Translations under genes and position numbers: made by a program
Shown: in pieces, positions 1 through 64,000 of the stretch
Layout of the letters: every line of letters starts with the position of its first letter
How positions within the stretch are numbered: the stretch's first letter is position 1
Source of the DNA: Krasilnikoviella flava
Lineage (GTDB): Bacteria; Actinomycetota; Actinomycetes; Actinomycetales; Cellulomonadaceae
Reading direction: 5' to 3'
DNA length: 64,000 nt
Assembly: GCF_900167525.1 (NCBI RefSeq)
Contig: NZ_FUZQ01000008.1
Location: 186,001-250,000, forward strand
The notes under the pieces: generated by a model
What the model saw: only the letters and a program-made list of their open reading frames with translations
Database searches by the model: none
Told to the model about the DNA's origin: nothing

Positions 1-86
1 ACGTGCTGCAGGCCCAGCGGGAAGAGCCGCGCGAACCGCGGCACCTGGTCGACGGGGTGCACCCCGGGTGCGGTCGTGTCGGACAT
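1..86 (-). CDS. NCS2-family nucleobase:cation symporter, N-terminal fragment
   Basis: Only the first 28 or so codons are inside the window; the gene runs off the left edge. The visible residues end in RFARLFPLGLQH, which matches the characteristic start of NCS2 uracil/xanthine permeases (Leu-Gly-Leu-Gln-His just before the first membrane helix). Such proteins are 12-14 helix membrane carriers that import uracil, xanthine or urate with a cation. The start ATG at 86 is preceded by an AAGGGAC ribosome binding site about six bases upstream. Substrate cannot be decided from this fragment. The 141 bases between it and the next gene contain no recognisable gene. Confidence 0.6.
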   Translation of the reverse strand, partial: MSDTTAPGVHPVDQVPRFARLFPLGLQH

Positions 87-227
87 TCGTCGTCCCTTCG
101 TCACCGGGCGCCTGGTCGGCGCGTCGGGTCGACGGTAGGGAGCGCGGGTTTCCGTGGGGTCAAACAGAGTTTCCGGGCCGTGAAATCTTCTCGGATGAAC
201 CCATCGGGCTTCGCGCCACCGCCCTTG

Positions 228-2291
228 TCACCGAGCCGCGAGGACGACGACGTCGTGCGGAGCGAGCGGGAGCGGCGCGAGGTCGTGCCGGGCCCCGGTG
301 CGGACATCCGTGAGCGCAGCGACGCCGCGGACGTCGGCCGGGCCGGCGACGAGCGCCGCGGCGAGGTCGAGCGTCGCGGGCCGGTCGGCATGGTTGATCG
401 CGACCAGCGCGCGTCCGCGCCACACCGTCTCGACGTCGGGGTCCTGGGCACCGTGCGGGACGCCCGCGTCGTCGAGGGCGGCCCGCAGCACCCGGTCGAG
501 ACCCGCTCCGGCCAGGTCCGCCCCGACGTACCAGGCGTGCCCCGCCCCGTGCTCGTGCCGGGCGACGGCGACGCAGCCGTCGAGAGGCCCGTCGTCGTAG
601 GTGGCGATCACGTCCGCACCGTCGGACCGGGTGCGCTCCCCGAGCGTCGTCGCCGTCGCGCGCCACTCCCCGGCCGCCGATGACGAGCCCGACCCCGACC
701 AGACGACCGTGCTGCCGCCGTCGGGCAGCGGCACCCACTCCTCGGCCGAGACGCCCAGCACGTGTCGCAGCAGCGCGGGCGAGCGGCCGAGGTGCAGGTG
801 CGCCAGGTCGTCCGCGACGCCGCCGAACGGCCCCCAGACGAGGCGCCCGCCACCGGTGACGAACGCGTCGAGACGCGCGGCCGTCGGCTCGTCGAGCACG
901 GAGAGCGCGGGGGCGAGCACGAGGTTGTAGCCGTGCAGGACGACGTCGTCCGACCGGGCGTCGACGACGTCCGCGACGACGCCGAGCCGCCACAGCTCGC
1001 GGTGCCAGGCCTGCAGCGTGGCGAGCGGGTCGAGCCGCGCCGTCGGGAGCGCCACCTGCGTGGCGGCCCACCAGGACGGCCAGTCCCACAGGAGCGCGAC
1101 CCGGCTGTGGACGCGCTGCCCGACGACCTCGCCGAGGTCACGCAGCTCGGCCCCGAGGCGACGGACGCCCTCGTGCACGGCCGTGCCCGGCCCTGCGACG
1201 GGAAGCATCGCGGAGTGGAAGCGCTCGGGGCCGGAGCGCGCCTGGCGCCACTGGAAGAACAGCGCGCCGTCGCAGCCGTGCGCGAGGGCCTGCAGCACCT
1301 CGGTGCGCAACCGCCCGGGCGACTTCGTGAGGTTGTGCTCGCGCCAGCTCACGGCACTCGCCGCCTGCTCCATGCGCAGCCACGACGACCCGCCGCCGAG
1401 CCCGCGCGCCAGGTGGTTGACGAGCGCCGCGTCGGCGGGAGCGTCCGGGGACGCCGGGTCGGGGTACGCGTCGTCGGCGATCACGTCCAGGTCGGCGCGC
1501 CAGCCGTGGGGGTCGATGCCGCCGAAGAAGCCCATGAGGTTGGTCGTGACGGGGCGGTCGGGGTCGTGGCGCCGGACGATCGCCTTCTGCTCGCGGTAGA
1601 GGTCGAGCAGGAGGTCCGAGCCGAACCTGCGGAAGTCGAGCTCCTGCGACGGGTTGTGGTGGTAGGGCGCGACGCGCGGCGGCAGGATCTCGGCCCAGTC
1701 GCCGTACCCCTGCGACCAGACGGTCGTGGCCCAGGCCTCGTTGAGCGTGTCGAGGGTGCCGTACCGCGCGCGCAGCCAGTCCCGGAAGCGCTCGGCGCAC
1801 CGGTCGCAGAAGCAGGCCTGGCCGTACTCGTTGCCCGCGTGCCACATCCGGACGGCGGGGTGGCCGGAGTAGCGGCTCGCGACCTGCTCGGCGATGCGGG
1901 CGGCGGCGTCCCTGTAGGCGTCCGACGAGGGGCAGAACTGGTTGCGCGACCCGTAGCTCAGCACCGTGCCGTCGGCCGTGGTCGGCAGCGACTCCGGGTG
2001 CTGGTGCCCGAGCCAGGGCGGCGGCGACGCGACCGGGGTGGCGAGGTCGACGGCGATGCCCGCGTCGTGCAGCAGGTCGAGCACCTCGTCCAGCCACGCG
2101 AAGTCGTACTCCCCGGGCCGCGGCTCCTCGCGCGACCAGCTGAAGACGCCGACCGTGACGAGGTTGACCCCCGCCTCCTGCATCAGCGCGACGTCCTCCC
2201 GCCAGACGGCGGGGTCCCACTGCTCGGGGTTGTAGTCCCCGCCGTACAGGATGCCCAGCTCGTCCGTGAGCCGTGCGAGACCAGCCGTCAT
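228..2291 (-). CDS. Beta-galactosidase, glycoside hydrolase family 42
   Basis: A 687-residue GH42 enzyme of normal family length, cytoplasmic (no signal peptide). It should release terminal beta-galactose from small galactosides. Visible evidence: the opening LGGDYNPEQW-like stretch (residues 13-25), the acid/base Glu155 in HAGNEYG, the probable nucleophile Glu308 in LRMEQA, and Cys120, Cys160, Cys162 and Cys165, which match the zinc-binding cysteines of clostridial-type GH42 enzymes. The TIM barrel is followed by the trimerisation domain and a C-terminal beta domain. It starts with ATG 22 bases downstream of a LacI-type operator, so sugar induction is likely. It lies downstream of a Ugp-like operon on the same strand but is separated from it by a palindromic repeat, so it is probably its own unit. 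Confidence 0.93.
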   Translation of the reverse strand: MTAGLARLTDELGILYGGDYNPEQWDPAVWREDVALMQEAGVNLVTVGVFSWSREEPRPGEYDFAWLDEVLDLLHDAGIAVDLATPVASPPPWLGHQHPESLPTTADGTVLSYGSRNQFCPSSDAYRDAAARIAEQVASRYSGHPAVRMWHAGNEYGQACFCDRCAERFRDWLRARYGTLDTLNEAWATTVWSQGYGDWAEILPPRVAPYHHNPSQELDFRRFGSDLLLDLYREQKAIVRRHDPDRPVTTNLMGFFGGIDPHGWRADLDVIADDAYPDPASPDAPADAALVNHLARGLGGGSSWLRMEQAASAVSWREHNLTKSPGRLRTEVLQALAHGCDGALFFQWRQARSGPERFHSAMLPVAGPGTAVHEGVRRLGAELRDLGEVVGQRVHSRVALLWDWPSWWAATQVALPTARLDPLATLQAWHRELWRLGVVADVVDARSDDVVLHGYNLVLAPALSVLDEPTAARLDAFVTGGGRLVWGPFGGVADDLAHLHLGRSPALLRHVLGVSAEEWVPLPDGGSTVVWSGSGSSSAAGEWRATATTLGERTRSDGADVIATYDDGPLDGCVAVARHEHGAGHAWYVGADLAGAGLDRVLRAALDDAGVPHGAQDPDVETVWRGRALVAINHADRPATLDLAAALVAGPADVRGVAALTDVRTGARHDLAPLPLAPHDVVVLAAR

Positions 2292-2312
2292 GCCGCGATA
2301 CCCCCGTGGACC

Positions 2313-2328
2313 GTCGAAACGCTTCGAC
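2313..2328. promoter_or_regulatory. LacI-family operator upstream of GH42 gene
   Basis: The palindrome GTCGAAACGCTTCGAC has two 6-bp arms around a central AC/GC core with CG in the middle, the typical form of a LacI/GalR-family operator. It lies 22 bases upstream of the GH42 start codon, where a bound repressor would block transcription. No LacI gene is adjacent, so the regulator must act from elsewhere. Confidence 0.6.
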
Positions 2329-2345
2329 GTGACCTTAGGCGTCGC

Positions 2346-2392
2346 CGGTCGAGCCTGTCGAGACCAGCGACGGGTCTCGACAGGCTCGACCG
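2346..2392. repeat. Dispersed palindromic repeat, copy 1
   Basis: Perfect 20-bp arms (2346-2365 and 2373-2392) around a 7-bp loop. The arm core GAGCCTGTCG is shared with copies at 40112, 47987 and 52636. The copy sits between the stop of the phosphodiesterase gene and the start of the GH42 gene, so it could act as a terminator for the former. It is the only copy found between co-directional genes. Confidence 0.8.
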
Positions 2393-2412
2393 ACGGGCCG
2401 GAGCGGGCGGGG

Positions 2413-3183
2413 TCAGCCCGCGCGACCGGCGAGCCACCCCGCGAGACGATCCGGCCGGTCGGTGATGATCTCGTCCACGCCGAGCGCGACGGCGGCGGCC
2501 CAGTGCTCGGGCTCGTTCAGCGTCCAGACGGCGGCGGCGAGGCCCGCGTCGTGCAGCCGGGCGACGACGTCCGGGTCGTCGCGCAGCACGGTGCCCTGCG
2601 GGTTGCACATGACGACGTCGAGCTCGCGGCAGCGGTCGACGAGGTCGTCGCCCGCGGCGGTGACGAGCAGGCCTCGGCGCAGCCCCGGGTCGGCGTCGCG
2701 CAGGGCGGCCACCGTCGCGGGCCAGAAGCTCTGCGCCACCGTGCGGTCGGCGAGGCCGGCCTCGCGCAGCGGCTCGGTGACCCGCCGCACCTCCTGCGCC
2801 GACCACGCGCCCTTCATCTCGAGCAGCAGGTCCATGCCGGGACGGGCGCGCAGCAGGTCGGTCACCTCGGCGAACGTCGGCACCCGCTGCCCTGCGTACG
2901 CGGGCGAGAACCACGACCCGGCGTCCAGCAGCCGCACCTCGCGCAGCTCGAGGTCCGCCAGCTTGCCGCTGCCGTTCGTCGTCGCGTCGACGGTGTCGTC
3001 GTGGATGACGACCACCTCGCCGTCCGCGGTGAGGCGGACGTCGATCTCGAGCGAGTCCGCCCCCGCCATCGCCGCGGCCTCGAACGCGGCGAGCGTGTTC
3101 TGCGGCGCGACGGCGCTGTTGCCGCGGTGCGCGACCACCCGCGGCCGGCGCGGGCCGGTCGTCGCCGTCGTCGGCCCGGTCAC
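2413..3183 (-). CDS. ugpQ: Glycerophosphodiester phosphodiesterase (UgpQ-like)
   Basis: A 256-residue cytoplasmic GDPD-family TIM barrel of usual length. It hydrolyses glycerophosphodiesters to sn-glycerol-3-phosphate and an alcohol. Conserved features: the HRG motif with catalytic His19 and Arg20, Glu46 and Asp48 (LEIDVR) for the metal, His61 (VIHDD) and a late TDRP motif. No signal peptide is present. Its GTG start overlaps the stop of the upstream binding-protein gene (GTGA), so it is translated with the transporter. This makes it the intracellular partner of an importer for glycerophosphodiesters. The symbol is assigned by family and context. Confidence 0.9.
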   Translation of the reverse strand: MTGPTTATTGPRRPRVVAHRGNSAVAPQNTLAAFEAAAMAGADSLEIDVRLTADGEVVVIHDDTVDATTNGSGKLADLELREVRLLDAGSWFSPAYAGQRVPTFAEVTDLLRARPGMDLLLEMKGAWSAQEVRRVTEPLREAGLADRTVAQSFWPATVAALRDADPGLRRGLLVTAAGDDLVDRCRELDVVMCNPQGTVLRDDPDVVARLHDAGLAAAVWTLNEPEHWAAAVALGVDEIITDRPDRLAGWLAGRAG

Positions 3184-4532
3184 AGGTACGGCTCCACGTT
3201 CTCGGTGTACGCCGTCTCGATGCGCGGCGCGATCGCGTCGAACGCCTCCCTCGGGTCGGCGTCCTCGATGACGATCTGCTCGAGCGCCTCGTTGAGCAGC
3301 GCGTCGGCGCCGGGCACGAAGACGCGCACGTCGTCCTGCACGCGGGCCTTGTCGGCGAGCTGGTCGACGGCGGTGCGGAACTGCGGCGTCTGCTCGTACA
3401 CCTTCTGCATGGCGTCGCTCTCGACGGCCGAGGTGCGCACCGGCATGTAGCCCGTGGCCTGCGAGAACGTGGCCGTGTTCTCCGTGTTGGTCAGGAACTC
3501 GAGGAACATCGCCGCCGCGAGCTGCTGCTCCGGCGTCTTCGACGACGGGATGGCCAGCCCGGTGCCGCCGGTGGGCGTGCCGCCACCCTGCGGGCCGTCC
3601 GGCAGGTAGGCCGTGCCGACCTCGAACGACGCGGCGTCGAGCGCACCCTTGAGCGAGCCCGTGGAGCCGATCGTCGAGGCGACGAGGCCGGACGAGAAGT
3701 CCGCCATCGCGTCGTCGGCGGAGAGCGTCGCGACGCCGGAGCCGTGGAACAGGTCACGCACGAACTCGCCGCCCGCGACCGCCTCCGGGGTGTCCAGCGT
3801 GAGGTCGAAGCCGTCCGAGTACGCGCCGCCGGTCCCCCAGATCATGTTCTCGAACCACCAGGCGCCCCATGACGGGCCGGTGGTCAGGCCGAGCGTCGAG
3901 CCACCGTCCGGCACCTCACCCTTCAGCGTGGCGTCCCACTCGGTCAGCTCGTCCCAGGTCTCGGGACCACGGTCGGGCAGGCCCGCCTTCTTCCAGAGGT
4001 CCTTGTTGTAGTAGAAGAGCGGCGTGCTGCGGGCGTAGGGCACCGCCCAGTGCTGGTCGTCGTACTCGTAGTCCGCGTACAGGGCGGGCTGGAAGTCCTC
4101 CGCGTCGGCGTCGAGGTACTCCATGACGTCGTCCACGGGCATGATCTGGTCGTTCAGGTGGTACCGGAACCACCACACGTCGGACGCGATGACGAGGTCG
4201 GGCAGCTCGTCCGTCTGCGAGGCGGCCTGGAAGCGCTGGGCCACCTCGTCGTAGTCGGCGCCGGCGGTGACGAGGTCGACCTCGATGCCGCTCTCGGCGG
4301 TGAAGTCGTCGATGAGCTGCTGCTCGAGCTCCTGCGACTGGCCCGGGTGGTTGCTCCACCAGGTGATCTCCTGGGCGGGCTCGACCTGCGACCAGTCGAC
4401 GGCCTCGGACGACGCGTCGTCGGACGACGTGGCGCCGACGCTCGGTCCGGCGCAGGCGGTGAGGGCGAGGGCCGAGACCGCGGCGAGCGCCGCGACGGCG
4501 GTCCGGGTGCGGCGGGCGGGACGGTGGGACAC
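3180..4532 (-). CDS. ugpB: ABC transporter substrate-binding lipoprotein, UgpB-like
   Basis: A 450-residue family 1 extracellular solute-binding protein. A signal peptide ends in a lipobox LALTAC with Cys27 as the lipidation site, so the mature protein is anchored outside the membrane. The sequence is typical of carbohydrate and glycerol-phosphate binders (QEITWWSNHPG near the mature N-terminus; GGTGLAIPSSK in the hinge region). It precedes a glycerophosphodiester phosphodiesterase and follows two permeases, which suggests sn-glycerol-3-phosphate or its diesters as ligand; a sugar is the alternative. The GTG start at 4532 has AAGGAGCAC just upstream. A 43-base gap separates it from the permease gene. 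Confidence 0.85.
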   Translation of the reverse strand: MSHRPARRTRTAVAALAAVSALALTACAGPSVGATSSDDASSEAVDWSQVEPAQEITWWSNHPGQSQELEQQLIDDFTAESGIEVDLVTAGADYDEVAQRFQAASQTDELPDLVIASDVWWFRYHLNDQIMPVDDVMEYLDADAEDFQPALYADYEYDDQHWAVPYARSTPLFYYNKDLWKKAGLPDRGPETWDELTEWDATLKGEVPDGGSTLGLTTGPSWGAWWFENMIWGTGGAYSDGFDLTLDTPEAVAGGEFVRDLFHGSGVATLSADDAMADFSSGLVASTIGSTGSLKGALDAASFEVGTAYLPDGPQGGGTPTGGTGLAIPSSKTPEQQLAAAMFLEFLTNTENTATFSQATGYMPVRTSAVESDAMQKVYEQTPQFRTAVDQLADKARVQDDVRVFVPGADALLNEALEQIVIEDADPREAFDAIAPRIETAYTENVEPYL

Positions 4533-4575
4533 ACGTGCTCCTTGGTTCGGTGGGGTGACGGGCGCGGGGTCGGGG

Positions 4576-5460
4576 CTAGCCCGAGACGGCGCCCGCGGTG
4601 AGGCCGGCGACGAGGCGTCGCTGGAGGACGAGGAAGACGAGGAGGATGGGCAGCGTCACGACGACCGTCGCGGCCAGCAGCACGCCCCAGTTCGACATGC
4701 CGTCGGTGTTCTGCAGCAGGGTGAGGCCGACGGGGAGCGTCATCTTGTCGGCGTGGTCGACGACGAGGAACGGCCACAGGTAGTCGTTCCACTCGGTCAC
4801 GACGGAGACCAGCGCGACCGCCGCGAGCGTCGGCGTGCTCATCGGCACGACGAACGTCCACAGCTTGCGCCAGTGCCCGGCGCCGTCGAGCTCGGCCGCC
4901 TCGAGGATCGACGCCGGCAGCGTGAGGAAGTGCTGACGGAACAGGAAGGTGCCGAACGCGCTGGCCAGGCCCGGCACGAGGATCCCCTGGTAGGTGTTGA
5001 GCCAGCCGAGGCCGGCCACGAGCGTGTAGTTGGGGATGATCGTGATCTGCGGCGGGATCATCAGCGTCGCGATGACCAGCCCGAACACCAGCTTCTTGAA
5101 CGGGAAGTCGAGGAAGACCAGCGCGTACGCGCAGGCCAGCCCCAGCGCGACCTTGAGGCCCGCGCCGACGACGGTCAGGCCGATGCTGTTCGCCAGCAGC
5201 CGGCCGAGCGGGATCGCGCCCGCAGCCTGCGCGTAGTTGTCGAGGCTCGGCGACCCGGGCAGCCACTGCAGCGGCACCTGGTACAGCTCCTCGGGCGTCT
5301 TGAGGCTGGCGAGGAGCAGCCAGACCAGCGGCAGGCCCAGCACCACCGTCGCGAACGCCATCGTGAGGTAGGCGCCGACGTGCGGCGACCGCCGTCGGGG
5401 AGGTCTGCCCGGGATCCCGGCGGGCGCCGCCGCCGTCCGGTCGATCGTGGCGGCGCTCAT
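4576..5460 (-). CDS. ugpE: ABC transporter permease, UgpE-like
   Basis: A 294-residue inner-membrane permease with about six hydrophobic segments, the MalG/UgpE branch. The cytoplasmic coupling loop is clear in EAAELDGAGHWRKLW, about 80 residues from the C-terminus. The ATG at 5460 overlaps the stop of the upstream permease gene in ATGA, and an in-frame extension further upstream would run through the body of that gene, so this start is preferred. It pairs with the preceding permease to form the membrane channel for the UgpB-like protein. No ATPase is encoded in the operon; a shared MsiK/UgpC-type ATPase elsewhere is likely, as is common in actinobacteria. Confidence 0.88.
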   Translation of the reverse strand: MSAATIDRTAAAPAGIPGRPPRRRSPHVGAYLTMAFATVVLGLPLVWLLLASLKTPEELYQVPLQWLPGSPSLDNYAQAAGAIPLGRLLANSIGLTVVGAGLKVALGLACAYALVFLDFPFKKLVFGLVIATLMIPPQITIIPNYTLVAGLGWLNTYQGILVPGLASAFGTFLFRQHFLTLPASILEAAELDGAGHWRKLWTFVVPMSTPTLAAVALVSVVTEWNDYLWPFLVVDHADKMTLPVGLTLLQNTDGMSNWGVLLAATVVVTLPILLVFLVLQRRLVAGLTAGAVSG

Positions 5461-6449
5461 GCGTAGTGCACCTTCCGCTGGACGTACCGCATCTGCACCG
5501 CGGTGACGGCGAGCAGCACGAGGAACAGGACGGTGGCGACGGCCGACGCGTACCCGGCGCGGCCGTTCACGAAGCTCTCCTCGTAGACCGAGTACATGAG
5601 CGTCGTCGTGGAGCCCAGGGGGCCGCCCTGGGTCATCGCCTTGATGATGTCGAACGACTGCAGCGAGCTGAGCATCATCGTCACGAGCAGGAAGAACGTG
5701 GTCGGGGTGAGCAGCGGCAGCACGATCGAGCGCAGCGCGCGGGCCGACGACGCGCCGTCGAGCGCGGCGGCGTCGCGCAGGTCCTGCGGTACGGCCTGGA
5801 GGCCGGCCAGGTAGATGAGGGCGACGTACCCGAGGTTCTTCCACAGGTAGACGACGATCACCATGACCAGCGGCCACGGTCGTGCCGTGTACCAGGCGGG
5901 CGAGTCGAGGCCGACCCAGCCGAGCAGCTCCTGGACCAGCCCGTAGCGCGGGTCGAACATGAACAGCCACAGGATGCCGACGGCGAAGCCGCTCAGCACG
6001 TAGGGCGCGAACGCGACGGTGCGAGCGACGCCGCGCCCGCGGAGGCGGCGGTTCAGCAGCAGCGCCAGGCCCAGCCCCAGCACCATCGCACCGCCGACGG
6101 TCGCGACCGTGAAGACGAGCGTCGTGGTGACGATCCGGCCCGTCGTGGGCGCGGAGAACCACTCGGCGTAGTTGCCGAGCCCGACGAAGCGGGCGGACGG
6201 GGAGCCGAGGTTCCACTGCAGCGTCGACAGGTAGAGGCTCTGCAGCAGCGGGCGGTAGACGAAGACGAGGATCAGCAGCACGTTGGGGCCCGCCAGCAGC
6301 AGCGCCCACAGCAGGGCGTTCCGACGACGGCGCGCGCCGAGGCGGCTGCGGGTGCGGGGAGCGGGTGGTCGGCCGGCGGGCGGGGTGCCCGCCCGGGCCG
6401 ACGGGGCGTCCGGGGGGCCGGACGGCCGTGGGGTCACGACGGTGGTCAC
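5457..6449 (-). CDS. ugpA: ABC transporter permease, UgpA-like
   Basis: A permease of the MalF/UgpA branch with six hydrophobic segments and a coupling loop DAAALDGASSARALRS. The N-terminal 45 residues are rich in Pro, Ala and Arg. The chosen start is the GTG at 6449 (330 residues); an in-frame TTG at 6521 would add 24 residues, and neither has a strong Shine-Dalgarno, so the start is uncertain. It is the first gene of the four-gene transporter and phosphodiesterase operon, so the promoter should lie in 6450-6610, a stretch with no gene and several CGTCAGGC direct repeats. Confidence 0.85.
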   Translation of the reverse strand: MTTVVTPRPSGPPDAPSARAGTPPAGRPPAPRTRSRLGARRRRNALLWALLLAGPNVLLILVFVYRPLLQSLYLSTLQWNLGSPSARFVGLGNYAEWFSAPTTGRIVTTTLVFTVATVGGAMVLGLGLALLLNRRLRGRGVARTVAFAPYVLSGFAVGILWLFMFDPRYGLVQELLGWVGLDSPAWYTARPWPLVMVIVVYLWKNLGYVALIYLAGLQAVPQDLRDAAALDGASSARALRSIVLPLLTPTTFFLLVTMMLSSLQSFDIIKAMTQGGPLGSTTTLMYSVYEESFVNGRAGYASAVATVLFLVLLAVTAVQMRYVQRKVHYA

Positions 6450-6610
6450 AGCCGCGACTCTAGGAACCGCTCCGTCCGATATGTCCGGGTGGGCGGGGGT
6501 GCCCGCGAAGCGTTCGGGCAACGTTCATCGGCACGGTCCCCGCAGGTCACGGGCACTGCGCGACGGTCACCCGGACGTCGACGGGGCGTCAGGCGGCCGT
6601 CAGGCAGGCG

Positions 6611-7516
6611 TCAGCCGGGCGTCGTCTCGGGGACACCCGCGCGGGGGTAGGCCCGGGTCCTCTCGGAGGTGCCCATCCCCCACCGCACGGCGCGGGTGGC
6701 GAGGGCGCCGGCCGGTACGCCGAGGGTGCGGCGGAACCAGGTGTCGACGTGGAGCTCGTCGCGCGCCCACGTCGGAAGCGTCGACACCGCGCCCGCGGCG
6801 AGCAACGCGTACGGGGGCCGGGCCGCGAGCGGCAGCGGCGGCTCGCGCAGCAGGAACCCCACCGTGTCCAGCGCTGCCTCCGACGCCTCGAGCTCGGGCC
6901 GGTACGCCTCGATCGTCGCGCGCAGCTCGGCCACCGACTCCGGCACGACGACGGCACCCAACGCTCGCGCGACCCGCGCCGCCTGCGCCACGTACTCGTC
7001 CGCCTCGGCGGCGGTGAGCGGCCGCTCGCCGAACCGCTGGTGCGCCGTGAGGAACGAGTCCGCCTCCGCGGCGTGCACCCAGGTCAGCAGGTGCGGGTCG
7101 CCCGCGCGGTAGGGCCGCCCGTCCGGCGCCTTGCCACGCACCCGCTCGTGCACCGACCGGACCCGGTCGATCATCGCCTGCGCGTCGTCGGCGGTGCCGA
7201 ACGTCGTCGTGGCGATGAATGTCGCCGTCCGCTCCAGCCGGCCCCACGGGTCGCCGCGGTAGCCCGAGTGCCCGGCGACGCCCGCCATCGCCAGCGGGTG
7301 CAACGACTGCAGCAGCAGCGCCCGCAGCCCACCCACGAACATCGACGCGTCCGCGTGCACCCGCCCGACCGGGCTGTCGGGCGGGAACCAGCGCGGGCCG
7401 GGCGTCAGGTGGATCCGGTCGCGCACCGCGTGCGCGTCCCGTCCGGCGACCTTCGCGAACAGCATCTCGCCGAGGCGCAGCCGAAGCCGCTCCACCGGGT
7501 TCGTCGCCGTCGTCAT
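6611..7516 (-). CDS. MpaB-like oxygenase family protein (DUF2236)
   Basis: A 301-residue member of the DUF2236 family, which includes the mycophenolic-acid MpaB oxygenase and rubber-degrading latex clearing proteins; members bind haem or a related metal centre. Supporting motifs are the early VGRVHAD, LLLQSLHPLAMAGVAGH and the GTADDAQAMI region, in the usual order. No signal peptide is seen. It begins 16 bases after the stop of the ArgJ-like gene on the same strand, so it may be the last gene of the long ureohydrolase and transporter run. Its substrate is unknown; oxidation of a substrate imported by the locus is possible but unproven. Confidence 0.75.
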   Translation of the reverse strand: MTTATNPVERLRLRLGEMLFAKVAGRDAHAVRDRIHLTPGPRWFPPDSPVGRVHADASMFVGGLRALLLQSLHPLAMAGVAGHSGYRGDPWGRLERTATFIATTTFGTADDAQAMIDRVRSVHERVRGKAPDGRPYRAGDPHLLTWVHAAEADSFLTAHQRFGERPLTAAEADEYVAQAARVARALGAVVVPESVAELRATIEAYRPELEASEAALDTVGFLLREPPLPLAARPPYALLAAGAVSTLPTWARDELHVDTWFRRTLGVPAGALATRAVRWGMGTSERTRAYPRAGVPETTPG

Positions 7517-7532
7517 GCCGCCAGTATCCCGC

Positions 7533-8678
7533 TCAGGTCGTGTAGTCGGCGTTGATCCGGATGTATCCCTCCGTGAGGTCGCACCCGTACACGGTGAACT
7601 CTCCGCCGGCGATGCCGAGGTCCACCTCGATGACCACCTCGTCCCGCCGGAGGTACGTCTCGAGCTCGGCTCGCACCGCGGCGGAGGGCAGCACGGGATA
7701 GGTCTCGATCCCGCCGAAGGCGATCCGGACGTCCTCCTCGTGGACGTCGGTCTCTGTGGCGCACTTGCCGATGGCCATGGCGACGCGCCCCCAGTTCGGG
7801 TCGGCGCCGTGCACGGCCGTCTTGACGAGCGGGGAGTTCACGACCGCCTTCCCGACGAGCTTGGCCTGCGCGTCGTCACGGGCCCCGCTCACGCGGACCT
7901 CGATGACCCTGGACGCGCCCTCCCCGTCAGAGGCGATCATCTTCACGAGGTCGGTGCACAGGTCCCGGAGCACGTCCTCGAACGCCTCGAGGTCGACGGT
8001 GCCGGCCAAGCCCGACGCGACGATCGCCGCGGTATCCGAGGTCGACGTGTCGGTGTCGATGCTCACGGCGTTGTAGGTCCGCTCCACCACCGCCCGGAAG
8101 ATCCGGTCGAGGTCCTCTGCGGGCACGTCGGCGTCCGTGCAGACGAACGACAGCAGGGTCGCCATGTCGGGCTCGATCATGCCGACGCCCTTGGCGATCC
8201 CGACGATCCGCGCCTCCCCGACCTGGCGGACGGCCACCTTGGGCCGGGTGTCCGTCGTCATGATCGCGCGGGCGACGGCGTCGAGGTCCACCCGGTCCGC
8301 CGCCGGGAGGGCCGCCAGCCCGGGCCGCACTCTCGCCATCGGGTACGGCACACCGATGACGCCGGTCGAGGCGACCAGCACCTGCTCCGGCCGGCACCCG
8401 GCCGTCCGGGCCGCCCACTCCTGGAGCTCCCGCGCGTCGGCCAGGCCGCGCTCCCCGGTGGCGACGTTCGCGTTGCCGGACACGACGACGACGGCGCGCA
8501 GCGCCCGGGTCTCGGCCTCCCGGCTCAGGCGCACGCTGGGTCCGGCGAAACGCGACCGCGTGAACACGGCGGCGGAGGTGGTGGCTCCGGTGGCATACAC
8601 GAGGGCGGCGTCCGGGACGCCGTCCTTGACGCCGACGTTCCCGGTGATGCCGTGGAATCCGGCGACGGTGGTGGTCAT
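7533..8678 (-). CDS. ArgJ-type glutamate N-acetyltransferase / ornithine acetyltransferase
   Basis: A 381-residue ArgJ-fold protein of usual length. ArgJ enzymes move an acetyl group from N-acetylornithine to glutamate and self-cleave before a threonine. Here the cleavage motif is KGVGMIEPDMATLL with Thr174 as the expected nucleophile, Thr105-Gly106 (STGVIG) as the oxyanion pair, and the typical C-terminal INADYTT. All catalytic elements are present. It is not beside argC, argB or argD but at the end of an operon with two oligopeptide-type importers and two ureohydrolases, and its start overlaps the ATPase stop (ATGA). This resembles Oat2 of clavulanate clusters. It may acetylate or deacetylate a pathway intermediate rather than serve arginine synthesis. 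Confidence 0.88.
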   Translation of the reverse strand: MTTTVAGFHGITGNVGVKDGVPDAALVYATGATTSAAVFTRSRFAGPSVRLSREAETRALRAVVVVSGNANVATGERGLADARELQEWAARTAGCRPEQVLVASTGVIGVPYPMARVRPGLAALPAADRVDLDAVARAIMTTDTRPKVAVRQVGEARIVGIAKGVGMIEPDMATLLSFVCTDADVPAEDLDRIFRAVVERTYNAVSIDTDTSTSDTAAIVASGLAGTVDLEAFEDVLRDLCTDLVKMIASDGEGASRVIEVRVSGARDDAQAKLVGKAVVNSPLVKTAVHGADPNWGRVAMAIGKCATETDVHEEDVRIAFGGIETYPVLPSAAVRAELETYLRRDEVVIEVDLGIAGGEFTVYGCDLTEGYIRINADYTT

Positions 8679-10228
8679 CGTGTGCTCTTCTCGCGGGTCG
8701 GGGCAGGGTCGGGTCGAACGAGGTCGGGTCCGGGGTGGACCGGAACGAGGACAGCGCCGTCGTCGCCACCCCTCAGTGCCAGGACCCGGTCGCACAGCGA
8801 CAGGATGTCGAGGTCGTGGCTCACGAGGAGCACACCGGTCCCCGCCCGTGCGGCACGGACGACGACGGCGAGCAGGTCGGCGGCGGTGTCGGCGTCCAGC
8901 ATGGACGTCACCTCGTCGAGGACGAGGTACTCCGGTCGCAGCGCAAGGGCCCGTGCGACGCAGGCGCGCTGCAGCTCCCCGCCGGAGACCTGGTGGGGAC
9001 GACGGGAGAGCAGCTCCGGCCCCAGGCCGACGTCGTGCGCCAGCGCAGCCGCGTCGACGGACAGCCCCGCCAGACGCGCCGGCAGCTCGATCGCCTGGCG
9101 CAGGGTCATGCGCGCGTCGACCGCCGTACGGGGATGCTGGGACACCCAGCCCACCCGCCGCCGTTGCGCGGGCGGCAAGTCGAGACCCGCACCGTCGACG
9201 CGTGCTCCCCCCACCGCGACATGACCGGTGTCGGGGACCTCGAGCTGCGCCAGGACCGAGGCGAGGGTCGACTTGCCCACGCCCGACGGCCCGGTGAGCC
9301 CGACGACCTCGCCGGCCCGGACCGCCAGGTCCGTGGGCCCGAGGACGGTGCCGCCGCCCCGCAGCACGCGGACGCCGTGCGCGGCCAACGCCGGGGCGTC
9401 CGCATCGACGGGGGGCGCCGTCCGACGCGCAGGGGCCGAGCGGCCGACGACCTCGACCGCCGTCCCGCGGGCCACGACCCGGCCCGCCTCGAGGCGGGTG
9501 ACGGTACCTCCGCCGCTCCGAGCCAGGGCGAGGTCGTGCGTCACGACCAGCACGCTGTGCCCGGCCCGCGCGTAGGTGGACAGCAGCACCCCGACCGCCT
9601 GCGCTGCGTCCTCGTCGAGCCCCGACGTGGGCTCGTCCACGAGGAGCACGGGCGGGTGGTTGACCATCGCTGCGACGAGGTTCAGCCGCGCGAGCTGGCC
9701 GCCCGAGAGCTGGTGCGGGTACCGCCGCAGCCACGCCGGGTCGACGCCGGCCGTGTGGGCGAGGTCGGCGAGCAGCCGCCCGCCGCCGGACGCGCGGTGC
9801 GGGTGCGCGACCCCGAGCCGTGCCCGGCCGGGCACCGCCACCCCCTGCGCCTCGCGGAGCTGGGCCACGATCGTCGACGTCGGCGTGAACGCGGCGCCGG
9901 CGCCCTGGGGCGCGATCCCGATCAGGCGCCCGCGCACGACCCTGCGGTGGGTGCGGGCGGGCGCGGCGAGCAGGTCGACCTTTCGCCGTCCCACCGTCAG
10001 CACGGCGGTGCCGGTGGCCCTCGACCGGGACGGCAGCGCGCCGTTCAGCGCCGACAGCAGCGTGGACTTGCCCGCCCCCGAGGGGCCGAGCAGCACGTGC
10101 ACCTCGCCGGGGACCAGATCCAGGTCGACGCGGTCAAGGACCGGGGCGTCCCCGTGGGCGACCGACAGGCCCCGCACGGAGACGGAGGCGGAGTCGTGCG
10201 CGATCTCCGGGTGCGGGGCGTCAGTCAT
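8675..10228 (-). CDS. Fused double-ATPase of an oligopeptide-type ABC importer (system B)
   Basis: A 517-residue protein with two complete ABC ATPase halves in one chain, equivalent to DppD plus DppF. Half 1 has Walker A GPSGAGKS, signature LSGGQLAR and Walker B LLVDEPTSGLD. Half 2 has Walker A GPSGVGKS, signature VSGGELQR and LVLDEVTSMLD. It energises the two permeases encoded just upstream and overlaps the second permease gene by 8 bases and the ArgJ-like gene by 4 bases. It lacks the cysteine-containing C-terminal extension found in the other fused ATPase of the locus. The Walker B Pro is replaced by Val in half 2, which may be functionally mild. Confidence 0.9.
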   Translation of the reverse strand: MTDAPHPEIAHDSASVSVRGLSVAHGDAPVLDRVDLDLVPGEVHVLLGPSGAGKSTLLSALNGALPSRSRATGTAVLTVGRRKVDLLAAPARTHRRVVRGRLIGIAPQGAGAAFTPTSTIVAQLREAQGVAVPGRARLGVAHPHRASGGGRLLADLAHTAGVDPAWLRRYPHQLSGGQLARLNLVAAMVNHPPVLLVDEPTSGLDEDAAQAVGVLLSTYARAGHSVLVVTHDLALARSGGGTVTRLEAGRVVARGTAVEVVGRSAPARRTAPPVDADAPALAAHGVRVLRGGGTVLGPTDLAVRAGEVVGLTGPSGVGKSTLASVLAQLEVPDTGHVAVGGARVDGAGLDLPPAQRRRVGWVSQHPRTAVDARMTLRQAIELPARLAGLSVDAAALAHDVGLGPELLSRRPHQVSGGELQRACVARALALRPEYLVLDEVTSMLDADTAADLLAVVVRAARAGTGVLLVSHDLDILSLCDRVLALRGGDDGAVLVPVHPGPDLVRPDPAPTREKSTR

Positions 10229-11069
10229 GGTGCTCCTCTCCGCGGCCTGACAGACAGCCGGAGAGGCAGACGGTGACGGCGACGAGCAGCCCGGCGGGCG
10301 CCGCGAGGGTCCACCACGCCCCGGAGAGCAGCGCCTGCTGGCCGAGGTCGAGCAGCACGCCCAGCGACGGCGCGTGCGGCGGCAGGCCCAGACCCAGGAA
10401 CGTCAGGGTGGACTCGTGCCAGACGGCGTGCGGGACCAGCAGGCCCAGCGCCACGACAAGCTGCGCGGCGAGGCGCGGCGCGGCGTGGTGGCGCAGCAGC
10501 TGGCGCCGGGTGAAGCCGTGGGCGACCGCCGCGCGGTAGTAGTCCGACGTGCCGACCGCCAGGAGCTCGGCGCGCACGAGCCGCGCCGTCTGGGTCCAGT
10601 GCGTGGCGGCGACCACGAGCACGATGGTGAGGAACGACCCGCGCAGCACCGACGCGACCACGATGCCGAGCAGCAGGTGCGGCACGGCGTTGACGCCGTC
10701 CACGACCCGCATGCCCCAGCGGTCCACGCGACCGCCCGCGAGCGCGCATCCGGCGCCAACCAGCGCACCCACGACCACCGCGCTGGTCGCCCCGGCGAGC
10801 GCGGCGAGCAGGGAGATGCGCAGCCCGTGCGCCGAGCGCACGAACAGGTCGCGGCCCGTGAGGTCGGTGCCGAACGGGTGCCCCCACGACGGGCGTGTGG
10901 CGCCCGTGGCGTAGTCGACGCGGTCGATGTCGACGGGCAGCAGCGGGACGACGAGTGCGTAGGCCACCAGCAGCGCCAGCCCCGTCACGGCGACCGCGCG
11001 CCACGGCACCGCCCGTCGGGTCCGCACCGCGCGGAGGGGGCTGACGGTGGGAACGGTGTCAGAGCGCAT
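10221..11069 (-). CDS. ABC transporter permease, DppC/NikC-like (system B)
   Basis: A 282-residue membrane protein of the binding-protein-dependent permease family 2, usual length. It shows the DppC-type N-terminus with one helix, then the GTDLTGRDLFVRSAHGLRIS motif before the permease core and the coupling loop DYYRAAVAHGFTRRQ. The final hydrophobic segment ends in CLSGCLSGRGEEHHD, with two nearby cysteines. The ATG at 11069 lies 11 bases inside the preceding permease gene. It pairs with that permease and the fused ATPase to make an oligopeptide, nickel or related importer. Confidence 0.86.
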   Translation of the reverse strand: MRSDTVPTVSPLRAVRTRRAVPWRAVAVTGLALLVAYALVVPLLPVDIDRVDYATGATRPSWGHPFGTDLTGRDLFVRSAHGLRISLLAALAGATSAVVVGALVGAGCALAGGRVDRWGMRVVDGVNAVPHLLLGIVVASVLRGSFLTIVLVVAATHWTQTARLVRAELLAVGTSDYYRAAVAHGFTRRQLLRHHAAPRLAAQLVVALGLLVPHAVWHESTLTFLGLGLPPHAPSLGVLLDLGQQALLSGAWWTLAAPAGLLVAVTVCLSGCLSGRGEEHHD

Positions 11070-12039
11070 CGGCGTCCGTCCTCGGGTCGATCCGCACGAG
11101 GCAGAGGTCGGCGAGCAGGCCACCGACCACGGCCACCAGCACGAGCAGCACCGTCGACGCGGCGAGCAGCGTGAAGTCCTGGGCGAGCGCCGCGTCGACG
11201 AGCGCGCCGCCCAGCCCCGGCCAGGAGAAGATCTCCTCCACGAGGACCGACCCGGCCACGACCTCGGGGAGCCGCGCCCCCGCGATCGCGAGCGTCGGGA
11301 CGGCCGCCGTCGGCAGCACGTGGCGGAGCATCACCCGCCACTCGGCGACACCGCGCAGACGGGCGGCCTGCGTGGACGGGGTGCGCAGGTGCTCGGCCAT
11401 GCCCCGGTGCAGGTGGAGGGCCATCCACGGCAGCTGCGAGGCCGCGACGGCGAGCACCGGCAGCGCCAGGTGGGTGCCCACCTGCGCGGCCGTGGCCGGG
11501 GCGCCCGGATCGGTCAGCCCGCCGGCCGGGAACCAGCCGAGGCCGAGCGACAGCACCCCGACCAGCACCAACGCGACGAGGAACGCGGGCACGGCGGAGA
11601 GCGCCCATAGACCGCCCGTCAGGAGCCGGGCGAGGGCGCCGTGCGGGCGCAGCGCCGCCAGCATCGCCACCGGGACGGCGACGGCGATCGAGACGGCGAG
11701 CCCCGTGACCATGAGCAGCAGGGTCCAGGGCAGCCGCACCGCCACCACCGTCGCGACGGGCGCCCGGCCGGTCGTGGAGGTGCCGAGGTCGCCGGCGAGC
11801 GCACCCGTGACCCATCGCCACCAGGCGTCGAGCCACGGCGTCCCCGCCACGATCCCCTCCACGCCGCCGCGGGCGGTCCCGCCCGTGAACTCGTCGCGGG
11901 CGCCGAGGAACGCCGACGCCGCGTCGGTCGGCGAGGCCGCGGCGAGCGCGAAGACCGCCAGGCTCACGAGCACGACGAGCGGCACGGCCCACCCCAGCCG
12001 CCGTCCGGTCAGGCGCAGCGCGGCTACCGTCCGGGTCAC
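11059..12039 (-). CDS. ABC transporter permease, DppB/NikB-like (system B)
   Basis: A 326-residue permease with the DppB-type layout: one N-terminal helix, a roughly 60-residue external loop, the WRWVTGALAGDLGTS motif and five further helices. The coupling loop is TQAARLRGVAEWRVMLRHVLP. The GTG at 12039 overlaps the stop of the binding-protein gene (GTGA), so translation is coupled. It forms the channel with the next permease. This second transporter of the locus is less like standard Dpp permeases in its external loop than the first, which suggests a different substrate. Confidence 0.86.
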   Translation of the reverse strand: MTRTVAALRLTGRRLGWAVPLVVLVSLAVFALAAASPTDAASAFLGARDEFTGGTARGGVEGIVAGTPWLDAWWRWVTGALAGDLGTSTTGRAPVATVVAVRLPWTLLLMVTGLAVSIAVAVPVAMLAALRPHGALARLLTGGLWALSAVPAFLVALVLVGVLSLGLGWFPAGGLTDPGAPATAAQVGTHLALPVLAVAASQLPWMALHLHRGMAEHLRTPSTQAARLRGVAEWRVMLRHVLPTAAVPTLAIAGARLPEVVAGSVLVEEIFSWPGLGGALVDAALAQDFTLLAASTVLLVLVAVVGGLLADLCLVRIDPRTDADAL

Positions 12040-13664
12040 CGGCGCGTCCAGTGCTGGACGTCGAACCACGGGCCCCATGCCACGCCGTGCTCGTGCGGCT
12101 CCACGACGTGTCCCACGCCGTCCCACGCGTCGAGGCCGCGGGCCACGTACGTGTGCTCGAGCGCGAAGACGGCGACCATGGGCGGGTTCTCCACGAGGCG
12201 CTCCTGCAGCCTCCGGTACGTCGCCGCGCGGGTCTCGCCGTCCGGCTCCCTGCGTGCCTCGTCCAGCAGGCGGTCCACCTCGTCGTCGGCGTAACCGGAC
12301 GCGTTCGAGTAGGCGTCGTCCTCGTCGAAGTCCGCGTAGTCCGAGTGCAGCTGCCGGTAGACCTGGGCGTCCGGGTCGTACGGCATGTCGCCCCCGCCGA
12401 GCACGAACGCCTTCTCGTCCATCGCGGTGACCGCGTGCGCGCGATCGACCCCCTCCAGGGAGACCTCGATGCCGAGCGCGGCCAGGTCCGAGGCGAACGC
12501 CTGAGCCACGTCACGACGCAGCGTGTCCTCCGCGAAGTACATGACCGTGAACGCGAACGGGATGCCGTCCTTGGCGCGTGTCCCGTCGGGGCCCAGGATC
12601 CACCCCGCCGCGTCGAGCAGCGCCGCGGCCGCGTCGGGGTCGTGCTCGAAGGCCGCCGACGGCTCGTGGTTCGCGCCCTGCGCGGGCGTGAACGGGGACG
12701 AGATCGCTTCCCCGTGGCCGGCGAGGATCCCGTCGACCATCGCCTGCCGGTCGGTGGCGAGATTGAGCGCGGTCCGCACGTCGGGGTCGGCGAAGAACGG
12801 CAGGGTCTGCGGCAGCGAGATCGCGCGAAAGTCCGCGGAGGGGTTGGTCACCAGCTCCAGACCGGCGACGCCGTCGAGCGCCGTCGCGGTCCGCGGGGAG
12901 AGCTGGGCGCCGTCGACGTCGCCGGATCGGACCCGCTGCGCCCGCGCGTTCTCGTCGGCGACGAAGGCCAGGTGGATGGTCGTCACCTCCGGGTCTCCGC
13001 CCCACCAGTCGTCGCGTGCCTCCAGCGTCAGGGACTCGCCGCGGCGCCACTCGGCCAGCACGTACGGGCCGGTGCCCACCGGCTGGTCCGCCAGTGTCGA
13101 GCCCACCACGGTGTCCCCGAGCGCCTCCGAGGCCGGGATGCCCAGCGTGAGCCGCGCCGGCAGGCCCGCGTAGGGGTACGCCAGCTCGAACCGGACGCTG
13201 TGGGCGCTGGTCGCCACGACGTCCTCGACCATCGCGTAGTCCGTGCTCATCCAGGAGCCCTGCCGGGGGTCGCGCACGGCGTCGTACGCCGCGACCACGT
13301 CGTCGGCGTCGAACGCCGAGCCGTCGCTGAACGTGACGCCCTCGCGGAGCGTGACCGTCCAGGTCGTGAGGTCGCCGTCCGGCGTCGGCAGCTCGGTGGC
13401 CAGACCGGGCTCGAGCACCCCGCCCGGGCCCACCGCGACCAGGCCGTCGTACAGCTTGGAGGTGATGCCCAGCGGGTACTCGAGGGGGTTGAGGGAGTCG
13501 TACTCGCCGGTCTCGGCCAGCCGCAGCGTCGACGGGTCGTCGGGCGAGCCGGACCCGGGGTCGTCGAGCGCGCACCCGGTCAGGGCGAGCACCACGACCA
13601 TCGTGGCGGCGGCCGGGCCTCGACGGCGCGGGACGACGGCGCGGGCGGGGACAGCGATGCTCAT
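12036..13664 (-). CDS. ABC transporter substrate-binding lipoprotein, family 5 (system B)
   Basis: A 542-residue SBP_bac_5 protein; the family binds oligopeptides, nickel chelates, opines and related ligands. The signal peptide ends in a lipobox LALTGC, with Cys31 lipidated. Typical blocks include LRLAETGEYDSLNPLEY, VTLREGVTFSDGSAFDADDVV and VGTGPYVLAEW. The ATG overlaps the stop of the upstream permease (ATGA). It has exactly the same length as the other binding protein of the locus but differs in sequence, so the two transporters probably take different ligands. The ligand cannot be named from sequence alone. Confidence 0.9.
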   Translation of the reverse strand: MSIAVPARAVVPRRRGPAAATMVVVLALTGCALDDPGSGSPDDPSTLRLAETGEYDSLNPLEYPLGITSKLYDGLVAVGPGGVLEPGLATELPTPDGDLTTWTVTLREGVTFSDGSAFDADDVVAAYDAVRDPRQGSWMSTDYAMVEDVVATSAHSVRFELAYPYAGLPARLTLGIPASEALGDTVVGSTLADQPVGTGPYVLAEWRRGESLTLEARDDWWGGDPEVTTIHLAFVADENARAQRVRSGDVDGAQLSPRTATALDGVAGLELVTNPSADFRAISLPQTLPFFADPDVRTALNLATDRQAMVDGILAGHGEAISSPFTPAQGANHEPSAAFEHDPDAAAALLDAAGWILGPDGTRAKDGIPFAFTVMYFAEDTLRRDVAQAFASDLAALGIEVSLEGVDRAHAVTAMDEKAFVLGGGDMPYDPDAQVYRQLHSDYADFDEDDAYSNASGYADDEVDRLLDEARREPDGETRAATYRRLQERLVENPPMVAVFALEHTYVARGLDAWDGVGHVVEPHEHGVAWGPWFDVQHWTRR

Positions 13665-14656
13665 GAGACGGAGATCCTCGGGTCGGCGACGGACTGCAGG
13701 ACGTCGGCGGCCGTGTTGACGGCAACGTACAGGCCGCCGAGGACGAACGTGACGCCGGCGACCGCGGGGAAGTCGGAGACGGGCAGGCTGGCCGACAGGT
13801 AGGAGCCGAGCCCGCCCCAGGTGAAGACGCCCTCCACGAGAAGGACCCCGCCGAACATGAAACCGAGCTGCAGGGCTCCCATCGACAGCGACGCGCCGAG
13901 CGAGTTCCGCAGCACGTGCCCGCGCAGCACCTGCGTCTCGGTCAACCCCTTCGCGGTGGCGGTCCGGACGTGGTCGGAGCGCAGGGTCTCGGTGAGGCTG
14001 GAGCGCAGCACGCGACCGATCGCCAGCGCCGGCCCGACGGCGAGGGCGAGGGCCGGCATGACGACGTGCGCGAGCGCGTCGCCCGTCGCCGCGGGATCGC
14101 CCGCGAGCATGCTGTCGAGCACGCTCAGACCTGTGGGTCCGTCGGTGACACCGCCCCGTCCGGACGCCGGCAACCACCCGAGCAGCTTGTAGAACACGAT
14201 GATGCCGAGGATGCCGAGCATGAAGGTCGGCGCCGTCGAGCCGACGAACAGAAGGCCGCGGAAGACCCCCGCCAGCGGCCAGCGCAGCATGCTGGACACG
14301 GCGAACAGGACCCCGAGCAGGACCGCGAGCAGGAAGGCGACCAGGACGAGCTCCAGGGTCGCGGGCAGATACGCCCCGATGTCCTCGGCCACGGGGCGGC
14401 GGGTGCGGAACGACGTGCCCAGGTCGCCGGTGAGCAGGCCCCCGACGAACGCGAGGTACCGCTGGGGCGCCGGGTCGTCGAGACCGAGACGCTCGCGCGC
14501 GGCGGCGACAGCGTCCGGGGAGGCGTTGCCGCCGATCGTGGCGGAGACAGGGTCTGCCCCGGAGACCTCCTGCAGCAGGAAGAGCACCAGGGACAGGGCC
14601 CCCAGCAGACCCAGCAGCGACGCGAGCCGGACGCCGACGAAGCGCAGACGGGACAT
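13661..14656 (-). CDS. ABC transporter permease, DppB-like (system A)
   Basis: A 331-residue DppB/OppB-family permease with six predicted helices; the external loop carries SATIGGNASPDAV and RERLGLDDP, and the family motif GLLTGDLGTSFRTRRPV follows. The coupling loop is RTATAKGLTETQVLRGHVLRN. An ATG at 14662 overlaps the previous stop, but GGAGG lies only two bases from it and eight bases from the ATG at 14656, so the latter is chosen. Gene order (ATPase, permease C, permease B) is the reverse of many dpp operons. It belongs with the binding protein at 19028 and the fused ATPase at 15597. Confidence 0.88.
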   Translation of the reverse strand: MSRLRFVGVRLASLLGLLGALSLVLFLLQEVSGADPVSATIGGNASPDAVAAARERLGLDDPAPQRYLAFVGGLLTGDLGTSFRTRRPVAEDIGAYLPATLELVLVAFLLAVLLGVLFAVSSMLRWPLAGVFRGLLFVGSTAPTFMLGILGIIVFYKLLGWLPASGRGGVTDGPTGLSVLDSMLAGDPAATGDALAHVVMPALALAVGPALAIGRVLRSSLTETLRSDHVRTATAKGLTETQVLRGHVLRNSLGASLSMGALQLGFMFGGVLLVEGVFTWGGLGSYLSASLPVSDFPAVAGVTFVLGGLYVAVNTAADVLQSVADPRISVS

Positions 14657-14661
14657 GGTCA

Positions 14662-15597
14662 TCACCTCCGGTGGGCGATCCGGTGACGCAGCGCGTCCCC
14701 GGCGAGGTTGGACAACAGGCTGAGCAGCATCACGGCGACGCCGGGGACGAGCGGGATCCACCAGGCGTCGAGGATCTCGACCAGCGCCCGTGACGTGTCC
14801 GCGCCGAGCTCCGGCGCCGGGGCGGGCTGCCCCAGCCCGAGGAAGGACAGGGACGCCAGCACCATGACGACGTTGCCGATGTCGAGGCTGGCGGTGACGA
14901 TCGCGGTGGGCACCACGCCCGGCAGCACGTGCCGCCGCACGAGCCGCGCCCGGCCGACCCCGGCCATGCGCGCGGCCTCCACGTGCGGGCGGGCCATGAT
15001 GGCGCGCACCTCACCTCGGACGATCCGGGCGTAGTACGGCCACCAGACGATGCTGACGGCGAGGAAGGTGTTGAACAGGCCCGGCCCGAGGGCGGCCGCG
15101 ACGGCCACGGCCACCAGCATGGACGGCAGCGCGAGGAAGACCTCGGTGGTGCGCATCAGCACCGAGTCGACCCACCCGCCGGCCACCCCCGCGACCACGC
15201 CGACGAGGGACCCCATGACGAGCCCGACCGCCGTGACGGCGATCGAGAGCAGCCACGACGTCCGGAGCCCGACGAGCACCCGGGAGAACGTGTCCCGCCC
15301 GATCTGGTCGGTCCCCAGGAGGAAGCCGTCGGAGAAGGGCGGGAGCTTGGGCGGGCCCACCGGTTGCACCGGGTCGTGCGGCGCGAGGAGCGGGGCGACG
15401 AGGGCCAGGACGGTGAGGGCCACGATCAGGCCGATGAGCGTCCAGTCCAGCACCCGGCGCGCGAGGGTGTTCGTGCCGGAGCGGCCCCGACGGGCGGTCA
15501 GGCGCCACCGCGGGGGCGGGTCGGGGACGGCCCCGGGCGGGCGGGGCGCGGCCCCGGCGGACGGACGGTCGTCGGCGCGGGTCAGGACGTCGGCCAT
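14662..15597 (-). CDS. ABC transporter permease, DppC-like (system A)
   Basis: A 311-residue DppC/OppC-family permease. The N-terminal 40 residues are Pro- and Arg-rich, followed by one helix, then FLLGTDQIGRDTFSRVLVG, the classic motif before the permease core. The coupling loop is HVEAARMAGVGRARLVRRHVLP. Its ATG at 15597 shares a base with the stop of the fused ATPase gene (TGATG), indicating translational coupling. It is a membrane subunit of the first of two oligopeptide-type importers in this locus. Confidence 0.9.
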   Translation of the reverse strand: MADVLTRADDRPSAGAAPRPPGAVPDPPPRWRLTARRGRSGTNTLARRVLDWTLIGLIVALTVLALVAPLLAPHDPVQPVGPPKLPPFSDGFLLGTDQIGRDTFSRVLVGLRTSWLLSIAVTAVGLVMGSLVGVVAGVAGGWVDSVLMRTTEVFLALPSMLVAVAVAAALGPGLFNTFLAVSIVWWPYYARIVRGEVRAIMARPHVEAARMAGVGRARLVRRHVLPGVVPTAIVTASLDIGNVVMVLASLSFLGLGQPAPAPELGADTSRALVEILDAWWIPLVPGVAVMLLSLLSNLAGDALRHRIAHRR

Positions 15598-17618
15598 CAG
15601 ATCTCTCCTCGGCGGAGGCAGGCCACCTCGTGGCGGCGCGCGACGTCGGCGGTCGAGCGGCCGTCGACGGCGGTGAGCTGGATCCCGACGACGGTGCTCG
15701 AGCACTCGGGCACCGCGACGGGGCACCGGGGGTGGAACGCGCAGCCCGTCGGCGGGTCGAGGGCGCTGGCGGGCTCACCCGGCAGCGGCTCGACGATGGT
15801 GCCGGGCCGTGGCACGGCGGCCACCAGATTGCGTGTGTACGGGTGCTGCGGGCGGGCGATGACGTCCTCGGCACGACCCACCTCGACGATGCGGCCGAGG
15901 TACATCACCGCGATCCGGTCGCCGACGATGCGCGCGACCGCGAGGTCGTGGGTCACGAACATGACCGCGATCCCCAGCTCACGGCGCATCTCGTTGATGA
16001 GGTTGAGCACGTTCGCCGCGACGGACACGTCCAGCGCGCTCGTCGGCTCGTCGCAGAGCAGGACCCGGGGCGGCACGATCGTCGCGCGGGCCAGGACGAC
16101 GCGCTGGCGCTGTCCGCCGGACAGCTCGCCGGGGATCGCGTCGAGCACTGCCGGGGGGAGCCCGACGCGGTCGAGGATCGCGCGGGCACGGCTCTCCTTC
16201 TCCGCGCGGTCCGTGCCGCGCGGTAGCCGCTCGTGCAGGACCTCCCGGACCGTCATCCACGGGGTGAGCGAGGAGCCCGCGTCCTGGAACACCATCTGGA
16301 TGTCGGTGCCGCGCGGGCCGCGCACCGACCCGGTGAACCGCTTCTCCAGGTGCCCCGCCACCCGCAGCAACGTCGACTTGCCCGAGCCGGACTCGCCGAC
16401 GACCGCGACCGACTCGCCCGGCTGCAGGTCGAAGGTCACGCCCCGCAGCGCGCCGAGCCGCGCCCTGCGGCCGTGCTCGTCGCGGACCTGGAACGTGCAC
16501 TCGAGCTCCGCCGCCTGGATCAGCGGCGCGCCACGCCCGTGGTCGGGCAGCGGCGGCAGCGGGTCGAGCAGGGTGCGCGAGACACCCCGGTCGCCGACCC
16601 GGCCGGACTCGAAGCACGCGGCACGGTGCTCCGCGTGCCCGTCGCCGGCGGCGACCTCGTCCAGGGTCGGCACCCCCTCCGCGCACGCCTCGACGGCGAA
16701 CCGGCAGCGCGACGCGAACGCGCACCCGCCGCTCGCGGCGCCGGCGGTACCTGCGGCCTCGGCGGGAAGGCTCCACAGCGGCCGCGACCGGTCGGAGTCG
16801 AGCGACAGGCGCGACCCGAGCAGTCCCAGGGTGTAGGGGTGCTGCGGGTGCTCCAGCACCTGCCGCGTGGTCCCCGTCTCCACGATCCGCCCGCGGTACA
16901 TGACGGCGATGCGGTCGGCGACCTGCGCCGCGACGCCCAGGTCGTGGGTGATCATCACGACCGAGCAGCCGATCTCGTCGCGCATGTCCGCGAGCAGCCG
17001 CAGGATCTGCGCCTGGACGGTGACGTCGAGGGCGGTGGTCGGCTCGTCCGCCACGACCAGCTCGGGCCGTCCCGCCAGGGCCATGGCGATCATCACCCGC
17101 TGCCGCAGCCCTCCGGACAGCTCGTGCGGGTAGGAGCGGTACCGACGCTCCGGCTGCGGGATCCCGACCGCCCGCATGAGCCGGACGGCCTCCTGCGGCG
17201 ACCCGGCCTTCTCGGCGACCTGACGGCCCACGAGCATCGTCGGGTTGAGCGAGGTCATCGGGTCCTGGAACACCACGCCCAGCCGGCTGCGCCGGGCCTC
17301 GCGCAGGCGGGCGGGAGGCGCCGTCCGCAGGTCCATCCCGGCCACCTCGAGCGTGCCGTCGATGCGGGGGCGGGAGGACTCCGGCAGCAGCCCGAGCATC
17401 GCCATGCTCATCACGCTCTTGCCGGAGCCCGACTCACCGACGACGCCGACGATCTCGCCGCGCCCGACCTCGAGGTCGACACCGTGCAGGATCGGGGAGC
17501 GGACTCCGTTCCGCTCGAGGCTGACGTCAAGGCCTTGCAGCCGGGCGACGGGATCGGCGGTGCGGACGGGGCCGGGATCCGGCGGCGTCTTGGTCGAGGG
17601 CGGTACGGCGACATCCAT
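15597..17618 (-). CDS. Fused double-ATPase of an oligopeptide-type ABC importer (system A)
   Basis: A 673-residue protein joining DppD-like and DppF-like ATPases. Half 1 carries Walker A GESGSGKS (residues 61-68), signature LSGGLRQRV and [11 protein letters not shown]. Half 2 carries Walker A GESGSGKS, signature LSGGQRQRV and [11 protein letters not shown]. Each half ends with the oligopeptide-transporter C-terminal region with spaced cysteines ([28 protein letters not shown]). Fused ATPases of this kind are common in actinobacterial Dpp/Opp systems. The ATG at 17618 has AAGGAGCC upstream. It overlaps the following permease by one base. Confidence 0.93.
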
Positions 17619-17681
17619 GGGACCGGCTCCTTCGTTCGTGGTGGGGCGGGCAGGACGGGCTGAGGGCAGGCGGCGTGCGGC

Positions 17682-18992
17682 CTATGGGGGCGGTGGGGCC
17701 CCCGCAGGGGCGAGCGGCCGAAGGGCCGCGCGTCGGGCGACGTCGTCGGCGGTGACCTCGGCGACCCGGCGCTGTCGCGACCGGGCGGTCAGCGCGAGCA
17801 TGAGCGCGACGACGAGCGCCAGCCCGGACGCGCCCAGCCACAGCACCCGCGACCCGTACGCGTCGAGCACGAACCCGCCGGCGACCGGCCCGACCGCCGT
17901 CGCCAACGAGTGGGTGAGCCCGTAGACCCCCTGGTAGCGCCCCCGCCGGAGCGGGTCGGCGAGGTCCGCCGTCATCGAGGTCGCCTGGGGGTGCGAGCCC
18001 ATCTCGCCGAGGGTCCAGATCGCGACCGTCACGAGGTACATCGGCAGGGTGGCGGCGACCGACTGCAGTCCGACACCCACCGCCGTGAGCGTGATCGCGA
18101 GGACGATCACCAGGTCGCGGGACCACCGGTTGAACAGGCGCGCGGTCGGGAGCTGCAGCAGGCACAGCAGCACGCCGTTGAGGGTGAGCAGGATCCCGAA
18201 GTCGCTGGACGGGTGCCCCTGCTCGGTCATGACGAGCGGCAGGGTGGTCGTCGACTGCACGTACACGATCGAGTACGCGAACATCACCGCGGCGAAGGTC
18301 ATGAAGACGCGGTCGCGGAGCACCGGGAGCAGGCCTCCTCCGCCCCGGCGCCGGGGGGCTCGCGCGCCGTCGTCGGCGGTGGTCGACGCCTCCTCGGGCG
18401 GGGAGACCCGGGTCTCCGGGACCTTGGCGGCGATCACGCCCACGGACACCAGGACGAGCCCGGCCTGGCACCAGAACAGGAGCGAGAACGACACCTCGGC
18501 CATGAACCCTGCGGCGAGTGGGCCGATGGCGTATCCGAGGTTGACGGCCCAGTAGTTGTAGTTGAACGCGGTGCGCCGGTGCTGCGGCTCGACGAGGTCG
18601 CCGACCATGGTCTGGATGACCGGCCCGCAGGTGCCGTTGAACAGGCCGTACGCGGTGAGCAGGACGGCGATCGGCCCGGCGCCGTCGGCCAGCGGGATGG
18701 CCACGAGCGCGACCACGCTCAGCAGCTCGCCCGCCAGGAGCACCCGGCGGCGCCCGACCCGGTCGGCGAGCACCCCGCCCGCGAGGGAGGAGACGACGAC
18801 CCCGACCCCGTACGCAGCGACCACGACCCCCGCCTCACCGGCGGACATGCCGACCGAGGACGTGAGGAAGATCGTCATGTAGGGGACGACGAACCGCCCG
18901 ATCCACACGACGAGCTGCGCCGTCCACAGCCACCAGAAGGCGGCGGGCAGGTCGCGCAGCCGGGTGCGGCCGGCGGTCGCGGGCGGGGCCAT
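17682..18992 (-). CDS. MFS transporter within the ureohydrolase locus
   Basis: A 436-residue major facilitator protein with twelve predicted helices in two halves joined by a charged loop (about residues 205-235). The A-loop motif GGVLADRVGRRR between helices 2 and 3 fits drug- or metabolite-exporting MFS proteins, and GPVIQTMVGDLVEPQHRR is typical of multidrug-type carriers. It sits between the system A binding-protein gene and the system A ATPase gene with small gaps of 35 and 63 bases. It could export an end product such as urea-derived amine, or the imported compound itself. Direction and substrate are unproven. Confidence 0.85.
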   Translation of the reverse strand: MAPPATAGRTRLRDLPAAFWWLWTAQLVVWIGRFVVPYMTIFLTSSVGMSAGEAGVVVAAYGVGVVVSSLAGGVLADRVGRRRVLLAGELLSVVALVAIPLADGAGPIAVLLTAYGLFNGTCGPVIQTMVGDLVEPQHRRTAFNYNYWAVNLGYAIGPLAAGFMAEVSFSLLFWCQAGLVLVSVGVIAAKVPETRVSPPEEASTTADDGARAPRRRGGGGLLPVLRDRVFMTFAAVMFAYSIVYVQSTTTLPLVMTEQGHPSSDFGILLTLNGVLLCLLQLPTARLFNRWSRDLVIVLAITLTAVGVGLQSVAATLPMYLVTVAIWTLGEMGSHPQATSMTADLADPLRRGRYQGVYGLTHSLATAVGPVAGGFVLDAYGSRVLWLGASGLALVVALMLALTARSRQRRVAEVTADDVARRAALRPLAPAGAPPPP

Positions 18993-19027
18993 TGCGTCTC
19001 TCTCCCTCGTCGGGCGGGGTGCCCGCG

Positions 19028-20656
19028 TCACTCGGCGGTCGCGGACTCGTCGATGCCGAGCGTCGCGAAGTCGAGCGTGGCGGGGGCCGCGATGGAGTGG
19101 GACGACTCGACGCCCTCCAGCCAGCCCTGGGCCACCATGAAGTCGGTGCTCCAGGCGAAGACGGGCGCGCACCCGGCGTCGTAGGCGGCCTCGCCGGCCT
19201 CGACGTAGGTCTCGTCCGACCCGGTCGTAAGGGCCTCGCGGAGCAGCCCGGTGGTTGTCTCGTCGGAGCACTGCAGGTGGTTGAGCCCGCCGTCCGGGTC
19301 CCAGAAGACGTGGCCGTGCATGAACGCGTTGTTGGAGTCGGGCCACGTGGCGGGCGCGATGAGCACGTCCGGCGCGTCCTCGGGGTTCTCGGGGAAGTCG
19401 CCGAACACCTCGGAGGACTGGTGGCTGGTGACCGTCGCGGTCATCCCGAGCGATTGCAGCTGGGCGGCGACGATGTTCGCCATCTGCTCGGCGTCCGACC
19501 CGCCGGCGTTGTAGCCGATCTGGATCTCGATGCCCGGCGCCAGCGACCCGACCCACTCCTCGAGCGCGGCCGGGTCGTGCACGACCTCGCGGGTGTCGAC
19601 CCCGGGGGGCAGGGCACCCTTCGGGTAGTAGCCCTGGGCCACCTCGGAGCTGACGCCCGTGACCTGGTCGACGATCGACGCCCAGTCGATCCCCTCGAAG
19701 AGGGTCCGGCGGGACTCGGCGTCGGCGAGCAGGTCGCGGTTCGGGTTCATGTACATGACGCCCACCTGGAAGGACGGCAGCGCGAACGCCTCCAGTGCCT
19801 CGGAGTCGAGGTACTTCTGACGCGACGCCGTCGGCACCCCGGACAGCAGGGCGTGCAGGTCGCCGCTCTCCAGCTCGAGCTGCATCGCAGAGATCTCGGT
19901 GTAGACGGGCAGCTCCACCGTGGTGAACGTGGGGTCGAGGTTGCCCCAGTAGTCGTCGAAGTAGGTGAGCTCGTACCCCTCCCCCACGACCGCCTTCGAC
20001 AGCACGTAGGGACCGGTGCCCGCCGAGTGGGTCGACAGCCAGGCCTGCGCGAAGTCGTCGCCGCCGTGCTCGGTGAGCGCCGTCGGGCTGATCATCCGCG
20101 GCCCGTACGGAGAGGCCAGGTAGTCGAGGAACGCCGAGTTCGGCTCGGCGAGAGTCACCGTGACGGTGTGGTCGTCCACCTCCTCGACGTCCTCGACGCC
20201 CTGGACCATGTAGGCAGGTCCGGCGTCCACGTCGAGGCGACGCTGGAACGACGCCCCGACCGCCGACGCGTCGAAGGCGGTGCCGTCGTGGAAGGTCACG
20301 CCCTGGCGCAGCGTGAACGTGTACTCCGTGAAGTCGTCGCTGACCTGCCACGACTCCGCGAGGGACGGGACGACGGTCGCCGCCTCGTGGTTGCCCGCCT
20401 CGTAGCGCACCAGCCCTTCGTACGCGTTGGTGGTGATGGCCAGGCCGTTGCCCGAGTAGTAGACGTCGGGGTCCGGCGGCTGGCCGATGTCGTTGAGCAC
20501 CCCGAGCCGCAGCACGCCGTCGGTGGGTGCGGCGGCCGTGGCGGCGCTGTCGCCGAGCTCCCCGTCGGAGCAGCCGGAGAGCAGGAGGGTGCCGACGGCG
20601 AGGAGCGCCAGGGTGCGCCTCGCCATGACGGGCACACGGCGCGTGCGTGAGGTCAT
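19028..20656 (-). CDS. ABC transporter substrate-binding lipoprotein, family 5 (system A)
   Basis: A 542-residue SBP_bac_5 protein. The signal peptide has a lipobox LLLSGC with Cys29 as the lipidated residue. Family blocks include LRLGVLNDIGQPPDPDVYY, FTLRQGVTFHDGTAFDASAVG and AGTGPYVLSKAVVGEGYELT. It is separated by 44 bases from the ureohydrolase gene upstream. It should bring its ligand to the permeases at 13661 and 14662. Because the adjacent enzymes hydrolyse guanidino groups, an arginine-derived or other guanidino compound or short peptide is a reasonable ligand; nickel is an alternative because NikA belongs to the same family. Confidence 0.9.
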   Translation of the reverse strand: MTSRTRRVPVMARRTLALLAVGTLLLSGCSDGELGDSAATAAAPTDGVLRLGVLNDIGQPPDPDVYYSGNGLAITTNAYEGLVRYEAGNHEAATVVPSLAESWQVSDDFTEYTFTLRQGVTFHDGTAFDASAVGASFQRRLDVDAGPAYMVQGVEDVEEVDDHTVTVTLAEPNSAFLDYLASPYGPRMISPTALTEHGGDDFAQAWLSTHSAGTGPYVLSKAVVGEGYELTYFDDYWGNLDPTFTTVELPVYTEISAMQLELESGDLHALLSGVPTASRQKYLDSEALEAFALPSFQVGVMYMNPNRDLLADAESRRTLFEGIDWASIVDQVTGVSSEVAQGYYPKGALPPGVDTREVVHDPAALEEWVGSLAPGIEIQIGYNAGGSDAEQMANIVAAQLQSLGMTATVTSHQSSEVFGDFPENPEDAPDVLIAPATWPDSNNAFMHGHVFWDPDGGLNHLQCSDETTTGLLREALTTGSDETYVEAGEAAYDAGCAPVFAWSTDFMVAQGWLEGVESSHSIAAPATLDFATLGIDESATAE

Positions 20657-20700
20657 GGTGGTCTTCTCTCTGTGCTGGCTCGGCAGGATGTGCGGGCGGT

Positions 20701-21924
20701 TCAGTCGGACGTGCGGAAGACCTGGTTGCGGCGGTTGCCGTCGGCGTCCAGGCCGATCGCGTACGGGTGCAGGTAGTCGGGCTCCGTGATGCCCTTGCGG
20801 TGCATCGCGATGCCGGTCATGGCCTCGCGGACCGCCCGGTTGGCGAGCAGCGCGGTGATCTCGCCGCGGTCGTCGTAGGGCGGGGAGACTTCGACGACGT
20901 CCATCGCGACGATCCCGACCTCGGCGGCGAGGCGTCGCACGGCCCGGAGGATGTCGTTCGAGGTGATGCCGCCGGGCTCCGGGGTACCAGTGCCGGGGGC
21001 GTAGGCCGGGTCGCAGACGTCGATGTCGAGTGAGATGTACAGGTGGTCGGCCTGGTCCAGCGCCTCGTCGACGGCCCGCTCGAGGACCTTGTCGAAGCCC
21101 TCCCGGACGATCTCGGCCATGAAGTGGGTGCGCATGCGCTGGTCGTCCATCCAGTCGAGCGTCTGCTGGTCGGGCCAGTAGCCGCGCAGACCCACCTGGA
21201 CGAAGTTCTTGCCCGGCACGGCGCCGGAGTCGATGAGGTGTCGCATGGGAGTGCCGTGCGAGGCCAGCGACCCCGGCATGTCGGAACCCGTGTCGGCGTG
21301 GGCGTCGAAGTGGACGATGCCGACCTTGCCGTGGCCGTAGTGGTCGGCGACCGCCGTCGCGGACGGCCACGTGATCGCGTGGTCCCCACCCAGGACGATC
21401 GGGACGGCCCCGGCGTCGACCACGGTGCCGATGAACTTGCGCACCTCCTCGAACGTCTTCGCGGTGTTGCCGACGAAGACCGGCGCGTCGCCGTAGTCGG
21501 CCATCACCAGCTCCTCGAACGCGTCGACGTGGGTGTCGAGCGAGAAGTGCGGGCGCCCGTAGCCGCCCTTGTAGTCGCAGGCCCGGATCGCGAGCGGGCC
21601 GTGGTTGGTGCCGGTGCGGCCGGTCGCGGTGGAGTCCCACGGGACGCCCAGCACCGCGACGTCGACGCCCGCCGCGCGGAGGTCGTCAGGGGTGAGCGCG
21701 ACAGGCAGCTTGCCGAAGGTCTGGATGCCGGCGAACCCGCCCTCGGCCTTGCGGTTCGCGAACAGCAGCCCCGGCGGGCGGCCTTCGTTGTAGTCGTCGG
21801 TAGCCCCGTGTCCCTCCAGCCCCTGGCCGAGCCGGCGGGGCTGCTCCCAGAACCCGTCGGGCCACAGATCGTGGTGGTGGTCGTGCTGGTCGTCGTGCTG
21901 GTCGTGGCTGTGGTCGTGCGACAT
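20701..21924 (-). CDS. Arginase/agmatinase-family ureohydrolase, paralogue 2
   Basis: A 407-residue ureohydrolase. All six binuclear metal ligands are visible: His182 (GGDHAIT), Asp207, His209 and Asp211 (FDAHAD), Asp300 and Asp302 (SLDIDVCDP). These enzymes split guanidino compounds into urea and an amine using manganese or, in some guanidinases, nickel. The first 20 residues are extremely rich in His and Asp (MSHDHSHDQHDDQHDHHHDL), a likely metal-binding tail; the chain is about 90 residues longer than typical agmatinases at the N-terminus. It is a tandem paralogue of the next gene, with many identical blocks. Substrate is unresolved: agmatine, guanidinobutyrate, guanidine, arginine or a clavam-like guanidine are all possible. 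Confidence 0.9.
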   Translation of the reverse strand: MSHDHSHDQHDDQHDHHHDLWPDGFWEQPRRLGQGLEGHGATDDYNEGRPPGLLFANRKAEGGFAGIQTFGKLPVALTPDDLRAAGVDVAVLGVPWDSTATGRTGTNHGPLAIRACDYKGGYGRPHFSLDTHVDAFEELVMADYGDAPVFVGNTAKTFEEVRKFIGTVVDAGAVPIVLGGDHAITWPSATAVADHYGHGKVGIVHFDAHADTGSDMPGSLASHGTPMRHLIDSGAVPGKNFVQVGLRGYWPDQQTLDWMDDQRMRTHFMAEIVREGFDKVLERAVDEALDQADHLYISLDIDVCDPAYAPGTGTPEPGGITSNDILRAVRRLAAEVGIVAMDVVEVSPPYDDRGEITALLANRAVREAMTGIAMHRKGITEPDYLHPYAIGLDADGNRRNQVFRTSD

Positions 21925-21971
21925 GTGTGTCCTCGGGGTCGTCGGGTGGGACGTCGGTGGTGCCGGGTGAG

Positions 21972-23207
21972 TCAGGCCGGGGCGTCCCGGAACACCTGCG
22001 TGCGGCGGCCGCCGGCAGCGGCGAGGTTGAGCGCGTGCGGGTCGGCGTAGTCCGGGCCGACGAGCCCCAGACGACGCATCGCCGTCCCGGTCAGGGCCTC
22101 CCCGATCGCCCGGTTCGCGAGCAGCACCGTGATCTCGCCGTCGTTGTCGTAGGGCGGGGAGACCTCGACGACGTCCATCCCGACGATCCCGACCTCGGCC
22201 GAGAGCCGTCGCACGGCCCGCAGGACGTCGATGGAGGTGATGCCGCCCGAGACCGGGGTACCGGTACCGGGGGCGAAGGCTGGGTCGCAGACGTCGATGT
22301 CGAGCGAGATGTACAGGTGGTCGGCCTGGTCCAGCGCCTCGTCGACCGCCCGCTCGAGGACCTTGTCGAAACCGTCGCGGTCGATCTCCGCCATGAAGTG
22401 CGTCCGCATCTGGCGCTCGTCCATCCAGTCGAGCGTCTCCTGGTCGGGCCAGTAGCCGCGCAGGCCCACCTGGACGAAGTTCTTGCCTGGCACCGCGCCC
22501 GAGTCGATGAGCTTGCGCATGGGAGTGCCGTGCGAGGCCAGTGCCCCGTTCATGTCGGCGCCGACGTCGGCATGGGCGTCGAAGTGGACGATGCCGACGT
22601 TGCCGTGGCCGTAGTGGTCGGCGACCGCCGTCGCGCACGGCCACGTGATCGCGTGGTCGCCGCCCATGACGATGGGGATCGCGCCCGACGTGACGACGGT
22701 CCCCACGAACTTGCGGACCGACTCGAAGGTCGCCGCCGTGTTGCCGACGTGGATCGGCGAGTCGCCGTAGTCGCACATCGTGAGCACCTCGAACGGGTCG
22801 ACCCGCACGTCCAGGTGCTTGCTGGGGAACCCGTAGCCGGCGAAAGCCGGGACCTGGCGCAGCGCGAGCGGGCCGTGGTTCGTGCCGGACCGGCCGCCGG
22901 CCGTGGAGTCCCACGGCACGCCCAGCACCGCGACGTCGACGCCCGCGGCCACCAGGTCGTCCGGGGTGAGCGCCATCGGGAGCCGGGCGAAGGTCCGGAT
23001 GCCCGAGTGCCCGCCGCCGCGCCGCCGGTTGACGTGCAGCAGCCCGGGCGGGCGGCCCTCGTTGTAGTCGTCGGTAGCCCCGTGTCCCTCGAGCCCTTCG
23101 CCCAGCCGACGCGGCTGCTCCCAGAAGCCTTCCGGCCACCGGTCGTGGTCGTGGTGGGCGTGCCCGCCCGCATCGTGGTGTCCGTGGTCGTCGTGCTCGG
23201 AGGTCAT
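21972..23207 (-). CDS. Arginase/agmatinase-family ureohydrolase, paralogue 1
   Basis: A 411-residue ureohydrolase with His185, Asp210, His212, Asp214, Asp303 and Asp305 as metal ligands. Its N-terminus is again His-rich (MTSEHDDHGHHDAGGHAHHD) before the shared FWEQPRRL and GHGATDDYNEGRPPGLL blocks. It is the first structural gene after the LacI regulator and follows a 138-base intergenic region with two LacI-type operators. The two paralogues differ mainly in the loop after GTNHGPLA (QVPAFAGYGFPSKHLDV against CDYKGGYGRPHFSLDT), which in this fold is close to the active-site mouth. They may therefore act on different guanidines or form a hetero-oligomer. Confidence 0.9.
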   Translation of the reverse strand: MTSEHDDHGHHDAGGHAHHDHDRWPEGFWEQPRRLGEGLEGHGATDDYNEGRPPGLLHVNRRRGGGHSGIRTFARLPMALTPDDLVAAGVDVAVLGVPWDSTAGGRSGTNHGPLALRQVPAFAGYGFPSKHLDVRVDPFEVLTMCDYGDSPIHVGNTAATFESVRKFVGTVVTSGAIPIVMGGDHAITWPCATAVADHYGHGNVGIVHFDAHADVGADMNGALASHGTPMRKLIDSGAVPGKNFVQVGLRGYWPDQETLDWMDERQMRTHFMAEIDRDGFDKVLERAVDEALDQADHLYISLDIDVCDPAFAPGTGTPVSGGITSIDVLRAVRRLSAEVGIVGMDVVEVSPPYDNDGEITVLLANRAIGEALTGTAMRRLGLVGPDYADPHALNLAAAGGRRTQVFRDAPA

Positions 23208-23230
23208 GGCGGTGACCGTAGGACGCTGCC

Positions 23231-23244
23231 AAATCGTTTATCCA
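23231..23244. promoter_or_regulatory. LacI-type operator, proximal to ureohydrolase start
   Basis: CAAATCGTTTATCC contains AATCGTTT, a near-palindromic LacI operator core of the AAnCGnTT type. It is about 24 bases upstream of the ureohydrolase start and overlaps GGATAAACG on the minus strand, a possible -10 region. A matching inverted copy lies at 23332, about 100 bases away. Confidence 0.45.
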
Positions 23245-23331
23245 GGGGTGCAGGCCACTCGAAACGCACCTTTAACCCCGGTCGTTCAACCTTCGGGACC
23301 TGACACTCGTTCGCACCGTGCGCGAAACAGT

Positions 23332-23344
23332 GGTGAAACGATTA
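23332..23344. promoter_or_regulatory. LacI-type operator, distal copy
   Basis: GGTGAAACGATTA carries AAACGATT, the reverse complement of the core at 23233. It lies directly beside the stop codon of the LacI gene. Two operators about 100 bases apart around a promoter fit repression by looping by the adjacent LacI protein. Confidence 0.45.
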
Positions 23345-23345
23345 G

Positions 23346-24395
23346 TCAGCCACGGCGGGCCAGAAGGTCCCCCGCCGTCGAGGCCCGCAGGTGGACCGGC
23401 GCGGGGACGGTCCTGACCGTCCGAGCCGCGATCACCGGGTCCTCGTCACCCTCGACGAGGGCGACCAGCCGCTCGACGCAGGCGACACCGAGCGCGTGGG
23501 CCGGCAGCTCCACCGCCGTCACGGGCGGGTCCTCGGCCGCGAGCGCCGTCTCGTCGGCGCAGGCGGCGACCAGCACGTCGCTGCCGGGCACGCGGCCCGC
23601 CGCGCGCAGGGCCTCCATCGCGCCGCGGACGACGAAGGACGACGCGCCCAGCACGAGGTCCACGTCGGGGTGGGCGGCCAGCACAGGCTCCAGCAGCGTC
23701 CGGTGGCGTGCCACGGAGCGATCGCCGAACGTCGTCCCGACCAGCACCGGCGTGGTGCCCTGCTCCGCGCACCACCGCGCGACGATGTCGCGCAGCAAGA
23801 TCCCCCACCCGCTGTGCGCGTCAGGGGCGGCGAGCAGCGGCCGGCGGGCGCCGTGCGCGGCGGCGGCGTCGAGGACGGCGCGCACCGCCGTCTCGTGGTC
23901 GGCCGCGACCACCGCGCACTGCGACATCTGGGGCGGCACGTGCTCGCCAGCGACCACGGGGACCGGCATCTCCATCAGCTCACGGGCGCGCAGGTCGTCG
24001 CCGATCGGGTCGACCACCACGACGCCGTCGACCCGCGGCGTCGTCGCGCGAGGCTGGGACGCGTCCGACGAGAGGACGACCACGTCGAGGTCGTGCCGGT
24101 GAGCCGTCTCGATGGCCCCCGCAAGGAAGTCCCGGAAGTACGGGGTCGCCAGCGCCGCCGCCGAGCTCTGGTGGTGGATGCCGATCGCCTGCGCGCGCCC
24201 CGTGCGCAACCCTCGGGCCAGCGAGTTCGCCACGTAGCCCAGCTCGTCCGCGGTCTCCTGGACCCGGGCCCTCGTCGTGTCGGTCATCCGGCCGCGGCCG
24301 GCCAGCGCATGCGACGCCGTCGCGACGGACACACCTGCGGCCGCGGCGACCTGCTTGAGCGTGACCGGCCCCGTGGCACGCCGCCTGCTCGTCAT
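23346..24395 (-). CDS. LacI-family transcriptional regulator of the ureohydrolase locus
   Basis: A 349-residue regulator with the LacI helix-turn-helix at the N-terminus (VTLKQVAAAAGVSVATASHAL, residues about 11-31) and hinge NSLARGLRTG, followed by a periplasmic-binding-protein-like effector domain. It is the most upstream gene of the minus-strand run and is followed by two operator-like sites before the first ureohydrolase gene. It therefore probably represses the locus until a locus substrate or derived metabolite binds. LacI regulators usually sense sugars or nucleosides, so its presence with ureohydrolases is unusual. Confidence 0.9.
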   Translation of the reverse strand: MTSRRRATGPVTLKQVAAAAGVSVATASHALAGRGRMTDTTRARVQETADELGYVANSLARGLRTGRAQAIGIHHQSSAAALATPYFRDFLAGAIETAHRHDLDVVVLSSDASQPRATTPRVDGVVVVDPIGDDLRARELMEMPVPVVAGEHVPPQMSQCAVVAADHETAVRAVLDAAAAHGARRPLLAAPDAHSGWGILLRDIVARWCAEQGTTPVLVGTTFGDRSVARHRTLLEPVLAAHPDVDLVLGASSFVVRGAMEALRAAGRVPGSDVLVAACADETALAAEDPPVTAVELPAHALGVACVERLVALVEGDEDPVIAARTVRTVPAPVHLRASTAGDLLARRG

Positions 24396-24477
24396 GCGCA
24401 GACCTTACCTGCGAGCGTCCCCCAAGGACGGGCGAGTCGGACCGGGACGGGCGCTCCGCGGGGCACGCCCTCGCACG

Positions 24478-24861
24478 TCAGACGTCCATCGGCGTGAGGA
24501 CGGCGATCCGCCACCCGTCGTCCGTGCGCACGAGCTGGTACACGAACCGCTCCGTGCCCTCGCCCGGCCCATCGTGGTGCCAGGTCACGTCGGCCCACAC
24601 GCTGTGTGCCGTGGCTGCCACGACGCGCACGTCCGACGTCATGCCCGTGACGCCCTCGTACTGGCTCCACGACGACCCGAAGAACTGCTCCGTCTGCGTC
24701 CGGCTCGTCACCGGCAGCGACTGCCCCGGGAACAGGATCAGCGCGGGCACCGCGTACAGGTCCGCCACCGCCGCCTCGTCGCGGTCCAGCAGGGCCTGCC
24801 GGTAGCGGTCGAAGAACTCCGCGGCCACGGCGTCCGGCGCGTCCGTGCGGTCGGTGGTCAT
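24478..24861 (-). CDS. NTF2/SnoaL-like small protein
   Basis: A 127-residue protein matching the nuclear transport factor 2 fold: an N-terminal helix FFDRYRQALLDRDEAAVADLYAVP and a late sheet with WADVTWHHDGPGEGTERFVYQLVRTDDGWRI. Such proteins are ketosteroid-isomerase-like enzymes, polyketide cyclases or ligand-binding proteins; no catalytic residue allows a choice. It has no signal peptide. The ATG at 24861 has GAGGAGG nine bases upstream. It is 82 bases upstream of the LacI gene on the same strand and may be read through into it, but nothing links the functions. Confidence 0.75.
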   Translation of the reverse strand: MTTDRTDAPDAVAAEFFDRYRQALLDRDEAAVADLYAVPALILFPGQSLPVTSRTQTEQFFGSSWSQYEGVTGMTSDVRVVAATAHSVWADVTWHHDGPGEGTERFVYQLVRTDDGWRIAVLTPMDV

Positions 24862-24981
24862 GTCGTCGCCTCCTCGTCGATCGGTACCTCGACCGTACGC
24901 GCGGACCCGCACACGAGTCTCTGCCCGTCGTCTGTCCCCCGAACCCTTGCGGTGGCGCCGGCGTGGTGGTGAGCTCCTCAC

Positions 24982-25911
24982 GTGGAATCGGCGGTCGAAG
25001 CGCAGCTGCGCAAGCAGATCATGGCGTGGGTGGGCGAGCGGGCCGAGGCCAACGGCGGGTTCCTGCGACGCGACGAGCTGCTCGACTTCCACCTCGACGG
25101 CGAGAAGCTGCCGGTCATCGACTACTCGCGCGGCATCCGCAACCCGGCGTCGTTCAACTCGACACTCTCGATCGTCAGCGCCGCCGATGGCCCGTATGAC
25201 GACACGGAGTCCGAGGACGGCCTGCTGCACTACGCGTACCGCAAGGGCGACCCCTGGTCCGGTGACAACCGCAAGCTCCGGCATGCCATGGAGACCGGGA
25301 TGCCCCTCATCCTGTTCCGCAAGGAGATCGCCAACATCTATACGCCCGTGTTCCCGGTGTACGTCGTCGACGACGAGCCCGAGAACCGGCAGTTCCTCAT
25401 CGCCCTCGACGAGGCGTTCCGTTTCATCCACGACCCCGCCCACCTCAGCGAGCCGCAGCGGGAGTACGCTCTGCGCCTCGCGAGGCAACGCCTGCACCAG
25501 CCCGCCTTCCGCACGCGCGTGCTCGTCGCCTACGACACCAGGTGCACGATCTGCGAGCTCAAGCACGGCGCCCTGCTCGACGCCGCGCACATCGTGCCGG
25601 ACGGGCACGAGCTCGGCGCCCCGACGGTGAACAACGGGCTCGCCCTGTGCAAGATCCATCACGCCGCGTACGACCAGAACATGCTCGGAGTGACGCCGGA
25701 CCATGAGGTGCGCATCTCGTTCCGACTCCTCGAGGAGATCGACGGGCCCATGCTGAAGCACGGCCTGCAGGAGATGCACGGACGGGCCCTCTCCCTGCCT
25801 CGGCGACCGGCCGATCGACCCGATCGCGATCACCTGGCCTGGCGCTACGAGCATTTCGACGCGGCAGCCCCTCGGACCACGCACCATCGGGCGGCAGAGC
25901 AGCACCGCTGA
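24982..25911 (+). CDS. HNH endonuclease, putative restriction type (COG3440-like)
   Basis: A 309-residue protein. The N-terminal half (to about residue 150) has the VFPVYVVDDEPENRQF stretch typical of putative restriction endonucleases of this family. The C-terminal nuclease has CTIC (Cys188, Cys191), AAHI with His203, NNGLALCKIHHAAYD with Asn217/Asn218 and His226. No methyltransferase or specificity subunit is nearby, so if it restricts DNA it may recognise modified DNA by itself. The GTG start at 24982 lacks a strong Shine-Dalgarno. It is isolated on the plus strand between unrelated genes, consistent with a transferred defence gene. Confidence 0.82.
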   Translation: MESAVEAQLRKQIMAWVGERAEANGGFLRRDELLDFHLDGEKLPVIDYSRGIRNPASFNSTLSIVSAADGPYDDTESEDGLLHYAYRKGDPWSGDNRKLRHAMETGMPLILFRKEIANIYTPVFPVYVVDDEPENRQFLIALDEAFRFIHDPAHLSEPQREYALRLARQRLHQPAFRTRVLVAYDTRCTICELKHGALLDAAHIVPDGHELGAPTVNNGLALCKIHHAAYDQNMLGVTPDHEVRISFRLLEEIDGPMLKHGLQEMHGRALSLPRRPADRPDRDHLAWRYEHFDAAAPRTTHHRAAEQHR

Positions 25912-26019
25912 GTCTCGCCCTGCCCGTCGGTCACCATCGACACGCGGGATGTCCAGCAGGGCATCACCGCGAGAACCTGACGGGAGACCACAGATGAGCA
26001 TCACCATGACCCCGCACAC

Positions 26020-26877
26020 GTGGTTCCAGGCCACTCCGTGCTGAGGCGGGTCGCGGACGGCGTGTGGGTGCACCAGAGCGAGCTGCTCCGGAACAACGCC
26101 GTGGTCGTGCAGGGCGGCAACGGCGCGCTCCTCGTCGATCCCGGGCTCACGGGCGACGAGATGACGTGCCTCGCGAACGACCTTCGCGACATGGGCGTGC
26201 CGGTGGTGGCGGGTTTCGCGACGCATCCCGACTGGGACCACGTGCTCTGGCACGCCGAGCTCGGCGAGGCGCCCCGTTACGGCACGGCCCGCTGCGCGGC
26301 CGACCTGCGACGCGTGCTGTCGGACCCGGACTGGAAGGTTCGCGTCGCCGAGGGGCTGCCGCCGGAGATCGCCGAGGACGTGCCGCTGGACGGGTACGGC
26401 CTCGTCACCGGTCTGCCGGACGGGACGACGCGGATCCCGTGGGACGGCCCCCACGTCCGGGTCATCCAGCACCCGGCGCACTCCCCGGGCCATGCGGCGC
26501 TGCTGGTCGAGGAGCACCGGGTCCTCGTGGCCGGGGACATGCTCTCGGACGTCTTCATCCCGATGCTCGACATCTTCGACGACACGAACGACCCGATCGA
26601 CGACTACCTCCGCGGGCTGGATCTGCTGGCGCAGGTGGCCGACGACGTCGATGCCGTGGTTCCGGGACACGGGTCCGTCGGAAGCGCTGATCAGCTTCGC
26701 TCACGGGTCGCGCAGGACCGCGCGTATCTGCATGCCCTGCGGGACGGCAGGGCTCCCGACGACCCGAGGATCGGCCCGTCGGCCGAGCCCGGCTGGGAAT
26801 GGGTGAGCGACATCCATGAAGGGCAGGCCCAGAGCGTCGCCGCCCGCCGACGCGCGGTCGCCGGGACAACCGACTAG
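26020..26877 (+). CDS. Metallo-beta-lactamase-fold hydrolase
   Basis: A cytoplasmic MBL-fold protein of about 280 residues. The metal motif reads HPDWDH instead of the usual HxHxDH, so the second His is Asp. Other ligands are in place: AHSPGH, AGDML and VPGHG. Products range from lactonases to glyoxalase II-like thioesterases; the substrate is unknown. The start is uncertain: GTG at 26020 or 26038. An ATG at 25994 with GGGAGACC upstream opens a 16-codon frame (MSITMTPHTWFQATPC) that stops at 26042; one extra base would join it to this gene, so a 5-prime frameshift is possible. It converges with the next gene and overlaps it by four bases. Confidence 0.8.
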   Translation: MVPGHSVLRRVADGVWVHQSELLRNNAVVVQGGNGALLVDPGLTGDEMTCLANDLRDMGVPVVAGFATHPDWDHVLWHAELGEAPRYGTARCAADLRRVLSDPDWKVRVAEGLPPEIAEDVPLDGYGLVTGLPDGTTRIPWDGPHVRVIQHPAHSPGHAALLVEEHRVLVAGDMLSDVFIPMLDIFDDTNDPIDDYLRGLDLLAQVADDVDAVVPGHGSVGSADQLRSRVAQDRAYLHALRDGRAPDDPRIGPSAEPGWEWVSDIHEGQAQSVAARRRAVAGTTD

Positions 26878-28004
26878 CGCACCGCGGTGAGCGCCGCTCC
26901 GTCGAGGTGGCGCACGAGCCGGTTCACGGCGTCCCGCCCGGCGCGGTTGGCGCCGACGGTGGAGGCGGACGGCCCGTAGCCGATAAGGTGCACGCGCGGC
27001 TCGCCGTCCACCTGGGTGCCGTCCATGCGGATGCCGCCGCCGGCGGCGCGCAGGTGGAGCGGCCGCAGGTGGTCGAGGGCGGCGCGGAAGCCGGTGTTCC
27101 AGAAGATGACGTCGACGGGGACGAGCTCGCCGTCGGGCGCGACGACGCCGTCGGGCACGATGCGCGTGAACATGGGCCTGCGGTCGAGCACGCCGCGCGC
27201 CTCGGCGGCGAGCAGCGAGGGCGTGTGGATCAGGCCGGTGACGGACACGACGCTCGACGGCGGCAGCCCCTCGCGCACCCGGTCGGCGACCATCGCGACG
27301 GCCCGCGCGCCGTCCTGGGAGTCGAACGAGTCGCGCCACACGGGCTCCCGGCGCGTGAACCAGAAGGTCTGCGCCACGTGCGAGACCTCCTCCAGCAGCT
27401 GCACGGCGGAGATCCCCCCGCCGACGACGGCGACGCGACGCCCGGCGAAGTCCTCCGCGCGCACGTAGTCGGCGGTGTGGAGCTGGCGGCCGCGGAACGT
27501 CTCCTGGCCCGGGTAGGCGGGCCAGAACGGCTTGGACCACGTGCCCGTCGCGTTGACGATCGCCTTTGCGAGGACCGCGCCGGAGCGCCCGCCGCCCTCC
27601 CAGCGCACGAGCAGGTCGCCGCCGGGATCGTCGTCGGTCGGTTCCACGCGGCGCACGCGCACCGGCCGGGCGACGGCGAGGCCGAGCTCGCGCTCGTAGT
27701 CGCCGAAGTAGGCGGGCAGCACGTCGACGCTCGCCGCCTCGGGCTCCACGTCGGGCTGCTCGATGCCGGGCAGGTCGTGGATGCCGTTGACGGTACTCAT
27801 CCGCAGCGAGCGCCACCGGTGCCGCCACGCTCCCCCGGGCCCGTCCTCGGCGTCGAGGACGAGGTACGTGCGCTCGCCGGACGGCGCACCCACCGCGGGC
27901 ACGAACCCTCGCCGCCGCAGGTGGTACGCCGCCGACAGGCCGGCCTGCCCCGCGCCGATCACAACGACGTCCGCCGTCGGCGGCATGTGTTCGGTCGTCG
28001 TCAC
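26874..28004 (-). CDS. Flavin-containing monooxygenase-type NAD(P)/FAD oxidoreductase
   Basis: A protein of about 376 residues with two Rossmann motifs: VVIGAGQAGLSAAYHL for FAD near the N-terminus and VAVVGGGISAVQ for NADPH in the middle. The WRHRWRSLRM and FWPAYPGQETFRG stretches match small FMO or CzcO-like flavoproteins that oxidise soft nucleophiles or move electrons. Catalysis uses O2 and NADPH in known relatives. The start could be GTG 28004, GTG 28025 or ATG 27987; 28004 is a compromise. It converges with the MBL-fold gene and has a small unknown gene upstream. Confidence 0.82.
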   Translation of the reverse strand: MTTTEHMPPTADVVVIGAGQAGLSAAYHLRRRGFVPAVGAPSGERTYLVLDAEDGPGGAWRHRWRSLRMSTVNGIHDLPGIEQPDVEPEAASVDVLPAYFGDYERELGLAVARPVRVRRVEPTDDDPGGDLLVRWEGGGRSGAVLAKAIVNATGTWSKPFWPAYPGQETFRGRQLHTADYVRAEDFAGRRVAVVGGGISAVQLLEEVSHVAQTFWFTRREPVWRDSFDSQDGARAVAMVADRVREGLPPSSVVSVTGLIHTPSLLAAEARGVLDRRPMFTRIVPDGVVAPDGELVPVDVIFWNTGFRAALDHLRPLHLRAAGGGIRMDGTQVDGEPRVHLIGYGPSASTVGANRAGRDAVNRLVRHLDGAALTAVR

Positions 28005-28070
28005 GTCTCGAGGAACGCGCCGCACGCGACCGGGATTCCGGCAGGTGCTGTGGCACGGCGCACCCGACGG

Positions 28071-28367
28071 TCACGGGATCCCGCCGGTCGACGGCGGGCG
28101 CACCTTGTCCGCGTCGCCCGCTTGACGGGGCGAGAGGGTGAAACCGCCCACCGAGTCCGGGTCGTAGGCGACGACGGCGTTGAGCTCGGCGAGCTCGAGC
28201 CGCCACTCCGCCAGTCCACGCCACACGCGATACCTCATGCGCACCCCGTGGCGCGACGCCGCGTCGAGGCACAGCATGCGTCCGTGCCGGTGCAGCAGGT
28301 GCTCGTCGCGCACCTGCCAGGGCAGGCACCTCAGCGTCCCGTCGCCGTGCGTGTGCTGTCCGTCCAT
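28071..28367 (-). CDS. Small protein of unknown function
   Basis: A possible 98-residue protein, rich in Arg, His and Leu, with a Cys-containing segment LRCLPWQVRDEHLLHRHGRMLCLD. The ATG at 28367 has GGGGTG about four bases upstream. I do not recognise the family. Codon use with high third-position GC fits a real gene, but the frame also extends upstream without clear similarity. It would be read towards the flavoprotein gene, 66 bases away. Confidence 0.4.
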   Translation of the reverse strand: MDGQHTHGDGTLRCLPWQVRDEHLLHRHGRMLCLDAASRHGVRMRYRVWRGLAEWRLELAELNAVVAYDPDSVGGFTLSPRQAGDADKVRPPSTGGIP

Positions 28368-28385
28368 CGCCACCCCGATCTCGGG

Positions 28386-28426
28386 GGTCGACGACGGACC
28401 CGGCTCGCGCCGGACCGTCGTCGACC
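28386..28426. repeat. Inverted repeat in intergenic region
   Basis: GGTCGACGACGG (28386-28397) is the exact reverse complement of 28415-28426, with CCGG pairs also in the 17-base centre. It lies in the 265-base gap between the small unknown gene and the monooxygenase-like gene. It could be a regulator binding site or a transcript hairpin. No poly-T follows. Confidence 0.45.
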
Positions 28427-28632
28427 TGCTCTTCCCACGGCCGGTCGGCCGGGGCCGGTCTTCCTCCTGGGGCACCGTGCGCAGGGAGCGCGGTTGCCGG
28501 ACCGGCACGCGGAGGGCGTCTCGCCGGTCACTCGTGACCTGGGCAGATATGTACACGAGGTCACCGCCGGTACGCAACATCGGCCGCCGGGGCGGCCCGG
28601 CGTGTCCCTGGGCGGCGCTAACGTCACGACCC

Positions 28633-28935
28633 ATGACCTACGCCAACGTCGGCACGCTGGGTGCCGCCCCCGGGAAGCGCGACGAGCTCGTCGCGCACCT
28701 CACGCAGCGCAGCATGGAGCTCGCGGACGCGGGCTGCCTGCTCTACGAGGTCGGCGTCAGCGACGACCGGCCGGACACGGTGTTCGTCGTCGAGCTGTGG
28801 ACGTCGGCGGAGGCGCACCGGGCGTCGCTGCAGCTCCCGGCCGCGCAGGCGTCGATCGCCGCGGCGCGTCCGCTGCTGTCGGGCGAGTTCGGAGGCTTCG
28901 ACTTCTCCGTCGTCGGATCGCCGCTGCGAGACTGA
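28633..28935 (+). CDS. Antibiotic biosynthesis monooxygenase (ABM) domain protein
   Basis: A 100-residue protein made of one ABM ferredoxin-like domain: GAAPGKRDELVAHL near the start, GCLLYEVGVSDD and VFVVELWTSAEAHRASL, in the usual order. Family members include cofactor-free quinone monooxygenases, haem-degrading enzymes and AI-2 processing LsrG. No feature selects among these. It is followed by a hypothetical gene 57 bases downstream on the same strand. Confidence 0.85.
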   Translation: MTYANVGTLGAAPGKRDELVAHLTQRSMELADAGCLLYEVGVSDDRPDTVFVVELWTSAEAHRASLQLPAAQASIAAARPLLSGEFGGFDFSVVGSPLRD

Positions 28936-28992
28936 CGCCCTGGCTGGTCGCAGAACCGCAGCCCGCAGCCCGACGCGACACCGGGAGCCCCC

Positions 28993-29805
28993 TTGCCACG
29001 AGTGCGACGGCTCGACGTCCTCGTCCCTGACCCCGACCCGGCCCGCTGCGCGTTCGCGGGTGCGGCAGAGCGGGTCGTCAGCGCCTATGGGCGCGCGATC
29101 GAGGAACTCGGCCTCGTCGGCCCCGTGTCGTCGGTCATGGTGGTGGCGCAGCGCCCGGACGCGCGCCAGGACGGCGTCGTCGTCCTGGTGGACTGCGACC
29201 GTCCCGACTCCTCCGAGACGGTGCGGGTCCGGGTGCCCGACGACGTCGCGGACGCGGCGCCACCGGACGTCGTGCGTCTTGTCGCGGACGTGCTCGACGG
29301 GGCGCTCGCGCGGCTCGCGGTCGCGCGAGGGTGGGACGGCGCGGCGCTCTCCGCCGCGCTGGAGCGCGCACGGGCCGGCACGGAACCGTCCTCCCCGGCG
29401 CGGCGCTGGACGGTCCGCACCGAGGGCCGCGGCGTCACGGCGCCCGAGCAGCCCCACGAGCTCACGGTCGTCGGAGGCGGTCCGGACAACGGGGTCCCGC
29501 CGGCCTATGACCGCGAGCTGGACCGTCTGCTCGAGCGGTTCTCCGACGACGCGATGCAGGCCTGGTGGTCCGGCTCGCCGGTGCGGATCGGCCAGGTCTG
29601 GTACTGGTTCGACGCACCGGGTCCCGGCGTCCGCGTCACCGTCACGCGACGCGTCACCGCCGCCATCCACCGACCCGTCAGGAGCATCCGGGAGGCCGAC
29701 CCCGTGATGCTCGCCCGCGCCGACGTCCGGGCCCTGCTCGTGCGGCTGGCGACCCGCCTCGACCTCCCGCCGGCCCCGCTGCTCCTGGCCGAGGATCTCC
29801 GGTGA
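28993..29805 (+). CDS. Hypothetical protein
   Basis: A 270-residue protein I do not recognise. It starts with TTG at 28993, five bases after GGGAG; GTG at 29002 is an alternative. No signal peptide or membrane segment is visible. The N-terminal half has repeated short acidic and valine-rich stretches ([26 protein letters not shown]), the C-terminal half a tryptophan-rich piece ([20 protein letters not shown]). Strong third-position GC bias and length support a real gene. It is 50 bases upstream of the frameshifted monooxygenase gene and on the same strand. Confidence 0.6.
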
Positions 29806-29855
29806 GAAAGGCCCCGGCGAGGACGTGGCGGCGCCCTGGTCTACCGTCGGGGGCC

Positions 29856-31042
29856 ATGACCCTCACGACGGACGGTGCGCGCACGGCGACGGTGATCGGC
29901 GGAGGCATCGGCGGCCTGGCGTCCGGCGTCGCGCTGGCCCGCCACGGCTGGGACGTCACGATCGTCGAGCGCGCGACGTCGTTGGACCCGGTGGGCGCGG
30001 GGATCGTCGTCGCGCCGAACGCGGTGCGGTCGTTGGACGCGCTGGGAGTCGGCGACGCGACACGCGACCTGGCCGCGCTGCAGGGCGAGTTCGGCCTGCG
30101 CCGCCCGGACGGGAGATGGCTGGTGCGCGGCCGCGCGGAGGGCGCGACGTCGCTGTTCGGCGACCGCACGCTGATGCTGCACCGCGCGCAGCTGGTGGGG
30201 CTGCTCGCGGACGCGCTGCCGGCCGGGTCGCTGCGCCTCGGCGCGACGGCGACCGTCACCGACCCGGGCACGACGTCGCGCCCGGCACGGGTCCGGACGA
30301 CCGACGGCGCGGGCACGACGACGGAGGCCGACGCCGACCTCGTCGTCGCGGCGGACGGCATCGGGTCGGCCACGCGCACCCGGTGGATGCCGAGCGCGCG
30401 CCCAGCCCTGTGTCGGGCGGGTCGACGGCGTGGCGGTTCGTCACCCCGGCGCTGCCGGGCGTCGTCGGCTCCGAGATCTGGGGCCGAGGCATCGTCGCGG
30501 GGGTCATGCCCCCGGCCGACGGGCGGGTCTACATGTACGTCTCGGTGGCCGACGCCGCCGGCGTCCCGCGCGACCTCGACGAGCTGCGCGCCCGCCTCGC
30601 CGACTGGCACGACCCGGTCCCCGCCCTGCTCGCGTCCGTCGACGACGCCACCGCGCTGCGCCACGAGCTGCGGCACCTGCCCGCTCCCCCGGCGTCGCTC
30701 GCCGCAGGCCGCGTCGCACTCGTCGGCGACGCCGCGCACGCGATGCTGCCGAACCTCGGGCAGGGCGGGTGCCAGGCGCTCGAGGACGGCGTCGTCCTCG
30801 GCGCGCGCGTCCGCCCGGACGACAATGTCTCCGCCGCGCTGCAGCGCTGGTCCGCGGAGCGGCGCCCGCGGGTGCATCAGGTGATGCGGCTGTCGGCCCG
30901 GATCTCCGTCCCGACCCTGTGGACGGCGCCCGCCGCCACGGCCGTGCGCGACGCCGGGATGCGCGCCGTCGGGCGCTGGACGGAGGCCCTGGGGTCCCGC
31001 GCCCTGCGCCCGGTGATGGCCTGGCGTCCGCCGGAGGGCTGA
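29856..31042 (+). pseudogene. FAD-dependent monooxygenase, frameshifted
   Basis: The gene encodes a salicylate-hydroxylase-type FAD monooxygenase: [17 protein letters not shown] at the start, [13 protein letters not shown] in the middle, and [21 protein letters not shown] near the end. The first half is in one frame (ATG 29856) and the second half, from about STAWRFVTP, is in the frame one base back. The switch falls in the GC-repeat GAGCGCGCGCCCAGCC at 30392-30407, consistent with loss of one base (or gain of two). The two parts join with no missing domain and give about 395 residues, a normal length. Either this is a recent pseudogene or a sequencing error in a GC repeat. Read as written, the protein lacks its second FAD motif. 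Confidence 0.85.
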
Positions 31043-31058
31043 TCGCGGGGCCGGTCGG

Positions 31059-31775
31059 TCACGCCTGCGCGAAGAGCTCCGGCCGCTCGTCCTGGATGTG
31101 GGTGATGTCCTGCAGCACGACACGCAGGTGCTCTCGCAGCTGGGTGACGGCCGCGGGAACGTCCCCGGCGGCGAGCGCGTCGACGACCGCGGCGTGCTGC
31201 GCGACGAGGTCGGTCATCTTGCCCCCCTCGGGCAGGGAGAGGCGCCTCGCACGATCCATCTGGGCCTTGGCCGACGCGACGATGCGCCACGCAGACTCGT
31301 GCCCGCACGCGCGCAGCAGCAGCTGGTGGAACTCCTCGTCGAGGTCGAAGAAGCGGGACGCGTCGCCGTCGTGGTCGGCCTCGCCCTGGCGCACGATCAG
31401 CGCCCGCAGCTCCGCCACGTCGCCCGCGCCGACGTTCGCACCGCCGAGCTCCAGGGACGAGCACTCGATGGCCTCGCGCACGAACTGGGCGGCGACGACG
31501 TCCTCGTACCGGATGGGCCCGACGAAGCTGCCGCGCTGCGGGAACACCTCCACGAGGCCCTCCTCGGCGAGCAGGATGAGGCTCTCCCGCACGGGGGTGC
31601 GGCTGACCCCGAGCCGCGCGCCGATCTCCGCCTCGGACAACGGCGCACCCGGAGCCAGCTCGAGGTCGATGATCTGCCGGCGGAGCCAGGTGTGGACGAG
31701 CCTGCGGGTGTTCTCCCCGCGGACCCGGGCGGTCAGGAGCGGCGACGGCGACGACATGGGCTGATTCTGCCTCAC
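31059..31775 (-). CDS. GntR-family regulator, FadR/FCD subfamily
   Basis: A 238-residue regulator with a winged helix at the N-terminus (SEAEIGARLGVSRTPVRESLILLAEEGLV, about residues 47-75) and an FCD effector domain with the DEEFHQLLLRACGH metal-binding helix. FCD regulators often respond to carboxylic acids and repress adjacent transporter genes. It is divergent from the MHS transporter gene and shares a 70-base promoter region with it, which contains a 20-bp palindrome. The start may be GTG 31775 or ATG 31757. It converges with the frameshifted monooxygenase gene. Confidence 0.9.
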   Translation of the reverse strand: MRQNQPMSSPSPLLTARVRGENTRRLVHTWLRRQIIDLELAPGAPLSEAEIGARLGVSRTPVRESLILLAEEGLVEVFPQRGSFVGPIRYEDVVAAQFVREAIECSSLELGGANVGAGDVAELRALIVRQGEADHDGDASRFFDLDEEFHQLLLRACGHESAWRIVASAKAQMDRARRLSLPEGGKMTDLVAQHAAVVDALAAGDVPAAVTQLREHLRVVLQDITHIQDERPELFAQA

Positions 31776-31792
31776 GAACGCGATCTCGTGTT

Positions 31793-31812
31793 CTAGCGCA
31801 CTAGTATGCTAG
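31793..31812. promoter_or_regulatory. Probable GntR operator between regulator and MHS transporter
   Basis: CTAGCGCACTAGTATGCTAG is a palindrome matching at 16 of 20 positions, centred on ACTAGT, with CTAGC and GCTAG ends. TAGTAT inside it resembles a -10 box for the transporter gene, so binding would block transcription. It sits in the divergent promoter region of the GntR and MHS genes. Confidence 0.6.
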
Positions 31813-31845
31813 CGTCGCGCCGATCCACTGCGAGGAGGCAGCAGC

Positions 31846-33210
31846 ATGAGCGGCACCCCGGCCCGCACCGTCGATCCGAAGACGCTGCGCAAGACCGTCG
31901 GCGCGTCCGTGATCGGGACGATCGCGGAGTACTACGACTTCTTCATCTACGGCACGGCCTCCGCGCTCGTGTTCAACAAGATCTTCTTCCCCGAGACGGA
32001 CCCGCTCGTCGGCACCCTCGCCGCGTTCTCGACCTATGCCGTCGGGTTCTTCGCCCGCCCCCTGGGCGGCCTCGTGTGGGGTCACATCGGCGACCGCCTC
32101 GGCCGGAAGAAGGCCCTGGTCTTCACCCTGCTCCTCACGGGGCTCGGCACGTTCGCCGTCGGCCTCATGCCGACGTACGAGCAGATCGGCCTGTGGGCGG
32201 CTGCCATCCTCGTGGTCGTCCGGCTCATCCAGGGCTTCGGCGTCGGCGGCGAGCAGGGCGGCGCCGTCCTGCTCACGGCCGAGGCCTCGCCGCCGCAGCG
32301 CCGCGGGTTCTACGCGAGCTTCGTCCAGCTCGGGTCGCCGGTCGCGTACCTCATCCCGACGGCGCTGTTCGCCAGCCTGCAGCAGTGGATGGACCCGGAC
32401 GCCTTCCTCGCCTGGGGCTGGCGCGTGCCCTTCCTCCTGTCGATCGTCGTCGTCGCCGTCGGCCTGTTCATCCGCTCCCGCGTCGACGAGTCGGAGACGT
32501 TCAAGGCCGCCCGGGAACGCAAGGCCGCGTCCCACGCCCCGCTGCGCCAGCTCTTCGCGCACCGCCGCCGCGAGGTGGTCGGCGGCTTCTTCGCCAAGTT
32601 CGTCGAGGCCGCGATGTTCCCCTTCTACACGATCTTCCTGGTCGCGTACGCGGACAACAACGGCTACGACTCGGGTCTCGTGCTCGAGGCGGTGATCGTC
32701 GCGATCCTCGTGGAGGTCGTCATGATCCCGGTCTGGGGCCGCCTCACCGACCGGATCGGGCGTCGCCCCCTCTTCCTCGGGTTCGCGGTGCTGAACCTGG
32801 TCCTCATCGTCCCGGCGTTCCTCGCCGTGCAGTCGGAGAACCTGGCCGTCATCGTCGCGCTGCTGGTCGCCGGCCTCGGTCTCGGGCACTCCGGGACGTA
32901 CGCCCCGCAGGCGTCGTTCTTCCCCGAGCTGTTCGACTCGTCGGTCCGCTACTCGGGCGTCTCGGTGGTGTGGCAGTTCGGCTCCATGATCGCCTCCGGG
33001 CCGTTCACGGTGGTCGCGACGGCGCTCCTCGTCGCCGCCGACGGCGGCTTCTGGCTCGTGGCGGTCTACACGGCGGTGCTGGTCGTCTGCTCGATCGTCG
33101 CGCTGCTGTTCCTGCCCGAGACGGCGCCCGCCCGCCGCGGGGGGCAGGAATACGCCGACTGGCCGCTGCTCAACGACGCGCCCGTCGACGCCGTCCGGCA
33201 GCCGAGCTAG
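31846..33210 (+). CDS. MFS transporter, metabolite:H+ symporter (MHS) family
   Basis: A 454-residue MHS-family carrier (relatives: ProP, ShiA, KgtP). Diagnostic parts: AEYYDFFIYGTASALVF in helix 1, GHIGDRLGRKKAL after helix 2, RLIQGFGVGGEQGGAVLL in helix 4 and GRLTDRIGRRPLFL between helices 8 and 9. Twelve helices are predicted. It imports a carboxylate or betaine-type compound with protons. Control by the divergent FCD-type GntR protein supports an organic acid. AGGAGGCAGCAGC precedes the ATG. A strong terminator hairpin follows at 33230. Confidence 0.92.
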   Translation: MSGTPARTVDPKTLRKTVGASVIGTIAEYYDFFIYGTASALVFNKIFFPETDPLVGTLAAFSTYAVGFFARPLGGLVWGHIGDRLGRKKALVFTLLLTGLGTFAVGLMPTYEQIGLWAAAILVVVRLIQGFGVGGEQGGAVLLTAEASPPQRRGFYASFVQLGSPVAYLIPTALFASLQQWMDPDAFLAWGWRVPFLLSIVVVAVGLFIRSRVDESETFKAARERKAASHAPLRQLFAHRRREVVGGFFAKFVEAAMFPFYTIFLVAYADNNGYDSGLVLEAVIVAILVEVVMIPVWGRLTDRIGRRPLFLGFAVLNLVLIVPAFLAVQSENLAVIVALLVAGLGLGHSGTYAPQASFFPELFDSSVRYSGVSVVWQFGSMIASGPFTVVATALLVAADGGFWLVAVYTAVLVVCSIVALLFLPETAPARRGGQEYADWPLLNDAPVDAVRQPS

Positions 33211-33229
33211 CACCCCCCGACGCGAGCTC

Positions 33230-33268
33230 GACGCCGCCCCGACCGCACCGTGCGGCCGGGGCGGCGTC
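33230..33268. terminator. Terminator hairpin after MHS transporter
   Basis: Two 19-base arms (33230-33248 and 33250-33268) pair at 18 positions with one A/C mismatch. The stem is nearly all GC, starts 19 bases after the transporter stop codon and is followed by GTTCAC rather than a T run, typical of high-GC actinobacteria. Confidence 0.7.
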
Positions 33269-33401
33269 GTTCACCCTCCGCTCACCCCTCGTTCGGCCCG
33301 CCGCCGGGTCCCCGTCAGGCGGGTCCGATGGGCTAGGACGGATCACCGGGACCCCGACCTGCAGGGACGCAGCCCGGACCGCTCCTCGACTGGAGGCACC
33401 C

Positions 33402-34901
33402 ATGCACCGCTCCCGGATCTGGCGCGCGACCTCCGCGCTCGTCGCAGCACTCCTGGCCGTGCCGCTCGCGGCGACGACGGCATCGGCAGGCGACGACGTC
33501 GTGCCGCCTGCGGTCGCGAGCCTCCCCCTCGAGCAGAACGGCGGCACCTGGCCCACGAGCCACGTGCAGGGGATCGCCGTCGACCAGGAGGGCGGCTACG
33601 TCTACTACTCGTTCACCACGCTGCTGGCCAAGTACGACTTCGAGGGCAACCTCGTGGGCACGGTCGGCGGCTTCACCGGCCACCTGGGCGACCTGGACTT
33701 CAACACCGAGGACGGCCGCGTCTACGGCTCGCTCGAGTACAAGGGCGACGAGGCCTTCTACATCGCGGCGGTCGACGTCGACGACGTCGACCGGGTCGGC
33801 ATGGACGCCCAGACCTCCGACGTCTTCTCCACCGTGTACCTGCCCGAGGTGCACGACGACTACGCCGCAGACATGGACGGTGACGGCGTGTTCGACGGCA
33901 ATGTCGGGAACACGGCCGACCACCGGTACGGCAGCTCCGGGATCGACGGCGTGAGCTTCGGCCCCCGGTTCGGGAGGACGGGCGGCGAACAGCTCCTCAC
34001 CGTGGCCTACGGGATCTACGCGAACACCTCGCGCACGGACAACGACCACCAGGTCCTGCTGCAGTACGACGTCTCGGACTGGGAGCGGTACGAGCGGCCG
34101 CTCACCGAGGAGGACCCGCACCACGTCGGCCCCGCGGAGACCGACGGCAAGTACTTCGTCCGCACCGGCAACACCACCTACGGCGTGCAGAACCTCGCGT
34201 ACGACGACGCGCAGCAGCGGTGGTTCCTCGGCGTCTACCGCGGCACCAAGCCGGAGTTCCCGAACTACCTAATGTTCGCCGTCGACGCCGCCACCCGGCC
34301 GGTCGAGGGCGACCTGCTCGGCGTGCCCGGCCCGGACGGCGACGGCACCGAGCGCGGCCTGCTCGTCGCGCTGGCGGACGACGGGCTCTCCGACCCGGAG
34401 ACCGGCATTCGCGGGTGGGAGCAGAAGGCGGACGTCGGCCTGCAGCCGCTGGGCCACGGGTTCTTCTACCTCGCGACCGGCTCAGGCACCCAGGGCGCGC
34501 AGACCGCCGACCTGGAGCTGGTGCGCTGGACCGGCGACGCCGAGACACCGTTCGTGCCCGCCACGCAGGACGAGCTGGACCGCACCTGCGCCGTCGACTA
34601 CACCGTGCACGGCACGTGGCCGCGCGGGTTCACCACGCAGGTGCGCGTGCGGAACACCGGCACGGCTCCGACGGAGGGCTGGACCGCCGCCTGGCGGTTC
34701 GGGTCGGGCGAGACGATCGACCACGCCTGGGGAGTCGACACCGAGCAGGACGGGGACGTCGTCCGCGCCGCCGGCGCACCGTGGAACGACACCCTCGCCC
34801 CGGGCGAGCGCGCGACGTTCGGGTTCGTCGGGCGCTCGTCGTCCGGCACCACCGACCCCTCGTCGGTCACGCTGAACGGCTTCCCCTGCGCCGCGGCCTG
34901 A
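33402..34901 (+). CDS. Secreted protein with C-terminal CBM2 cellulose-binding module
   Basis: A 499-residue secreted protein. Residues 1-29 form a signal peptide ending in ASA. Residues about 45-390 contain repeated blocks such as HVQGIAVDQEGGYVYYSF and GHLGDLDFNTEDGRVYGSL, suggesting a beta-propeller with no recognised catalytic motif. The last 100 residues are a family 2 carbohydrate-binding module: it begins with CAVDYTVHGTWPRGFTTQV, has WTAAWRF and ends FPCAA, with the terminal Cys pair and exposed tryptophans. It should bind cellulose or chitin outside the cell. No glycosidase family is apparent in the N-terminal part, so it may be a non-hydrolytic or undescribed polysaccharide-active protein. 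GGAGG precedes the ATG; a terminator follows. Confidence 0.85.
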   Translation: MHRSRIWRATSALVAALLAVPLAATTASAGDDVVPPAVASLPLEQNGGTWPTSHVQGIAVDQEGGYVYYSFTTLLAKYDFEGNLVGTVGGFTGHLGDLDFNTEDGRVYGSLEYKGDEAFYIAAVDVDDVDRVGMDAQTSDVFSTVYLPEVHDDYAADMDGDGVFDGNVGNTADHRYGSSGIDGVSFGPRFGRTGGEQLLTVAYGIYANTSRTDNDHQVLLQYDVSDWERYERPLTEEDPHHVGPAETDGKYFVRTGNTTYGVQNLAYDDAQQRWFLGVYRGTKPEFPNYLMFAVDAATRPVEGDLLGVPGPDGDGTERGLLVALADDGLSDPETGIRGWEQKADVGLQPLGHGFFYLATGSGTQGAQTADLELVRWTGDAETPFVPATQDELDRTCAVDYTVHGTWPRGFTTQVRVRNTGTAPTEGWTAAWRFGSGETIDHAWGVDTEQDGDVVRAAGAPWNDTLAPGERATFGFVGRSSSGTTDPSSVTLNGFPCAAA

Positions 34902-34915
34902 CAAGCTGACACGCG

Positions 34916-34950
34916 GCGTAGGACGACGGCACGCCGCCGTCGTCCTACGC
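34916..34950. terminator. Terminator hairpin after CBM2 protein gene
   Basis: Perfect 15-bp arms (34916-34930 and 34936-34950, GCGTAGGACGACGGC) with a 5-base loop, 15 bases after the stop codon. It separates the secreted protein gene from the APC permease gene. Confidence 0.75.
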
Positions 34951-34988
34951 TGGCAGCCGGCCCACGACCTGCCGAGGAGCTGAGTCCC

Positions 34989-36365
34989 GCGTCTACCGAG
35001 CCCCGCCCCGCGAAGGACGTCCCCGCTGCCGCCGCGCCCGAGGGACAGCTGCACCGGAGCCTGTCCCTGCGACATCTCATCGTCTACGGCCTGCTGTTCA
35101 TCGGCCCGACCGCACCGATGGGGACGTTCGGCGTGCTGGACGCGCGCAGCAACGGTGCGGTCGCGCTCGTCTTCCTCGTCGCGACCGCGGCGATGGCCTT
35201 CACCGCCTGGTCGTACGCGCGCATGTCCGTCGCCGTCCCGAAGGCGGGGTCGGTCTCGGCCTACGCGACCGCGGGGCTGGGGCGGCGGCCCGGCTTCATG
35301 GCCGGATGGATGATCGGCCTGGACTACCTGTTCATCCCGAGCCTGGCCGCGCTGTTCACCGGCATCGCCAGCCACGCGCTGTTCCCCACGGTGCCGGTCT
35401 GGGTGTTCACGGTGGCGGCGGTGCTGCTCATCACGGCACTGAACCTCGGCGGGGTGAAGCTCGCGGCGACCGTGGGATTCGTCGCCCTGGTCGTGGAGAT
35501 CCTGGTGCTCGCCGCCTTCTGCGTCGGCGCCGTCGTCGTCCTGGTGCAGGAGGGTCCGGCCAGGCCGTGGCTGTCCCCGCTGACCGGGCTCGACGGGTTC
35601 ACGCTCGCCGGCACGCTCGGCGCGGTCTCGGTGGCGGCGCTCGCCTTCCTGGGGTTCGACGCGATCGCCACGTTCGCCGAGGAGAGCACCGGCTCCCCGC
35701 GGCAGATCGGCCGGGCCCTGATCTTCTGCCTCGTCCTCGCCGGGGCCCTCTTCGTGCTCCAGACCTACCTGGGAGCGCTCCTGACGACGACGACGCCCCA
35801 GGAGCTGGCCGCGAACCCTGACGAGCAGGGCACGATCTTCTACACGACGATCGGCGAGCAGATGGGGTCGTGGCTCGGCACGACCGTCACCACGGCCCGC
35901 GCGATCGGTCCCGTGCTCTCCGCGCTCGTCGCGCAGGCCGCGGTGAGCCGCCTCATGTACGGGATGGCGCGCGACGGACAGCTGCCGGCTCGGCTCGGGG
36001 CCGTGAGCCGCAGGACCGGCGTGCCCCGCCTGGCGATCCTCGTCTCGGCGGTCGCGACGCTCCTCATCGCCGTGGCGGCGGCGATCAGGCCTGACGGCCT
36101 CGACCTGCTGTCCTCGATGGTCACGGTCGGTGCCCTGACCGCGTTCGTCTTCCTGCACGTCGCCGTGATCGGCTACTACGTGGTCGGCGGGCGCACCGAC
36201 CGCCGCGCTCTCCACACGGTCGTCCCCGTCGTCGGCCTGGCGATCGTCGTCACCGTGCTCGTCCTGGCCAGCCATCTCGCCCTGGTGGTCGCGGCCGGAT
36301 GGCTCGTCCTGGGCCTGGTCATCATGGTCGTGCGCGGCAGGCGTCGACCGAACACCGGTGGTTGA
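34989..36365 (+). CDS. APC-family amino acid permease without a normal start codon
   Basis: A roughly 458-residue amino acid-polyamine-organocation permease with about 12 helices; the TM1 motif LLFIGPTAPMGTFGVLD and LAFLGFDAIATFAEES in TM6 are typical of yeaN/YhdG-like amino acid transporters. The only ATG early in frame is at 35118, in the middle of helix 1. Upstream the frame stays open and codes a plausible cytoplasmic tail (STEPRPAKDVPAAAAPEG). GAGGAG at 34974 is nine bases before codon GCG at 34989, exactly where a start is expected. A GTG to GCG change there, or use of CTG at 34980, would explain this. Converges with the amidase gene. Confidence 0.75.
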   Translation, partial: ASTEPRPAKDVPAAAAPEGQLHRSLSLRHLIVYGLLFIGPTAPMGTFGVLDARSNGAVALVFLVATAAMAFTAWSYARMSVAVPKAGSVSAYATAGLGRRPGFMAGWMIGLDYLFIPSLAALFTGIASHALFPTVPVWVFTVAAVLLITALNLGGVKLAATVGFVALVVEILVLAAFCVGAVVVLVQEGPARPWLSPLTGLDGFTLAGTLGAVSVAALAFLGFDAIATFAEESTGSPRQIGRALIFCLVLAGALFVLQTYLGALLTTTTPQELAANPDEQGTIFYTTIGEQMGSWLGTTVTTARAIGPVLSALVAQAAVSRLMYGMARDGQLPARLGAVSRRTGVPRLAILVSAVATLLIAVAAAIRPDGLDLLSSMVTVGALTAFVFLHVAVIGYYVVGGRTDRRALHTVVPVVGLAIVVTVLVLASHLALVVAAGWLVLGLVIMVVRGRRRPNTGG

Positions 36366-36404
36366 GCTCCTTCGCACGTGAGCGACGGCCGACGCACGAC
36401 GCCC

Positions 36405-38072
36405 CTACTGCTCGTCCGGCTGCACCGGCCCGGGCGTGGCGGCCAGGTTCCGGTTCACGACGCGGCCGTCGTAGGCCTCGTCATAGTCGTACGCGTACCC
36501 GAGCAGGTCGGCCTCGGAGTACTTCTCGCCGAGGACGATCAGGTTGAACGGCTTGCCCGAGTCGTAGGCGCCGTCAGGCAGCACGACGCCGGGCAGCTGG
36601 GCGATGTTGATCTCCGACACGGTCGAGGCGTTGATCTCCCCGTCGTAGATGCCGGGGATCTCCTCGACCTGCTGCGGGAACACCAGCGCGTCGAGGTCGT
36701 GCGTGTCCATGACCTGGTCGAAGAGCTCCTGGTACTGCTCCGACACCGCCTCGAACTCGGCGTCGGTCGCCGGCTCGGTGTCCAGCGCCTCGACCATCTC
36801 GTCGATCCGCTCGTCGTCGGCGAACCCGTGGGCGTCGGCCCAGTCGTCCAGCTGCTCGAGCGAGCTCACCGCGGCGCCGTCGCCCAGCCCGGCCAGGTAG
36901 TCCTCGACGGCGTGCGCGTTGCCCACGCTGCCGCGCCCGTCGTACCCGCCCTCGCCGACCTTCGCGAGGTCGGCGAACCCGGTCCCCTCGAACGGGTCCT
37001 CGACCACGGTCGCGCCCTGCTCCTGCAGGTTGTCCACGGCCTCGGCATACAGGGCCGCCGTCTCGTCGGAGAGCTCACCATCCTTCCCGGAGCGCCAGCC
37101 GGGCCCGTAGAGGCCGATGCGCGCGCCCTCCAGGGCTCGCTCGGACAGCTGCGAGGTGTACCCGCCCGCGGGCACCTCGGCGCCCGCAGTCTTGGGGTCG
37201 TCGGCATGGGTGCCGGCCAAGACGTCCAGCATGATCGCGGCGTCCTCGGGAGTCTTGGCCAGCGGCCCCAGCACGTCACGGGTGTTCCCGGCCAGCGGCA
37301 TGTTGCCGGTGTTCGGCACCAGCCCGAAGGTCGGCTTGACCGCGAACAGCGACTGCGCCGACGCCGGGTTCTGGATCGACCCGCCCGTCTCCTCCGCGAT
37401 GCCGGTCACCGCGAAGTCCCCTGCGACGGCGGTGGCCGAGCCGCTGGACGACCCTCCCGGCGCCCAGTCCTGGTCCAGCGCGTTGAACGTCGGGCCGTAG
37501 GCCGAGTTGTTCGCGTTGGAGCCGGACCCCGCCAGGACCGGCAGGTTCGTCTTGCCGACGATGACCGCCCCGGCCTCGCGCAGGCGTTCGACCACGGGGG
37601 CGTCGTCCCGGGGGACCAGGGCGAGACCGCCCGCCTCGGGACTGGTCAGCGCCCACCCGGAGGTCGTGGGCAGACCGCGCACGTCCAGGGAGTCCTTGAT
37701 GACGATCGGCACACCCTCCAGCGGGCCCACGTCCTTCTGAGAGCCCTGGCGCGCCTCGTCGGCCGCGGCCGCCTCGGCCAGGGCGTCCGGGTTCAGCCGG
37801 GTGAACGCGTTGTAGTACGGCTCGTACTGCGCGATGCGGTCCAGGTAGGCCCGGGTCAGCTCGACCGAGGTGATCCGGCCCGTCTTCAGCGCCTTGGTCG
37901 CCTCCGCGATGGTGAAGGTCGTCGGGTCCTGCGCGCCGGGGCGATGACCGTGCCCGAACGCCGGCCGGTCGGCCGCGACGGACGTCGCCGACGCAGTGCC
38001 GAGGGTTGCTGACGAGGCCAGGACCGCTCCGGCCGCGACGGCCGCGAGGCGGCGGATGGTGAACGTGCTCAC
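36405..38072 (-). CDS. Secreted amidase, amidase signature family
   Basis: A 555-residue amidase-signature enzyme. A signal peptide covers residues 1 to about 30 (ends near ASATS), so the enzyme is secreted. The Ser-cisSer-Lys triad is complete: Lys126 (IVIKDSLD), Ser208 (APGGSSSGSA) and Ser232 (ETGGSIQNPA). It hydrolyses a carboxamide outside the cell; relatives include peptide amidases. The GTG at 38072 has GGAGTCC about seven bases upstream; a longer form from 38111 is less likely. It converges with the amino acid permease gene, so amide hydrolysis and amino acid uptake may be complementary, though that is inference. Confidence 0.9.
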   Translation of the reverse strand: MSTFTIRRLAAVAAGAVLASSATLGTASATSVAADRPAFGHGHRPGAQDPTTFTIAEATKALKTGRITSVELTRAYLDRIAQYEPYYNAFTRLNPDALAEAAAADEARQGSQKDVGPLEGVPIVIKDSLDVRGLPTTSGWALTSPEAGGLALVPRDDAPVVERLREAGAVIVGKTNLPVLAGSGSNANNSAYGPTFNALDQDWAPGGSSSGSATAVAGDFAVTGIAEETGGSIQNPASAQSLFAVKPTFGLVPNTGNMPLAGNTRDVLGPLAKTPEDAAIMLDVLAGTHADDPKTAGAEVPAGGYTSQLSERALEGARIGLYGPGWRSGKDGELSDETAALYAEAVDNLQEQGATVVEDPFEGTGFADLAKVGEGGYDGRGSVGNAHAVEDYLAGLGDGAAVSSLEQLDDWADAHGFADDERIDEMVEALDTEPATDAEFEAVSEQYQELFDQVMDTHDLDALVFPQQVEEIPGIYDGEINASTVSEINIAQLPGVVLPDGAYDSGKPFNLIVLGEKYSEADLLGYAYDYDEAYDGRVVNRNLAATPGPVQPDEQ

Positions 38073-38241
38073 GAGGGACTCCGATCGTCTGCGTCTACCG
38101 ACCTCCGTCACCCTTGCCGACCTCGCATTTCACCCGTGTTGCCGGCGGGTAAGACGCCCGGGATGACGCGAGCAAGTCGTCCTCCTGACGCGCCGGCAAG
38201 CACAGCTCGACGGCACGAGTCCGCCCACGGCGAACCCGGAA

Positions 38242-38262
38242 ATTGAGTCGGGGTGGCTCAGG
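38242..38262. promoter_or_regulatory. HAIR-like element (HspR site) upstream of hsp20
   Basis: ATTGAGT, seven bases, then GCTCAGG. The HspR-associated inverted repeat consensus is CTTGAGT-N7-ACTCAAG; six of seven and five of seven positions match, with exact spacing. It is 37 bases upstream of the hsp20 start. Repression by HspR is therefore likely, as for acr2 in mycobacteria. Confidence 0.6.
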
Positions 38263-38298
38263 TTGCACCGGTCAGCAGCACTCACCAAGGAGGACAGC

Positions 38299-38739
38299 AT
38301 GACCACCACACTGAACCGCGCCCCGTTCGCCGACGCCTGGCTCCGCGACCTGTGGGCCCCGCGCCTCGCCGACCTCGCCCGGACCGAGGGCACCGTGCCC
38401 GGACGACCCGTGCCCGCCGCCGACGTGTACCGCGACGGCGAGGACCTCGTCGCCCGCCTCGACCTGCCGGGCGTGAACCCGGTCGAGGACGTCACCGTCG
38501 AGGTCGAGGGCCGCAAGCTCGTCGTGCGCGGCGAGCGCAAGGACCAGCGCCCGGAGGAGTCCGAGGGCCGACGCATCTCGGAGGTCCGCTTCGGCGCCTT
38601 CCGTCGCGTCGTCACCCTGCCGAAGGCCGTGGACGGCGACGCCGTCCACGCGTCCTACGACGCGGGCGTCCTGACGGTCACCGTCGCCGGCGTCTTCGCC
38701 GGCACGACGCCGCAGCGCATCGAGGTCACCAGCGCCTGA
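38299..38739 (+). CDS. Hsp20/alpha-crystallin small heat-shock protein
   Basis: A 146-residue small heat-shock protein. The alpha-crystallin domain spans about residues 38-136: ADVYRDGEDLVARLDLPGV, VEGRKLVVRGER and the diagnostic YDAGVLTVTV near the end. It is an ATP-independent chaperone that holds unfolded proteins. AAGGAGG lies about eight bases before the ATG. A HAIR-like box upstream suggests heat-shock control by HspR. A strong terminator follows at 38759. Confidence 0.93.
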   Translation: MTTTLNRAPFADAWLRDLWAPRLADLARTEGTVPGRPVPAADVYRDGEDLVARLDLPGVNPVEDVTVEVEGRKLVVRGERKDQRPEESEGRRISEVRFGAFRRVVTLPKAVDGDAVHASYDAGVLTVTVAGVFAGTTPQRIEVTSA

Positions 38740-38758
38740 TCGCTCGGACGCACCGCCC

Positions 38759-38794
38759 GACGGCGCCCGGTCGCACCCGCGACCGGGCGCCGTC
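38759..38794. terminator. Terminator hairpin after hsp20
   Basis: Perfect 16-bp arms (38759-38774 and 38779-38794, GACGGCGCCCGGTCGC) with a 4-base loop, 20 bases after the hsp20 stop codon. Confidence 0.78.
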
Positions 38795-38887
38795 GGCGTC
38801 TCCGGCCGGGTGCCGTCACACCTCGCCCCGGCGTCTCGTCGTCACCGTGAGCAACCGATGACGCACGACGGACCGAGGAGAGACGAG

Positions 38888-40105
38888 ATGTCCGACGCAA
38901 CGCAGGTCGTGGTGGTGGGCGGCGGGTACGCCGGGGTGACGGCGGCGAACCGCCTGACGAAGCGGGACGACGTGGCGGTCACCCTGGTGAACGCCCGCCC
39001 GACGTTCGTGGAGCGGATCCGCCTGCACCAGCGGGTGGCCGGCTCGCACGACGCGGTCGTGGACTACCGGGAGGTGCTGGCCGACGCGGTGCGGCTCGAG
39101 GTCGCCACCGTGGAGCGGATCGACGCGGCGACGCGGCGGCTGGAGCTCGCCGGCGGCGGCAGCCTCGGGTACGACTACCTGGTGTACGCGGTGGGCAGCA
39201 CCAGCGCCGCCCCGGCGGTGCCGGGCGCGGCGGAGCACGCCTACCCGCTGGCAAGCCTGGAGGAGGCCGACCGGCTGGCCCCGGAACTGGCCGCCGCCGG
39301 GCGGGAGGCGCGCATCACCGTGGTGGGCGCCGGGCCGAGCGGCATCGAGACGGCGTCCGAGCTGGCGGAGCAGGGCCGCGCGGTGACGCTGGTCTGCGGC
39401 GACGTGCTCGGCCCGTACCTGCACCCGAAGGGCCGCAGCGCGGTCGCTGCCGCCCTCGGACGGCTCGGCGTGGCGGTCCTCGCGGGGCCGGGCACCATGG
39501 TGACGGCCGTGACGGGGGACGCGGTGCAGCTCGCGGACGGCCGCGACGTCCCGAGCGACGTGACGATCTGGACGGCGGGCTTCGCCGTCCCGGACCTCGC
39601 CGCCCGCAGCGGCCTGAGCACGGACGCCGCCGGCCGCCTGCGCACCGACGAGACCCTGACCAGCGTGGACGACGACCGCATCGTCGCCGCCGGCGACGCG
39701 GGCGCGCCGTCCGACCTGCCGTTCCGGATGAGCTGCCAGGCCGCGGGACAGCTGGGTGGCGCGGCAGCCGACACCGTCCTGGCACGGCTGGTGGGCACCG
39801 AGCCCGCACCGGTGGCGGTCGGCTTCCTGGGCCAGTGCCTGAGCCTCGGACGCGGCGCGGGGCTGTTCCAGTTCGCCCGCCGGGGCGACGTCCCGGTCCG
39901 CGTGTTCCTCGGCGGCCGGCTGGGCGGCCGCCCCGGCGCGTGGCTCAAGGAGCTGGTCTGCAGGAGCACCGTCCAGGGCCTCACCTGGGAGGCGCGGCGA
40001 CCGGGGATCATGCGCTACCCGTCGTTCGTCGGCGACCCGCGACGTCGTGAGGTGCTGCGGGCTCGGCGTGCGGCCGCGCCGAGCGACGTCGTCCCCGTCG
40101 CCTGA
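38888..40105 (+). CDS. NDH-2-like NAD(P)/FAD-dependent oxidoreductase
   Basis: A 405-residue FAD oxidoreductase with the FAD motif VVVGGGYAGVTAANRL at the N-terminus, a second nucleotide-binding motif VVGAGPSGIETASEL in the middle and a C-terminal AAGDAG motif that closes on FAD. Overall it matches type II NADH dehydrogenase or AIF-like proteins, which pass electrons from NADH to quinones. No cysteine pair of disulfide reductases is seen. The ATG at 38888 has GAGGAGAGACG upstream. A dispersed palindromic repeat follows and separates it from the converging exporter operon. Confidence 0.85.
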   Translation: MSDATQVVVVGGGYAGVTAANRLTKRDDVAVTLVNARPTFVERIRLHQRVAGSHDAVVDYREVLADAVRLEVATVERIDAATRRLELAGGGSLGYDYLVYAVGSTSAAPAVPGAAEHAYPLASLEEADRLAPELAAAGREARITVVGAGPSGIETASELAEQGRAVTLVCGDVLGPYLHPKGRSAVAAALGRLGVAVLAGPGTMVTAVTGDAVQLADGRDVPSDVTIWTAGFAVPDLAARSGLSTDAAGRLRTDETLTSVDDDRIVAAGDAGAPSDLPFRMSCQAAGQLGGAAADTVLARLVGTEPAPVAVGFLGQCLSLGRGAGLFQFARRGDVPVRVFLGGRLGGRPGAWLKELVCRSTVQGLTWEARRPGIMRYPSFVGDPRRREVLRARRAAAPSDVVPVA

Positions 40106-40111
40106 CGCGAC

Positions 40112-40160
40112 CACGCCGGTCGAGCCTGTCGGGGAGGTCCCGACAGGCTCGACCGGCGTG
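40112..40160. repeat. Dispersed palindromic repeat, copy 2
   Basis: Perfect 22-bp arms (40112-40133 and 40139-40160) around GAGGT. The arm core GAGCCTGTCG is shared with copies 1, 3 and 4. It occupies the space between the converging flavoprotein and ABC permease genes, where it could terminate both transcripts. Confidence 0.85.
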
Positions 40161-40175
40161 CGGACCCGGCCGGGG

Positions 40176-40940
40176 TCAGCTGACGCGGCGGCGATAGGCG
40201 ACGCCCGCGAAGGCGTAGGCGACGACGAAGATGCCGACCAGCCACGCGAGGGCGATCCAGATGTCGTTGCCGACGGGCTGCTCGGCGAACAGGGCACGGA
40301 TCGAGTTGACGATGGACGTCACGGGCTGGTTCTCGGCGAACCAGGCGACCGGGGCGGGCATGGTGTCGGTGGGCACGAACGCGGAGCTGATGAACGGCAG
40401 GAAGATCAGCGGGTAGCTGAAGGCGCTCGCACCGTCGACCGTCTTCGCGGAGAGCCCGGCGATCACCGCCAGCCAGGTCAGGGCGAGGGTGAACAGGACG
40501 ATGATGCCGGCGACCGCGAGCCAGGCCCCGAAGGACGCCCCGGTGCGGAAGCCCATGAGGAACGCGACGCCGATGACGATCGCGACCGAGACCAGGTTCG
40601 AGACGAGGGACGTGAGCACGTGTCCCCACAGCACGCTCGACCGTGCGATCGGCATCGACTGGAACCGCTCGAAGATGCCGCCCTGCATGTCGAGGAACAG
40701 CCGGTACGCGGTGTAGGCGATGCCGGACGCCACGGTGATCAGCAGGATGCCGGGCAGCATGTAGTTGATGTACGACTCGTCGGTCCCGGTGTTGATCGCC
40801 CCGCCGAAGACGTAGACGAAGATGAGCATCAGCGCGATCGGCGTGACCGCCGTGGTGATGATGGTGTCCGGGCTCCGCACGATGTGGCGCAGCGACCGAC
40901 CGGTCAGGGTGCCGGTGTCGGCAAGGGCGTGGGTGGTCAT
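40176..40940 (-). CDS. ABC-2 type permease, DrrB-like exporter subunit
   Basis: A 254-residue membrane protein with six helices, of the ABC-2 exporter family. FERFQSMPIARSSVLWGHVL after helix 2 and YPLIFLPFISSAFVPTDTMP are typical of DrrB-type daunorubicin exporters. It forms the channel with the ATPase gene upstream, whose stop shares a base with this start (TGATG). The substrate is probably a hydrophobic drug or lipid. The pair is followed at a distance by a DUF4097 protein and an RHH regulator on the same strand, likely one regulated unit. Confidence 0.9.
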   Translation of the reverse strand: MTTHALADTGTLTGRSLRHIVRSPDTIITTAVTPIALMLIFVYVFGGAINTGTDESYINYMLPGILLITVASGIAYTAYRLFLDMQGGIFERFQSMPIARSSVLWGHVLTSLVSNLVSVAIVIGVAFLMGFRTGASFGAWLAVAGIIVLFTLALTWLAVIAGLSAKTVDGASAFSYPLIFLPFISSAFVPTDTMPAPVAWFAENQPVTSIVNSIRALFAEQPVGNDIWIALAWLVGIFVVAYAFAGVAYRRRVS

Positions 40941-41725
40941 CAGGATTCCTTCTCGGTACCGGTCGCGCCGACGAGCGAGAGGAAGACGTCCTCGAGGGAC
41001 GGCTGCTTCTCGACGTACTCGACCTGGGCGGGCGGGAGGAGCTGCTTGAGCTCGGCGAGGGTGCCGTTCTGGATGATCGTTCCCTGGTGCAGGATGGCGA
41101 TCCGGTCGGCGAGCTGCTCGGCCTCGTCGAGGTACTGCGTGGTGAGCAGCACGGTGGTGCCGCCCTGGGCCAGCTTCTTGACGGTGTCCCACACCTCGAT
41201 CCGCGCCTGCGGGTCGAGGCCGGTGGTGGGCTCGTCGAGGAAGATGATCGGCGGGTCGCCGATGAGGCTCATCGCGATGTCGAGCCGCCGGCGCATGCCA
41301 CCGGAGTAGGTGCCGGCGCGCCGGCCACCCGCCTCGGTGAGCGAGAAGCGGTCGAGCAGCTCGTCCGCGACGGCGCCCGGGGTCTTCAGGTGGCGCAGCC
41401 TGGCGACGAGGACGAGGTTCTCGCGGCCGGTGAGGATCTCGTCGACCGCGGCGAACTGGCCGGTGAGGCTGATCGACTCGCGCACGTCGCCGGGCTTCGC
41501 CGCGACGTCGAACCCGTGCACGACGGCGGTGCCCGCGTCCGCCCTGAGCAGCGTCGACAGGATCCGCACGAGCGTGGTCTTGCCGGCGCCGTTCGAGCCG
41601 AGGAGCGCGAAGATGCTCCCCCTGGCGACGTCGAGGTCGACGCCGCGCAGCACGTGCAGCTCGCCGAACGACTTCTCGATGCCCTGCACCCGGATCGCGG
41701 GCTCGGGGGACTGTTCCGTGGTCAT
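40940..41725 (-). CDS. ABC transporter ATPase, DrrA-like exporter subunit
   Basis: A 261-residue ABC ATPase. Walker A GSNGAGKT, Q-loop region SLTGQFAAVDEILTGREN, signature YSGGMRRRLD and Walker B IIFLDEPTTGLDP are all present, and the block with GQFAAVD and LLTTQYLDEAEQLAD is typical of the DrrA family. It powers export through the following permease. The ATG at 41725 has AGGAGTACCGG upstream. It follows the DUF4097 gene after a 29-base gap. Confidence 0.93.
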   Translation of the reverse strand: MTTEQSPEPAIRVQGIEKSFGELHVLRGVDLDVARGSIFALLGSNGAGKTTLVRILSTLLRADAGTAVVHGFDVAAKPGDVRESISLTGQFAAVDEILTGRENLVLVARLRHLKTPGAVADELLDRFSLTEAGGRRAGTYSGGMRRRLDIAMSLIGDPPIIFLDEPTTGLDPQARIEVWDTVKKLAQGGTTVLLTTQYLDEAEQLADRIAILHQGTIIQNGTLAELKQLLPPAQVEYVEKQPSLEDVFLSLVGATGTEKES

Positions 41726-41754
41726 GTCCGGTACTCCTGTTCCTGAGGTGTGGT

Positions 41755-42594
41755 TCACGGCCGGCGGACGACGACGTCGCCGAAGCCGGTGCTGGCGTGG
41801 ATCTCTGCGGTGGCCTCGTCCTCGACCGGCCCTTCGGTGGGGGTCAGCTGGTTGCGGACGGAGCCGTTCTCGGACGAGACGTCGAGGTAGGCGGCCGTGC
41901 CCTCGGGCACCCCGACCTCGATCGACCCGAAGGAGGACGTGAGGGTGACGTCGCCGGACTCGAGGGTGCCCACCCGGATGCTGGCGTGGGCCGACTTCGC
42001 GGTGAGGGTGCCGCGCACGCGGCTCACCGCGATGTCGCCGTGCGCCCCGAGCACCTCGAGGGCGCCGGTGACGGCGCCGACGGTCGTGGTGCCGTTGCTC
42101 GCGCGGATCGTGCCGTCGCCGGACACCTCGTCGACGAAGACGGACCCGGCGCTCACCTTGACGTCGAGGGTGCCGGTGACGCGCCCGGCGGTCGCCGAGC
42201 CGGCGGAGAGCTTGAGGTCGAGCCGCTCCACGTCGTCCACGCGGGCGTTCCCGGCGGACAACGACATGTCGACGGCGGCGAGCGGGCCCTCGGCGTAGAG
42301 CGAGCCGGCCTTGCCGCTCAGCGACGAGCCCTCGGGGAGCTCGACGGTGATGTCGGCGGTGCCGGCGGCGAACGGGAGCACGAACTGCTTCCACGAGCCG
42401 GGGTACGTGATCGAGACGGCGTCGCCGTCCCGGTCGACGCGCACCGACTCGGCGGCGCGCACGCTGCCCGACTTGGCGTTGGTGGGGAGGACGGTGACGA
42501 CGACGTCGTCACGCTCCCCGGCGACGACGTGCACGTTCGCGAAGGGCACGTCGATCAGGACGGGGACGGGCTGGGGGGCGGGGAAAGTGGGCAT
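41755..42594 (-). CDS. DUF4097-family beta-repeat protein
   Basis: A 279-residue protein with repeated short beta-strand units such as LDLKLSAGSATAGRVTGTL and LDVKVSAGSVFVDEVSG, the signature of DUF4097/DUF4098 putative adhesin-like proteins that fold as a right-handed beta-solenoid. No signal peptide or anchor is visible, so it is probably cytoplasmic. The family is common next to ABC exporters and small DNA-binding regulators, and here it sits between the RHH regulator and the DrrAB-type exporter. The function is unknown. Two TGGTGTC operator-like sites lie just upstream of its start. Confidence 0.85.
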   Translation of the reverse strand: MPTFPAPQPVPVLIDVPFANVHVVAGERDDVVVTVLPTNAKSGSVRAAESVRVDRDGDAVSITYPGSWKQFVLPFAAGTADITVELPEGSSLSGKAGSLYAEGPLAAVDMSLSAGNARVDDVERLDLKLSAGSATAGRVTGTLDVKVSAGSVFVDEVSGDGTIRASNGTTTVGAVTGALEVLGAHGDIAVSRVRGTLTAKSAHASIRVGTLESGDVTLTSSFGSIEVGVPEGTAAYLDVSSENGSVRNQLTPTEGPVEDEATAEIHASTGFGDVVVRRP

Positions 42595-42610
42595 GACGGG
42601 GCTCCAACAG

Positions 42611-42629
42611 TGGTGTCGGTGTGGTGTCA
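42611..42629. promoter_or_regulatory. Paired TGGTGTC sites upstream of DUF4097 gene
   Basis: TGGTGTC occurs at 42611-42617 and as TGGTGTCA at 42622-42629, exactly 11 bases apart, about 17 bases upstream of the DUF4097 start. The same motif forms a palindrome and further copies before the RHH regulator gene, so these are likely RHH binding sites. Confidence 0.6.
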
Positions 42630-42673
42630 GGGGGGACGAGGGCGGTGCGGTGCGGGGCCGTGCGACGAAAGGA

Positions 42674-43195
42674 TCAGCGCACCCAGCCGGTGACGCGGCC
42701 GGAGCCGCGCTGCTGCGGACGGGCCTGCGCGGCCGGGCGCCCGGTGGACTGCTCGAGCGCCGTGGCGACCGCGCGCACGAGCCAGGTGTTGACGGAGACG
42801 CCGTCGCGGGCGGCGGCGGTCTCGGCCTGCGTCTTGAGGTGGTCCGGCAGACGCAGGGTGGTGCGGGTGGTGGCGCCGCTCTCGGCCTCCACGACCGGCA
42901 GCGCCAGCGCGACCGGCTCCGCGGCAGGGGCGGGGTCGGGGGCGGCGGACCGGGCCGGTGCCGCGACGACGAACTCGGGCGAGCCGCCACGGAGCCGGAT
43001 GTCGACCGAGCCGGGGGCCAGCTCGGCGGAGATCTCCCCCGCCGCGTCGGACAGCGCCTCGAGCAGCACCAGCCGGGCGGCGGCGTCGAGCGGGGCGGTC
43101 AGGCGGGAGGCCAGCTCCCGCGCCTCGTCCCCGCCGGCGGCGGCTGCGGTGCCGAGCTGCTGCTGCAGCTCGTCGACGTATCTCGTGAGGTCCAT
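42674..43195 (-). CDS. Ribbon-helix-helix regulator (HicB/Arc-like C-terminus)
   Basis: A 173-residue protein. The C-terminal part carries a ribbon-helix-helix domain: TRTTLRLPDHLKTQAETAAARDGVSVNTWLVRAVATAL in outline, with the basic ribbon TLRLPDHLK and helix SVNTWLVRA. The N-terminal 100 residues are an unrecognised alpha/beta domain (LTRYVDELQQQL start) with an Ala/Pro linker. Such proteins are annotated as HicB-like antitoxins, but no HicA toxin is adjacent; the neighbours are a DUF4097 protein and an exporter. It is more likely a transcription factor that binds the TGGTGTC arrays on both sides of its gene. The ATG at 43195 follows GAGATAC-like sequence. Confidence 0.8.
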   Translation of the reverse strand: MDLTRYVDELQQQLGTAAAAGGDEARELASRLTAPLDAAARLVLLEALSDAAGEISAELAPGSVDIRLRGGSPEFVVAAPARSAAPDPAPAAEPVALALPVVEAESGATTRTTLRLPDHLKTQAETAAARDGVSVNTWLVRAVATALEQSTGRPAAQARPQQRGSGRVTGWVR

Positions 43196-43205
43196 GGCTT
43201 CACTA

Positions 43206-43277
43206 TGACACCACGGTGGTGTCACCGCAAGACCTTTGACGTCATTTCTGGTGTCGAATGTGGCGCAGGATGGTGTC
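43206..43277. promoter_or_regulatory. TGGTGTC operator array before RHH regulator gene
   Basis: A perfect palindrome TGACACCACGGTGGTGTCA (43206-43224, 9-bp arms) begins 11 bases upstream of the regulator start. Further TGGTGTC copies are at 43249-43255 and 43271-43277, 22 bases apart. Spacing in multiples of about 11 bases puts the sites on one face of the DNA, as expected for cooperative RHH dimers. Autoregulation is likely. Confidence 0.65.
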
Positions 43278-43416
43278 GGCGGCGGAATCGACGGCGTCGT
43301 CGCAGGTCAGGGGCTGTGCTCGCGGGGGATGCACACTGCCCGCAGCGCGACACCTGCCGGCGCGGCTGGGCGACCGTCGCCCTCCCGCCACCCTTCCGGC
43401 GCGTTAGCGTGGCGTC

Positions 43417-44196
43417 GTGACCACATCCCCGCGAGGCACCGAGGGCGCGGCGCACGGCGTGCGCCTGTTCGACGACGTGCACCCCGACGAGGCGGAGCGC
43501 GCGTACCTGCCCGGCATGAGCAGCGCATGGAAGATGCCTTGGTACGACGTGCAGAGCTGGTGGCGGCGTGCCGGGCAGCTGCACCGCCGCACCGTCGAGA
43601 TCGCCGGGATCGCGCCCGGCCAGCACGTGCTCGACGTCGGGTGCGGCACGGGCAACCTGGCGCTCACTGTGCTGCGCGCAGTGCCGGACGCCGTCGTGAC
43701 CGGGCTCGACCCGGACGGCGCCGCCCTGCGCCGCGCGGCGCGCAAGGCACGACGGCGAAGGATCGGGCGGCGCGGCTCCCTCACCCTCGTCCGTGGCTTC
43801 GCCGACCGGCTTCCGGCCCCGGACGCGAGCGTCGACCACGTGCTGTCGTCCCTCGCCCTGCACCACGTGCCGATGGACGAGAAGCGACGGTTCGCGGCCG
43901 AGCTCGCGCGGGTGCTACGCCGCGGCGGGCACGTGACGATCGCCGACCTCGACGCGCCGGGACACGGCGGGAGCGAGCACGGCGGGAGCGAGCACGGCGG
44001 GAACGGCGACGGCGGGCACAGGGCGCATCGGCACGGCGGGCATCACGAGATCGGGGCGAACCAGCACCGCGAGGACAACGCCGACGGCGGGATCCAGCGC
44101 CTGCTGACCGACGCGGGGCTGACGGGCGCGCGCGAGGTCGGGCGCGCGACGTTCATGGACACGCCCGTGGTGTGGGTGCAGGCGCGGCGGCCCTGA
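43417..44196 (+). CDS. Class I SAM-dependent methyltransferase with His/Gly-rich insert
   Basis: A 259-residue Methyltransf_11/25-type enzyme. Motif I is HVLDVGCGTGNLALTVL, with the acidic residue of motif II in VTGLDPD, and VDHVLSSLALHHVP and RVLRRGGHVTIADL follow. It transfers a methyl group from SAM to an unknown small molecule. After motif VI an insert GHGGSEHGGSEHGGNGDGG and a His-rich run cover about residues 183-220, partly encoded by 15-bp tandem repeats. The GTG start at 43417 is divergent from the RHH regulator gene. The insert could bind metal or be a disordered expansion. Confidence 0.85.
   Translation: MTTSPRGTEGAAHGVRLFDDVHPDEAERAYLPGMSSAWKMPWYDVQSWWRRAGQLHRRTVEIAGIAPGQHVLDVGCGTGNLALTVLRAVPDAVVTGLDPDGAALRRAARKARRRRIGRRGSLTLVRGFADRLPAPDASVDHVLSSLALHHVPMDEKRRFAAELARVLRRGGHVTIADLDAPGHGGSEHGGSEHGGNGDGGHRAHRHGGHHEIGANQHREDNADGGIQRLLTDAGLTGAREVGRATFMDTPVVWVQARRP
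43963..44002. repeat. 15-bp tandem repeat inside methyltransferase gene
   Basis: CACGGCGGGAGCGAG is repeated exactly at 43963 and 43978, with a third partial copy to 44002. It encodes His-Gly-Gly-Ser-Glu units in the linker after the methyltransferase core. Confidence 0.8.
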
Positions 44197-44221
44197 CGTC
44201 CGGGCGGGCCGTCGCCCGCGC

Positions 44222-45100
44222 TCAGGACCTCCCGGCGTCGGTCTCGGCGGCGACGAACTCCGGCGGCGGGGCGAACTGCGAGAGCACGAGGTCGGCGCCG
44301 AACGGGTCCCGGAGGGTCGCCTCCCGGGTCCACTCCGTGTCCTGGGTCGCGTGCACGACGGCGCCGGCCCGCTCGGCCGCCTCGACGGCGGCGTCGCGAT
44401 CGGCCACCGCGAACACGACCGACCAGTGCGCAGGCCCGTCCGCGGGCAGCACCCCGGCGACGACGTCCGAGAATCCCGGGGGCACGAACTCCTGCCGCTC
44501 GTGGATGCTCGAGTCCACGGTGCGGGCCAGGTGGTCGCCGTACCCGGGGACGCGCGCCATCCCGACACCCAGGTCGTCGCTGCGCTCCCAGCCGAGCAGC
44601 GGCCCGTAGAACCGCAGCGCGGCGTCGACGTCGGGCGTGAGCAGGTTGCTGAAGTTCCAGGTGCCGGGCTCGTTGACGCGCTGCGCCCCCGCCCGCGTGC
44701 CCGCCTGCCACAGCCGGCTCGGCGCGCCCTCCGGGTCGACGATCCGCGCCATCCATCCGGCAGCCTGCCCCGGCGGGCCCACCTGCTGCGGCGGCGTGCT
44801 CAGCACGCCGCCCAGCTCCGTGACGCGGGCCGCCGCGGCCTCGACGTCGTCCACCGCGAGGTACGTGTGCCACGCGGGTTCGCCGTCGTACCCCGGGTCG
44901 GGCGTCGCGACGGCCGCGATCGCCGTGGCGTCGGTGCCGTCCCACGACGCCACGACGTACCGTCCTGGCGCGCCGGGCGGCAGCTTCTCGGTGAACCTCC
45001 AGCCGAACAGGTCGCCGTAGAAAGCGAGGGCGGCGTCCACCTCCGTCGTCTCCAGGTCGATCCAGCTCGGGACGCCGTGCGGGTACGTGTGCTGCGTCAT
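44222..45100 (-). CDS. VOC-family protein with two glyoxalase-like domains
   Basis: A 292-residue protein with two vicinal-oxygen-chelate modules. Module 1 starts GVPSWIDLETTEVDAALAFYGDLFGW; module 2 starts GTWNFSNLLTPDVDAALRFYGPLLGW. Known relatives bind a metal and include glyoxalases, extradiol dioxygenases and antibiotic-sequestering proteins such as those for bleomycin; this two-domain form is usually annotated as a hydroxylase-like or resistance-like protein. Substrate unknown. The ATG at 45100 is chosen because homologues commonly begin just before the YPHG block; an in-frame GTG at 45115 is possible. It is divergent from the secreted nuclease-like gene. Confidence 0.85.
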   Translation of the reverse strand: MTQHTYPHGVPSWIDLETTEVDAALAFYGDLFGWRFTEKLPPGAPGRYVVASWDGTDATAIAAVATPDPGYDGEPAWHTYLAVDDVEAAAARVTELGGVLSTPPQQVGPPGQAAGWMARIVDPEGAPSRLWQAGTRAGAQRVNEPGTWNFSNLLTPDVDAALRFYGPLLGWERSDDLGVGMARVPGYGDHLARTVDSSIHERQEFVPPGFSDVVAGVLPADGPAHWSVVFAVADRDAAVEAAERAGAVVHATQDTEWTREATLRDPFGADLVLSQFAPPPEFVAAETDAGRS

Positions 45101-45211
45101 CTCCCCAGGCTGCACCGCGCCACCGACATCTCGCCCGTCGGCACCGACCGTTCATCCACAGGTCGCCCCGACCCCCTTCCCAGCGCGCTCCCGGCTCCCT
45201 ACCGTGACGAC

Positions 45212-46504
45212 ATGACCGTTCGCCGTCGTGCCGTCCGCCGCCCGTCCGTCGCCCTCGCGGCCACCCTCGCCCTCGGCGCGGGCCTGACCGCGGCACCGGT
45301 CGCCGCGAGCGCCCACGGGGGCGACGGCGGGCACCACGGCGGGCACCACGGCGGGCACCACGGCGGGCACGGGCCCGACCGCTCGCTGCGCGTGGCGACA
45401 TACAACCTGTCGCTGAACCGCGCCGCGGAGGGCGAGCTGAAGGCGGACCTCTCCACGGGCGACGACCCGCAGGCGCGCACGGTCGCGGAGGTCATCCAGC
45501 GCGCGGACCCGGACGTGGTGCTGCTCAACGAGTTCGACCACGACGCCGCGCACGAGAGCGTGGACCTGTTCCGCGAGAACTACCTCGAGGTGCCGCAGGG
45601 CGGCGCGGACCCGGTGCGCTACCGCTACGCGTACACGGCGCCGTCGAACACCGGGATCCCCAGCGGGCTCGACCTCGACAACAGCGGCACGGTGGGCGGC
45701 GGCAACGACGCGTTCGGCTTCGGCGAGTTCGAGGGCCAGTACGGCATGGTCGTGCTCTCGAAGTACCCGATCGACAGCCGGAGCGTGCGGACGTTCCAGC
45801 ACTTCCTGTGGAAGGACATGCCGGGCGCGCTGCTGCCTGACGACCCGGCCACCCCCGAGCCGGCGGACTGGTTCTCCCCCGAGGAGCTCGACGTCGTGCG
45901 GCTGTCCAGCAAGTCGCACTGGGACGTGCCGGTCCGCGTGGGCCGCGAGACGGTGCACGTGCTGGTCTCGCACCCGACGCCGCCCACGTTCGACGGCCCG
46001 GAGGACCGCAACGGTCGCCGCAACCACGACGAGATCCGGTTCTGGGCCGACTACGTCACCCCCGGCAAGGCCTCGCGCTACGTCTACGACGACGACGGTC
46101 GGCGCGGCGGCCTGAAGCCGGGCGAGCGGTTCGTGATCCTGGGCGACCAGAACGCCGACCCGCTCGACGGTGACTCCGTCGACACGGCGATCGACCAGCT
46201 CCTCGACCACCCGCGCATCACCGACCCGCAGCCCACGTCCGACGGCGCCGTCGAGGCGGCAGCCCTGCAGGGTGGCGCCAACGCGACGCACCGCGGCGAC
46301 CCCGCCCTCGACACGGCCGACTTCGCCGACACCGCGCCGGGCAACCTGCGCGCCGACTACGTGCTGCCGTCGAAGGGCCTGCGCGTCCGCGACGGCGGAG
46401 TGTTCTGGCCGACGCAGGCCGACCCGCTGTCGCGGCTCACGGGCGTCTACCCGTTCCCCTCCAGCGACCACCGGCTCGTCTGGGTGGACGTCGCGACCCG
46501 CTGA
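45212..46504 (+). CDS. Secreted endonuclease/exonuclease/phosphatase-family protein
   Basis: A 430-residue secreted EEP-fold protein. A signal peptide (ends ASA, about residue 33) is followed by GGDGGHHGGHHGGHHGGHG, encoded by 12-bp tandem repeats (about 45328-45369). The fold is shown by LRVATYNLSLNR, DVVLLNEFDHD, FVILGDQNADP and the closing SSDHRLVWVDV. Metal-dependent hydrolysis of a phosphodiester or phosphomonoester is expected. Members in actinobacteria act on DNA or phospho-substrates outside the cell. The His/Gly repeat may bind metal. It is the first of two secreted-protein genes in tandem. Confidence 0.9.
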   Translation: MTVRRRAVRRPSVALAATLALGAGLTAAPVAASAHGGDGGHHGGHHGGHHGGHGPDRSLRVATYNLSLNRAAEGELKADLSTGDDPQARTVAEVIQRADPDVVLLNEFDHDAAHESVDLFRENYLEVPQGGADPVRYRYAYTAPSNTGIPSGLDLDNSGTVGGGNDAFGFGEFEGQYGMVVLSKYPIDSRSVRTFQHFLWKDMPGALLPDDPATPEPADWFSPEELDVVRLSSKSHWDVPVRVGRETVHVLVSHPTPPTFDGPEDRNGRRNHDEIRFWADYVTPGKASRYVYDDDGRRGGLKPGERFVILGDQNADPLDGDSVDTAIDQLLDHPRITDPQPTSDGAVEAAALQGGANATHRGDPALDTADFADTAPGNLRADYVLPSKGLRVRDGGVFWPTQADPLSRLTGVYPFPSSDHRLVWVDVATR

Positions 46505-46818
46505 CGGTCGCCCCCGGCGCCCGTCGCAGGCCGCTGACCTGGGCATCCATCGGGATTTCTCACCCGCTCCCGCCCGGCTCGCGTGTGGCGACCGCTCCCG
46601 GACCGGGTGCAGGGTGGTGAGTGCTGTGCTCACCGCCGAGCGTGACGTGCTCACCGAGGACAGCCGTGACCGTCCGGCACGGAGCCGGTCGCACCGCACC
46701 GCCTCCCCGGGCGCGCGCCACCGTCGACGTCCTCGTCGGCCCCGCAGTCCCCGAGCCCGGTCCGCCGGCGCGTCTTCCACGTGCCACGCCAGGAGCCGGG
46801 CGACACCCTGGAGCACCC
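46505..46818. other. Intergenic region with GTGCTCACCG repeats
   Basis: This 314-base stretch has no convincing gene. It contains an imperfect operator-like palindrome GGTGAGTGCTGTGCTCACC (46615-46633) and a second GTGCTCACCG at about 46648, a direct repeat with about 24-base spacing. CTGGAG lies shortly before the start of the next gene. A promoter for the ScyD-like gene is likely here. Confidence 0.5.
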
Positions 46819-47949
46819 ATGAGACGCGTCATCCCCGCGGTGGCCGCAGCAGCGACGGCGCTGCTGCTCGCCGCGACCCCCGCCGCCGCCCACGGCGGCA
46901 AGCCCTCACCCCGCCCACCGACCGTCACCGATCTCGCCGACGGCCTCGTGTCGCCGCTCACCCTTGCCGCCGGGCCGCGCGGCACGACGTTCGTCACGCA
47001 GAACTTCGCGAGCCTGCTCACGGCCGTCGGCCGCGGCGGCTCCACGCAGGTCCTCTACTCGGGCCCGGGCGGCTCCGACGTGGGCGGCGTGTCGTTCTCC
47101 GGCCGCACCGTCACCTTCACGGAGACCCTGCTCGCCGGCCCGCAGGAGCCCGTCGACTCGACCGTCAAGACGCTGCGGGTCGACCGGAACGGCGCCCCCG
47201 CCGGCGCGGTGCGGACGCTCGCGAACCTCCGGTCCTACGAGAACCGCCACAACCCCGACGGCCGCGTGACGTACGGCCTCCGGTACGCCCCGAAGTCCTG
47301 CCTGGACCAGTTCCCGGAAGACATGCCCGGCAGGTACAAGGGCATCCAGGACTCCCACCCGTACGGCACCACGACGAAGCACGGCACCACGTACGTGGCC
47401 GACGCCGGCATGAACGCCGTCGTCTCGGTGAGCGAGCGCGGCCAGGTCCGCACGGTGGCCGTGCTGCCCGCACAGCCCGCTGTCGTCACGGCCGAGGCCG
47501 CAGCGGCGAACGGGATCCCGGACTGCGCGATCGGCCGGACCTACTGGTTCGAGCCGGTGCCGACGGACGTCGAGGTCGGCCCCCGCGGCAAGCTCTACGT
47601 GACCACGCTGCCGGGCGGCCCGGAGGACGCGAGCCTCGGAGCACGCGGCTCGGTCTACACGATCGACCCCCGGTGGGGCTCGGTGCACCGGGTGGCGAAG
47701 GGCTTCGCCGGAGCCACCAACCTCGCGGTCTCGCCGCGGGGTGACGTGTACGTCGCCGAGATGTTCGGCGGCAAGATCTCGAAGGTGACGCACCACGGGA
47801 ACCGCACCGTGGTCGAGGCGCCGCTCCCCGGCGGCCTCGAGTGGCACCACGGCGACCTGCTGGCCACCACGAACGTGCTGCCCGGCGAGGGCGTCCCGCC
47901 CGACGGTCACCTCGTGCGGATCGACCTGCCGAGATCGCACGGGCACTGA
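46819..47949 (+). CDS. Secreted ScyD/ScyE-family beta-propeller protein
   Basis: A 376-residue secreted protein. The signal peptide ends in AAA before HGGKPSP (about residue 25). Family blocks are LVSPLTLAAGPRGTTFVTQN, VADAGMNAVVSVSERG, GPRGKLYVTTLPGGPED and ATNLAVSPRGDVYVAEMFGG, which mark NHL/SGL-like propeller blades. The ScyD/ScyE name comes from scytonemin clusters in cyanobacteria, but in actinobacteria these proteins are common without that pathway and their function is unknown. It is followed by the palindromic repeat at 47987 and converges with the Gfo/Idh/MocA genes. Confidence 0.85.
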   Translation: MRRVIPAVAAAATALLLAATPAAAHGGKPSPRPPTVTDLADGLVSPLTLAAGPRGTTFVTQNFASLLTAVGRGGSTQVLYSGPGGSDVGGVSFSGRTVTFTETLLAGPQEPVDSTVKTLRVDRNGAPAGAVRTLANLRSYENRHNPDGRVTYGLRYAPKSCLDQFPEDMPGRYKGIQDSHPYGTTTKHGTTYVADAGMNAVVSVSERGQVRTVAVLPAQPAVVTAEAAAANGIPDCAIGRTYWFEPVPTDVEVGPRGKLYVTTLPGGPEDASLGARGSVYTIDPRWGSVHRVAKGFAGATNLAVSPRGDVYVAEMFGGKISKVTHHGNRTVVEAPLPGGLEWHHGDLLATTNVLPGEGVPPDGHLVRIDLPRSHGH

Positions 47950-47986
47950 CAGCGACCCCGCCGGTCAGGCTCGTCGACATCCCGCT

Positions 47987-48025
47987 GGTTGAGCCTGTCG
48001 AAACCCGGTTTCGACAGGCTCAACC
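47987..48025. repeat. Dispersed palindromic repeat, copy 3
   Basis: Perfect 19-bp arms, GGTTGAGCCTGTCGAAACC (47987-48005) and its complement at 48007-48025, with a single-base centre. It lies between the converging ScyD-like and Gfo/Idh/MocA genes. Confidence 0.85.
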
Positions 48026-48051
48026 CACGGTTCGTGCTCGACCGTCGTCGG

Positions 48052-49125
48052 TCAGGGTGTCAGCACCCGCGCCTGCCGCTGCGCGAGCACGCTGAGCTCG
48101 GCGGCCTTGAAGGCGTGCTCCTGCGTCATCGCGTTCTCGGTGCGCTCCAGGCAGTCGAGGATGAGCTGCCCGAAGTAGGGGAACCCGACCTGCCCGTTCG
48201 CGACGAGGTGGTGCTCGCCCTCGCCGTCGACGAGGAACACGTGCCCGCCGCCCTCGCCGGTGCCGACGTTGACGTACTTGCGCAGCTCGATGTACCCGTC
48301 GGTGCCGAGGATGACCGTGCGGCCGTCGCCCCACGTGCTCAGGCCGTCCGGCGTGAACCAGTCCACGCGCACGTACCCGGTGGCCCCGTTGTCCATGACG
48401 ATGCCGGCCTCGCCGAAGTCGTCCAGCTCCGGGTGGTCCGGGTGGTGGTAGTTCGCGATGGCGGCGTGGCTGATCTCCGCGTCCTTCGCCCCCGCGTAGT
48501 GCAGCATCTGGTCGAAGTTGTGGCTCCCGATGTCGCACAGGATGCCGCCGTACTTCTCCTTCTCGAAGAACCAGTCCGGCCGACCGGTGCCGAGGCGGTG
48601 CGGGCCCAGCCCCATCACCTGCAGCACGCGGCCGATGGCGCCCCGGTCGATCAGCTGCTCCGCCAGCACGGCGGCCTCGACGTGGATGCGCTCGGAGTAG
48701 TACACGGCGTACTTCTGGCCGGTCCGCGCCGTGGCCTCGCGGGCCGCGGCGAGCTGGTCGAGCGTCGTCAGCGGTGCCTTGTCCGTGAAGTAGTCCTTGC
48801 CGGCCTCGATCACGCGCAGGCCGAGCGGGGCCCGCTCGGAGGTCACCGCGGCGCCGGCGACGAGGCGCACCTCGGCGTCGTCGAGGATCTCGGCCTCGCT
48901 GCGCGCCACCCGCACGTCGGGGAACTTCTTGCGCATGTTCTCGACCTTGGCCGGGTCCGGGTCGTACACCCACTTGAGGGTGCCGCCCGCGCCCGCGAGG
49001 CCCTCGCACATGCCGTACACGTGCCCGTGGTCGAGGCTCGTCGCCGCGAACACGAACTCGCCCGGCTCGACGACGGGCGCGGGGACCGGGTTCGGCGCGT
49101 ACGCGGCGCCGCTCGTCGCGCTCAT
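48052..49125 (-). CDS. Gfo/Idh/MocA-family oxidoreductase 2
   Basis: A 357-residue oxidoreductase. Its nucleotide-binding start is unusual (VEPGEFVFAATSLDHGHVYGMCEGL instead of a clear GxGxxG), followed by LKWVYDPDPAKVENM, DKAPLTTLDQL (the EKP motif has changed to DKAP) and YGGILCDIGSHNFDQMLHY, the typical catalytic DxGxHxxD motif. It probably oxidises or epimerises a sugar or inositol with NAD(P). The start overlaps the upstream oxidoreductase stop (ATGA), so they form an operon. The altered nucleotide-binding motif suggests a specialised subfamily. Confidence 0.85.
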   Translation of the reverse strand: MSATSGAAYAPNPVPAPVVEPGEFVFAATSLDHGHVYGMCEGLAGAGGTLKWVYDPDPAKVENMRKKFPDVRVARSEAEILDDAEVRLVAGAAVTSERAPLGLRVIEAGKDYFTDKAPLTTLDQLAAAREATARTGQKYAVYYSERIHVEAAVLAEQLIDRGAIGRVLQVMGLGPHRLGTGRPDWFFEKEKYGGILCDIGSHNFDQMLHYAGAKDAEISHAAIANYHHPDHPELDDFGEAGIVMDNGATGYVRVDWFTPDGLSTWGDGRTVILGTDGYIELRKYVNVGTGEGGGHVFLVDGEGEHHLVANGQVGFPYFGQLILDCLERTENAMTQEHAFKAAELSVLAQRQARVLTP

Positions 49126-50279
49126 GCCTTCGCCCCCACCGTGATCGCGCCCGGCAGCTCGCCGACCGACGCCGTCTTGGAGAAGAAGTGCGGCGCCCGC
49201 TCCACGAGGGTGCCGGTGCGGTAGTACGGGTCGTCGGGGCTCAGCGGCAGGTCCACGGTGCGGCGCTCGACGCCGGCCTCGTAGATCGCCGTGACCAGCT
49301 CGATGGCGCGGCGCCCGTCCTCGCCGTCGACGGCGGGACGCCGGCGCTCGCGCACCGCGTCGAGCATGTCGCCGATCTGCCCGGCGTGGCCGGTGTGCGT
49401 CAACGGGCGGTGCGCGGCGGCCACGGCCTCGATGGCGGCGACGCGCTCGGCGTCGCCCTCCCGGTTCGGGAACCCGGCGGGGTTCGCGGTCTCCGCCACG
49501 ACCTTCCACGGCTGCGACACGCGCGCGTGGCGGCCCTGCACGACGATGGCCTGCTCCTCCCCGTGGCTGACCACCGAGGCGGTCACCTCGGCCAGCGCCC
49601 GGTCGTACTGCAGCACGCTCACGGACAGGTCCTCGACCTCGGCGTTCTCGTGCGCCGCGTTGGTGAGCACCGACGTGACGGCCTTCGGCGAGCCGAGCAT
49701 CCACAGCGTCATGTCGAGATGGTGGATGGCGTGGTTGAGCGTGCAGCCGCCGCCCTCGCTCTCCCAGGTGCCGCGCCACCACAGGTCGTAGTACTCGGTG
49801 CCGCGCCACCAGGCGGAGCTGACCTGCGCGTGCGTGACCGGGCCGGCGAGGCCGGAGTCCAGCACCTCCTTGAGCGTGGCGATGTCGTCGCGGAAGCGGT
49901 TCTGCGCGACGACGGACAGCAGCCGGCCGTTGTCGCGGGCGGCCGCGATCATCGCGTCGCACTCCTCCAGCGAGGGCGCCATCGGCTTCTCGACGAGCAC
50001 GTCGACGCCCGCCTCGAGCGCCGTGATCGACAGGGCGGCGTGGGTGGACGGCGGCGTCGCGACGCTGACGAGGTCGAGGCGCTGTTCCGTGGCGAGCATC
50101 TCGGCGGCGTCGGTGTAGACGCGGGCGCCCTCGAGCCCGAGCTCCGCGCGCAGGGCCTCGGCGCGGCCGGGGGCCGGGTCGCACAGCGCGACGATCTCGC
50201 ACTCGGTGCCGAAGCGCTGATAGGCGTCGATGTGCGCCCGGGCGATCCCGCCCGTGCCGACGATCCCGATGGTGAGCAT
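49122..50279 (-). CDS. Gfo/Idh/MocA-family oxidoreductase 1
   Basis: A 385-residue oxidoreductase with the classic motif IGIVGTGGIARAHIDAY at the N-terminus, the EKPM motif (LVEKPMAPSL) and the catalytic block GGGCTLNHAIHHLDMTLWM. These enzymes dehydrogenate or interconvert sugars and inositols. GGAGGA sits six bases before the ATG at 50279. It is divergent from a LacI regulator across a perfect 18-bp operator. With its partner it is likely a sugar or inositol catabolic pair; no transporter is encoded in the same unit. Confidence 0.9.
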   Translation of the reverse strand: MLTIGIVGTGGIARAHIDAYQRFGTECEIVALCDPAPGRAEALRAELGLEGARVYTDAAEMLATEQRLDLVSVATPPSTHAALSITALEAGVDVLVEKPMAPSLEECDAMIAAARDNGRLLSVVAQNRFRDDIATLKEVLDSGLAGPVTHAQVSSAWWRGTEYYDLWWRGTWESEGGGCTLNHAIHHLDMTLWMLGSPKAVTSVLTNAAHENAEVEDLSVSVLQYDRALAEVTASVVSHGEEQAIVVQGRHARVSQPWKVVAETANPAGFPNREGDAERVAAIEAVAAAHRPLTHTGHAGQIGDMLDAVRERRRPAVDGEDGRRAIELVTAIYEAGVERRTVDLPLSPDDPYYRTGTLVERAPHFFSKTASVGELPGAITVGAKA

Positions 50280-50314
50280 GGTTCCTCCGATGGAACGAGC
50301 TAGCTGGCGGTACG

Positions 50315-50332
50315 GCATGATACGTATCATGC
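50315..50332. promoter_or_regulatory. Perfect 18-bp operator between LacI and Gfo/Idh genes
   Basis: GCATGATACGTATCATGC is a perfect palindrome with central CG, the classic LacI-family form. It is 36 bases upstream of the oxidoreductase start and 66 bases upstream of the LacI start, placed to control both. Confidence 0.8.
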
Positions 50333-50397
50333 GACGGTGATCAGGGTGGCTGCACGGCCGCGGCCCTGTCAAGGCGAACGACGCGGGAGGACATACT

Positions 50398-51477
50398 GTG
50401 GCGGTGCCGAACCCACCCACCAGCCGCGACGTCGCGCGCCTCGCCGGGGTGTCCCAGGCCACCGTGTCGTACGCCCTCACGGGGCGCGGCACCATCGCGG
50501 CCGCCACCCGCGAGCGCGTGCTCCGGGTGGCCGAGTCCATCGGCTACCGGCCCAACCTCGCCGCGCGCTCCATGCGCACCCGGCGCTCGGGGCGGCTGGC
50601 CGTGGTCACCGGCGCGACGCTCGACAACCAGCTCCGGCTGCTCGCCGGCGCGGGCGAGGTGGCCGAGGCCGCGGGGTTCGTCATGGAGACCCACACCGTC
50701 GACGGCACGGTCGAGGAGCGCACCGCCCGCGTCTGCGACCTCGCGGGGAGCCGCCAGTACGAGGGCATCCTCACGCTGGTGCCGGTGCTGCCGGAGGCGT
50801 TGTCGGAGCCGTCCGACGACGCGCCGGCCGGGCAGGACGACGGCGCGACGCCGGTCGTGGCGGAGGCGACGTTCGACGAGCAGATGCGCACCCTCGGCGA
50901 CCTCGCCGACGCGAGCACCGTCGAGGTGTTCGTCGAGGCGCTGGTGGCCGCGGGGTACCGCCGGTTCGTGCACGTCGCCGGCCCCGAGCAGTTCGCCTCG
51001 GCCCGCGCGCGGCGCGACGTGTACGTCACCTCGGTCGCCCGGGCCGCCGCCGACCCCGCCACGCCCGACGTCGTCTCCCTCGGCGTCCTGGGCGGCTCGT
51101 GGTCCGGTGACGACGCCCGCCGCGCGGTCGCCGAGATCCCCGCGGACGCGCTGCCCGTCGCGGTGGTCGCGGCCAACGACTTCCTGGCCGCCGGGGTGCT
51201 GCGCGGCGCCGCCGAACGGGGCTGGTCCGTGCCCGGCGACCTCGTCGTGACCGGCTGGGACAACGTCGAGATGGGCGCGTTCATGATGCCGTCGCTCACC
51301 ACCGTCGCCGTCGACTTCCCCGAGGCCGGCCGCGCCGTGATGCGCCGCCTGGTCGCCGCGATCCGCGGCGAGCCCCGCCCCGGCCCGGGCCGCCCGATCC
51401 ACCGCATCGTGTGGCGCGAGTCCAGCGGCGACCTGCCCGGCGTCGCGCCCGGGCCCGCCCCGGGGCCACCCCGGTGA
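50398..51477 (+). CDS. LacI-family transcriptional regulator
   Basis: A 359-residue LacI-family protein. The N-terminal helix-turn-helix is SRDVARLAGVSQATVSYAL (about residues 9-27), with the hinge NLAARSMRTRRS, followed by a ligand domain with VVAANDFLAAGVLRGAAERGW. GGGAGG is seven bases before the GTG start. It probably represses the divergent oxidoreductase pair by binding the palindrome at 50315; the ligand would be a sugar or inositol derivative. The threonine aldolase gene begins 20 bases downstream. Confidence 0.93.
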   Translation: MAVPNPPTSRDVARLAGVSQATVSYALTGRGTIAAATRERVLRVAESIGYRPNLAARSMRTRRSGRLAVVTGATLDNQLRLLAGAGEVAEAAGFVMETHTVDGTVEERTARVCDLAGSRQYEGILTLVPVLPEALSEPSDDAPAGQDDGATPVVAEATFDEQMRTLGDLADASTVEVFVEALVAAGYRRFVHVAGPEQFASARARRDVYVTSVARAAADPATPDVVSLGVLGGSWSGDDARRAVAEIPADALPVAVVAANDFLAAGVLRGAAERGWSVPGDLVVTGWDNVEMGAFMMPSLTTVAVDFPEAGRAVMRRLVAAIRGEPRPGPGRPIHRIVWRESSGDLPGVAPGPAPGPPR

Positions 51478-51496
51478 CGCCCGTACCCTGGGGCGC

Positions 51497-52642
51497 GTGA
51501 CCGAGCCCCGCACCCTCCCGCCGTTCGCCTCCGACAACTACGCGCCCGCGCACCCCGACGTGCTCGCCGCGGTCGCGGCCGCGAACGACGGGTACGCCGT
51601 CGCGTACGGCGACGACCCGTGGACGGCGAGGCTCGACCTCCGCGTGCGCGAGGTGTTCGGCGCCGGCGCGCTCGCCTTCCCGGTGCTCAACGGCACGGGC
51701 GCCAACGTCGTGTCGCTCACCGCGCTCTCGCCGCGGTGGGGCGGCGTCGTGGTCTCCGACGTCGCGCACGTCAACACCGACGAGAACGGCGCGCCCGAGC
51801 GGGTGGGCGGCCTCAAGCTCCTCGCCTGCCCGTCGGTGGACGGCCGGATCACGCCCGACGACGTCGCCCGGTGGGCAGGGCAGCGCGACGACGTGCACCG
51901 TGCGCACCCCGCGGTGCTGTCCCTCACCCAGTCCACGGAGCTCGGCACCGTGTACCCCCTCGAGGACCTGCGCGCCCTGACGCACGTCGCGCACGACCTG
52001 GGCATGGCCGTGCACGTGGACGGCTCCCGCCTCGCCAACGCCGCCGCGGCCCTCGGCTGCTCGCTGCGGGCCCTCACCACGGACGCCGGCGTCGACGTCG
52101 TCTCCCTCGGCGCCGCGAAGAACGGCGGCATGCTCGGCGAGGCCGTCCTCGTCCTGGGGCCCGACGACGCGCCGGACGCCGCGTCCGCCCGCGCGCGGGA
52201 GGCGGCGTCGGCCGCCGTCCCGTTCCTGCGCAAGGCGACGATGCAGCTCGCGTCCAAGACGCGGTTCGTCTCCGCGCAGCTCCTCGCGCTGCTAGGGGAG
52301 CCCGGCACGCCGGGCGACGGGATCTCGGCAGGCTCGACCAGCGGTCCGCTCTGGCACCGCAACGCGGCGCACGCGAACGCGATGGCGGCGCGCCTCCGTG
52401 CCGGCCTCGAGGCGCTCGGCGGGGACGCCGTCCAGGCCACCCGGCCCACCGAGGCGAACGCTGTCTTCGCCACGCTCCCCCGCGCCGCCGCGGACCGGCT
52501 GCGCGCCGTCTCGCGCTTCTACGACTGGGCCGACGGCGAGTCGCGCGACCGTGTCGAGGTGCGGCTCATGTGCGCCTGGGACACCGCGCCGGAGACCGTC
52601 GACGCGTTCGTCGCGGCGGCGGCCGACGCCCTCGCCGGTTGA
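51497..52642 (+). CDS. Low-specificity L-threonine aldolase
   Basis: A 381-residue PLP enzyme of the beta-eliminating lyase family. It cleaves threonine or allo-threonine to glycine and acetaldehyde. PLP-binding Lys208 lies in SLGAAKNGGMLGEA and Asp175 in AVHVDGSRLANA; DNYAPAHPDVL is the typical N-terminus. An insert of about 12 residues (271-283, GDGISAGSTSGPLW region) contains a sequence 16/17 identical to an arm of the dispersed repeat, in frame. The TGA stop is part of repeat copy 4. It begins 20 bases after the LacI gene with a GTG start. Confidence 0.9.
   Translation: MTEPRTLPPFASDNYAPAHPDVLAAVAAANDGYAVAYGDDPWTARLDLRVREVFGAGALAFPVLNGTGANVVSLTALSPRWGGVVVSDVAHVNTDENGAPERVGGLKLLACPSVDGRITPDDVARWAGQRDDVHRAHPAVLSLTQSTELGTVYPLEDLRALTHVAHDLGMAVHVDGSRLANAAAALGCSLRALTTDAGVDVVSLGAAKNGGMLGEAVLVLGPDDAPDAASARAREAASAAVPFLRKATMQLASKTRFVSAQLLALLGEPGTPGDGISAGSTSGPLWHRNAAHANAMAARLRAGLEALGGDAVQATRPTEANAVFATLPRAAADRLRAVSRFYDWADGESRDRVEVRLMCAWDTAPETVDAFVAAAADALAG
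52323..52339. repeat. In-frame half-copy of dispersed repeat inside threonine aldolase gene
   Basis: TCTCGGCAGGCTCGACC differs from the arm of copy 1 (TCTCGACAGGCTCGACC) at one position. It encodes SAGS in a loop of the aldolase. This looks like the remnant of an insertion. Confidence 0.55.
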
Positions 52643-52683
52643 GCCTGTCGAAACCTAGGACCGGGTCCCGACAGGCTCGACCG
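52636..52683. repeat. Dispersed palindromic repeat, copy 4, supplying both stop codons
   Basis: Arms 52636-52655 and 52664-52683 pair at 17 of 20 positions (the rest are G/U-tolerant in RNA) around TAGGACCG. The TGA at 52640 ends the threonine aldolase and the TAG at 52655-52657 (minus strand) ends the MFS gene. The last residues of the MFS protein (VEPVGTRS) are encoded by the repeat itself. Confidence 0.8.
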
Positions 52684-53923
52684 ACAGGTCCGCCGGAGCC
52701 TCGTAGTCCTCGAGGTCCCGCAGCCGCCGCACCGGGCTGAGCCCGACGATCACGGGGCCGAGCAGCAGCACGAACGCCGACCCGAGCAGCACCGCCCGGC
52801 TGCCCACCTGCGCGGCAAGGACCCCGGCGGCCAGCGACCCGAGCGGGATCATGCTCCAGGACACGAACCGCACGGTGGCCATGACCCGGGAGAGCAGCGC
52901 GGGCGGGCTGGCCACCTGCCGGTAGGTGCGCGTCACGACGCTCCCCGGCACGACGGACGCACCGAACACCATCGTGCCGACGGCGAAGCAGAGCCAGCCG
53001 GCAGCGCCGGCGCCCAGCGGGATGAGCAGGGCGCCGGCGAACCCGACCAGGCCGTCGAACAGCAGCACCCGCGCGGAGCCGAACCGCCGCACGAGCCACG
53101 GCGTGGCCGCGGCCGCGAGCAGGGAGCCCGCACCGTCGGCGGCCAGCAGCACGCCGACCATGGCGGGCGGAGCGTCGAGGTCGCGCACCAGGTAGAGCGC
53201 GAACAGCCCGGCCTGCACACCGCACACGAGGTTGACGGCGCAGGCCCACCAGGTGGCGGGCGCCATCACCGGGTGCCGCACCACGAACCGCCAGCCCTCG
53301 GCGATCATCGCGCCCATGCCCGGCCGGGCCTCCCCGTCTCCGAGCGCGGGCTCGCGCCGCTCGGGCAGCCGCCGCAGCAGCAGTGCCGACACGACGTACG
53401 ACGCGGCGTCGACCAGCAGCGCGGGCACGGCACCGACCGCCTGCACCAGCAGGCCGGCGACCGACGGCCCACCGAGCTGCGTGGCGGCCTGGGTGCCGGA
53501 GACCAGGCTGTTGCGGCTGGTCAGCTCGTGCTGCGGCACCACGGTGGGCAGGAAGGTCGTGTTGGCGGTGAAGAAGAACACCTCGGCCACGTTGACCGCG
53601 AGCGCCGCCAGCACCAGGTGGGCGAGCGTGAGCTCCCCGAGCCACCAGACGAGCGGGACGGCGAGGACCGCGACGGCCCGCACCAGGTCGGCCACGACCT
53701 GGGTGGCGCGCAGCGGCAGCCGGTGCACGATCGCGCCGGCCGGCAGCCCGAGCACCACCCAGGCGAGGTACGACGACGCGGCCAGCAGCCCCGTCTCGAC
53801 CGGGCCGGCGTCGAGGACGGTCACCGCCGCCAGCGGCAGCGCGACGGTCGTCACGGCGGTGCCGACGCCGCTCGTCGTGCTCGCCGCCCAGTAGGTCCAG
53901 AACGGCCGTGCGCTCGTGGCCAC
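52655..53923 (-). CDS. MFS transporter, probable exporter
   Basis: A 422-residue MFS protein with about 12 helices, of the MFS_3 / enterobactin-exporter-like type (VVLGLPAGAIVHRLPLR loop, EVFFFTANTTFLPTVVP). Such carriers usually export drugs or siderophores. The GTG at 53923 has GAGGAGG eight bases upstream. It is divergent from the HxlR-peroxiredoxin fusion and the shared promoter region holds a 9-bp-arm palindrome, so this exporter is the likely target of that redox-responsive regulator. Its C-terminal eight residues come from the repeat at 52636. Confidence 0.87.
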   Translation of the reverse strand: MATSARPFWTYWAASTTSGVGTAVTTVALPLAAVTVLDAGPVETGLLAASSYLAWVVLGLPAGAIVHRLPLRATQVVADLVRAVAVLAVPLVWWLGELTLAHLVLAALAVNVAEVFFFTANTTFLPTVVPQHELTSRNSLVSGTQAATQLGGPSVAGLLVQAVGAVPALLVDAASYVVSALLLRRLPERREPALGDGEARPGMGAMIAEGWRFVVRHPVMAPATWWACAVNLVCGVQAGLFALYLVRDLDAPPAMVGVLLAADGAGSLLAAAATPWLVRRFGSARVLLFDGLVGFAGALLIPLGAGAAGWLCFAVGTMVFGASVVPGSVVTRTYRQVASPPALLSRVMATVRFVSWSMIPLGSLAAGVLAAQVGSRAVLLGSAFVLLLGPVIVGLSPVRRLRDLEDYEAPADLSVEPVGTRS

Positions 53924-53987
53924 GTGGCCACCTCCTCGCGATGATGACGGCTGCCGCCGGGAACAGACGGTGCGGCGCCGTCGTTGA

Positions 53988-54008
53988 TAAGTTCCAGATT
54001 GGAACTTA
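53988..54008. promoter_or_regulatory. Probable HxlR operator in MFS/HxlR divergent promoter
   Basis: TAAGTTCCA, GAT, TGGAACTTA: perfect 9-bp arms with a 3-base centre. It is AT-rich in an otherwise very GC-rich region, 53 bases upstream of the fusion gene and 65 bases upstream of the MFS gene. A binding site for the HxlR domain is likely. Confidence 0.7.
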
Positions 54009-54060
54009 CCCCATGCTGCGGGATGGACGCGCACCCCGGCCCGGCGAGAGGATGTGCCCC

Positions 54061-54966
54061 ATGCGCCGCGAGGACCTTGCCGACAGCGACTGCGGTATCG
54101 CCCAGTCCCTCGGTGTCGTCGGCGACTGGCAGAGCCTGCTGATCGTGCGCGAGGCCGCCGCCGGCGTCACCCGGTTCGAGGGTTTCGCCCGCGAGCTCGG
54201 GCTCTCGCGGCGGGCCCTCACCGAGCGGCTCGGCGGGCTCGTCGAGCACGGCGTGCTGGAGAAGGTGCCGTACTCCGAGCGCCCGCCCCGGCACGACTAC
54301 CGGCTCACCGACCGCGGCGAGGGCCTGCTGCCGGTGCTGCTCGCGCTCCAGGAGTGGGGCACCCGGTTCGTCATGGGTGACGGCGAGCTCAGCGGCACCC
54401 TCGGCGACGGCGACCTCGCGCGGGTGGGCGCGCTCGAGGGCACGCGGGTGCCCGACGTCGCGCTCGCGGCGCACGACGGCTCCACGGTGCGGCTCGTCGA
54501 CCCCGACCGGTGGACGGCGCTGTTCTTCTTCCCCGGCGCCTACGCGCCCGGCACCCACGGGTACCCGCCGCGCTGGGGCGAGGTGCCCGGCACCAGCGGC
54601 TGCACCCTCGAGTGCGCCACCTACGGGCGCCGCCACGCCGATCTCGAGGCCGCCGGCGCGCGCGTGCTCGGCGTGAGCACGCAGCACCCCGAGCAGCAGG
54701 CCGCGTTCGCCGCGCACGCCGCGCTGCCGTACCTGCTCGCGTCGGACCAGGACGGGCTCGCCGCGTCCGCGCTGCGCCTGCCCGTCTTCCGCGCCGGCGG
54801 TGCCGACCGCCTCAAGCGCGTCACGCTGCTCGTCGACCCGCAGGGCACGGTGCGGCACGTGCAGGCACCGGTCATCGACCCCGCGCAGTCCGTCGACGAC
54901 GCGCTCGACCTCGTGCGGAGCCTGACGGCCGGGTCGGGGACGGCGGCGGGAAGGGCCCGGCGTTAG
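54061..54966 (+). CDS. HxlR-type regulator fused to a BCP/PrxQ-like peroxiredoxin
   Basis: A 301-residue two-domain protein. Residues 1-110 are an HxlR winged helix (SDCGIAQSLGVVGDWQSLLIVREA, RFEGFARELGLSRRALTERL) with a conserved Cys11 where HxlR redox or aldehyde sensors have theirs. Residues about 122-300 are a peroxiredoxin: FFFPGAYAPGTHG, then SGCTLECATYGRRH with Cys181 as the probable peroxidatic and Cys185 as the resolving Cys, and VSTQHPEQQAAFAAH and YLLASDQDG. Peroxiredoxins reduce peroxides with thiols. Fusion would let the regulator sense or remove peroxide directly. ATG 54061 is preferred over 54052 by the spacing from GAGAGG. Confidence 0.9.
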   Translation: MRREDLADSDCGIAQSLGVVGDWQSLLIVREAAAGVTRFEGFARELGLSRRALTERLGGLVEHGVLEKVPYSERPPRHDYRLTDRGEGLLPVLLALQEWGTRFVMGDGELSGTLGDGDLARVGALEGTRVPDVALAAHDGSTVRLVDPDRWTALFFFPGAYAPGTHGYPPRWGEVPGTSGCTLECATYGRRHADLEAAGARVLGVSTQHPEQQAAFAAHAALPYLLASDQDGLAASALRLPVFRAGGADRLKRVTLLVDPQGTVRHVQAPVIDPAQSVDDALDLVRSLTAGSGTAAGRARR

Positions 54967-55006
54967 GGTCGGAACGAACCGGAGCCGGCGGAAGGAACCC
55001 CCCACC

Positions 55007-55471
55007 ATGACCAGCCCCACCAGCGCGACTGCGCACCGCTACCCGCACGTCGCCGAGGCGTCGATCCACGTGACCCAGCCGCCGGAGCGGGTGTGGGCCG
55101 AGCTCATGCATCCCGGGGCACGATGGATGCTGGGCGCGAACATCGAGACGGACTTCCGGCCGGGCAGCCCGATCACGTTCGAGGGGCACTTCTTCGGCCG
55201 CCAGTTCGCCGACAAGGGTGTCGTCATCGGCGTCGAGCGCCCCCACCTGCTGCACTTCACCCACTTCTCGCCGCTGGCCGAGCTCGCGGACGTGCCGGAG
55301 AACTACCACGAGATTCGCATCACGCTCGAACCGGACGAAACAGGTACGGTCGTGTCCGTGAGGCAGGAGAACATCGACACGGCCCAGCACGCGACGAACT
55401 CGCAGGCGCACTGGCAGGACGCGCTCGCGACCCTCGCCCACCGCGACGGTGCCCCTGCCCGTCGCGCGTGA
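55007..55471 (+). CDS. SRPBCC-family (START-like) protein
   Basis: A 154-residue SRPBCC protein: EASIHVTQPPERVWAELMHP at the start, then FRPGSPITFEGHF and a late EIRITLEPDETGTVVSV; the shape matches AHSA1-type ligand-binding helix-grip proteins. These bind hydrophobic ligands or act as coenzyme-related chaperones; function unknown. GGAAGGAA is 10 bases before the ATG. The GTG start of the next gene overlaps its stop (GTGA), so the two are co-translated. Confidence 0.8.
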   Translation: MTSPTSATAHRYPHVAEASIHVTQPPERVWAELMHPGARWMLGANIETDFRPGSPITFEGHFFGRQFADKGVVIGVERPHLLHFTHFSPLAELADVPENYHEIRITLEPDETGTVVSVRQENIDTAQHATNSQAHWQDALATLAHRDGAPARRA

Positions 55472-56769
55472 CCTCCCCCCGGCGGTCGGGACCGTCGACA
55501 CCACGGGGCGTCGGGCTCGGGCGGCGGACGACGGCCGCCGCCGCCGGGCTCGCCGCCGCCGCACTGCTCGCCGCCTGCTCCGGCGCGGGCAGCGAGCCGT
55601 CGCCCGGCCCGTCGTCGACCGCGCAGGGCTCGCCGTCGTCCTCGCCGTCCCCGGGCCCGTCGTCCCCGGGCCCGTCGACGACCCCCACCGCGTCGGCGAC
55701 CGCGACCCCGGAGCCCACCGGCAGCGCCGAGAGCCCTGACGACGTGCTCGCGGGCTGGAGCCTGGAGCAGAAGGTGGGCCAGCTGCTCATGGTCGGGGTG
55801 TCGGTGAGCGACCCCGCCGGGGTGAGCGCCGAGGCGGTCCGCGACAAGCACGTGGGCAACGTGTTCCTGCACGGCCGCAGCACCGCCGGGGTGGACGCGA
55901 CCCGCGACCTGGTCGACGGGTACACCGCCCTCGTGTCCCGCCGCTCGACGCACGGCACGCCGCTGCTCGTCGCCACGGACCAGGAGGGCGGGCTGGTCCA
56001 GGTGCTGCGAGGGCCCGGGTTCTCCGACATCCCGGCGGCGACCGAGCAGGCCACGTGGCAGCCCGGCACGCTGGAGAAGAGGGCGCGGGGTTGGGGCGAC
56101 GAACTCGCCGCCGCGGGCGTCAACCTCAACCTCGCGCCCGTGATGGACCTGGTCGACGAGGCCGACGCGAAGGACAACCCGCCCATCGGGTACTTCGACC
56201 GGAGCTACGGCTTCACGCCACGGTCGGTGGTGCGCTCCGCGAACGCGTTCAGCGCCGGGCAGCGCGCGGCCGGCGTCGAGCCGGTCATCAAGCACTTCCC
56301 GGGCCTCGGGCGCGTCACCGCGAACACCGACACCGACGCGGAGGTGACCGACGACGTCACCACCCGCGACGACCCGTCCGTGCGCGTCTTCGCCCGCGGG
56401 ATCGAGGCGGGCGCCGGGTTCGTGATGATGTCCACCGCGGTCTACGAGCGCATCGACCCGGACGCCCCCGCGGCGTTCTCCCCCGTCGTCGTGGACGGCC
56501 TGCTCCGCGACGACCTCGGGTTCGACGGCGTCGTGATGACGGACGACCTGTCGGCGGCCGCCCAGGTGCAGGGCTGGCCCCCGGGCGAGCGTGCGGTGGA
56601 CGCCGTCGACGCCGGGGTGGACCTGGTGCTCGCGTCCGCCGACCCGTCCGTCGCGCCCGCGATGGCCGACGCGCTGGTGGCCGAGGCCCGCAAGGACCCC
56701 GCGTTCGCGACGAAGGTCGACACCTCCGCTCGCCGGGTGCTGGCGGCCAAGGCCGCCCTCGCGAAGTAG
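55468..56769 (+). CDS. GH3 lipoprotein beta-N-acetylglucosaminidase, LpqI/NagZ-like
   Basis: A 433-residue secreted lipoprotein. Lipobox LLAAC with Cys37, then a 50-residue Ser/Pro/Thr linker, then a GH3 domain from about residue 90. Motifs: QKVGQLLMVG, VATDQEGG, NLAPVMD, IKHFPGLGRVTANTD (residues about 274-288) and VMTDDLSA with nucleophile Asp359. The DSH-type acid/base histidine of Gram-negative NagZ is not present after KHFPG, but the GRVTxNTD form is typical of actinobacterial LpqI. It should trim muropeptides in wall recycling. Overlaps the SRPBCC gene; converges with the Pit operon. Confidence 0.87.
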   Translation: MTSPRRSGPSTPRGVGLGRRTTAAAAGLAAAALLAACSGAGSEPSPGPSSTAQGSPSSSPSPGPSSPGPSTTPTASATATPEPTGSAESPDDVLAGWSLEQKVGQLLMVGVSVSDPAGVSAEAVRDKHVGNVFLHGRSTAGVDATRDLVDGYTALVSRRSTHGTPLLVATDQEGGLVQVLRGPGFSDIPAATEQATWQPGTLEKRARGWGDELAAAGVNLNLAPVMDLVDEADAKDNPPIGYFDRSYGFTPRSVVRSANAFSAGQRAAGVEPVIKHFPGLGRVTANTDTDAEVTDDVTTRDDPSVRVFARGIEAGAGFVMMSTAVYERIDPDAPAAFSPVVVDGLLRDDLGFDGVVMTDDLSAAAQVQGWPPGERAVDAVDAGVDLVLASADPSVAPAMADALVAEARKDPAFATKVDTSARRVLAAKAALAK

Positions 56770-56810
56770 TTCAGTCCCCCGCGAGGTAGTCCGAAGCACC
56801 GCGAGGTAGT
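56761..56810. repeat. Three GCGARGTAGT units at 20-bp intervals
   Basis: GCGAAGTAGT, GCGAGGTAGT and GCGAGGTAGT begin at 56761, 56781 and 56801, exactly 20 bases apart. The first contains the TAG stop of the GH3 gene. The rest of each 20-mer differs, so only the 10-base heads are conserved. Function unknown. Confidence 0.6.
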
Positions 56811-56865
56811 GCGATCTCCGCCCGCTTCAGCTGACCGGTTGGCCCGCCGACGCCGTCAGTCGCCT

Positions 56866-57162
56866 TCAGTGGCCGCCGGAGACCAGGAAGACCAGCCCGA
56901 AGGCGATGGCCCCGACCACGACGCCCATGCAGGCGATGGCACCCGCGAGGCGGGCGGGCGACGGGCGCGGGATGGCGACCACGCGGGACGACGCGTCGTT
57001 CGCGTCGCCTCTCGCCGGCGTCGACTGCGTGGTCGGCGCGTCGGCCGACGTCGTGCCGGCCAGCAGACGCAGGCCGAGCGCGAAGAGCGCGGGGATGCCG
57101 GCGCCCACGATCAGCCCGGCCACGAGGACCTGGCCGAGGGCGCCCCACTCGATGACGTTCAT
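56866..57162 (-). CDS. Small two-helix membrane protein linked to Pit transporter
   Basis: A 98-residue protein with two hydrophobic helices (GQVLVAGLIVGAGIPALFALG and ACMGVVVGAIAFGLVFLV) separated by a 40-residue polar loop. The start overlaps the Pit stop (ATGA), so it is translated with the transporter. Its C-terminus is SGGH. The family is unknown to me; similar small proteins often follow pit genes in actinobacteria and may modulate the transporter. Confidence 0.75.
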   Translation of the reverse strand: MNVIEWGALGQVLVAGLIVGAGIPALFALGLRLLAGTTSADAPTTQSTPARGDANDASSRVVAIPRPSPARLAGAIACMGVVVGAIAFGLVFLVSGGH

Positions 57163-58439
57163 GCTCCCACCTTCGGGTTCGACGGGGCGCTGACGGTGCC
57201 CACGGCGCCGACGGCCGGCGCGACGGAAGAGGCGGTGGCGACGGCGGGCACGGGCCCGACGCGCTCGCCGCCGGCCTCGCCGGTCGTGGCGGCGACGGGC
57301 TCGAGGGACGCGCCCTTCTCCTCGTCCCACGCCTCGTTGACGTTGGTGTGGTCGACGGGCTTGCGGCGGGACGCGATCCAGATCGCCGCGGAGACGACGA
57401 TCAGCAGCACGAACACGGCGATGGTGCCGGCGGTGCCGCCGATGGACGACTCCAGCCAGTGGCACAGCGCGCCGACCAGGCCGGCCGCGGGGAGCGTGAC
57501 CATCCAGGCCACGAACATGCGGCCCGCGACGCTCCAGCGCACCTTGGCGCCCGGCATGCCGACGCCCGAGCCGAGCACGGAGCCGGTCGCGACGTGCGTC
57601 GTCGAGAGCGAGAAGCCGAAGTGGCTGGACAGCAGGATGACGGCGGCGGACGACGTCTCGGCGGCCATGCCCTGGCGGGTGTCGATCTCGACGAGCCCCT
57701 TGCCGAGGGTGCGGATGACGCGCCAGCCGCCCAGGTAGGTGCCGACCGCCATCGCGAGGGCGCAGCTGAGGATGACCCAGAACGGGACGCCGGAGTCGGC
57801 CGGCACGGCACCGCCCGCGATGAGCGCGAGCAGGATGATGCCCATCGACTTCTGGGCGTCGTTGGTGCCGTGAGCCAGGGAGACGAGCGACGCGGAGCCG
57901 ATCTGGCCCCAGCGGAAGCCGCGGTTCGTCACGTCCTGCGGCACGCCGCGGGTCAGGCGGGCCACGAGCCACGTGCCCAGGCCGGCCACCGCGATGGCGA
58001 CCACGGGGGCGATGAGGGCGGGCACCAGCACCTTGGCGATCACGCCGTCCCACAGCACGCCCGACGTGCCGACGGCGGCGAGCACGGCGCCCACCATGCC
58101 GCCCACGAGGGCGTGCGAGGAGCTGGACGGGATGCCGAACAGCCAGGTGATGAGGTTCCAGACGATCCCGCCGACCAGGCCGGCGAGCACGACGGGCAGG
58201 GTGATCACCCCGGCGTCGACGATGCCCTTGGCGATCGTGGCGGCGACGGCGAGGGAGAGGAAGGCGCCGACGAGGTTGAGGACGGCGGACAGCGCGACGG
58301 CGGTCCGGGGCTTGAGGGCTCGGGTGGCGATGGAGGTGGCCATCGCGTTGCCCGTGTCGTGGAACCCGTTCGTGAAGTCGAACGCGAGGGCCGTCACGAC
58401 GACGAGCGCGAGCAGAAGCGTCTCGGTCACGGGATCCAT
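57159..58439 (-). CDS. pit: Low-affinity inorganic phosphate transporter, PiT family
   Basis: A 426-residue PiT-family symporter, with the two duplicated signature regions GFHDTGNAMATSIATRAL near the N-terminus and AHGTNDAQKSMGIILLAL in the middle (both usually containing GANDVAN-like motifs). About ten helices are predicted; a hydrophilic C-terminal tail of about 60 residues follows. It imports phosphate, often as a metal phosphate, with protons. A small membrane protein is translationally coupled downstream. Three GTTC units at 11-bp intervals 53-80 bases upstream fit PhoP/RegX3 control. Confidence 0.9.
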   Translation of the reverse strand: MDPVTETLLLALVVVTALAFDFTNGFHDTGNAMATSIATRALKPRTAVALSAVLNLVGAFLSLAVAATIAKGIVDAGVITLPVVLAGLVGGIVWNLITWLFGIPSSSSHALVGGMVGAVLAAVGTSGVLWDGVIAKVLVPALIAPVVAIAVAGLGTWLVARLTRGVPQDVTNRGFRWGQIGSASLVSLAHGTNDAQKSMGIILLALIAGGAVPADSGVPFWVILSCALAMAVGTYLGGWRVIRTLGKGLVEIDTRQGMAAETSSAAVILLSSHFGFSLSTTHVATGSVLGSGVGMPGAKVRWSVAGRMFVAWMVTLPAAGLVGALCHWLESSIGGTAGTIAVFVLLIVVSAAIWIASRRKPVDHTNVNEAWDEEKGASLEPVAATTGEAGGERVGPVPAVATASSVAPAVGAVGTVSAPSNPKVGA

Positions 58440-58491
58440 CGTGGGGGGCGAGAAGGGCCTGATCGACCGTCAGGGGGTCGTTCGGTGAACT

Positions 58492-58520
58492 GTTCCGGGA
58501 CTGTTCACCTGCTGTTCATC
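58492..58520. promoter_or_regulatory. PHO-box-like array (three 11-bp repeats) upstream of pit
   Basis: GTTCCGG at 58492, GTTCACC at 58503 and GTTCATC at 58514 are each exactly 11 bases apart. Actinobacterial PHO boxes are 11-bp direct repeats with a GTTCACC core. The array lies between the pit start and the oleD stop; the third unit reaches the first base of the oleD stop codon. Confidence 0.65.
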
Positions 58521-59536
58521 TAGCGGCGGCGTGTCGCGTAGTGCGCCGCGAGGCGGGCCATCCCCTCGTCCACGCTGACGGCCGGGAGCCAGCCGAGGTC
58601 GCGGCGGGTGGCGCGCTGGTCGAACCAGTGCGCGGTGGACAGCTGCTCGGCGAGGAAGCGCGTCATCGGCGGCTCGTCGGCGCCGGGGCGCACCCGCCAC
58701 AGGGTCTCGACGAGGCCGCCGGCCGACCGCGCCAGACCCGCGGGCACCCGCCACGCCGGCGCGCGCACCCCCGCCGCGCGACACATGCCGGACAGGAGGT
58801 CGGCCACGGTGCGCGGCTCGCCGTTGGTCAGCACGTACGCGCGGCCGCCGACGACGTCGGGGGCGTCGTCCAGCCGGTCGAGGGCCGCGAGGATGCCGTC
58901 GGCCGCGTTGTCCACGTACAGGGTGTCGATGAGCGCGGCCCCGTGGCCCAGCAGCGGCAGCCGCCCCCGGGCGGCGCGGTCGACGACGCGCTCCACGAGC
59001 TGCGTGTCGCCCGGCCCCCAGACGATGTGCGGCCGGACGGCCACCACGCGCGGCCCGCCGGCTCGACCGGCGCCGTCGGCCCCGCCGCCGTCGCGCCCCA
59101 GCGCCAGCAGCTCCGCGGCGGCCTTGGTCCGCGCGTAGTCGCCACGGGCGCGTCCCGGGTCGGCGGGGGTGGCCGGGACGCCGACGAGCGAGGTGCCCAG
59201 GTGCGCGACGGACGGGGACGACACCTGGACGAAGCGGCGCACGCCCGCTCGCTCGCCCGCGTCCAGCAGGACCCGTGTGCCGTCCACGTTCACCTGGTGG
59301 AACTGAGCCGGCGACCCCGCCAACGAGACCTTCGCGGCGAGGTGCACCACGCCGTCGACCCCGCGCACGGCGCGCGCGACGACGTCCGGGTCGGTGACGG
59401 AGCCGAACACGTCCGTCGCGCCGTCGACGCTGGAGGGGCGGCGCTGCAGGGTGCGCACGTCGGCCCCGCGGGCCACCAGGGCGCGCGCCACCGCGCCACC
59501 GAGCAGCCCGGACGCGCCGGTCACGAGGACCGTCAC
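58520..59536 (-). CDS. oleD: OleD, NAD(P)-dependent reductase of olefin synthesis
   Basis: A 338-residue extended short-chain dehydrogenase. VLVTGASGLLGGAVARAL is the NAD(P) motif; the catalytic Tyr-Lys pair is in DYARTKAAAELL, and RPHIVWGPGD follows. OleD reduces the 2-alkyl-3-ketoalkanoic acid made by OleA to the 3-hydroxy acid. It is third in the locus and its GTG overlaps the OleBC stop (GTGA). Its own stop is at the PHO-box-like array. Confidence 0.92.
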   Translation of the reverse strand: MTVLVTGASGLLGGAVARALVARGADVRTLQRRPSSVDGATDVFGSVTDPDVVARAVRGVDGVVHLAAKVSLAGSPAQFHQVNVDGTRVLLDAGERAGVRRFVQVSSPSVAHLGTSLVGVPATPADPGRARGDYARTKAAAELLALGRDGGGADGAGRAGGPRVVAVRPHIVWGPGDTQLVERVVDRAARGRLPLLGHGAALIDTLYVDNAADGILAALDRLDDAPDVVGGRAYVLTNGEPRTVADLLSGMCRAAGVRAPAWRVPAGLARSAGGLVETLWRVRPGADEPPMTRFLAEQLSTAHWFDQRATRRDLGWLPAVSVDEGMARLAAHYATRRR

Positions 59537-62397
59537 GGCGCGCCCATCCGGCCGCCCGCGAGGACCCGGTCCGCCCATGTCGCCAGGCGCGCGCGGTCGA
59601 TCTTGGAGTTGTGGCGCACGTCGGTCGGCATGCGCCCCGCCACCAGCACGGCCGCCAGCCGCACCGGCGACGCGGCGCGCACCGCGGTCGCGAGGTCGTC
59701 GGGCGCGAGTCCGGGGCGGCGCGCTCGGCCGGCGGCATCGCCGACGGTCTCGACGACGGCGACGGCCTGCTGCACCCCCGCGGGACCGACGCCGACCACC
59801 GCGGCCCGGCGCACCTGCGGCACCCGCTCCACGTGCTGCTCCGGCCCCACCGGCGCCAGCGGCCCGTCGGCCGTGCGGAGCACGTGCGCGAGGCGGCCCT
59901 CGATCCACAGGCGGCCCTGGTCGTCCAGGTGCCCGACGTCGCCGGTGCGGTGCCAGCGGCCCATCGGGGTGTCGCGCTCGGCGGCCAGGTCGGTGAGCCA
60001 CAGCCGGTCGTAGCGCTCCTTGAGGTGCCCGGCGCGCACCAGCACCTCGCCGAGGACGCCGGGCGCGGCGGACGGCGCCCCGGTCGCGGCGCCGTCGTCG
60101 TCGAGGGCGCTGACCAGCACCTCGCCCCCGCCGACGGGCCGGCCCACGCAGACGCCGTCGTCGGGCGCCGTGGCGGCGTCGCGGATGCCGTCGAGCGTGA
60201 TGTCGGTGACGAGCAGGCACTCCGTCATCCCGTACGGCGTGTGCGGGGTCGCGGCGGGCATCAGCTCGGCGGCCGAGCCGAGCAGCTCGGCGGAGATCGG
60301 CGCGCCGGTCGAGAGGAAGGTGCGCACCCGCGCGAGGGCGGCGCGGTCCCCGCCGTCCAGCGCGTCCGCCGTCGCGACGACGTTGAGGATCGCCGCGGGC
60401 GAGAGGAACACGATCCGCGCGTCGGACGCCCGCACGGCGTCGGCGACCGCCCGGGCGGTGAGGGTCCGCGGGGACGACACGTCCATGCGCGGCGTCACCG
60501 ACCGCGTGCCGAGGGCCGGGCCGAGCAGCGCGAACGGCGCGAAGCCCGTGACCAGGCCGGTGTCCGGGCCGACGTCGAAGTGCGCCGCGAGCGCGTCGCG
60601 GAGCGCGGACAGCTCGGCGTGCCGGTAGACGACGCCCTTGGCCGGCCCCGTCGAGCCCGACGTGAACAGCACGGCGGCCTCGTCGTGCGGGCCGGGCTCC
60701 GGCGGCAGCGGCCGTCCCTCGCCGGCGCGCGCGACGTCGACGAGCTCGTGCGTCACTCCGAGTGCCCGGAGCACCGCCGGGGCGAGCGGCTCGGCCGAGA
60801 TGCGCACCCCGGGCCAGCCGAGCGCCCGCGCGGCGGCGAGGCCCTTGCGCTGCGCCACCACGAACCGCGGCCACGCCCCCCGCTGCGCCCGCGTCAGGCC
60901 CCGCACGCCCAGCCCGGCGTCGGCCACCACGACGACCGCGCCGATCCGCAGGCACGCGTACACGAGCGCGGTCAGCGTGGGCCCCGGCTCCACCAGCAGC
61001 GACACCCGGTCACCCCGCCGCACCCCGATCCCGTACAGCCCTGCCGCGATGCGCCGCACCTGCCGGTCCAGCGCCCGCCAGCTCACGGTGAAGGGCCGCC
61101 CGTCCGCGCCGTCGGTCGTCATGTCCAGCACGGCCGGCGCGTCGTCGTCGGCCCGCCCGTCCAGCCGGGCCCACAACGGCACGAACGGCCCCCCGCCGCC
61201 GACCGATCCGGCCAGTACCGGGTCCGTGGTCTCGACAGGCACGAGCGACGAGGCGACCTCCGAGTCCCTGAGTCGCGCGGACGGCGAGGAGGTCCACGAG
61301 GCGGTGGGGTCGGGAAGCTCGGGCACGGATGTCAGACCCGAAGCGGAGGGCCCCCTGGGGCCCGTGAACGCATCCGTGCCCGAGCTTCCCGACCCCTCCG
61401 CCGACAGCGACCCAGACCCGAGCCACCCGAGAACAGCAGGAGTCCAGTCGGCGTCCTCGGCGATCAGGTGGCCAGCGTCCGCGAATCGGTGCACGTGCGC
61501 GTGCGGCAGCCGGCGGGTGAGGTCGTCGAGATACCGGTCGGAGAAGATCGGGTCGTGCGGGCCCCACAGCAGCACGGCGGGGACCTTCAGCCCGGCGACC
61601 CCGGTGGCGATGCGGTCCAGCTCTGGCGAGCTGCGATGGGCGCCGTCCACGGGGATGTCGGCGACGAAGCCCTCGATGCCGTCGCGCTCGCCGGCGGTGA
61701 GGTACGGCAGCCGGTACGCCTGCGCGACGTCGTGGGGCAGGCGCGGGCGGGCCAGCGCGAGGGTGGTCTCGAGGAAGGCGCGGGTGGTGCGCGTGCCCAG
61801 GCGGTGCACGGGGCCGGCGAGGGCGAGGCGCAGCGGCGCCGGGAGGGGCGCGTCGTCGGGCTGGTGCACGGCGGTGTTCAGCAGCGCGACGCCCGCGAGG
61901 AGGTCGGGGTGGTCGACGGCCCAGCCGAGGGAGACGACGCCGCCCCAGTCGTGGCCGAGCGTCACGACCGGCCCGGTCAGCCCCAGCGCGTCGGTGAACG
62001 CGCCCAGGTCGGCGACCCGGCGAGCGAGCGGGCGGTGCTCGCCGGTCCGCTGCGAGAGGCCCATCTCGAGCTGGTCGACGGCGACGACGCGCCACGCCGG
62101 CCCGCCGCGCCGGGCCGAGTCGACCGCGTCGGTGACGAGCTTCCGCCACAGGTACGACCAGGTGGGGTTGCCGTGCACCGCGAGCGCGGTGCCCACGGGC
62201 TCGGCGTCGGGCCCGAGGCGGGCGGCGAGCTCGGGGCCGTTGTCGAGGTAGTGCCACGACGCGCCGCGCGCGTCGGTGAGCACGTGGCTGTACCGCGGGT
62301 CGAGGCCGGGCAGGCCCGGGGGCACGGTGTCGGCGGGGCGGGGGACGGTCGTGCTCGGGGAGGTCGCGGTGCTCGCGGGGGCGGTCGGTCCCGTCAC
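59533..62397 (-). CDS. oleBC: OleBC fusion: beta-lactone decarboxylase plus beta-lactone synthetase
   Basis: A 954-residue fusion typical of actinobacterial olefin loci. Residues 1 to about 326 are OleB, an alpha/beta hydrolase: HGNPTW, LGHDWGG with nucleophile Asp150, GPHDPIF with Asp282 and His310 in DAGHLIAED. It decarboxylates a beta-lactone to a cis-olefin. Residues about 405 to the end are OleC, an adenylate-forming enzyme: VLFTSGSTGPAKGVVY (about 577-590), TPYGMTEC and GRWHRTGDVGHLD. OleC closes the 3-hydroxy acid to the beta-lactone. The 80-residue linker is Ser/Gly/Pro/Thr-rich; residues about 334-364 are encoded by a perfect palindrome (61306-61396). Start GTG overlaps the OleA stop. 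Confidence 0.92.
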   Translation of the reverse strand: MTGPTAPASTATSPSTTVPRPADTVPPGLPGLDPRYSHVLTDARGASWHYLDNGPELAARLGPDAEPVGTALAVHGNPTWSYLWRKLVTDAVDSARRGGPAWRVVAVDQLEMGLSQRTGEHRPLARRVADLGAFTDALGLTGPVVTLGHDWGGVVSLGWAVDHPDLLAGVALLNTAVHQPDDAPLPAPLRLALAGPVHRLGTRTTRAFLETTLALARPRLPHDVAQAYRLPYLTAGERDGIEGFVADIPVDGAHRSSPELDRIATGVAGLKVPAVLLWGPHDPIFSDRYLDDLTRRLPHAHVHRFADAGHLIAEDADWTPAVLGWLGSGSLSAEGSGSSGTDAFTGPRGPSASGLTSVPELPDPTASWTSSPSARLRDSEVASSLVPVETTDPVLAGSVGGGGPFVPLWARLDGRADDDAPAVLDMTTDGADGRPFTVSWRALDRQVRRIAAGLYGIGVRRGDRVSLLVEPGPTLTALVYACLRIGAVVVVADAGLGVRGLTRAQRGAWPRFVVAQRKGLAAARALGWPGVRISAEPLAPAVLRALGVTHELVDVARAGEGRPLPPEPGPHDEAAVLFTSGSTGPAKGVVYRHAELSALRDALAAHFDVGPDTGLVTGFAPFALLGPALGTRSVTPRMDVSSPRTLTARAVADAVRASDARIVFLSPAAILNVVATADALDGGDRAALARVRTFLSTGAPISAELLGSAAELMPAATPHTPYGMTECLLVTDITLDGIRDAATAPDDGVCVGRPVGGGEVLVSALDDDGAATGAPSAAPGVLGEVLVRAGHLKERYDRLWLTDLAAERDTPMGRWHRTGDVGHLDDQGRLWIEGRLAHVLRTADGPLAPVGPEQHVERVPQVRRAAVVGVGPAGVQQAVAVVETVGDAAGRARRPGLAPDDLATAVRAASPVRLAAVLVAGRMPTDVRHNSKIDRARLATWADRVLAGGRMGAP
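61306..61396. repeat. Palindromic insertion within oleBC linker
   Basis: Perfect 26-bp arms at 61306-61331 and 61371-61396, with a 39-base centre that itself contains a GGGCCCC/GGGGCCC hairpin (61348-61363). The whole 91-bp element is read through in frame and encodes part of the OleB-OleC linker. At 61228-61240 lies GGTCTCGACAGGC, a half-site of the dispersed repeat. Likely a REP- or MITE-like insertion that kept the frame. Confidence 0.8.
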
Positions 62398-63416
62398 CAG
62401 GCGAGCTCCAGCATCGCGGTGTTGATGCCCGAGCCGACGCCCATGAGCAGCACCCGGTCGCCCGGGTCGAGCGAGTCCTGCTGCTCCACCAGCGTGATCG
62501 GCACGGACGCCGGGCCCACGTTCCCCAGCCGCTCGTAGGTGGTGGGCACCTTGGACCGGTCCAGCCCGACGGCCTCGACGATGGCCTGGGTGTGCACGCG
62601 CGACACCTGGTGGGTGACATACCGGTCCATCCGGGCCCAGTCCCAGTCGGCGACGGCGTCCTTCCAGGCGTCGACGACGAGCTCGAGCCCGCCGTCGAGC
62701 AGCGCCTTCGCGTCGGTGAACATGCCTTCGGTGCTGCCGACGCACAGGTCGTGGAACTTCGTCGCGGCGCGCGTGACGCCGCCGAGCACGCGGTGGCCCT
62801 CGGGGTGCTCGTCCGTCCGGCCCAGCACCGCGGCGGCGGAGCCGGAGCCGAGCGTGAGGGACGCGAACTCCTGCATGAAGTCGTCGCGGCGGCGGTCCTC
62901 GCGCAGCAGTCGGTCGATGGTGCGGTCGTGGATGACGTCGGCGTCCTCCCCGTCGACGACGACGGCATACCGGACCTGGCCGGACTCGATCATCGTCGCC
63001 GCCAGGCTCATGCCGTTGATGAAGCCCAGGCAGGCGTTGGCGACGTCGAAGTTCACGGCCGACGACGGCAGCCCGAGCCCGTGGTGCAGCCGCACCGCGA
63101 CGGACGGCTCGAGGTGCCGGCGCGTCACGGAGGTGTTGATGAGCAGACCGACGTCGGCGGCCTCGACGCCCGCGACCCGGAGCGCCTCGCGCCCGGCGGC
63201 GACCGTCGCGTCGTCCACGTCCTCGTCGGCGGTCCAGGCGCGCCGCTCGCGCACGCCGGCGACGCGCTCCAGCAGCGTGGTCGGCAGCCGCAGGCGGCGC
63301 AGCGCCGGGGCGAGCCGCTGCTGCACCGCGGCGGAGGTGCGCACCCCGGCCGGGAGCCTGCTGGTCACGGACAGCAGCGAGACCCCTGTGAACCTGGTGG
63401 TGGCGTTTCCTGACAC
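62394..63416 (-). CDS. oleA: OleA, thiolase-family acyl-CoA condensing enzyme
   Basis: A 340-residue thiolase-superfamily protein (FabH-like). It joins two fatty acyl-CoAs by non-decarboxylative Claisen condensation to a 2-alkyl-3-ketoalkanoic acid. Catalytic Cys129 is in VANACLGFINGM, with His269 in VTHQVSRVH and Asn299 in RLGNVGP; Glu103 in HLEPSVAV matches the base supplied across the dimer in Xanthomonas OleA. The GTG at 63416 places SGNATTRF at the N-terminus as in Micrococcus OleA; longer starts to 63485 are unlikely. It is the first gene of oleA-oleBC-oleD, with overlaps at both junctions. Confidence 0.92.
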   Translation of the reverse strand: MSGNATTRFTGVSLLSVTSRLPAGVRTSAAVQQRLAPALRRLRLPTTLLERVAGVRERRAWTADEDVDDATVAAGREALRVAGVEAADVGLLINTSVTRRHLEPSVAVRLHHGLGLPSSAVNFDVANACLGFINGMSLAATMIESGQVRYAVVVDGEDADVIHDRTIDRLLREDRRRDDFMQEFASLTLGSGSAAAVLGRTDEHPEGHRVLGGVTRAATKFHDLCVGSTEGMFTDAKALLDGGLELVVDAWKDAVADWDWARMDRYVTHQVSRVHTQAIVEAVGLDRSKVPTTYERLGNVGPASVPITLVEQQDSLDPGDRVLLMGVGSGINTAMLELAW

Positions 63417-63566
63417 ACGAGCTCCAGACGGCCGGTCGTGCGTGCCGCACGGTGCCGGCTCAGCGACGAATGAGGCGGGGCGCACGACCCCGGCCCCGCG
63501 ACGTTACGACGTCCGGGGCGAGCACGCCGTTCCAACGACGCGATGTGGGATCGGCCACGCAGGATC

Positions 63567-64000
63567 TCACCCGCGCGCGGCCCCGAGCACGTCGAGGGTC
63601 CACGCATGCTCGAACGCGATCTCCTCCCAGCGGGCGTACCGTCCGGAGACACCGCCGTGACCTGCGGACATCTCGATCTTCAGCAGCGCCGGCGCCCCGG
63701 CGGCCCGCAGGCGCGCGACCCACTTGGCGGGCTCCACATAGAGCACGCGGGTGTCGTGCAGCGAGGTGGTCGCCAGGACGCGCGGGTACGACGACGCGTC
63801 GTCGGGCACGTTCTCGTACGGCGTGTACGCCTTCATGCGGGCGTACGCCGCGGCGTCGTGCAGGGGGTCGCCCCACTCGTCCCACTCGACGACGGTGAGC
63901 GGCAGCGTCGGGTCGAGCATCGAGGTGAGCGCGTCGACGAACGGCACGCCGGCGAGCACGCCCACGAACAGATCGGGGGCGAGGTTCAGCGCCGCGCCCA
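63567..64000 (-). CDS. Prolyl oligopeptidase-family peptidase (protease II / PtrB-like), C-terminal part
   Basis: The C-terminal 144 or so residues of an S9 serine peptidase that continues beyond the right edge. Visible are APDLFVGVLAGVPFVD, PLTVVEWDEWGDP, and the catalytic Asp in SLHDTRVLYVEPAKWV and His in SAGHGGVSGRY, in the order and spacing of oligopeptidase B. These enzymes cleave peptides after basic residues in the cytoplasm. The nucleophile serine is outside the window. The 150 bases between its stop and oleA contain no gene and should hold the oleA promoter. Confidence 0.85.
   Translation of the reverse strand, partial: GAALNLAPDLFVGVLAGVPFVDALTSMLDPTLPLTVVEWDEWGDPLHDAAAYARMKAYTPYENVPDDASSYPRVLATTSLHDTRVLYVEPAKWVARLRAAGAPALLKIEMSAGHGGVSGRYARWEEIAFEHAWTLDVLGAARG

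Follow-up and report, generated by a model that had tools for sequence, protein, structure and literature searches.

Thirteen genes, all on the minus strand, run from a LacI-family regulator to an ArgJ-type acetyltransferase across positions 7533-24395 of the window, the whole 64 kb stretch of DNA that was analysed, which comes from an actinobacterium related to Cellulomonas. A first-pass annotation had described a minus-strand gene set from 24395 to 7533, and every gene it named is present where it was placed. The tight junctions it described are also there: neighbouring genes overlap or lie at most 63 bases apart, the exception being the 138 bases between LacI and UreA (gaps from LacI to ArgJ: 138, 47, 44, 35, 63, -1, 5, -4, -1, -11, -8 and -4 bases, values that depend on the start codons chosen in the analysis). 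An MpaB-like gene follows ArgJ after 16 bases. The features are, in gene order:

23346-24395, minus strand: LacI-family regulator (PF00356 and PF13377)
23208-23345, minus strand: gap between LacI and UreA with two AAACGATT elements, putative LacI operators (element counts)
21972-23207, minus strand: ureohydrolase UreA (PF00491, alignment, motif survey, tree)
20701-21924, minus strand: ureohydrolase UreB (PF00491, alignment, tree)
19028-20656, minus strand: SBP1, family 5 solute-binding lipoprotein of importer 1 (PF00496)
17682-18992, minus strand: MFS carrier, perhaps a product exporter, the direction being predicted (PF07690)
15597-17618, minus strand: ABC1, fused ATPase of importer 1 (NCBIfam NF008453 and TIGR02770)
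14662-15597, minus strand: permC1, permease C of importer 1 (top NCBIfam model: nickel permease, score short of the cut-off)
13661-14656, minus strand: permB1, permease B of importer 1 (top NCBIfam model: nickel permease, score short of the cut-off)
12036-13664, minus strand: SBP2, importer 2 binding protein of family 5 (PF00496)
11059-12036, minus strand: permease B of importer 2 (PF00528; top NCBIfam model: nickel permease, score short of the cut-off)
10221-11069, minus strand: permease C of importer 2 (PF00528; top NCBIfam model: oligopeptide permease, score short of the cut-off)
8675-10228, minus strand: ABC2, fused ATPase of importer 2 (top NCBIfam model: nikE, score short of the cut-off)
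7533-8678, minus strand: OAT2-type ArgJ, ornithine acetyltransferase (PF01960, above both NCBIfam ArgJ cut-offs)
6611-7516, minus strand: MpaB (family profile match)

From LacI to ArgJ the locus is one system, rare and conserved. Ureohydrolase matches (E <= 1e-60) occur in 9 of the 221 genomes of the window's family, and an OAT2-type ArgJ (E <= 1e-110) occurs in exactly the same nine and in none of the other 212 (Fisher p = 3e-16 for co-occurrence, relatedness ignored). ArgJ occupies the end of the locus in these nine genomes, on a second contig in G705. Because the gene order also recurs in other Actinobacteria, the arrangement exceeds chance, and the earlier proposal of a single functional locus that includes an acetyl-group step is supported.

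Neighbourhood comparison, suggested in the first-pass annotation as a check on whether the genes are usually separated, gave a divided answer. The core is not separated: among 15 named loci, SBP1 adjoins the ureohydrolase in 13, and ureohydrolase, SBP1, ABC1, permC1 and permB1 occur together in 12, counts that ignore relatedness. Contig ends interrupt two of the remaining loci (L074, L079) and the third (L081) consists of a ureohydrolase only. Seven named loci also belong to the genome set (L073, L074, L075, L081, L084, L085 and L086 are G777, G705, G787, G389, G381, G451 and G338, respectively). Linkage to importer 2 and ArgJ did not extend as far: within flanks of up to 10 kb, both are confined to named loci of the window's family, with no ArgJ in those outside it. 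Fifty more distant ureohydrolase loci, each with about 1.5 kb of flank or less, contained one weak ABC match and no other gene of the locus. OAT2-type genes were found in 9 other genomes of 296 searched, and the stretches examined around five of them (L119-L123) contained no other gene of this locus, so beyond the window's family this type of ArgJ is not bound to it. MpaB, which had been counted in, was dropped as a member, since stretches of 0.8-10 kb beyond ArgJ gave no match to it in eight relatives (G662, G787, G831, G809, G777, G730, G773 and G705). Plasmid spread of the locus was likewise set aside: six records were found, all below 60% identity and none covering 80% of the query.

UreA and UreB are paralogues with 77% identity, and both have a His-rich N-terminus. 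They belong to the arginase/ureohydrolase superfamily, with PF00491 and the two His and four Asp ligands; H181, D206, H208, D210, D299 and D301 (alignment A1, that is, UreB protein numbering minus one) are invariant across 19 aligned sequences, the assignment following residues named for MefH in PMC11399263. The pocket motifs of UreA are changed (TAGGR and GTPVSGG in the motif survey), and in Cellulosimicrobium UreA GGDH is replaced by GGNH with the His retained. As all six ligands are kept, the idea that UreA is an inactive subunit of the MefH beta kind was rejected. In a tree of 69 rows, 61 rows including UreA and UreB form their own branch (98/97), with UreA on a branch of 100/97 within the tree; the 61-row branch is separate from Pah, agmatinase and guanidinase. 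The tree includes the agmatinase 7lol, omits the very long row L003, excludes matches under 750 bases, represents PDB chains by their aligned parts and contains no metformin hydrolase. An earlier tree with L003 and no agmatinase gave the same separation from GdmH with weaker support (92/83). A Pah-like identity had been suggested for these enzymes, with Pah, guanidinobutyrase and GdmH as reference points; UreA and UreB fall outside all of those branches, and neither tree places them with Pah.

Importer 2 tracks urease. As in those urease operons that include an importer of family 5, it runs straight into the genes for urease gamma, beta-alpha, F, G and D in G791, G809, G777, G730 and G773. In the last four, which are among the nine ureohydrolase genomes, the urease set stands between ABC2 and ArgJ and forms a single run with the ureohydrolase pathway, whereas the run in the window lacks it. 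G791 (83% complete) has importer 2 and urease, while neither ureohydrolase nor ArgJ gave a match there at the thresholds applied. SBP2 matches of at least 71% occur in 10 genomes, with urease directly behind in five, beyond LacI in G831 and elsewhere in four. Seven further genomes have SBP2 matches: in G769 (57%) urease is 15 kb away, and in the other six (43-45%), three of which have no urease at all, none is nearby. Paralogues of SBP2 (56-58%) lie about 5-15 kb from urease in G777, G730 and G769. Urease alpha is present in all nine ureohydrolase genomes, against 55 of 212 others (one match below cut-off; p = 9e-6, relatedness ignored); there is no urease inside the operon in the window, G662, G705 or G787, and the window's genome has it elsewhere (C8). 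From the urease set between ABC2 and ArgJ, and from G791, where importer and urease occur alone, we infer that importer 2 probably carries nickel, even though no part of it reaches the cut-off of curated nickel models of the NikABCDE type. The earlier view that both importers serve an organic substrate is not supported.

Taken together with the urease that lies in the same gene run in some relatives, these features are consistent with an inducible nitrogen-scavenging operon that imports a guanidino compound, releases urea and supplies urease, a reading to which we give about an even chance. Importer 1 (SBP1, ABC1, permC1 and permB1) would take up the guanidino compound and UreA and UreB would split it into urea and an amine, the chemistry that the first-pass annotation had favoured and that is supported as the likely one. 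Urease, within the operon in four relatives and at C8 in the window's genome, would convert urea to ammonia. Importer 2 would bring in the nickel that urease needs and perhaps also nickel for the ureohydrolases, whose His-rich tails may hold metal; manganese is possible as the ureohydrolase metal. The MFS carrier would export a product, and the OAT2-type ArgJ would transfer acetyl between glutamate and the amine freed by UreA and UreB.

The usual acetyl donor of ArgJ is N-acetylornithine, and an N-acylated arginine, for example N-acetylarginine, is therefore our best single guess at the substrate, though on its own less likely than not. PMC6097109 describes N-acetylarginine as mimicking the clavam intermediate DGPC for CAS, and gives a guanidino relative of DGPC as a substrate of Pah. 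The fullest version of this guess appears unlikely: a self-contained pathway for N-acylarginine, or for an arginine-derived natural product, in which a new ureohydrolase subfamily with intact sites, loaded through its His tails instead of by HypA/HypB, would yield N-acylornithine, a dedicated OAT2 would pass the acyl group to glutamate, urea would go to the operon's urease, and one importer would supply nickel to both metalloenzymes. For an uncharacterised branch of ureohydrolases that automated models would label agmatinase, the nitrogen-scavenging reading offers a function that can be tested, and it suggests a reason why ureohydrolases and an OAT2-type ArgJ occur together. The locus would be a guanidino pathway that encodes, in a single operon, both a metal supply and the enzyme that uses the urea. 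Among the matches listed in a search of open-access titles and abstract openings, no description of such a system was found.

The roles of the importers might instead be exchanged, importer 1 bringing nickel to a nickel ureohydrolase, importer 2 serving urease or another cargo, and the organic substrate entering through the MFS carrier or another route. The best PDB match of SBP1 is a nickel-binding protein, the permeases of importer 1 are best matched by nickel models and its ATPase passes the nikD cut-off (TIGR02770); however, the same ATPase also passes the dipeptide cut-off (NF008453) with a higher score. NCBIfam thus fails to separate the importers, importer 1 also scoring against nickel models and all parts of importer 2 falling below cut-off. 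The MFS carrier occurs in 7 of the 15 named loci and is missing from 5 of the 12 with importer 1 (L082-L086), where this arrangement would leave the substrate without an importer. Its best NCBIfam models are efflux families, below cut-off among the 25 of 48 rows examined, which argues against entry by this route, and we regard the exchange as rather unlikely.

The same efflux-like carrier would suit a pathway that detoxifies canavanine or another arginine analogue, with import, cleavage to urea and a toxic amine, acetylation by ArgJ and export by the MFS. ArgJ chemistry is reversible, and ornithine analogues might be accepted. Dedicated uptake of a poison would nevertheless be odd, family 5 binding proteins usually carry peptides, opines or metals, and the urease linkage indicates nitrogen use; detoxification is distinctly unlikely.

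Agmatine as the substrate, cleaved to urea and putrescine with the MFS exporting putrescine, draws on the agmatinase equivalog TIGR01230, for which UreA scores 190 and UreB 188 bits against a cut-off of 174. Both enzymes nevertheless fall short of NF002564, an agmatinase subfamily model with a cut-off of 302, PDB agmatinases rank under guanidinase, GbuA and GpuA, and 7lol, the sole agmatinase row and a long branch, clusters in the tree with Pah, GbuA and GpuA (100/97), apart from UreA and UreB. Agmatine would also leave ArgJ unexplained, and we hold it to be very unlikely.

Guanidine or small substituted guanidines, with ArgJ in a side role, are equally improbable as substrates in our estimate. 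Guanidinases are the best PDB matches of UreA and UreB (GdmH, 7ESR, and the N. inopinata enzyme, 9FEK), and these two cluster with L063 (100/100) as the nearest branch, sister to and separate from that of UreA and UreB under midpoint rooting. The locus also resembles the metformin/dimethylguanidine hydrolase operons (MefH, DmgH) of Aminobacter and Pseudomonas, the Aminobacter metformin locus among them. According to PMC11399263, these operons likewise pair two ureohydrolase genes side by side, close to genes for nickel uptake and urea metabolism. In those operons, by the same paper, one subunit lacks some metal ligands, all of which UreA and UreB keep with no degenerate subunit; alpha and beta share 33% identity, against 77% here; and HypA/HypB are encoded alongside. 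HypA, a partner of guanidinase-type enzymes, was found in 0 of 21 genomes in a search for HypA alone (7 of 14 positive in the control set), and HypA-assisted nickel loading was set aside. Binding-protein importers and ArgJ are extra in the window's locus. PMC11410670 names T97 and W305, in Synechocystis numbering, as residues of guanidinase; at these two positions our own mapping gives T/T in UreB and G/T in UreA, so that UreB has only T97 and UreA neither. No guanidine riboswitch was detected in the window, L111, L112 or L117.

Clavulanate clusters bring together pah, oat2 and oppA genes, and the same kinds of gene stand together here. The parallel drawn in the first-pass annotation applies to ArgJ only, which has 59% identity to S. 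clavuligerus OAT2, its nearest solved structure, and 36% to the genome's own ArgJ. This OAT2-type ArgJ is the point in favour of a locus that scavenges or processes a natural product resembling a clavam. Against it stand the ureohydrolases outside the Pah branch, no chain named as clavulanate OppA among the best 60 PDB rows for SBP1 or SBP2, and Streptomyces loci with the core and no ArgJ in the flanks examined, and we hold it to be most improbable. The genes scanned include no clavam-building family, in agreement with the earlier reading of use rather than synthesis.

In the nitrogen-scavenging operon, LacI would repress until an inducer appears. A LacI homologue adjoins the ureohydrolase in all nine family genomes that have one and in 8 of the 15 named loci; in G831 and in the loci from Streptomyces it is divergently oriented. 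The only two copies of AAACGATT in the window lie at 23232-23239 and, on the opposite strand, 23336-23343. With both strands considered, the element occurs in 9 of 13 equivalent gaps of relatives, the window counted (shuffles: mean 0.016, maximum 1), and the other four gaps contain the related ATCGATT. From this recurrence, these elements are probably LacI operators. Riboswitch control by guanidine or nickel (NiCo) was rejected on the scan of the window, L111, L112 and L117, and the sole riboswitch element detected was a SAM-IV at 28423-28539.

Translation and family searches recovered every gene named in the first-pass annotation, all on the minus strand; the genome that holds the window spans 4.85 Mb in 10 contigs. 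With the start codons that we chose, the gap between LacI and UreA, the first of the two paralogous ureohydrolases, is 138 bases; the stretch from ABC1 to ArgJ has seven junctions, six overlapping and one with 5 bases, and is preceded by four junctions of 35 to 63 bases. MpaB (PF09995) starts 16 bases past ArgJ in the window and was dropped as a locus member because the 0.8 to 10 kb examined past ArgJ in 8 relatives contained nothing that matched it. Two other features of the window are:

228-6521, minus strand, next genes: a glycosidase, a glycerophosphodiester phosphodiesterase-like gene and a sugar ABC importer (assigned by eye), apparently unrelated to the locus
28423-28539, minus strand, SAM-IV riboswitch (61 bits)

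The second ureohydrolase, UreB, served as query against 84,980 species, each represented by a single genome, in a search that detects close relatives only. This returned 15 loci, from Cellulomonas, Cellulosimicrobium, Streptomyces, a Propionibacteriaceae bin, Quadrisphaera, Kineosporia, Streptosporangiaceae bins, another actinobacterial bin and Nesterenkonia. SBP1, the binding protein of importer 1, adjoins the ureohydrolase in 13 of the 15 loci, and the fused ATPase and permeases of that importer (ABC1, permC1, permB1) are present in 12. LacI occurs in 8, the MFS carrier in 7 and the UreA-UreB pair in 3; L074 and L079 end at contig ends, and the Quadrisphaera locus (L081) has a ureohydrolase alone. 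Given these gene counts, the core of the locus is importer 1 with one ureohydrolase. Individual loci varied as follows:

L080:10001-14008, Propionibacteriaceae bin, SBP1 flanked by two UreB-like copies, a duplication separate from UreA/UreB in the tree (100/99)
L087:7516-17944, Nesterenkonia pannonica, several locus genes matched in pieces plus an extra MFS copy; this locus is decayed or badly sequenced
L083:11078-11821 and 13441-14361, Streptosporangiaceae bin, two extra hydrolase genes around SBP1

In L083 an isochorismatase-fold hydrolase, with an N-carbamoylsarcosine amidase-related protein and biuret hydrolase among its PDB matches, lies between the ureohydrolase and SBP1, and a metallo-beta-lactamase-fold hydrolase (by eye) lies past SBP1. 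The ureohydrolase-SBP1 gap in L082 and L084-L086 would, by size alone, fit the same isochorismatase-fold gene.

Within the window's family, the ureohydrolase was found in 9 of 221 genomes (E <= 1e-60) and OAT2-type ArgJ in exactly the same nine (E <= 1e-110; Fisher p = 3e-16, uncorrected for relatedness). Urease alpha is present in all nine and in 55 of the 212 others, one of the 55 below cut-off (Fisher p = 9e-6, likewise uncorrected). ArgJ closes the same gene run in eight of the nine; in G705 the run is divided between two contigs, with ArgJ behind ABC2, the ATPase of importer 2, on the second. This co-occurrence makes ArgJ unlikely to be an accidental neighbour of the ureohydrolase genes. 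Distribution is patchy, with the locus in 1 of 17 other listed genomes of the window's genus (G809).

The two oligopeptide-type importers of the first-pass annotation are both present. In G809, G777, G730 and G773, ABC2 is followed by urease gamma, fused beta-alpha, F, G and D, and only then by ArgJ. Importer 2 of G791 runs into a urease set without ArgJ behind; this genome is 83% complete, permB2 and urease F are in broken frames, and neither ureohydrolase nor ArgJ gave a match at the thresholds used (E <= 1e-60 and E <= 1e-110). The urease set of G831 lies just past the divergent LacI. No urease set separates ABC2 from ArgJ in the window's genome, G662, G787 or G705, which encode urease elsewhere. 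In G777, G730 and G769 the coordinates place paralogues of the binding protein SBP2 (56-58%) within roughly 5 to 15 kb of a urease; six matches of 43-45% have no urease nearby. Family models do not distinguish the two importers by cargo. The best NCBIfam models are nickel models, below cut-off, for SBP2, ABC2 and the importer 1 permeases, and an oligopeptide model for permC2; the importer 1 ATPase exceeds both the dipeptide and nikD cut-offs. The best PDB match is an unnamed family 5 protein for SBP2 and a nickel-binding protein for SBP1. Judged by urease linkage alone, importer 2 rather likely imports nickel.

UreA and UreB are 77% identical. They group with single-copy forms from Streptomyces, G831, Propionibacteriaceae and Nesterenkonia in a set of 19 rows (98/92) whose inner branching order is without support; a separate earlier tree had UreA outside the others (91/83). 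All six metal ligands are invariant across 19 aligned sequences. The copies stay distinct in sequence: wherever the pair occurs (8 of 8 genomes), UreA carries TAGGR and GTPV(S/A)GG, and UreB carries TATGR and GTPEPGG. TAGGR is found too in the single Nesterenkonia copy, and TASGR in Streptomyces. The broader group to which they belong (98/97; 61 rows, each sampled within the phylum) adjoins the guanidinase branch and is separate from Pah, GbuA, GpuA and agmatinase 7lol, so a Pah-like identity is not supported. Counting against this placement, both proteins score above the curated cut-off of agmatinase model TIGR01230. Both lack the guanidinase tryptophan. The N-terminal stretch that was counted holds 5 to 15 His in every listed row of the Cellulomonas-Streptomyces-Quadrisphaera group, 0 to 3 in three rows of the Kineosporia/Streptosporangiaceae group, and 0 to 2 in eight of nine more distant homologues (five in L005). 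HypA was found in 0 of 21 genomes searched, and our guess is that the His-rich tail loads metal into the ureohydrolase. Other ureohydrolase observations are:

L116:1828-2979, UreA of G787 (Cellulosimicrobium composti, L075), GGNH replaces GGDH with the His ligand retained
L117:7268-8116, minus strand, divergent ureohydrolase between permB1 and SBP2 in G831, which has no UreA copy; 37% to UreA, best PDB match 3-guanidinopropionase
G000:C2:309781-310629, third arginase-family gene of the window's genome, very distant from UreA/UreB

Guanidinase loci (PMC11410670) and metformin hydrolase loci (PMC11399263) come closest in logic, combining nickel, ureohydrolase and urea use. The present locus differs from them by its importers, its intact ureohydrolase pair, the missing HypA and the added ArgJ.

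The locus ArgJ exceeds both NCBIfam ArgJ cut-offs and resembles clavulanate-cluster OAT2 (59% identical, versus 36% to the ArgJ elsewhere in the window's genome), whereas the ureohydrolases stand apart from that cluster's enzyme in the tree. ArgJ usually acts on N-acetylornithine and glutamate. This reaction fits an N-acylarginine as substrate of the locus, since the ureohydrolase would convert it to N-acylornithine. N-acetylarginine is described in a review (PMC6097109) as a mimic, for CAS, of the clavam intermediate DGPC; thus the clavulanate parallel may be one of shared chemistry rather than shared gene family. Possibly, ArgJ is instead used in reverse, to acetylate a toxic amine.

Neither guanidine nor nickel riboswitches were found by Rfam in the window and the loci of three relatives. 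The motif AAACGATT has only two copies in the 64 kb window, both inside the LacI-UreA gap, one per strand. On either strand it occurs in 9 of 13 LacI-ureohydrolase gaps from the window and relatives, against a shuffle mean of 0.016, and is probably the LacI operator; the other four gaps contain ATCGATT.
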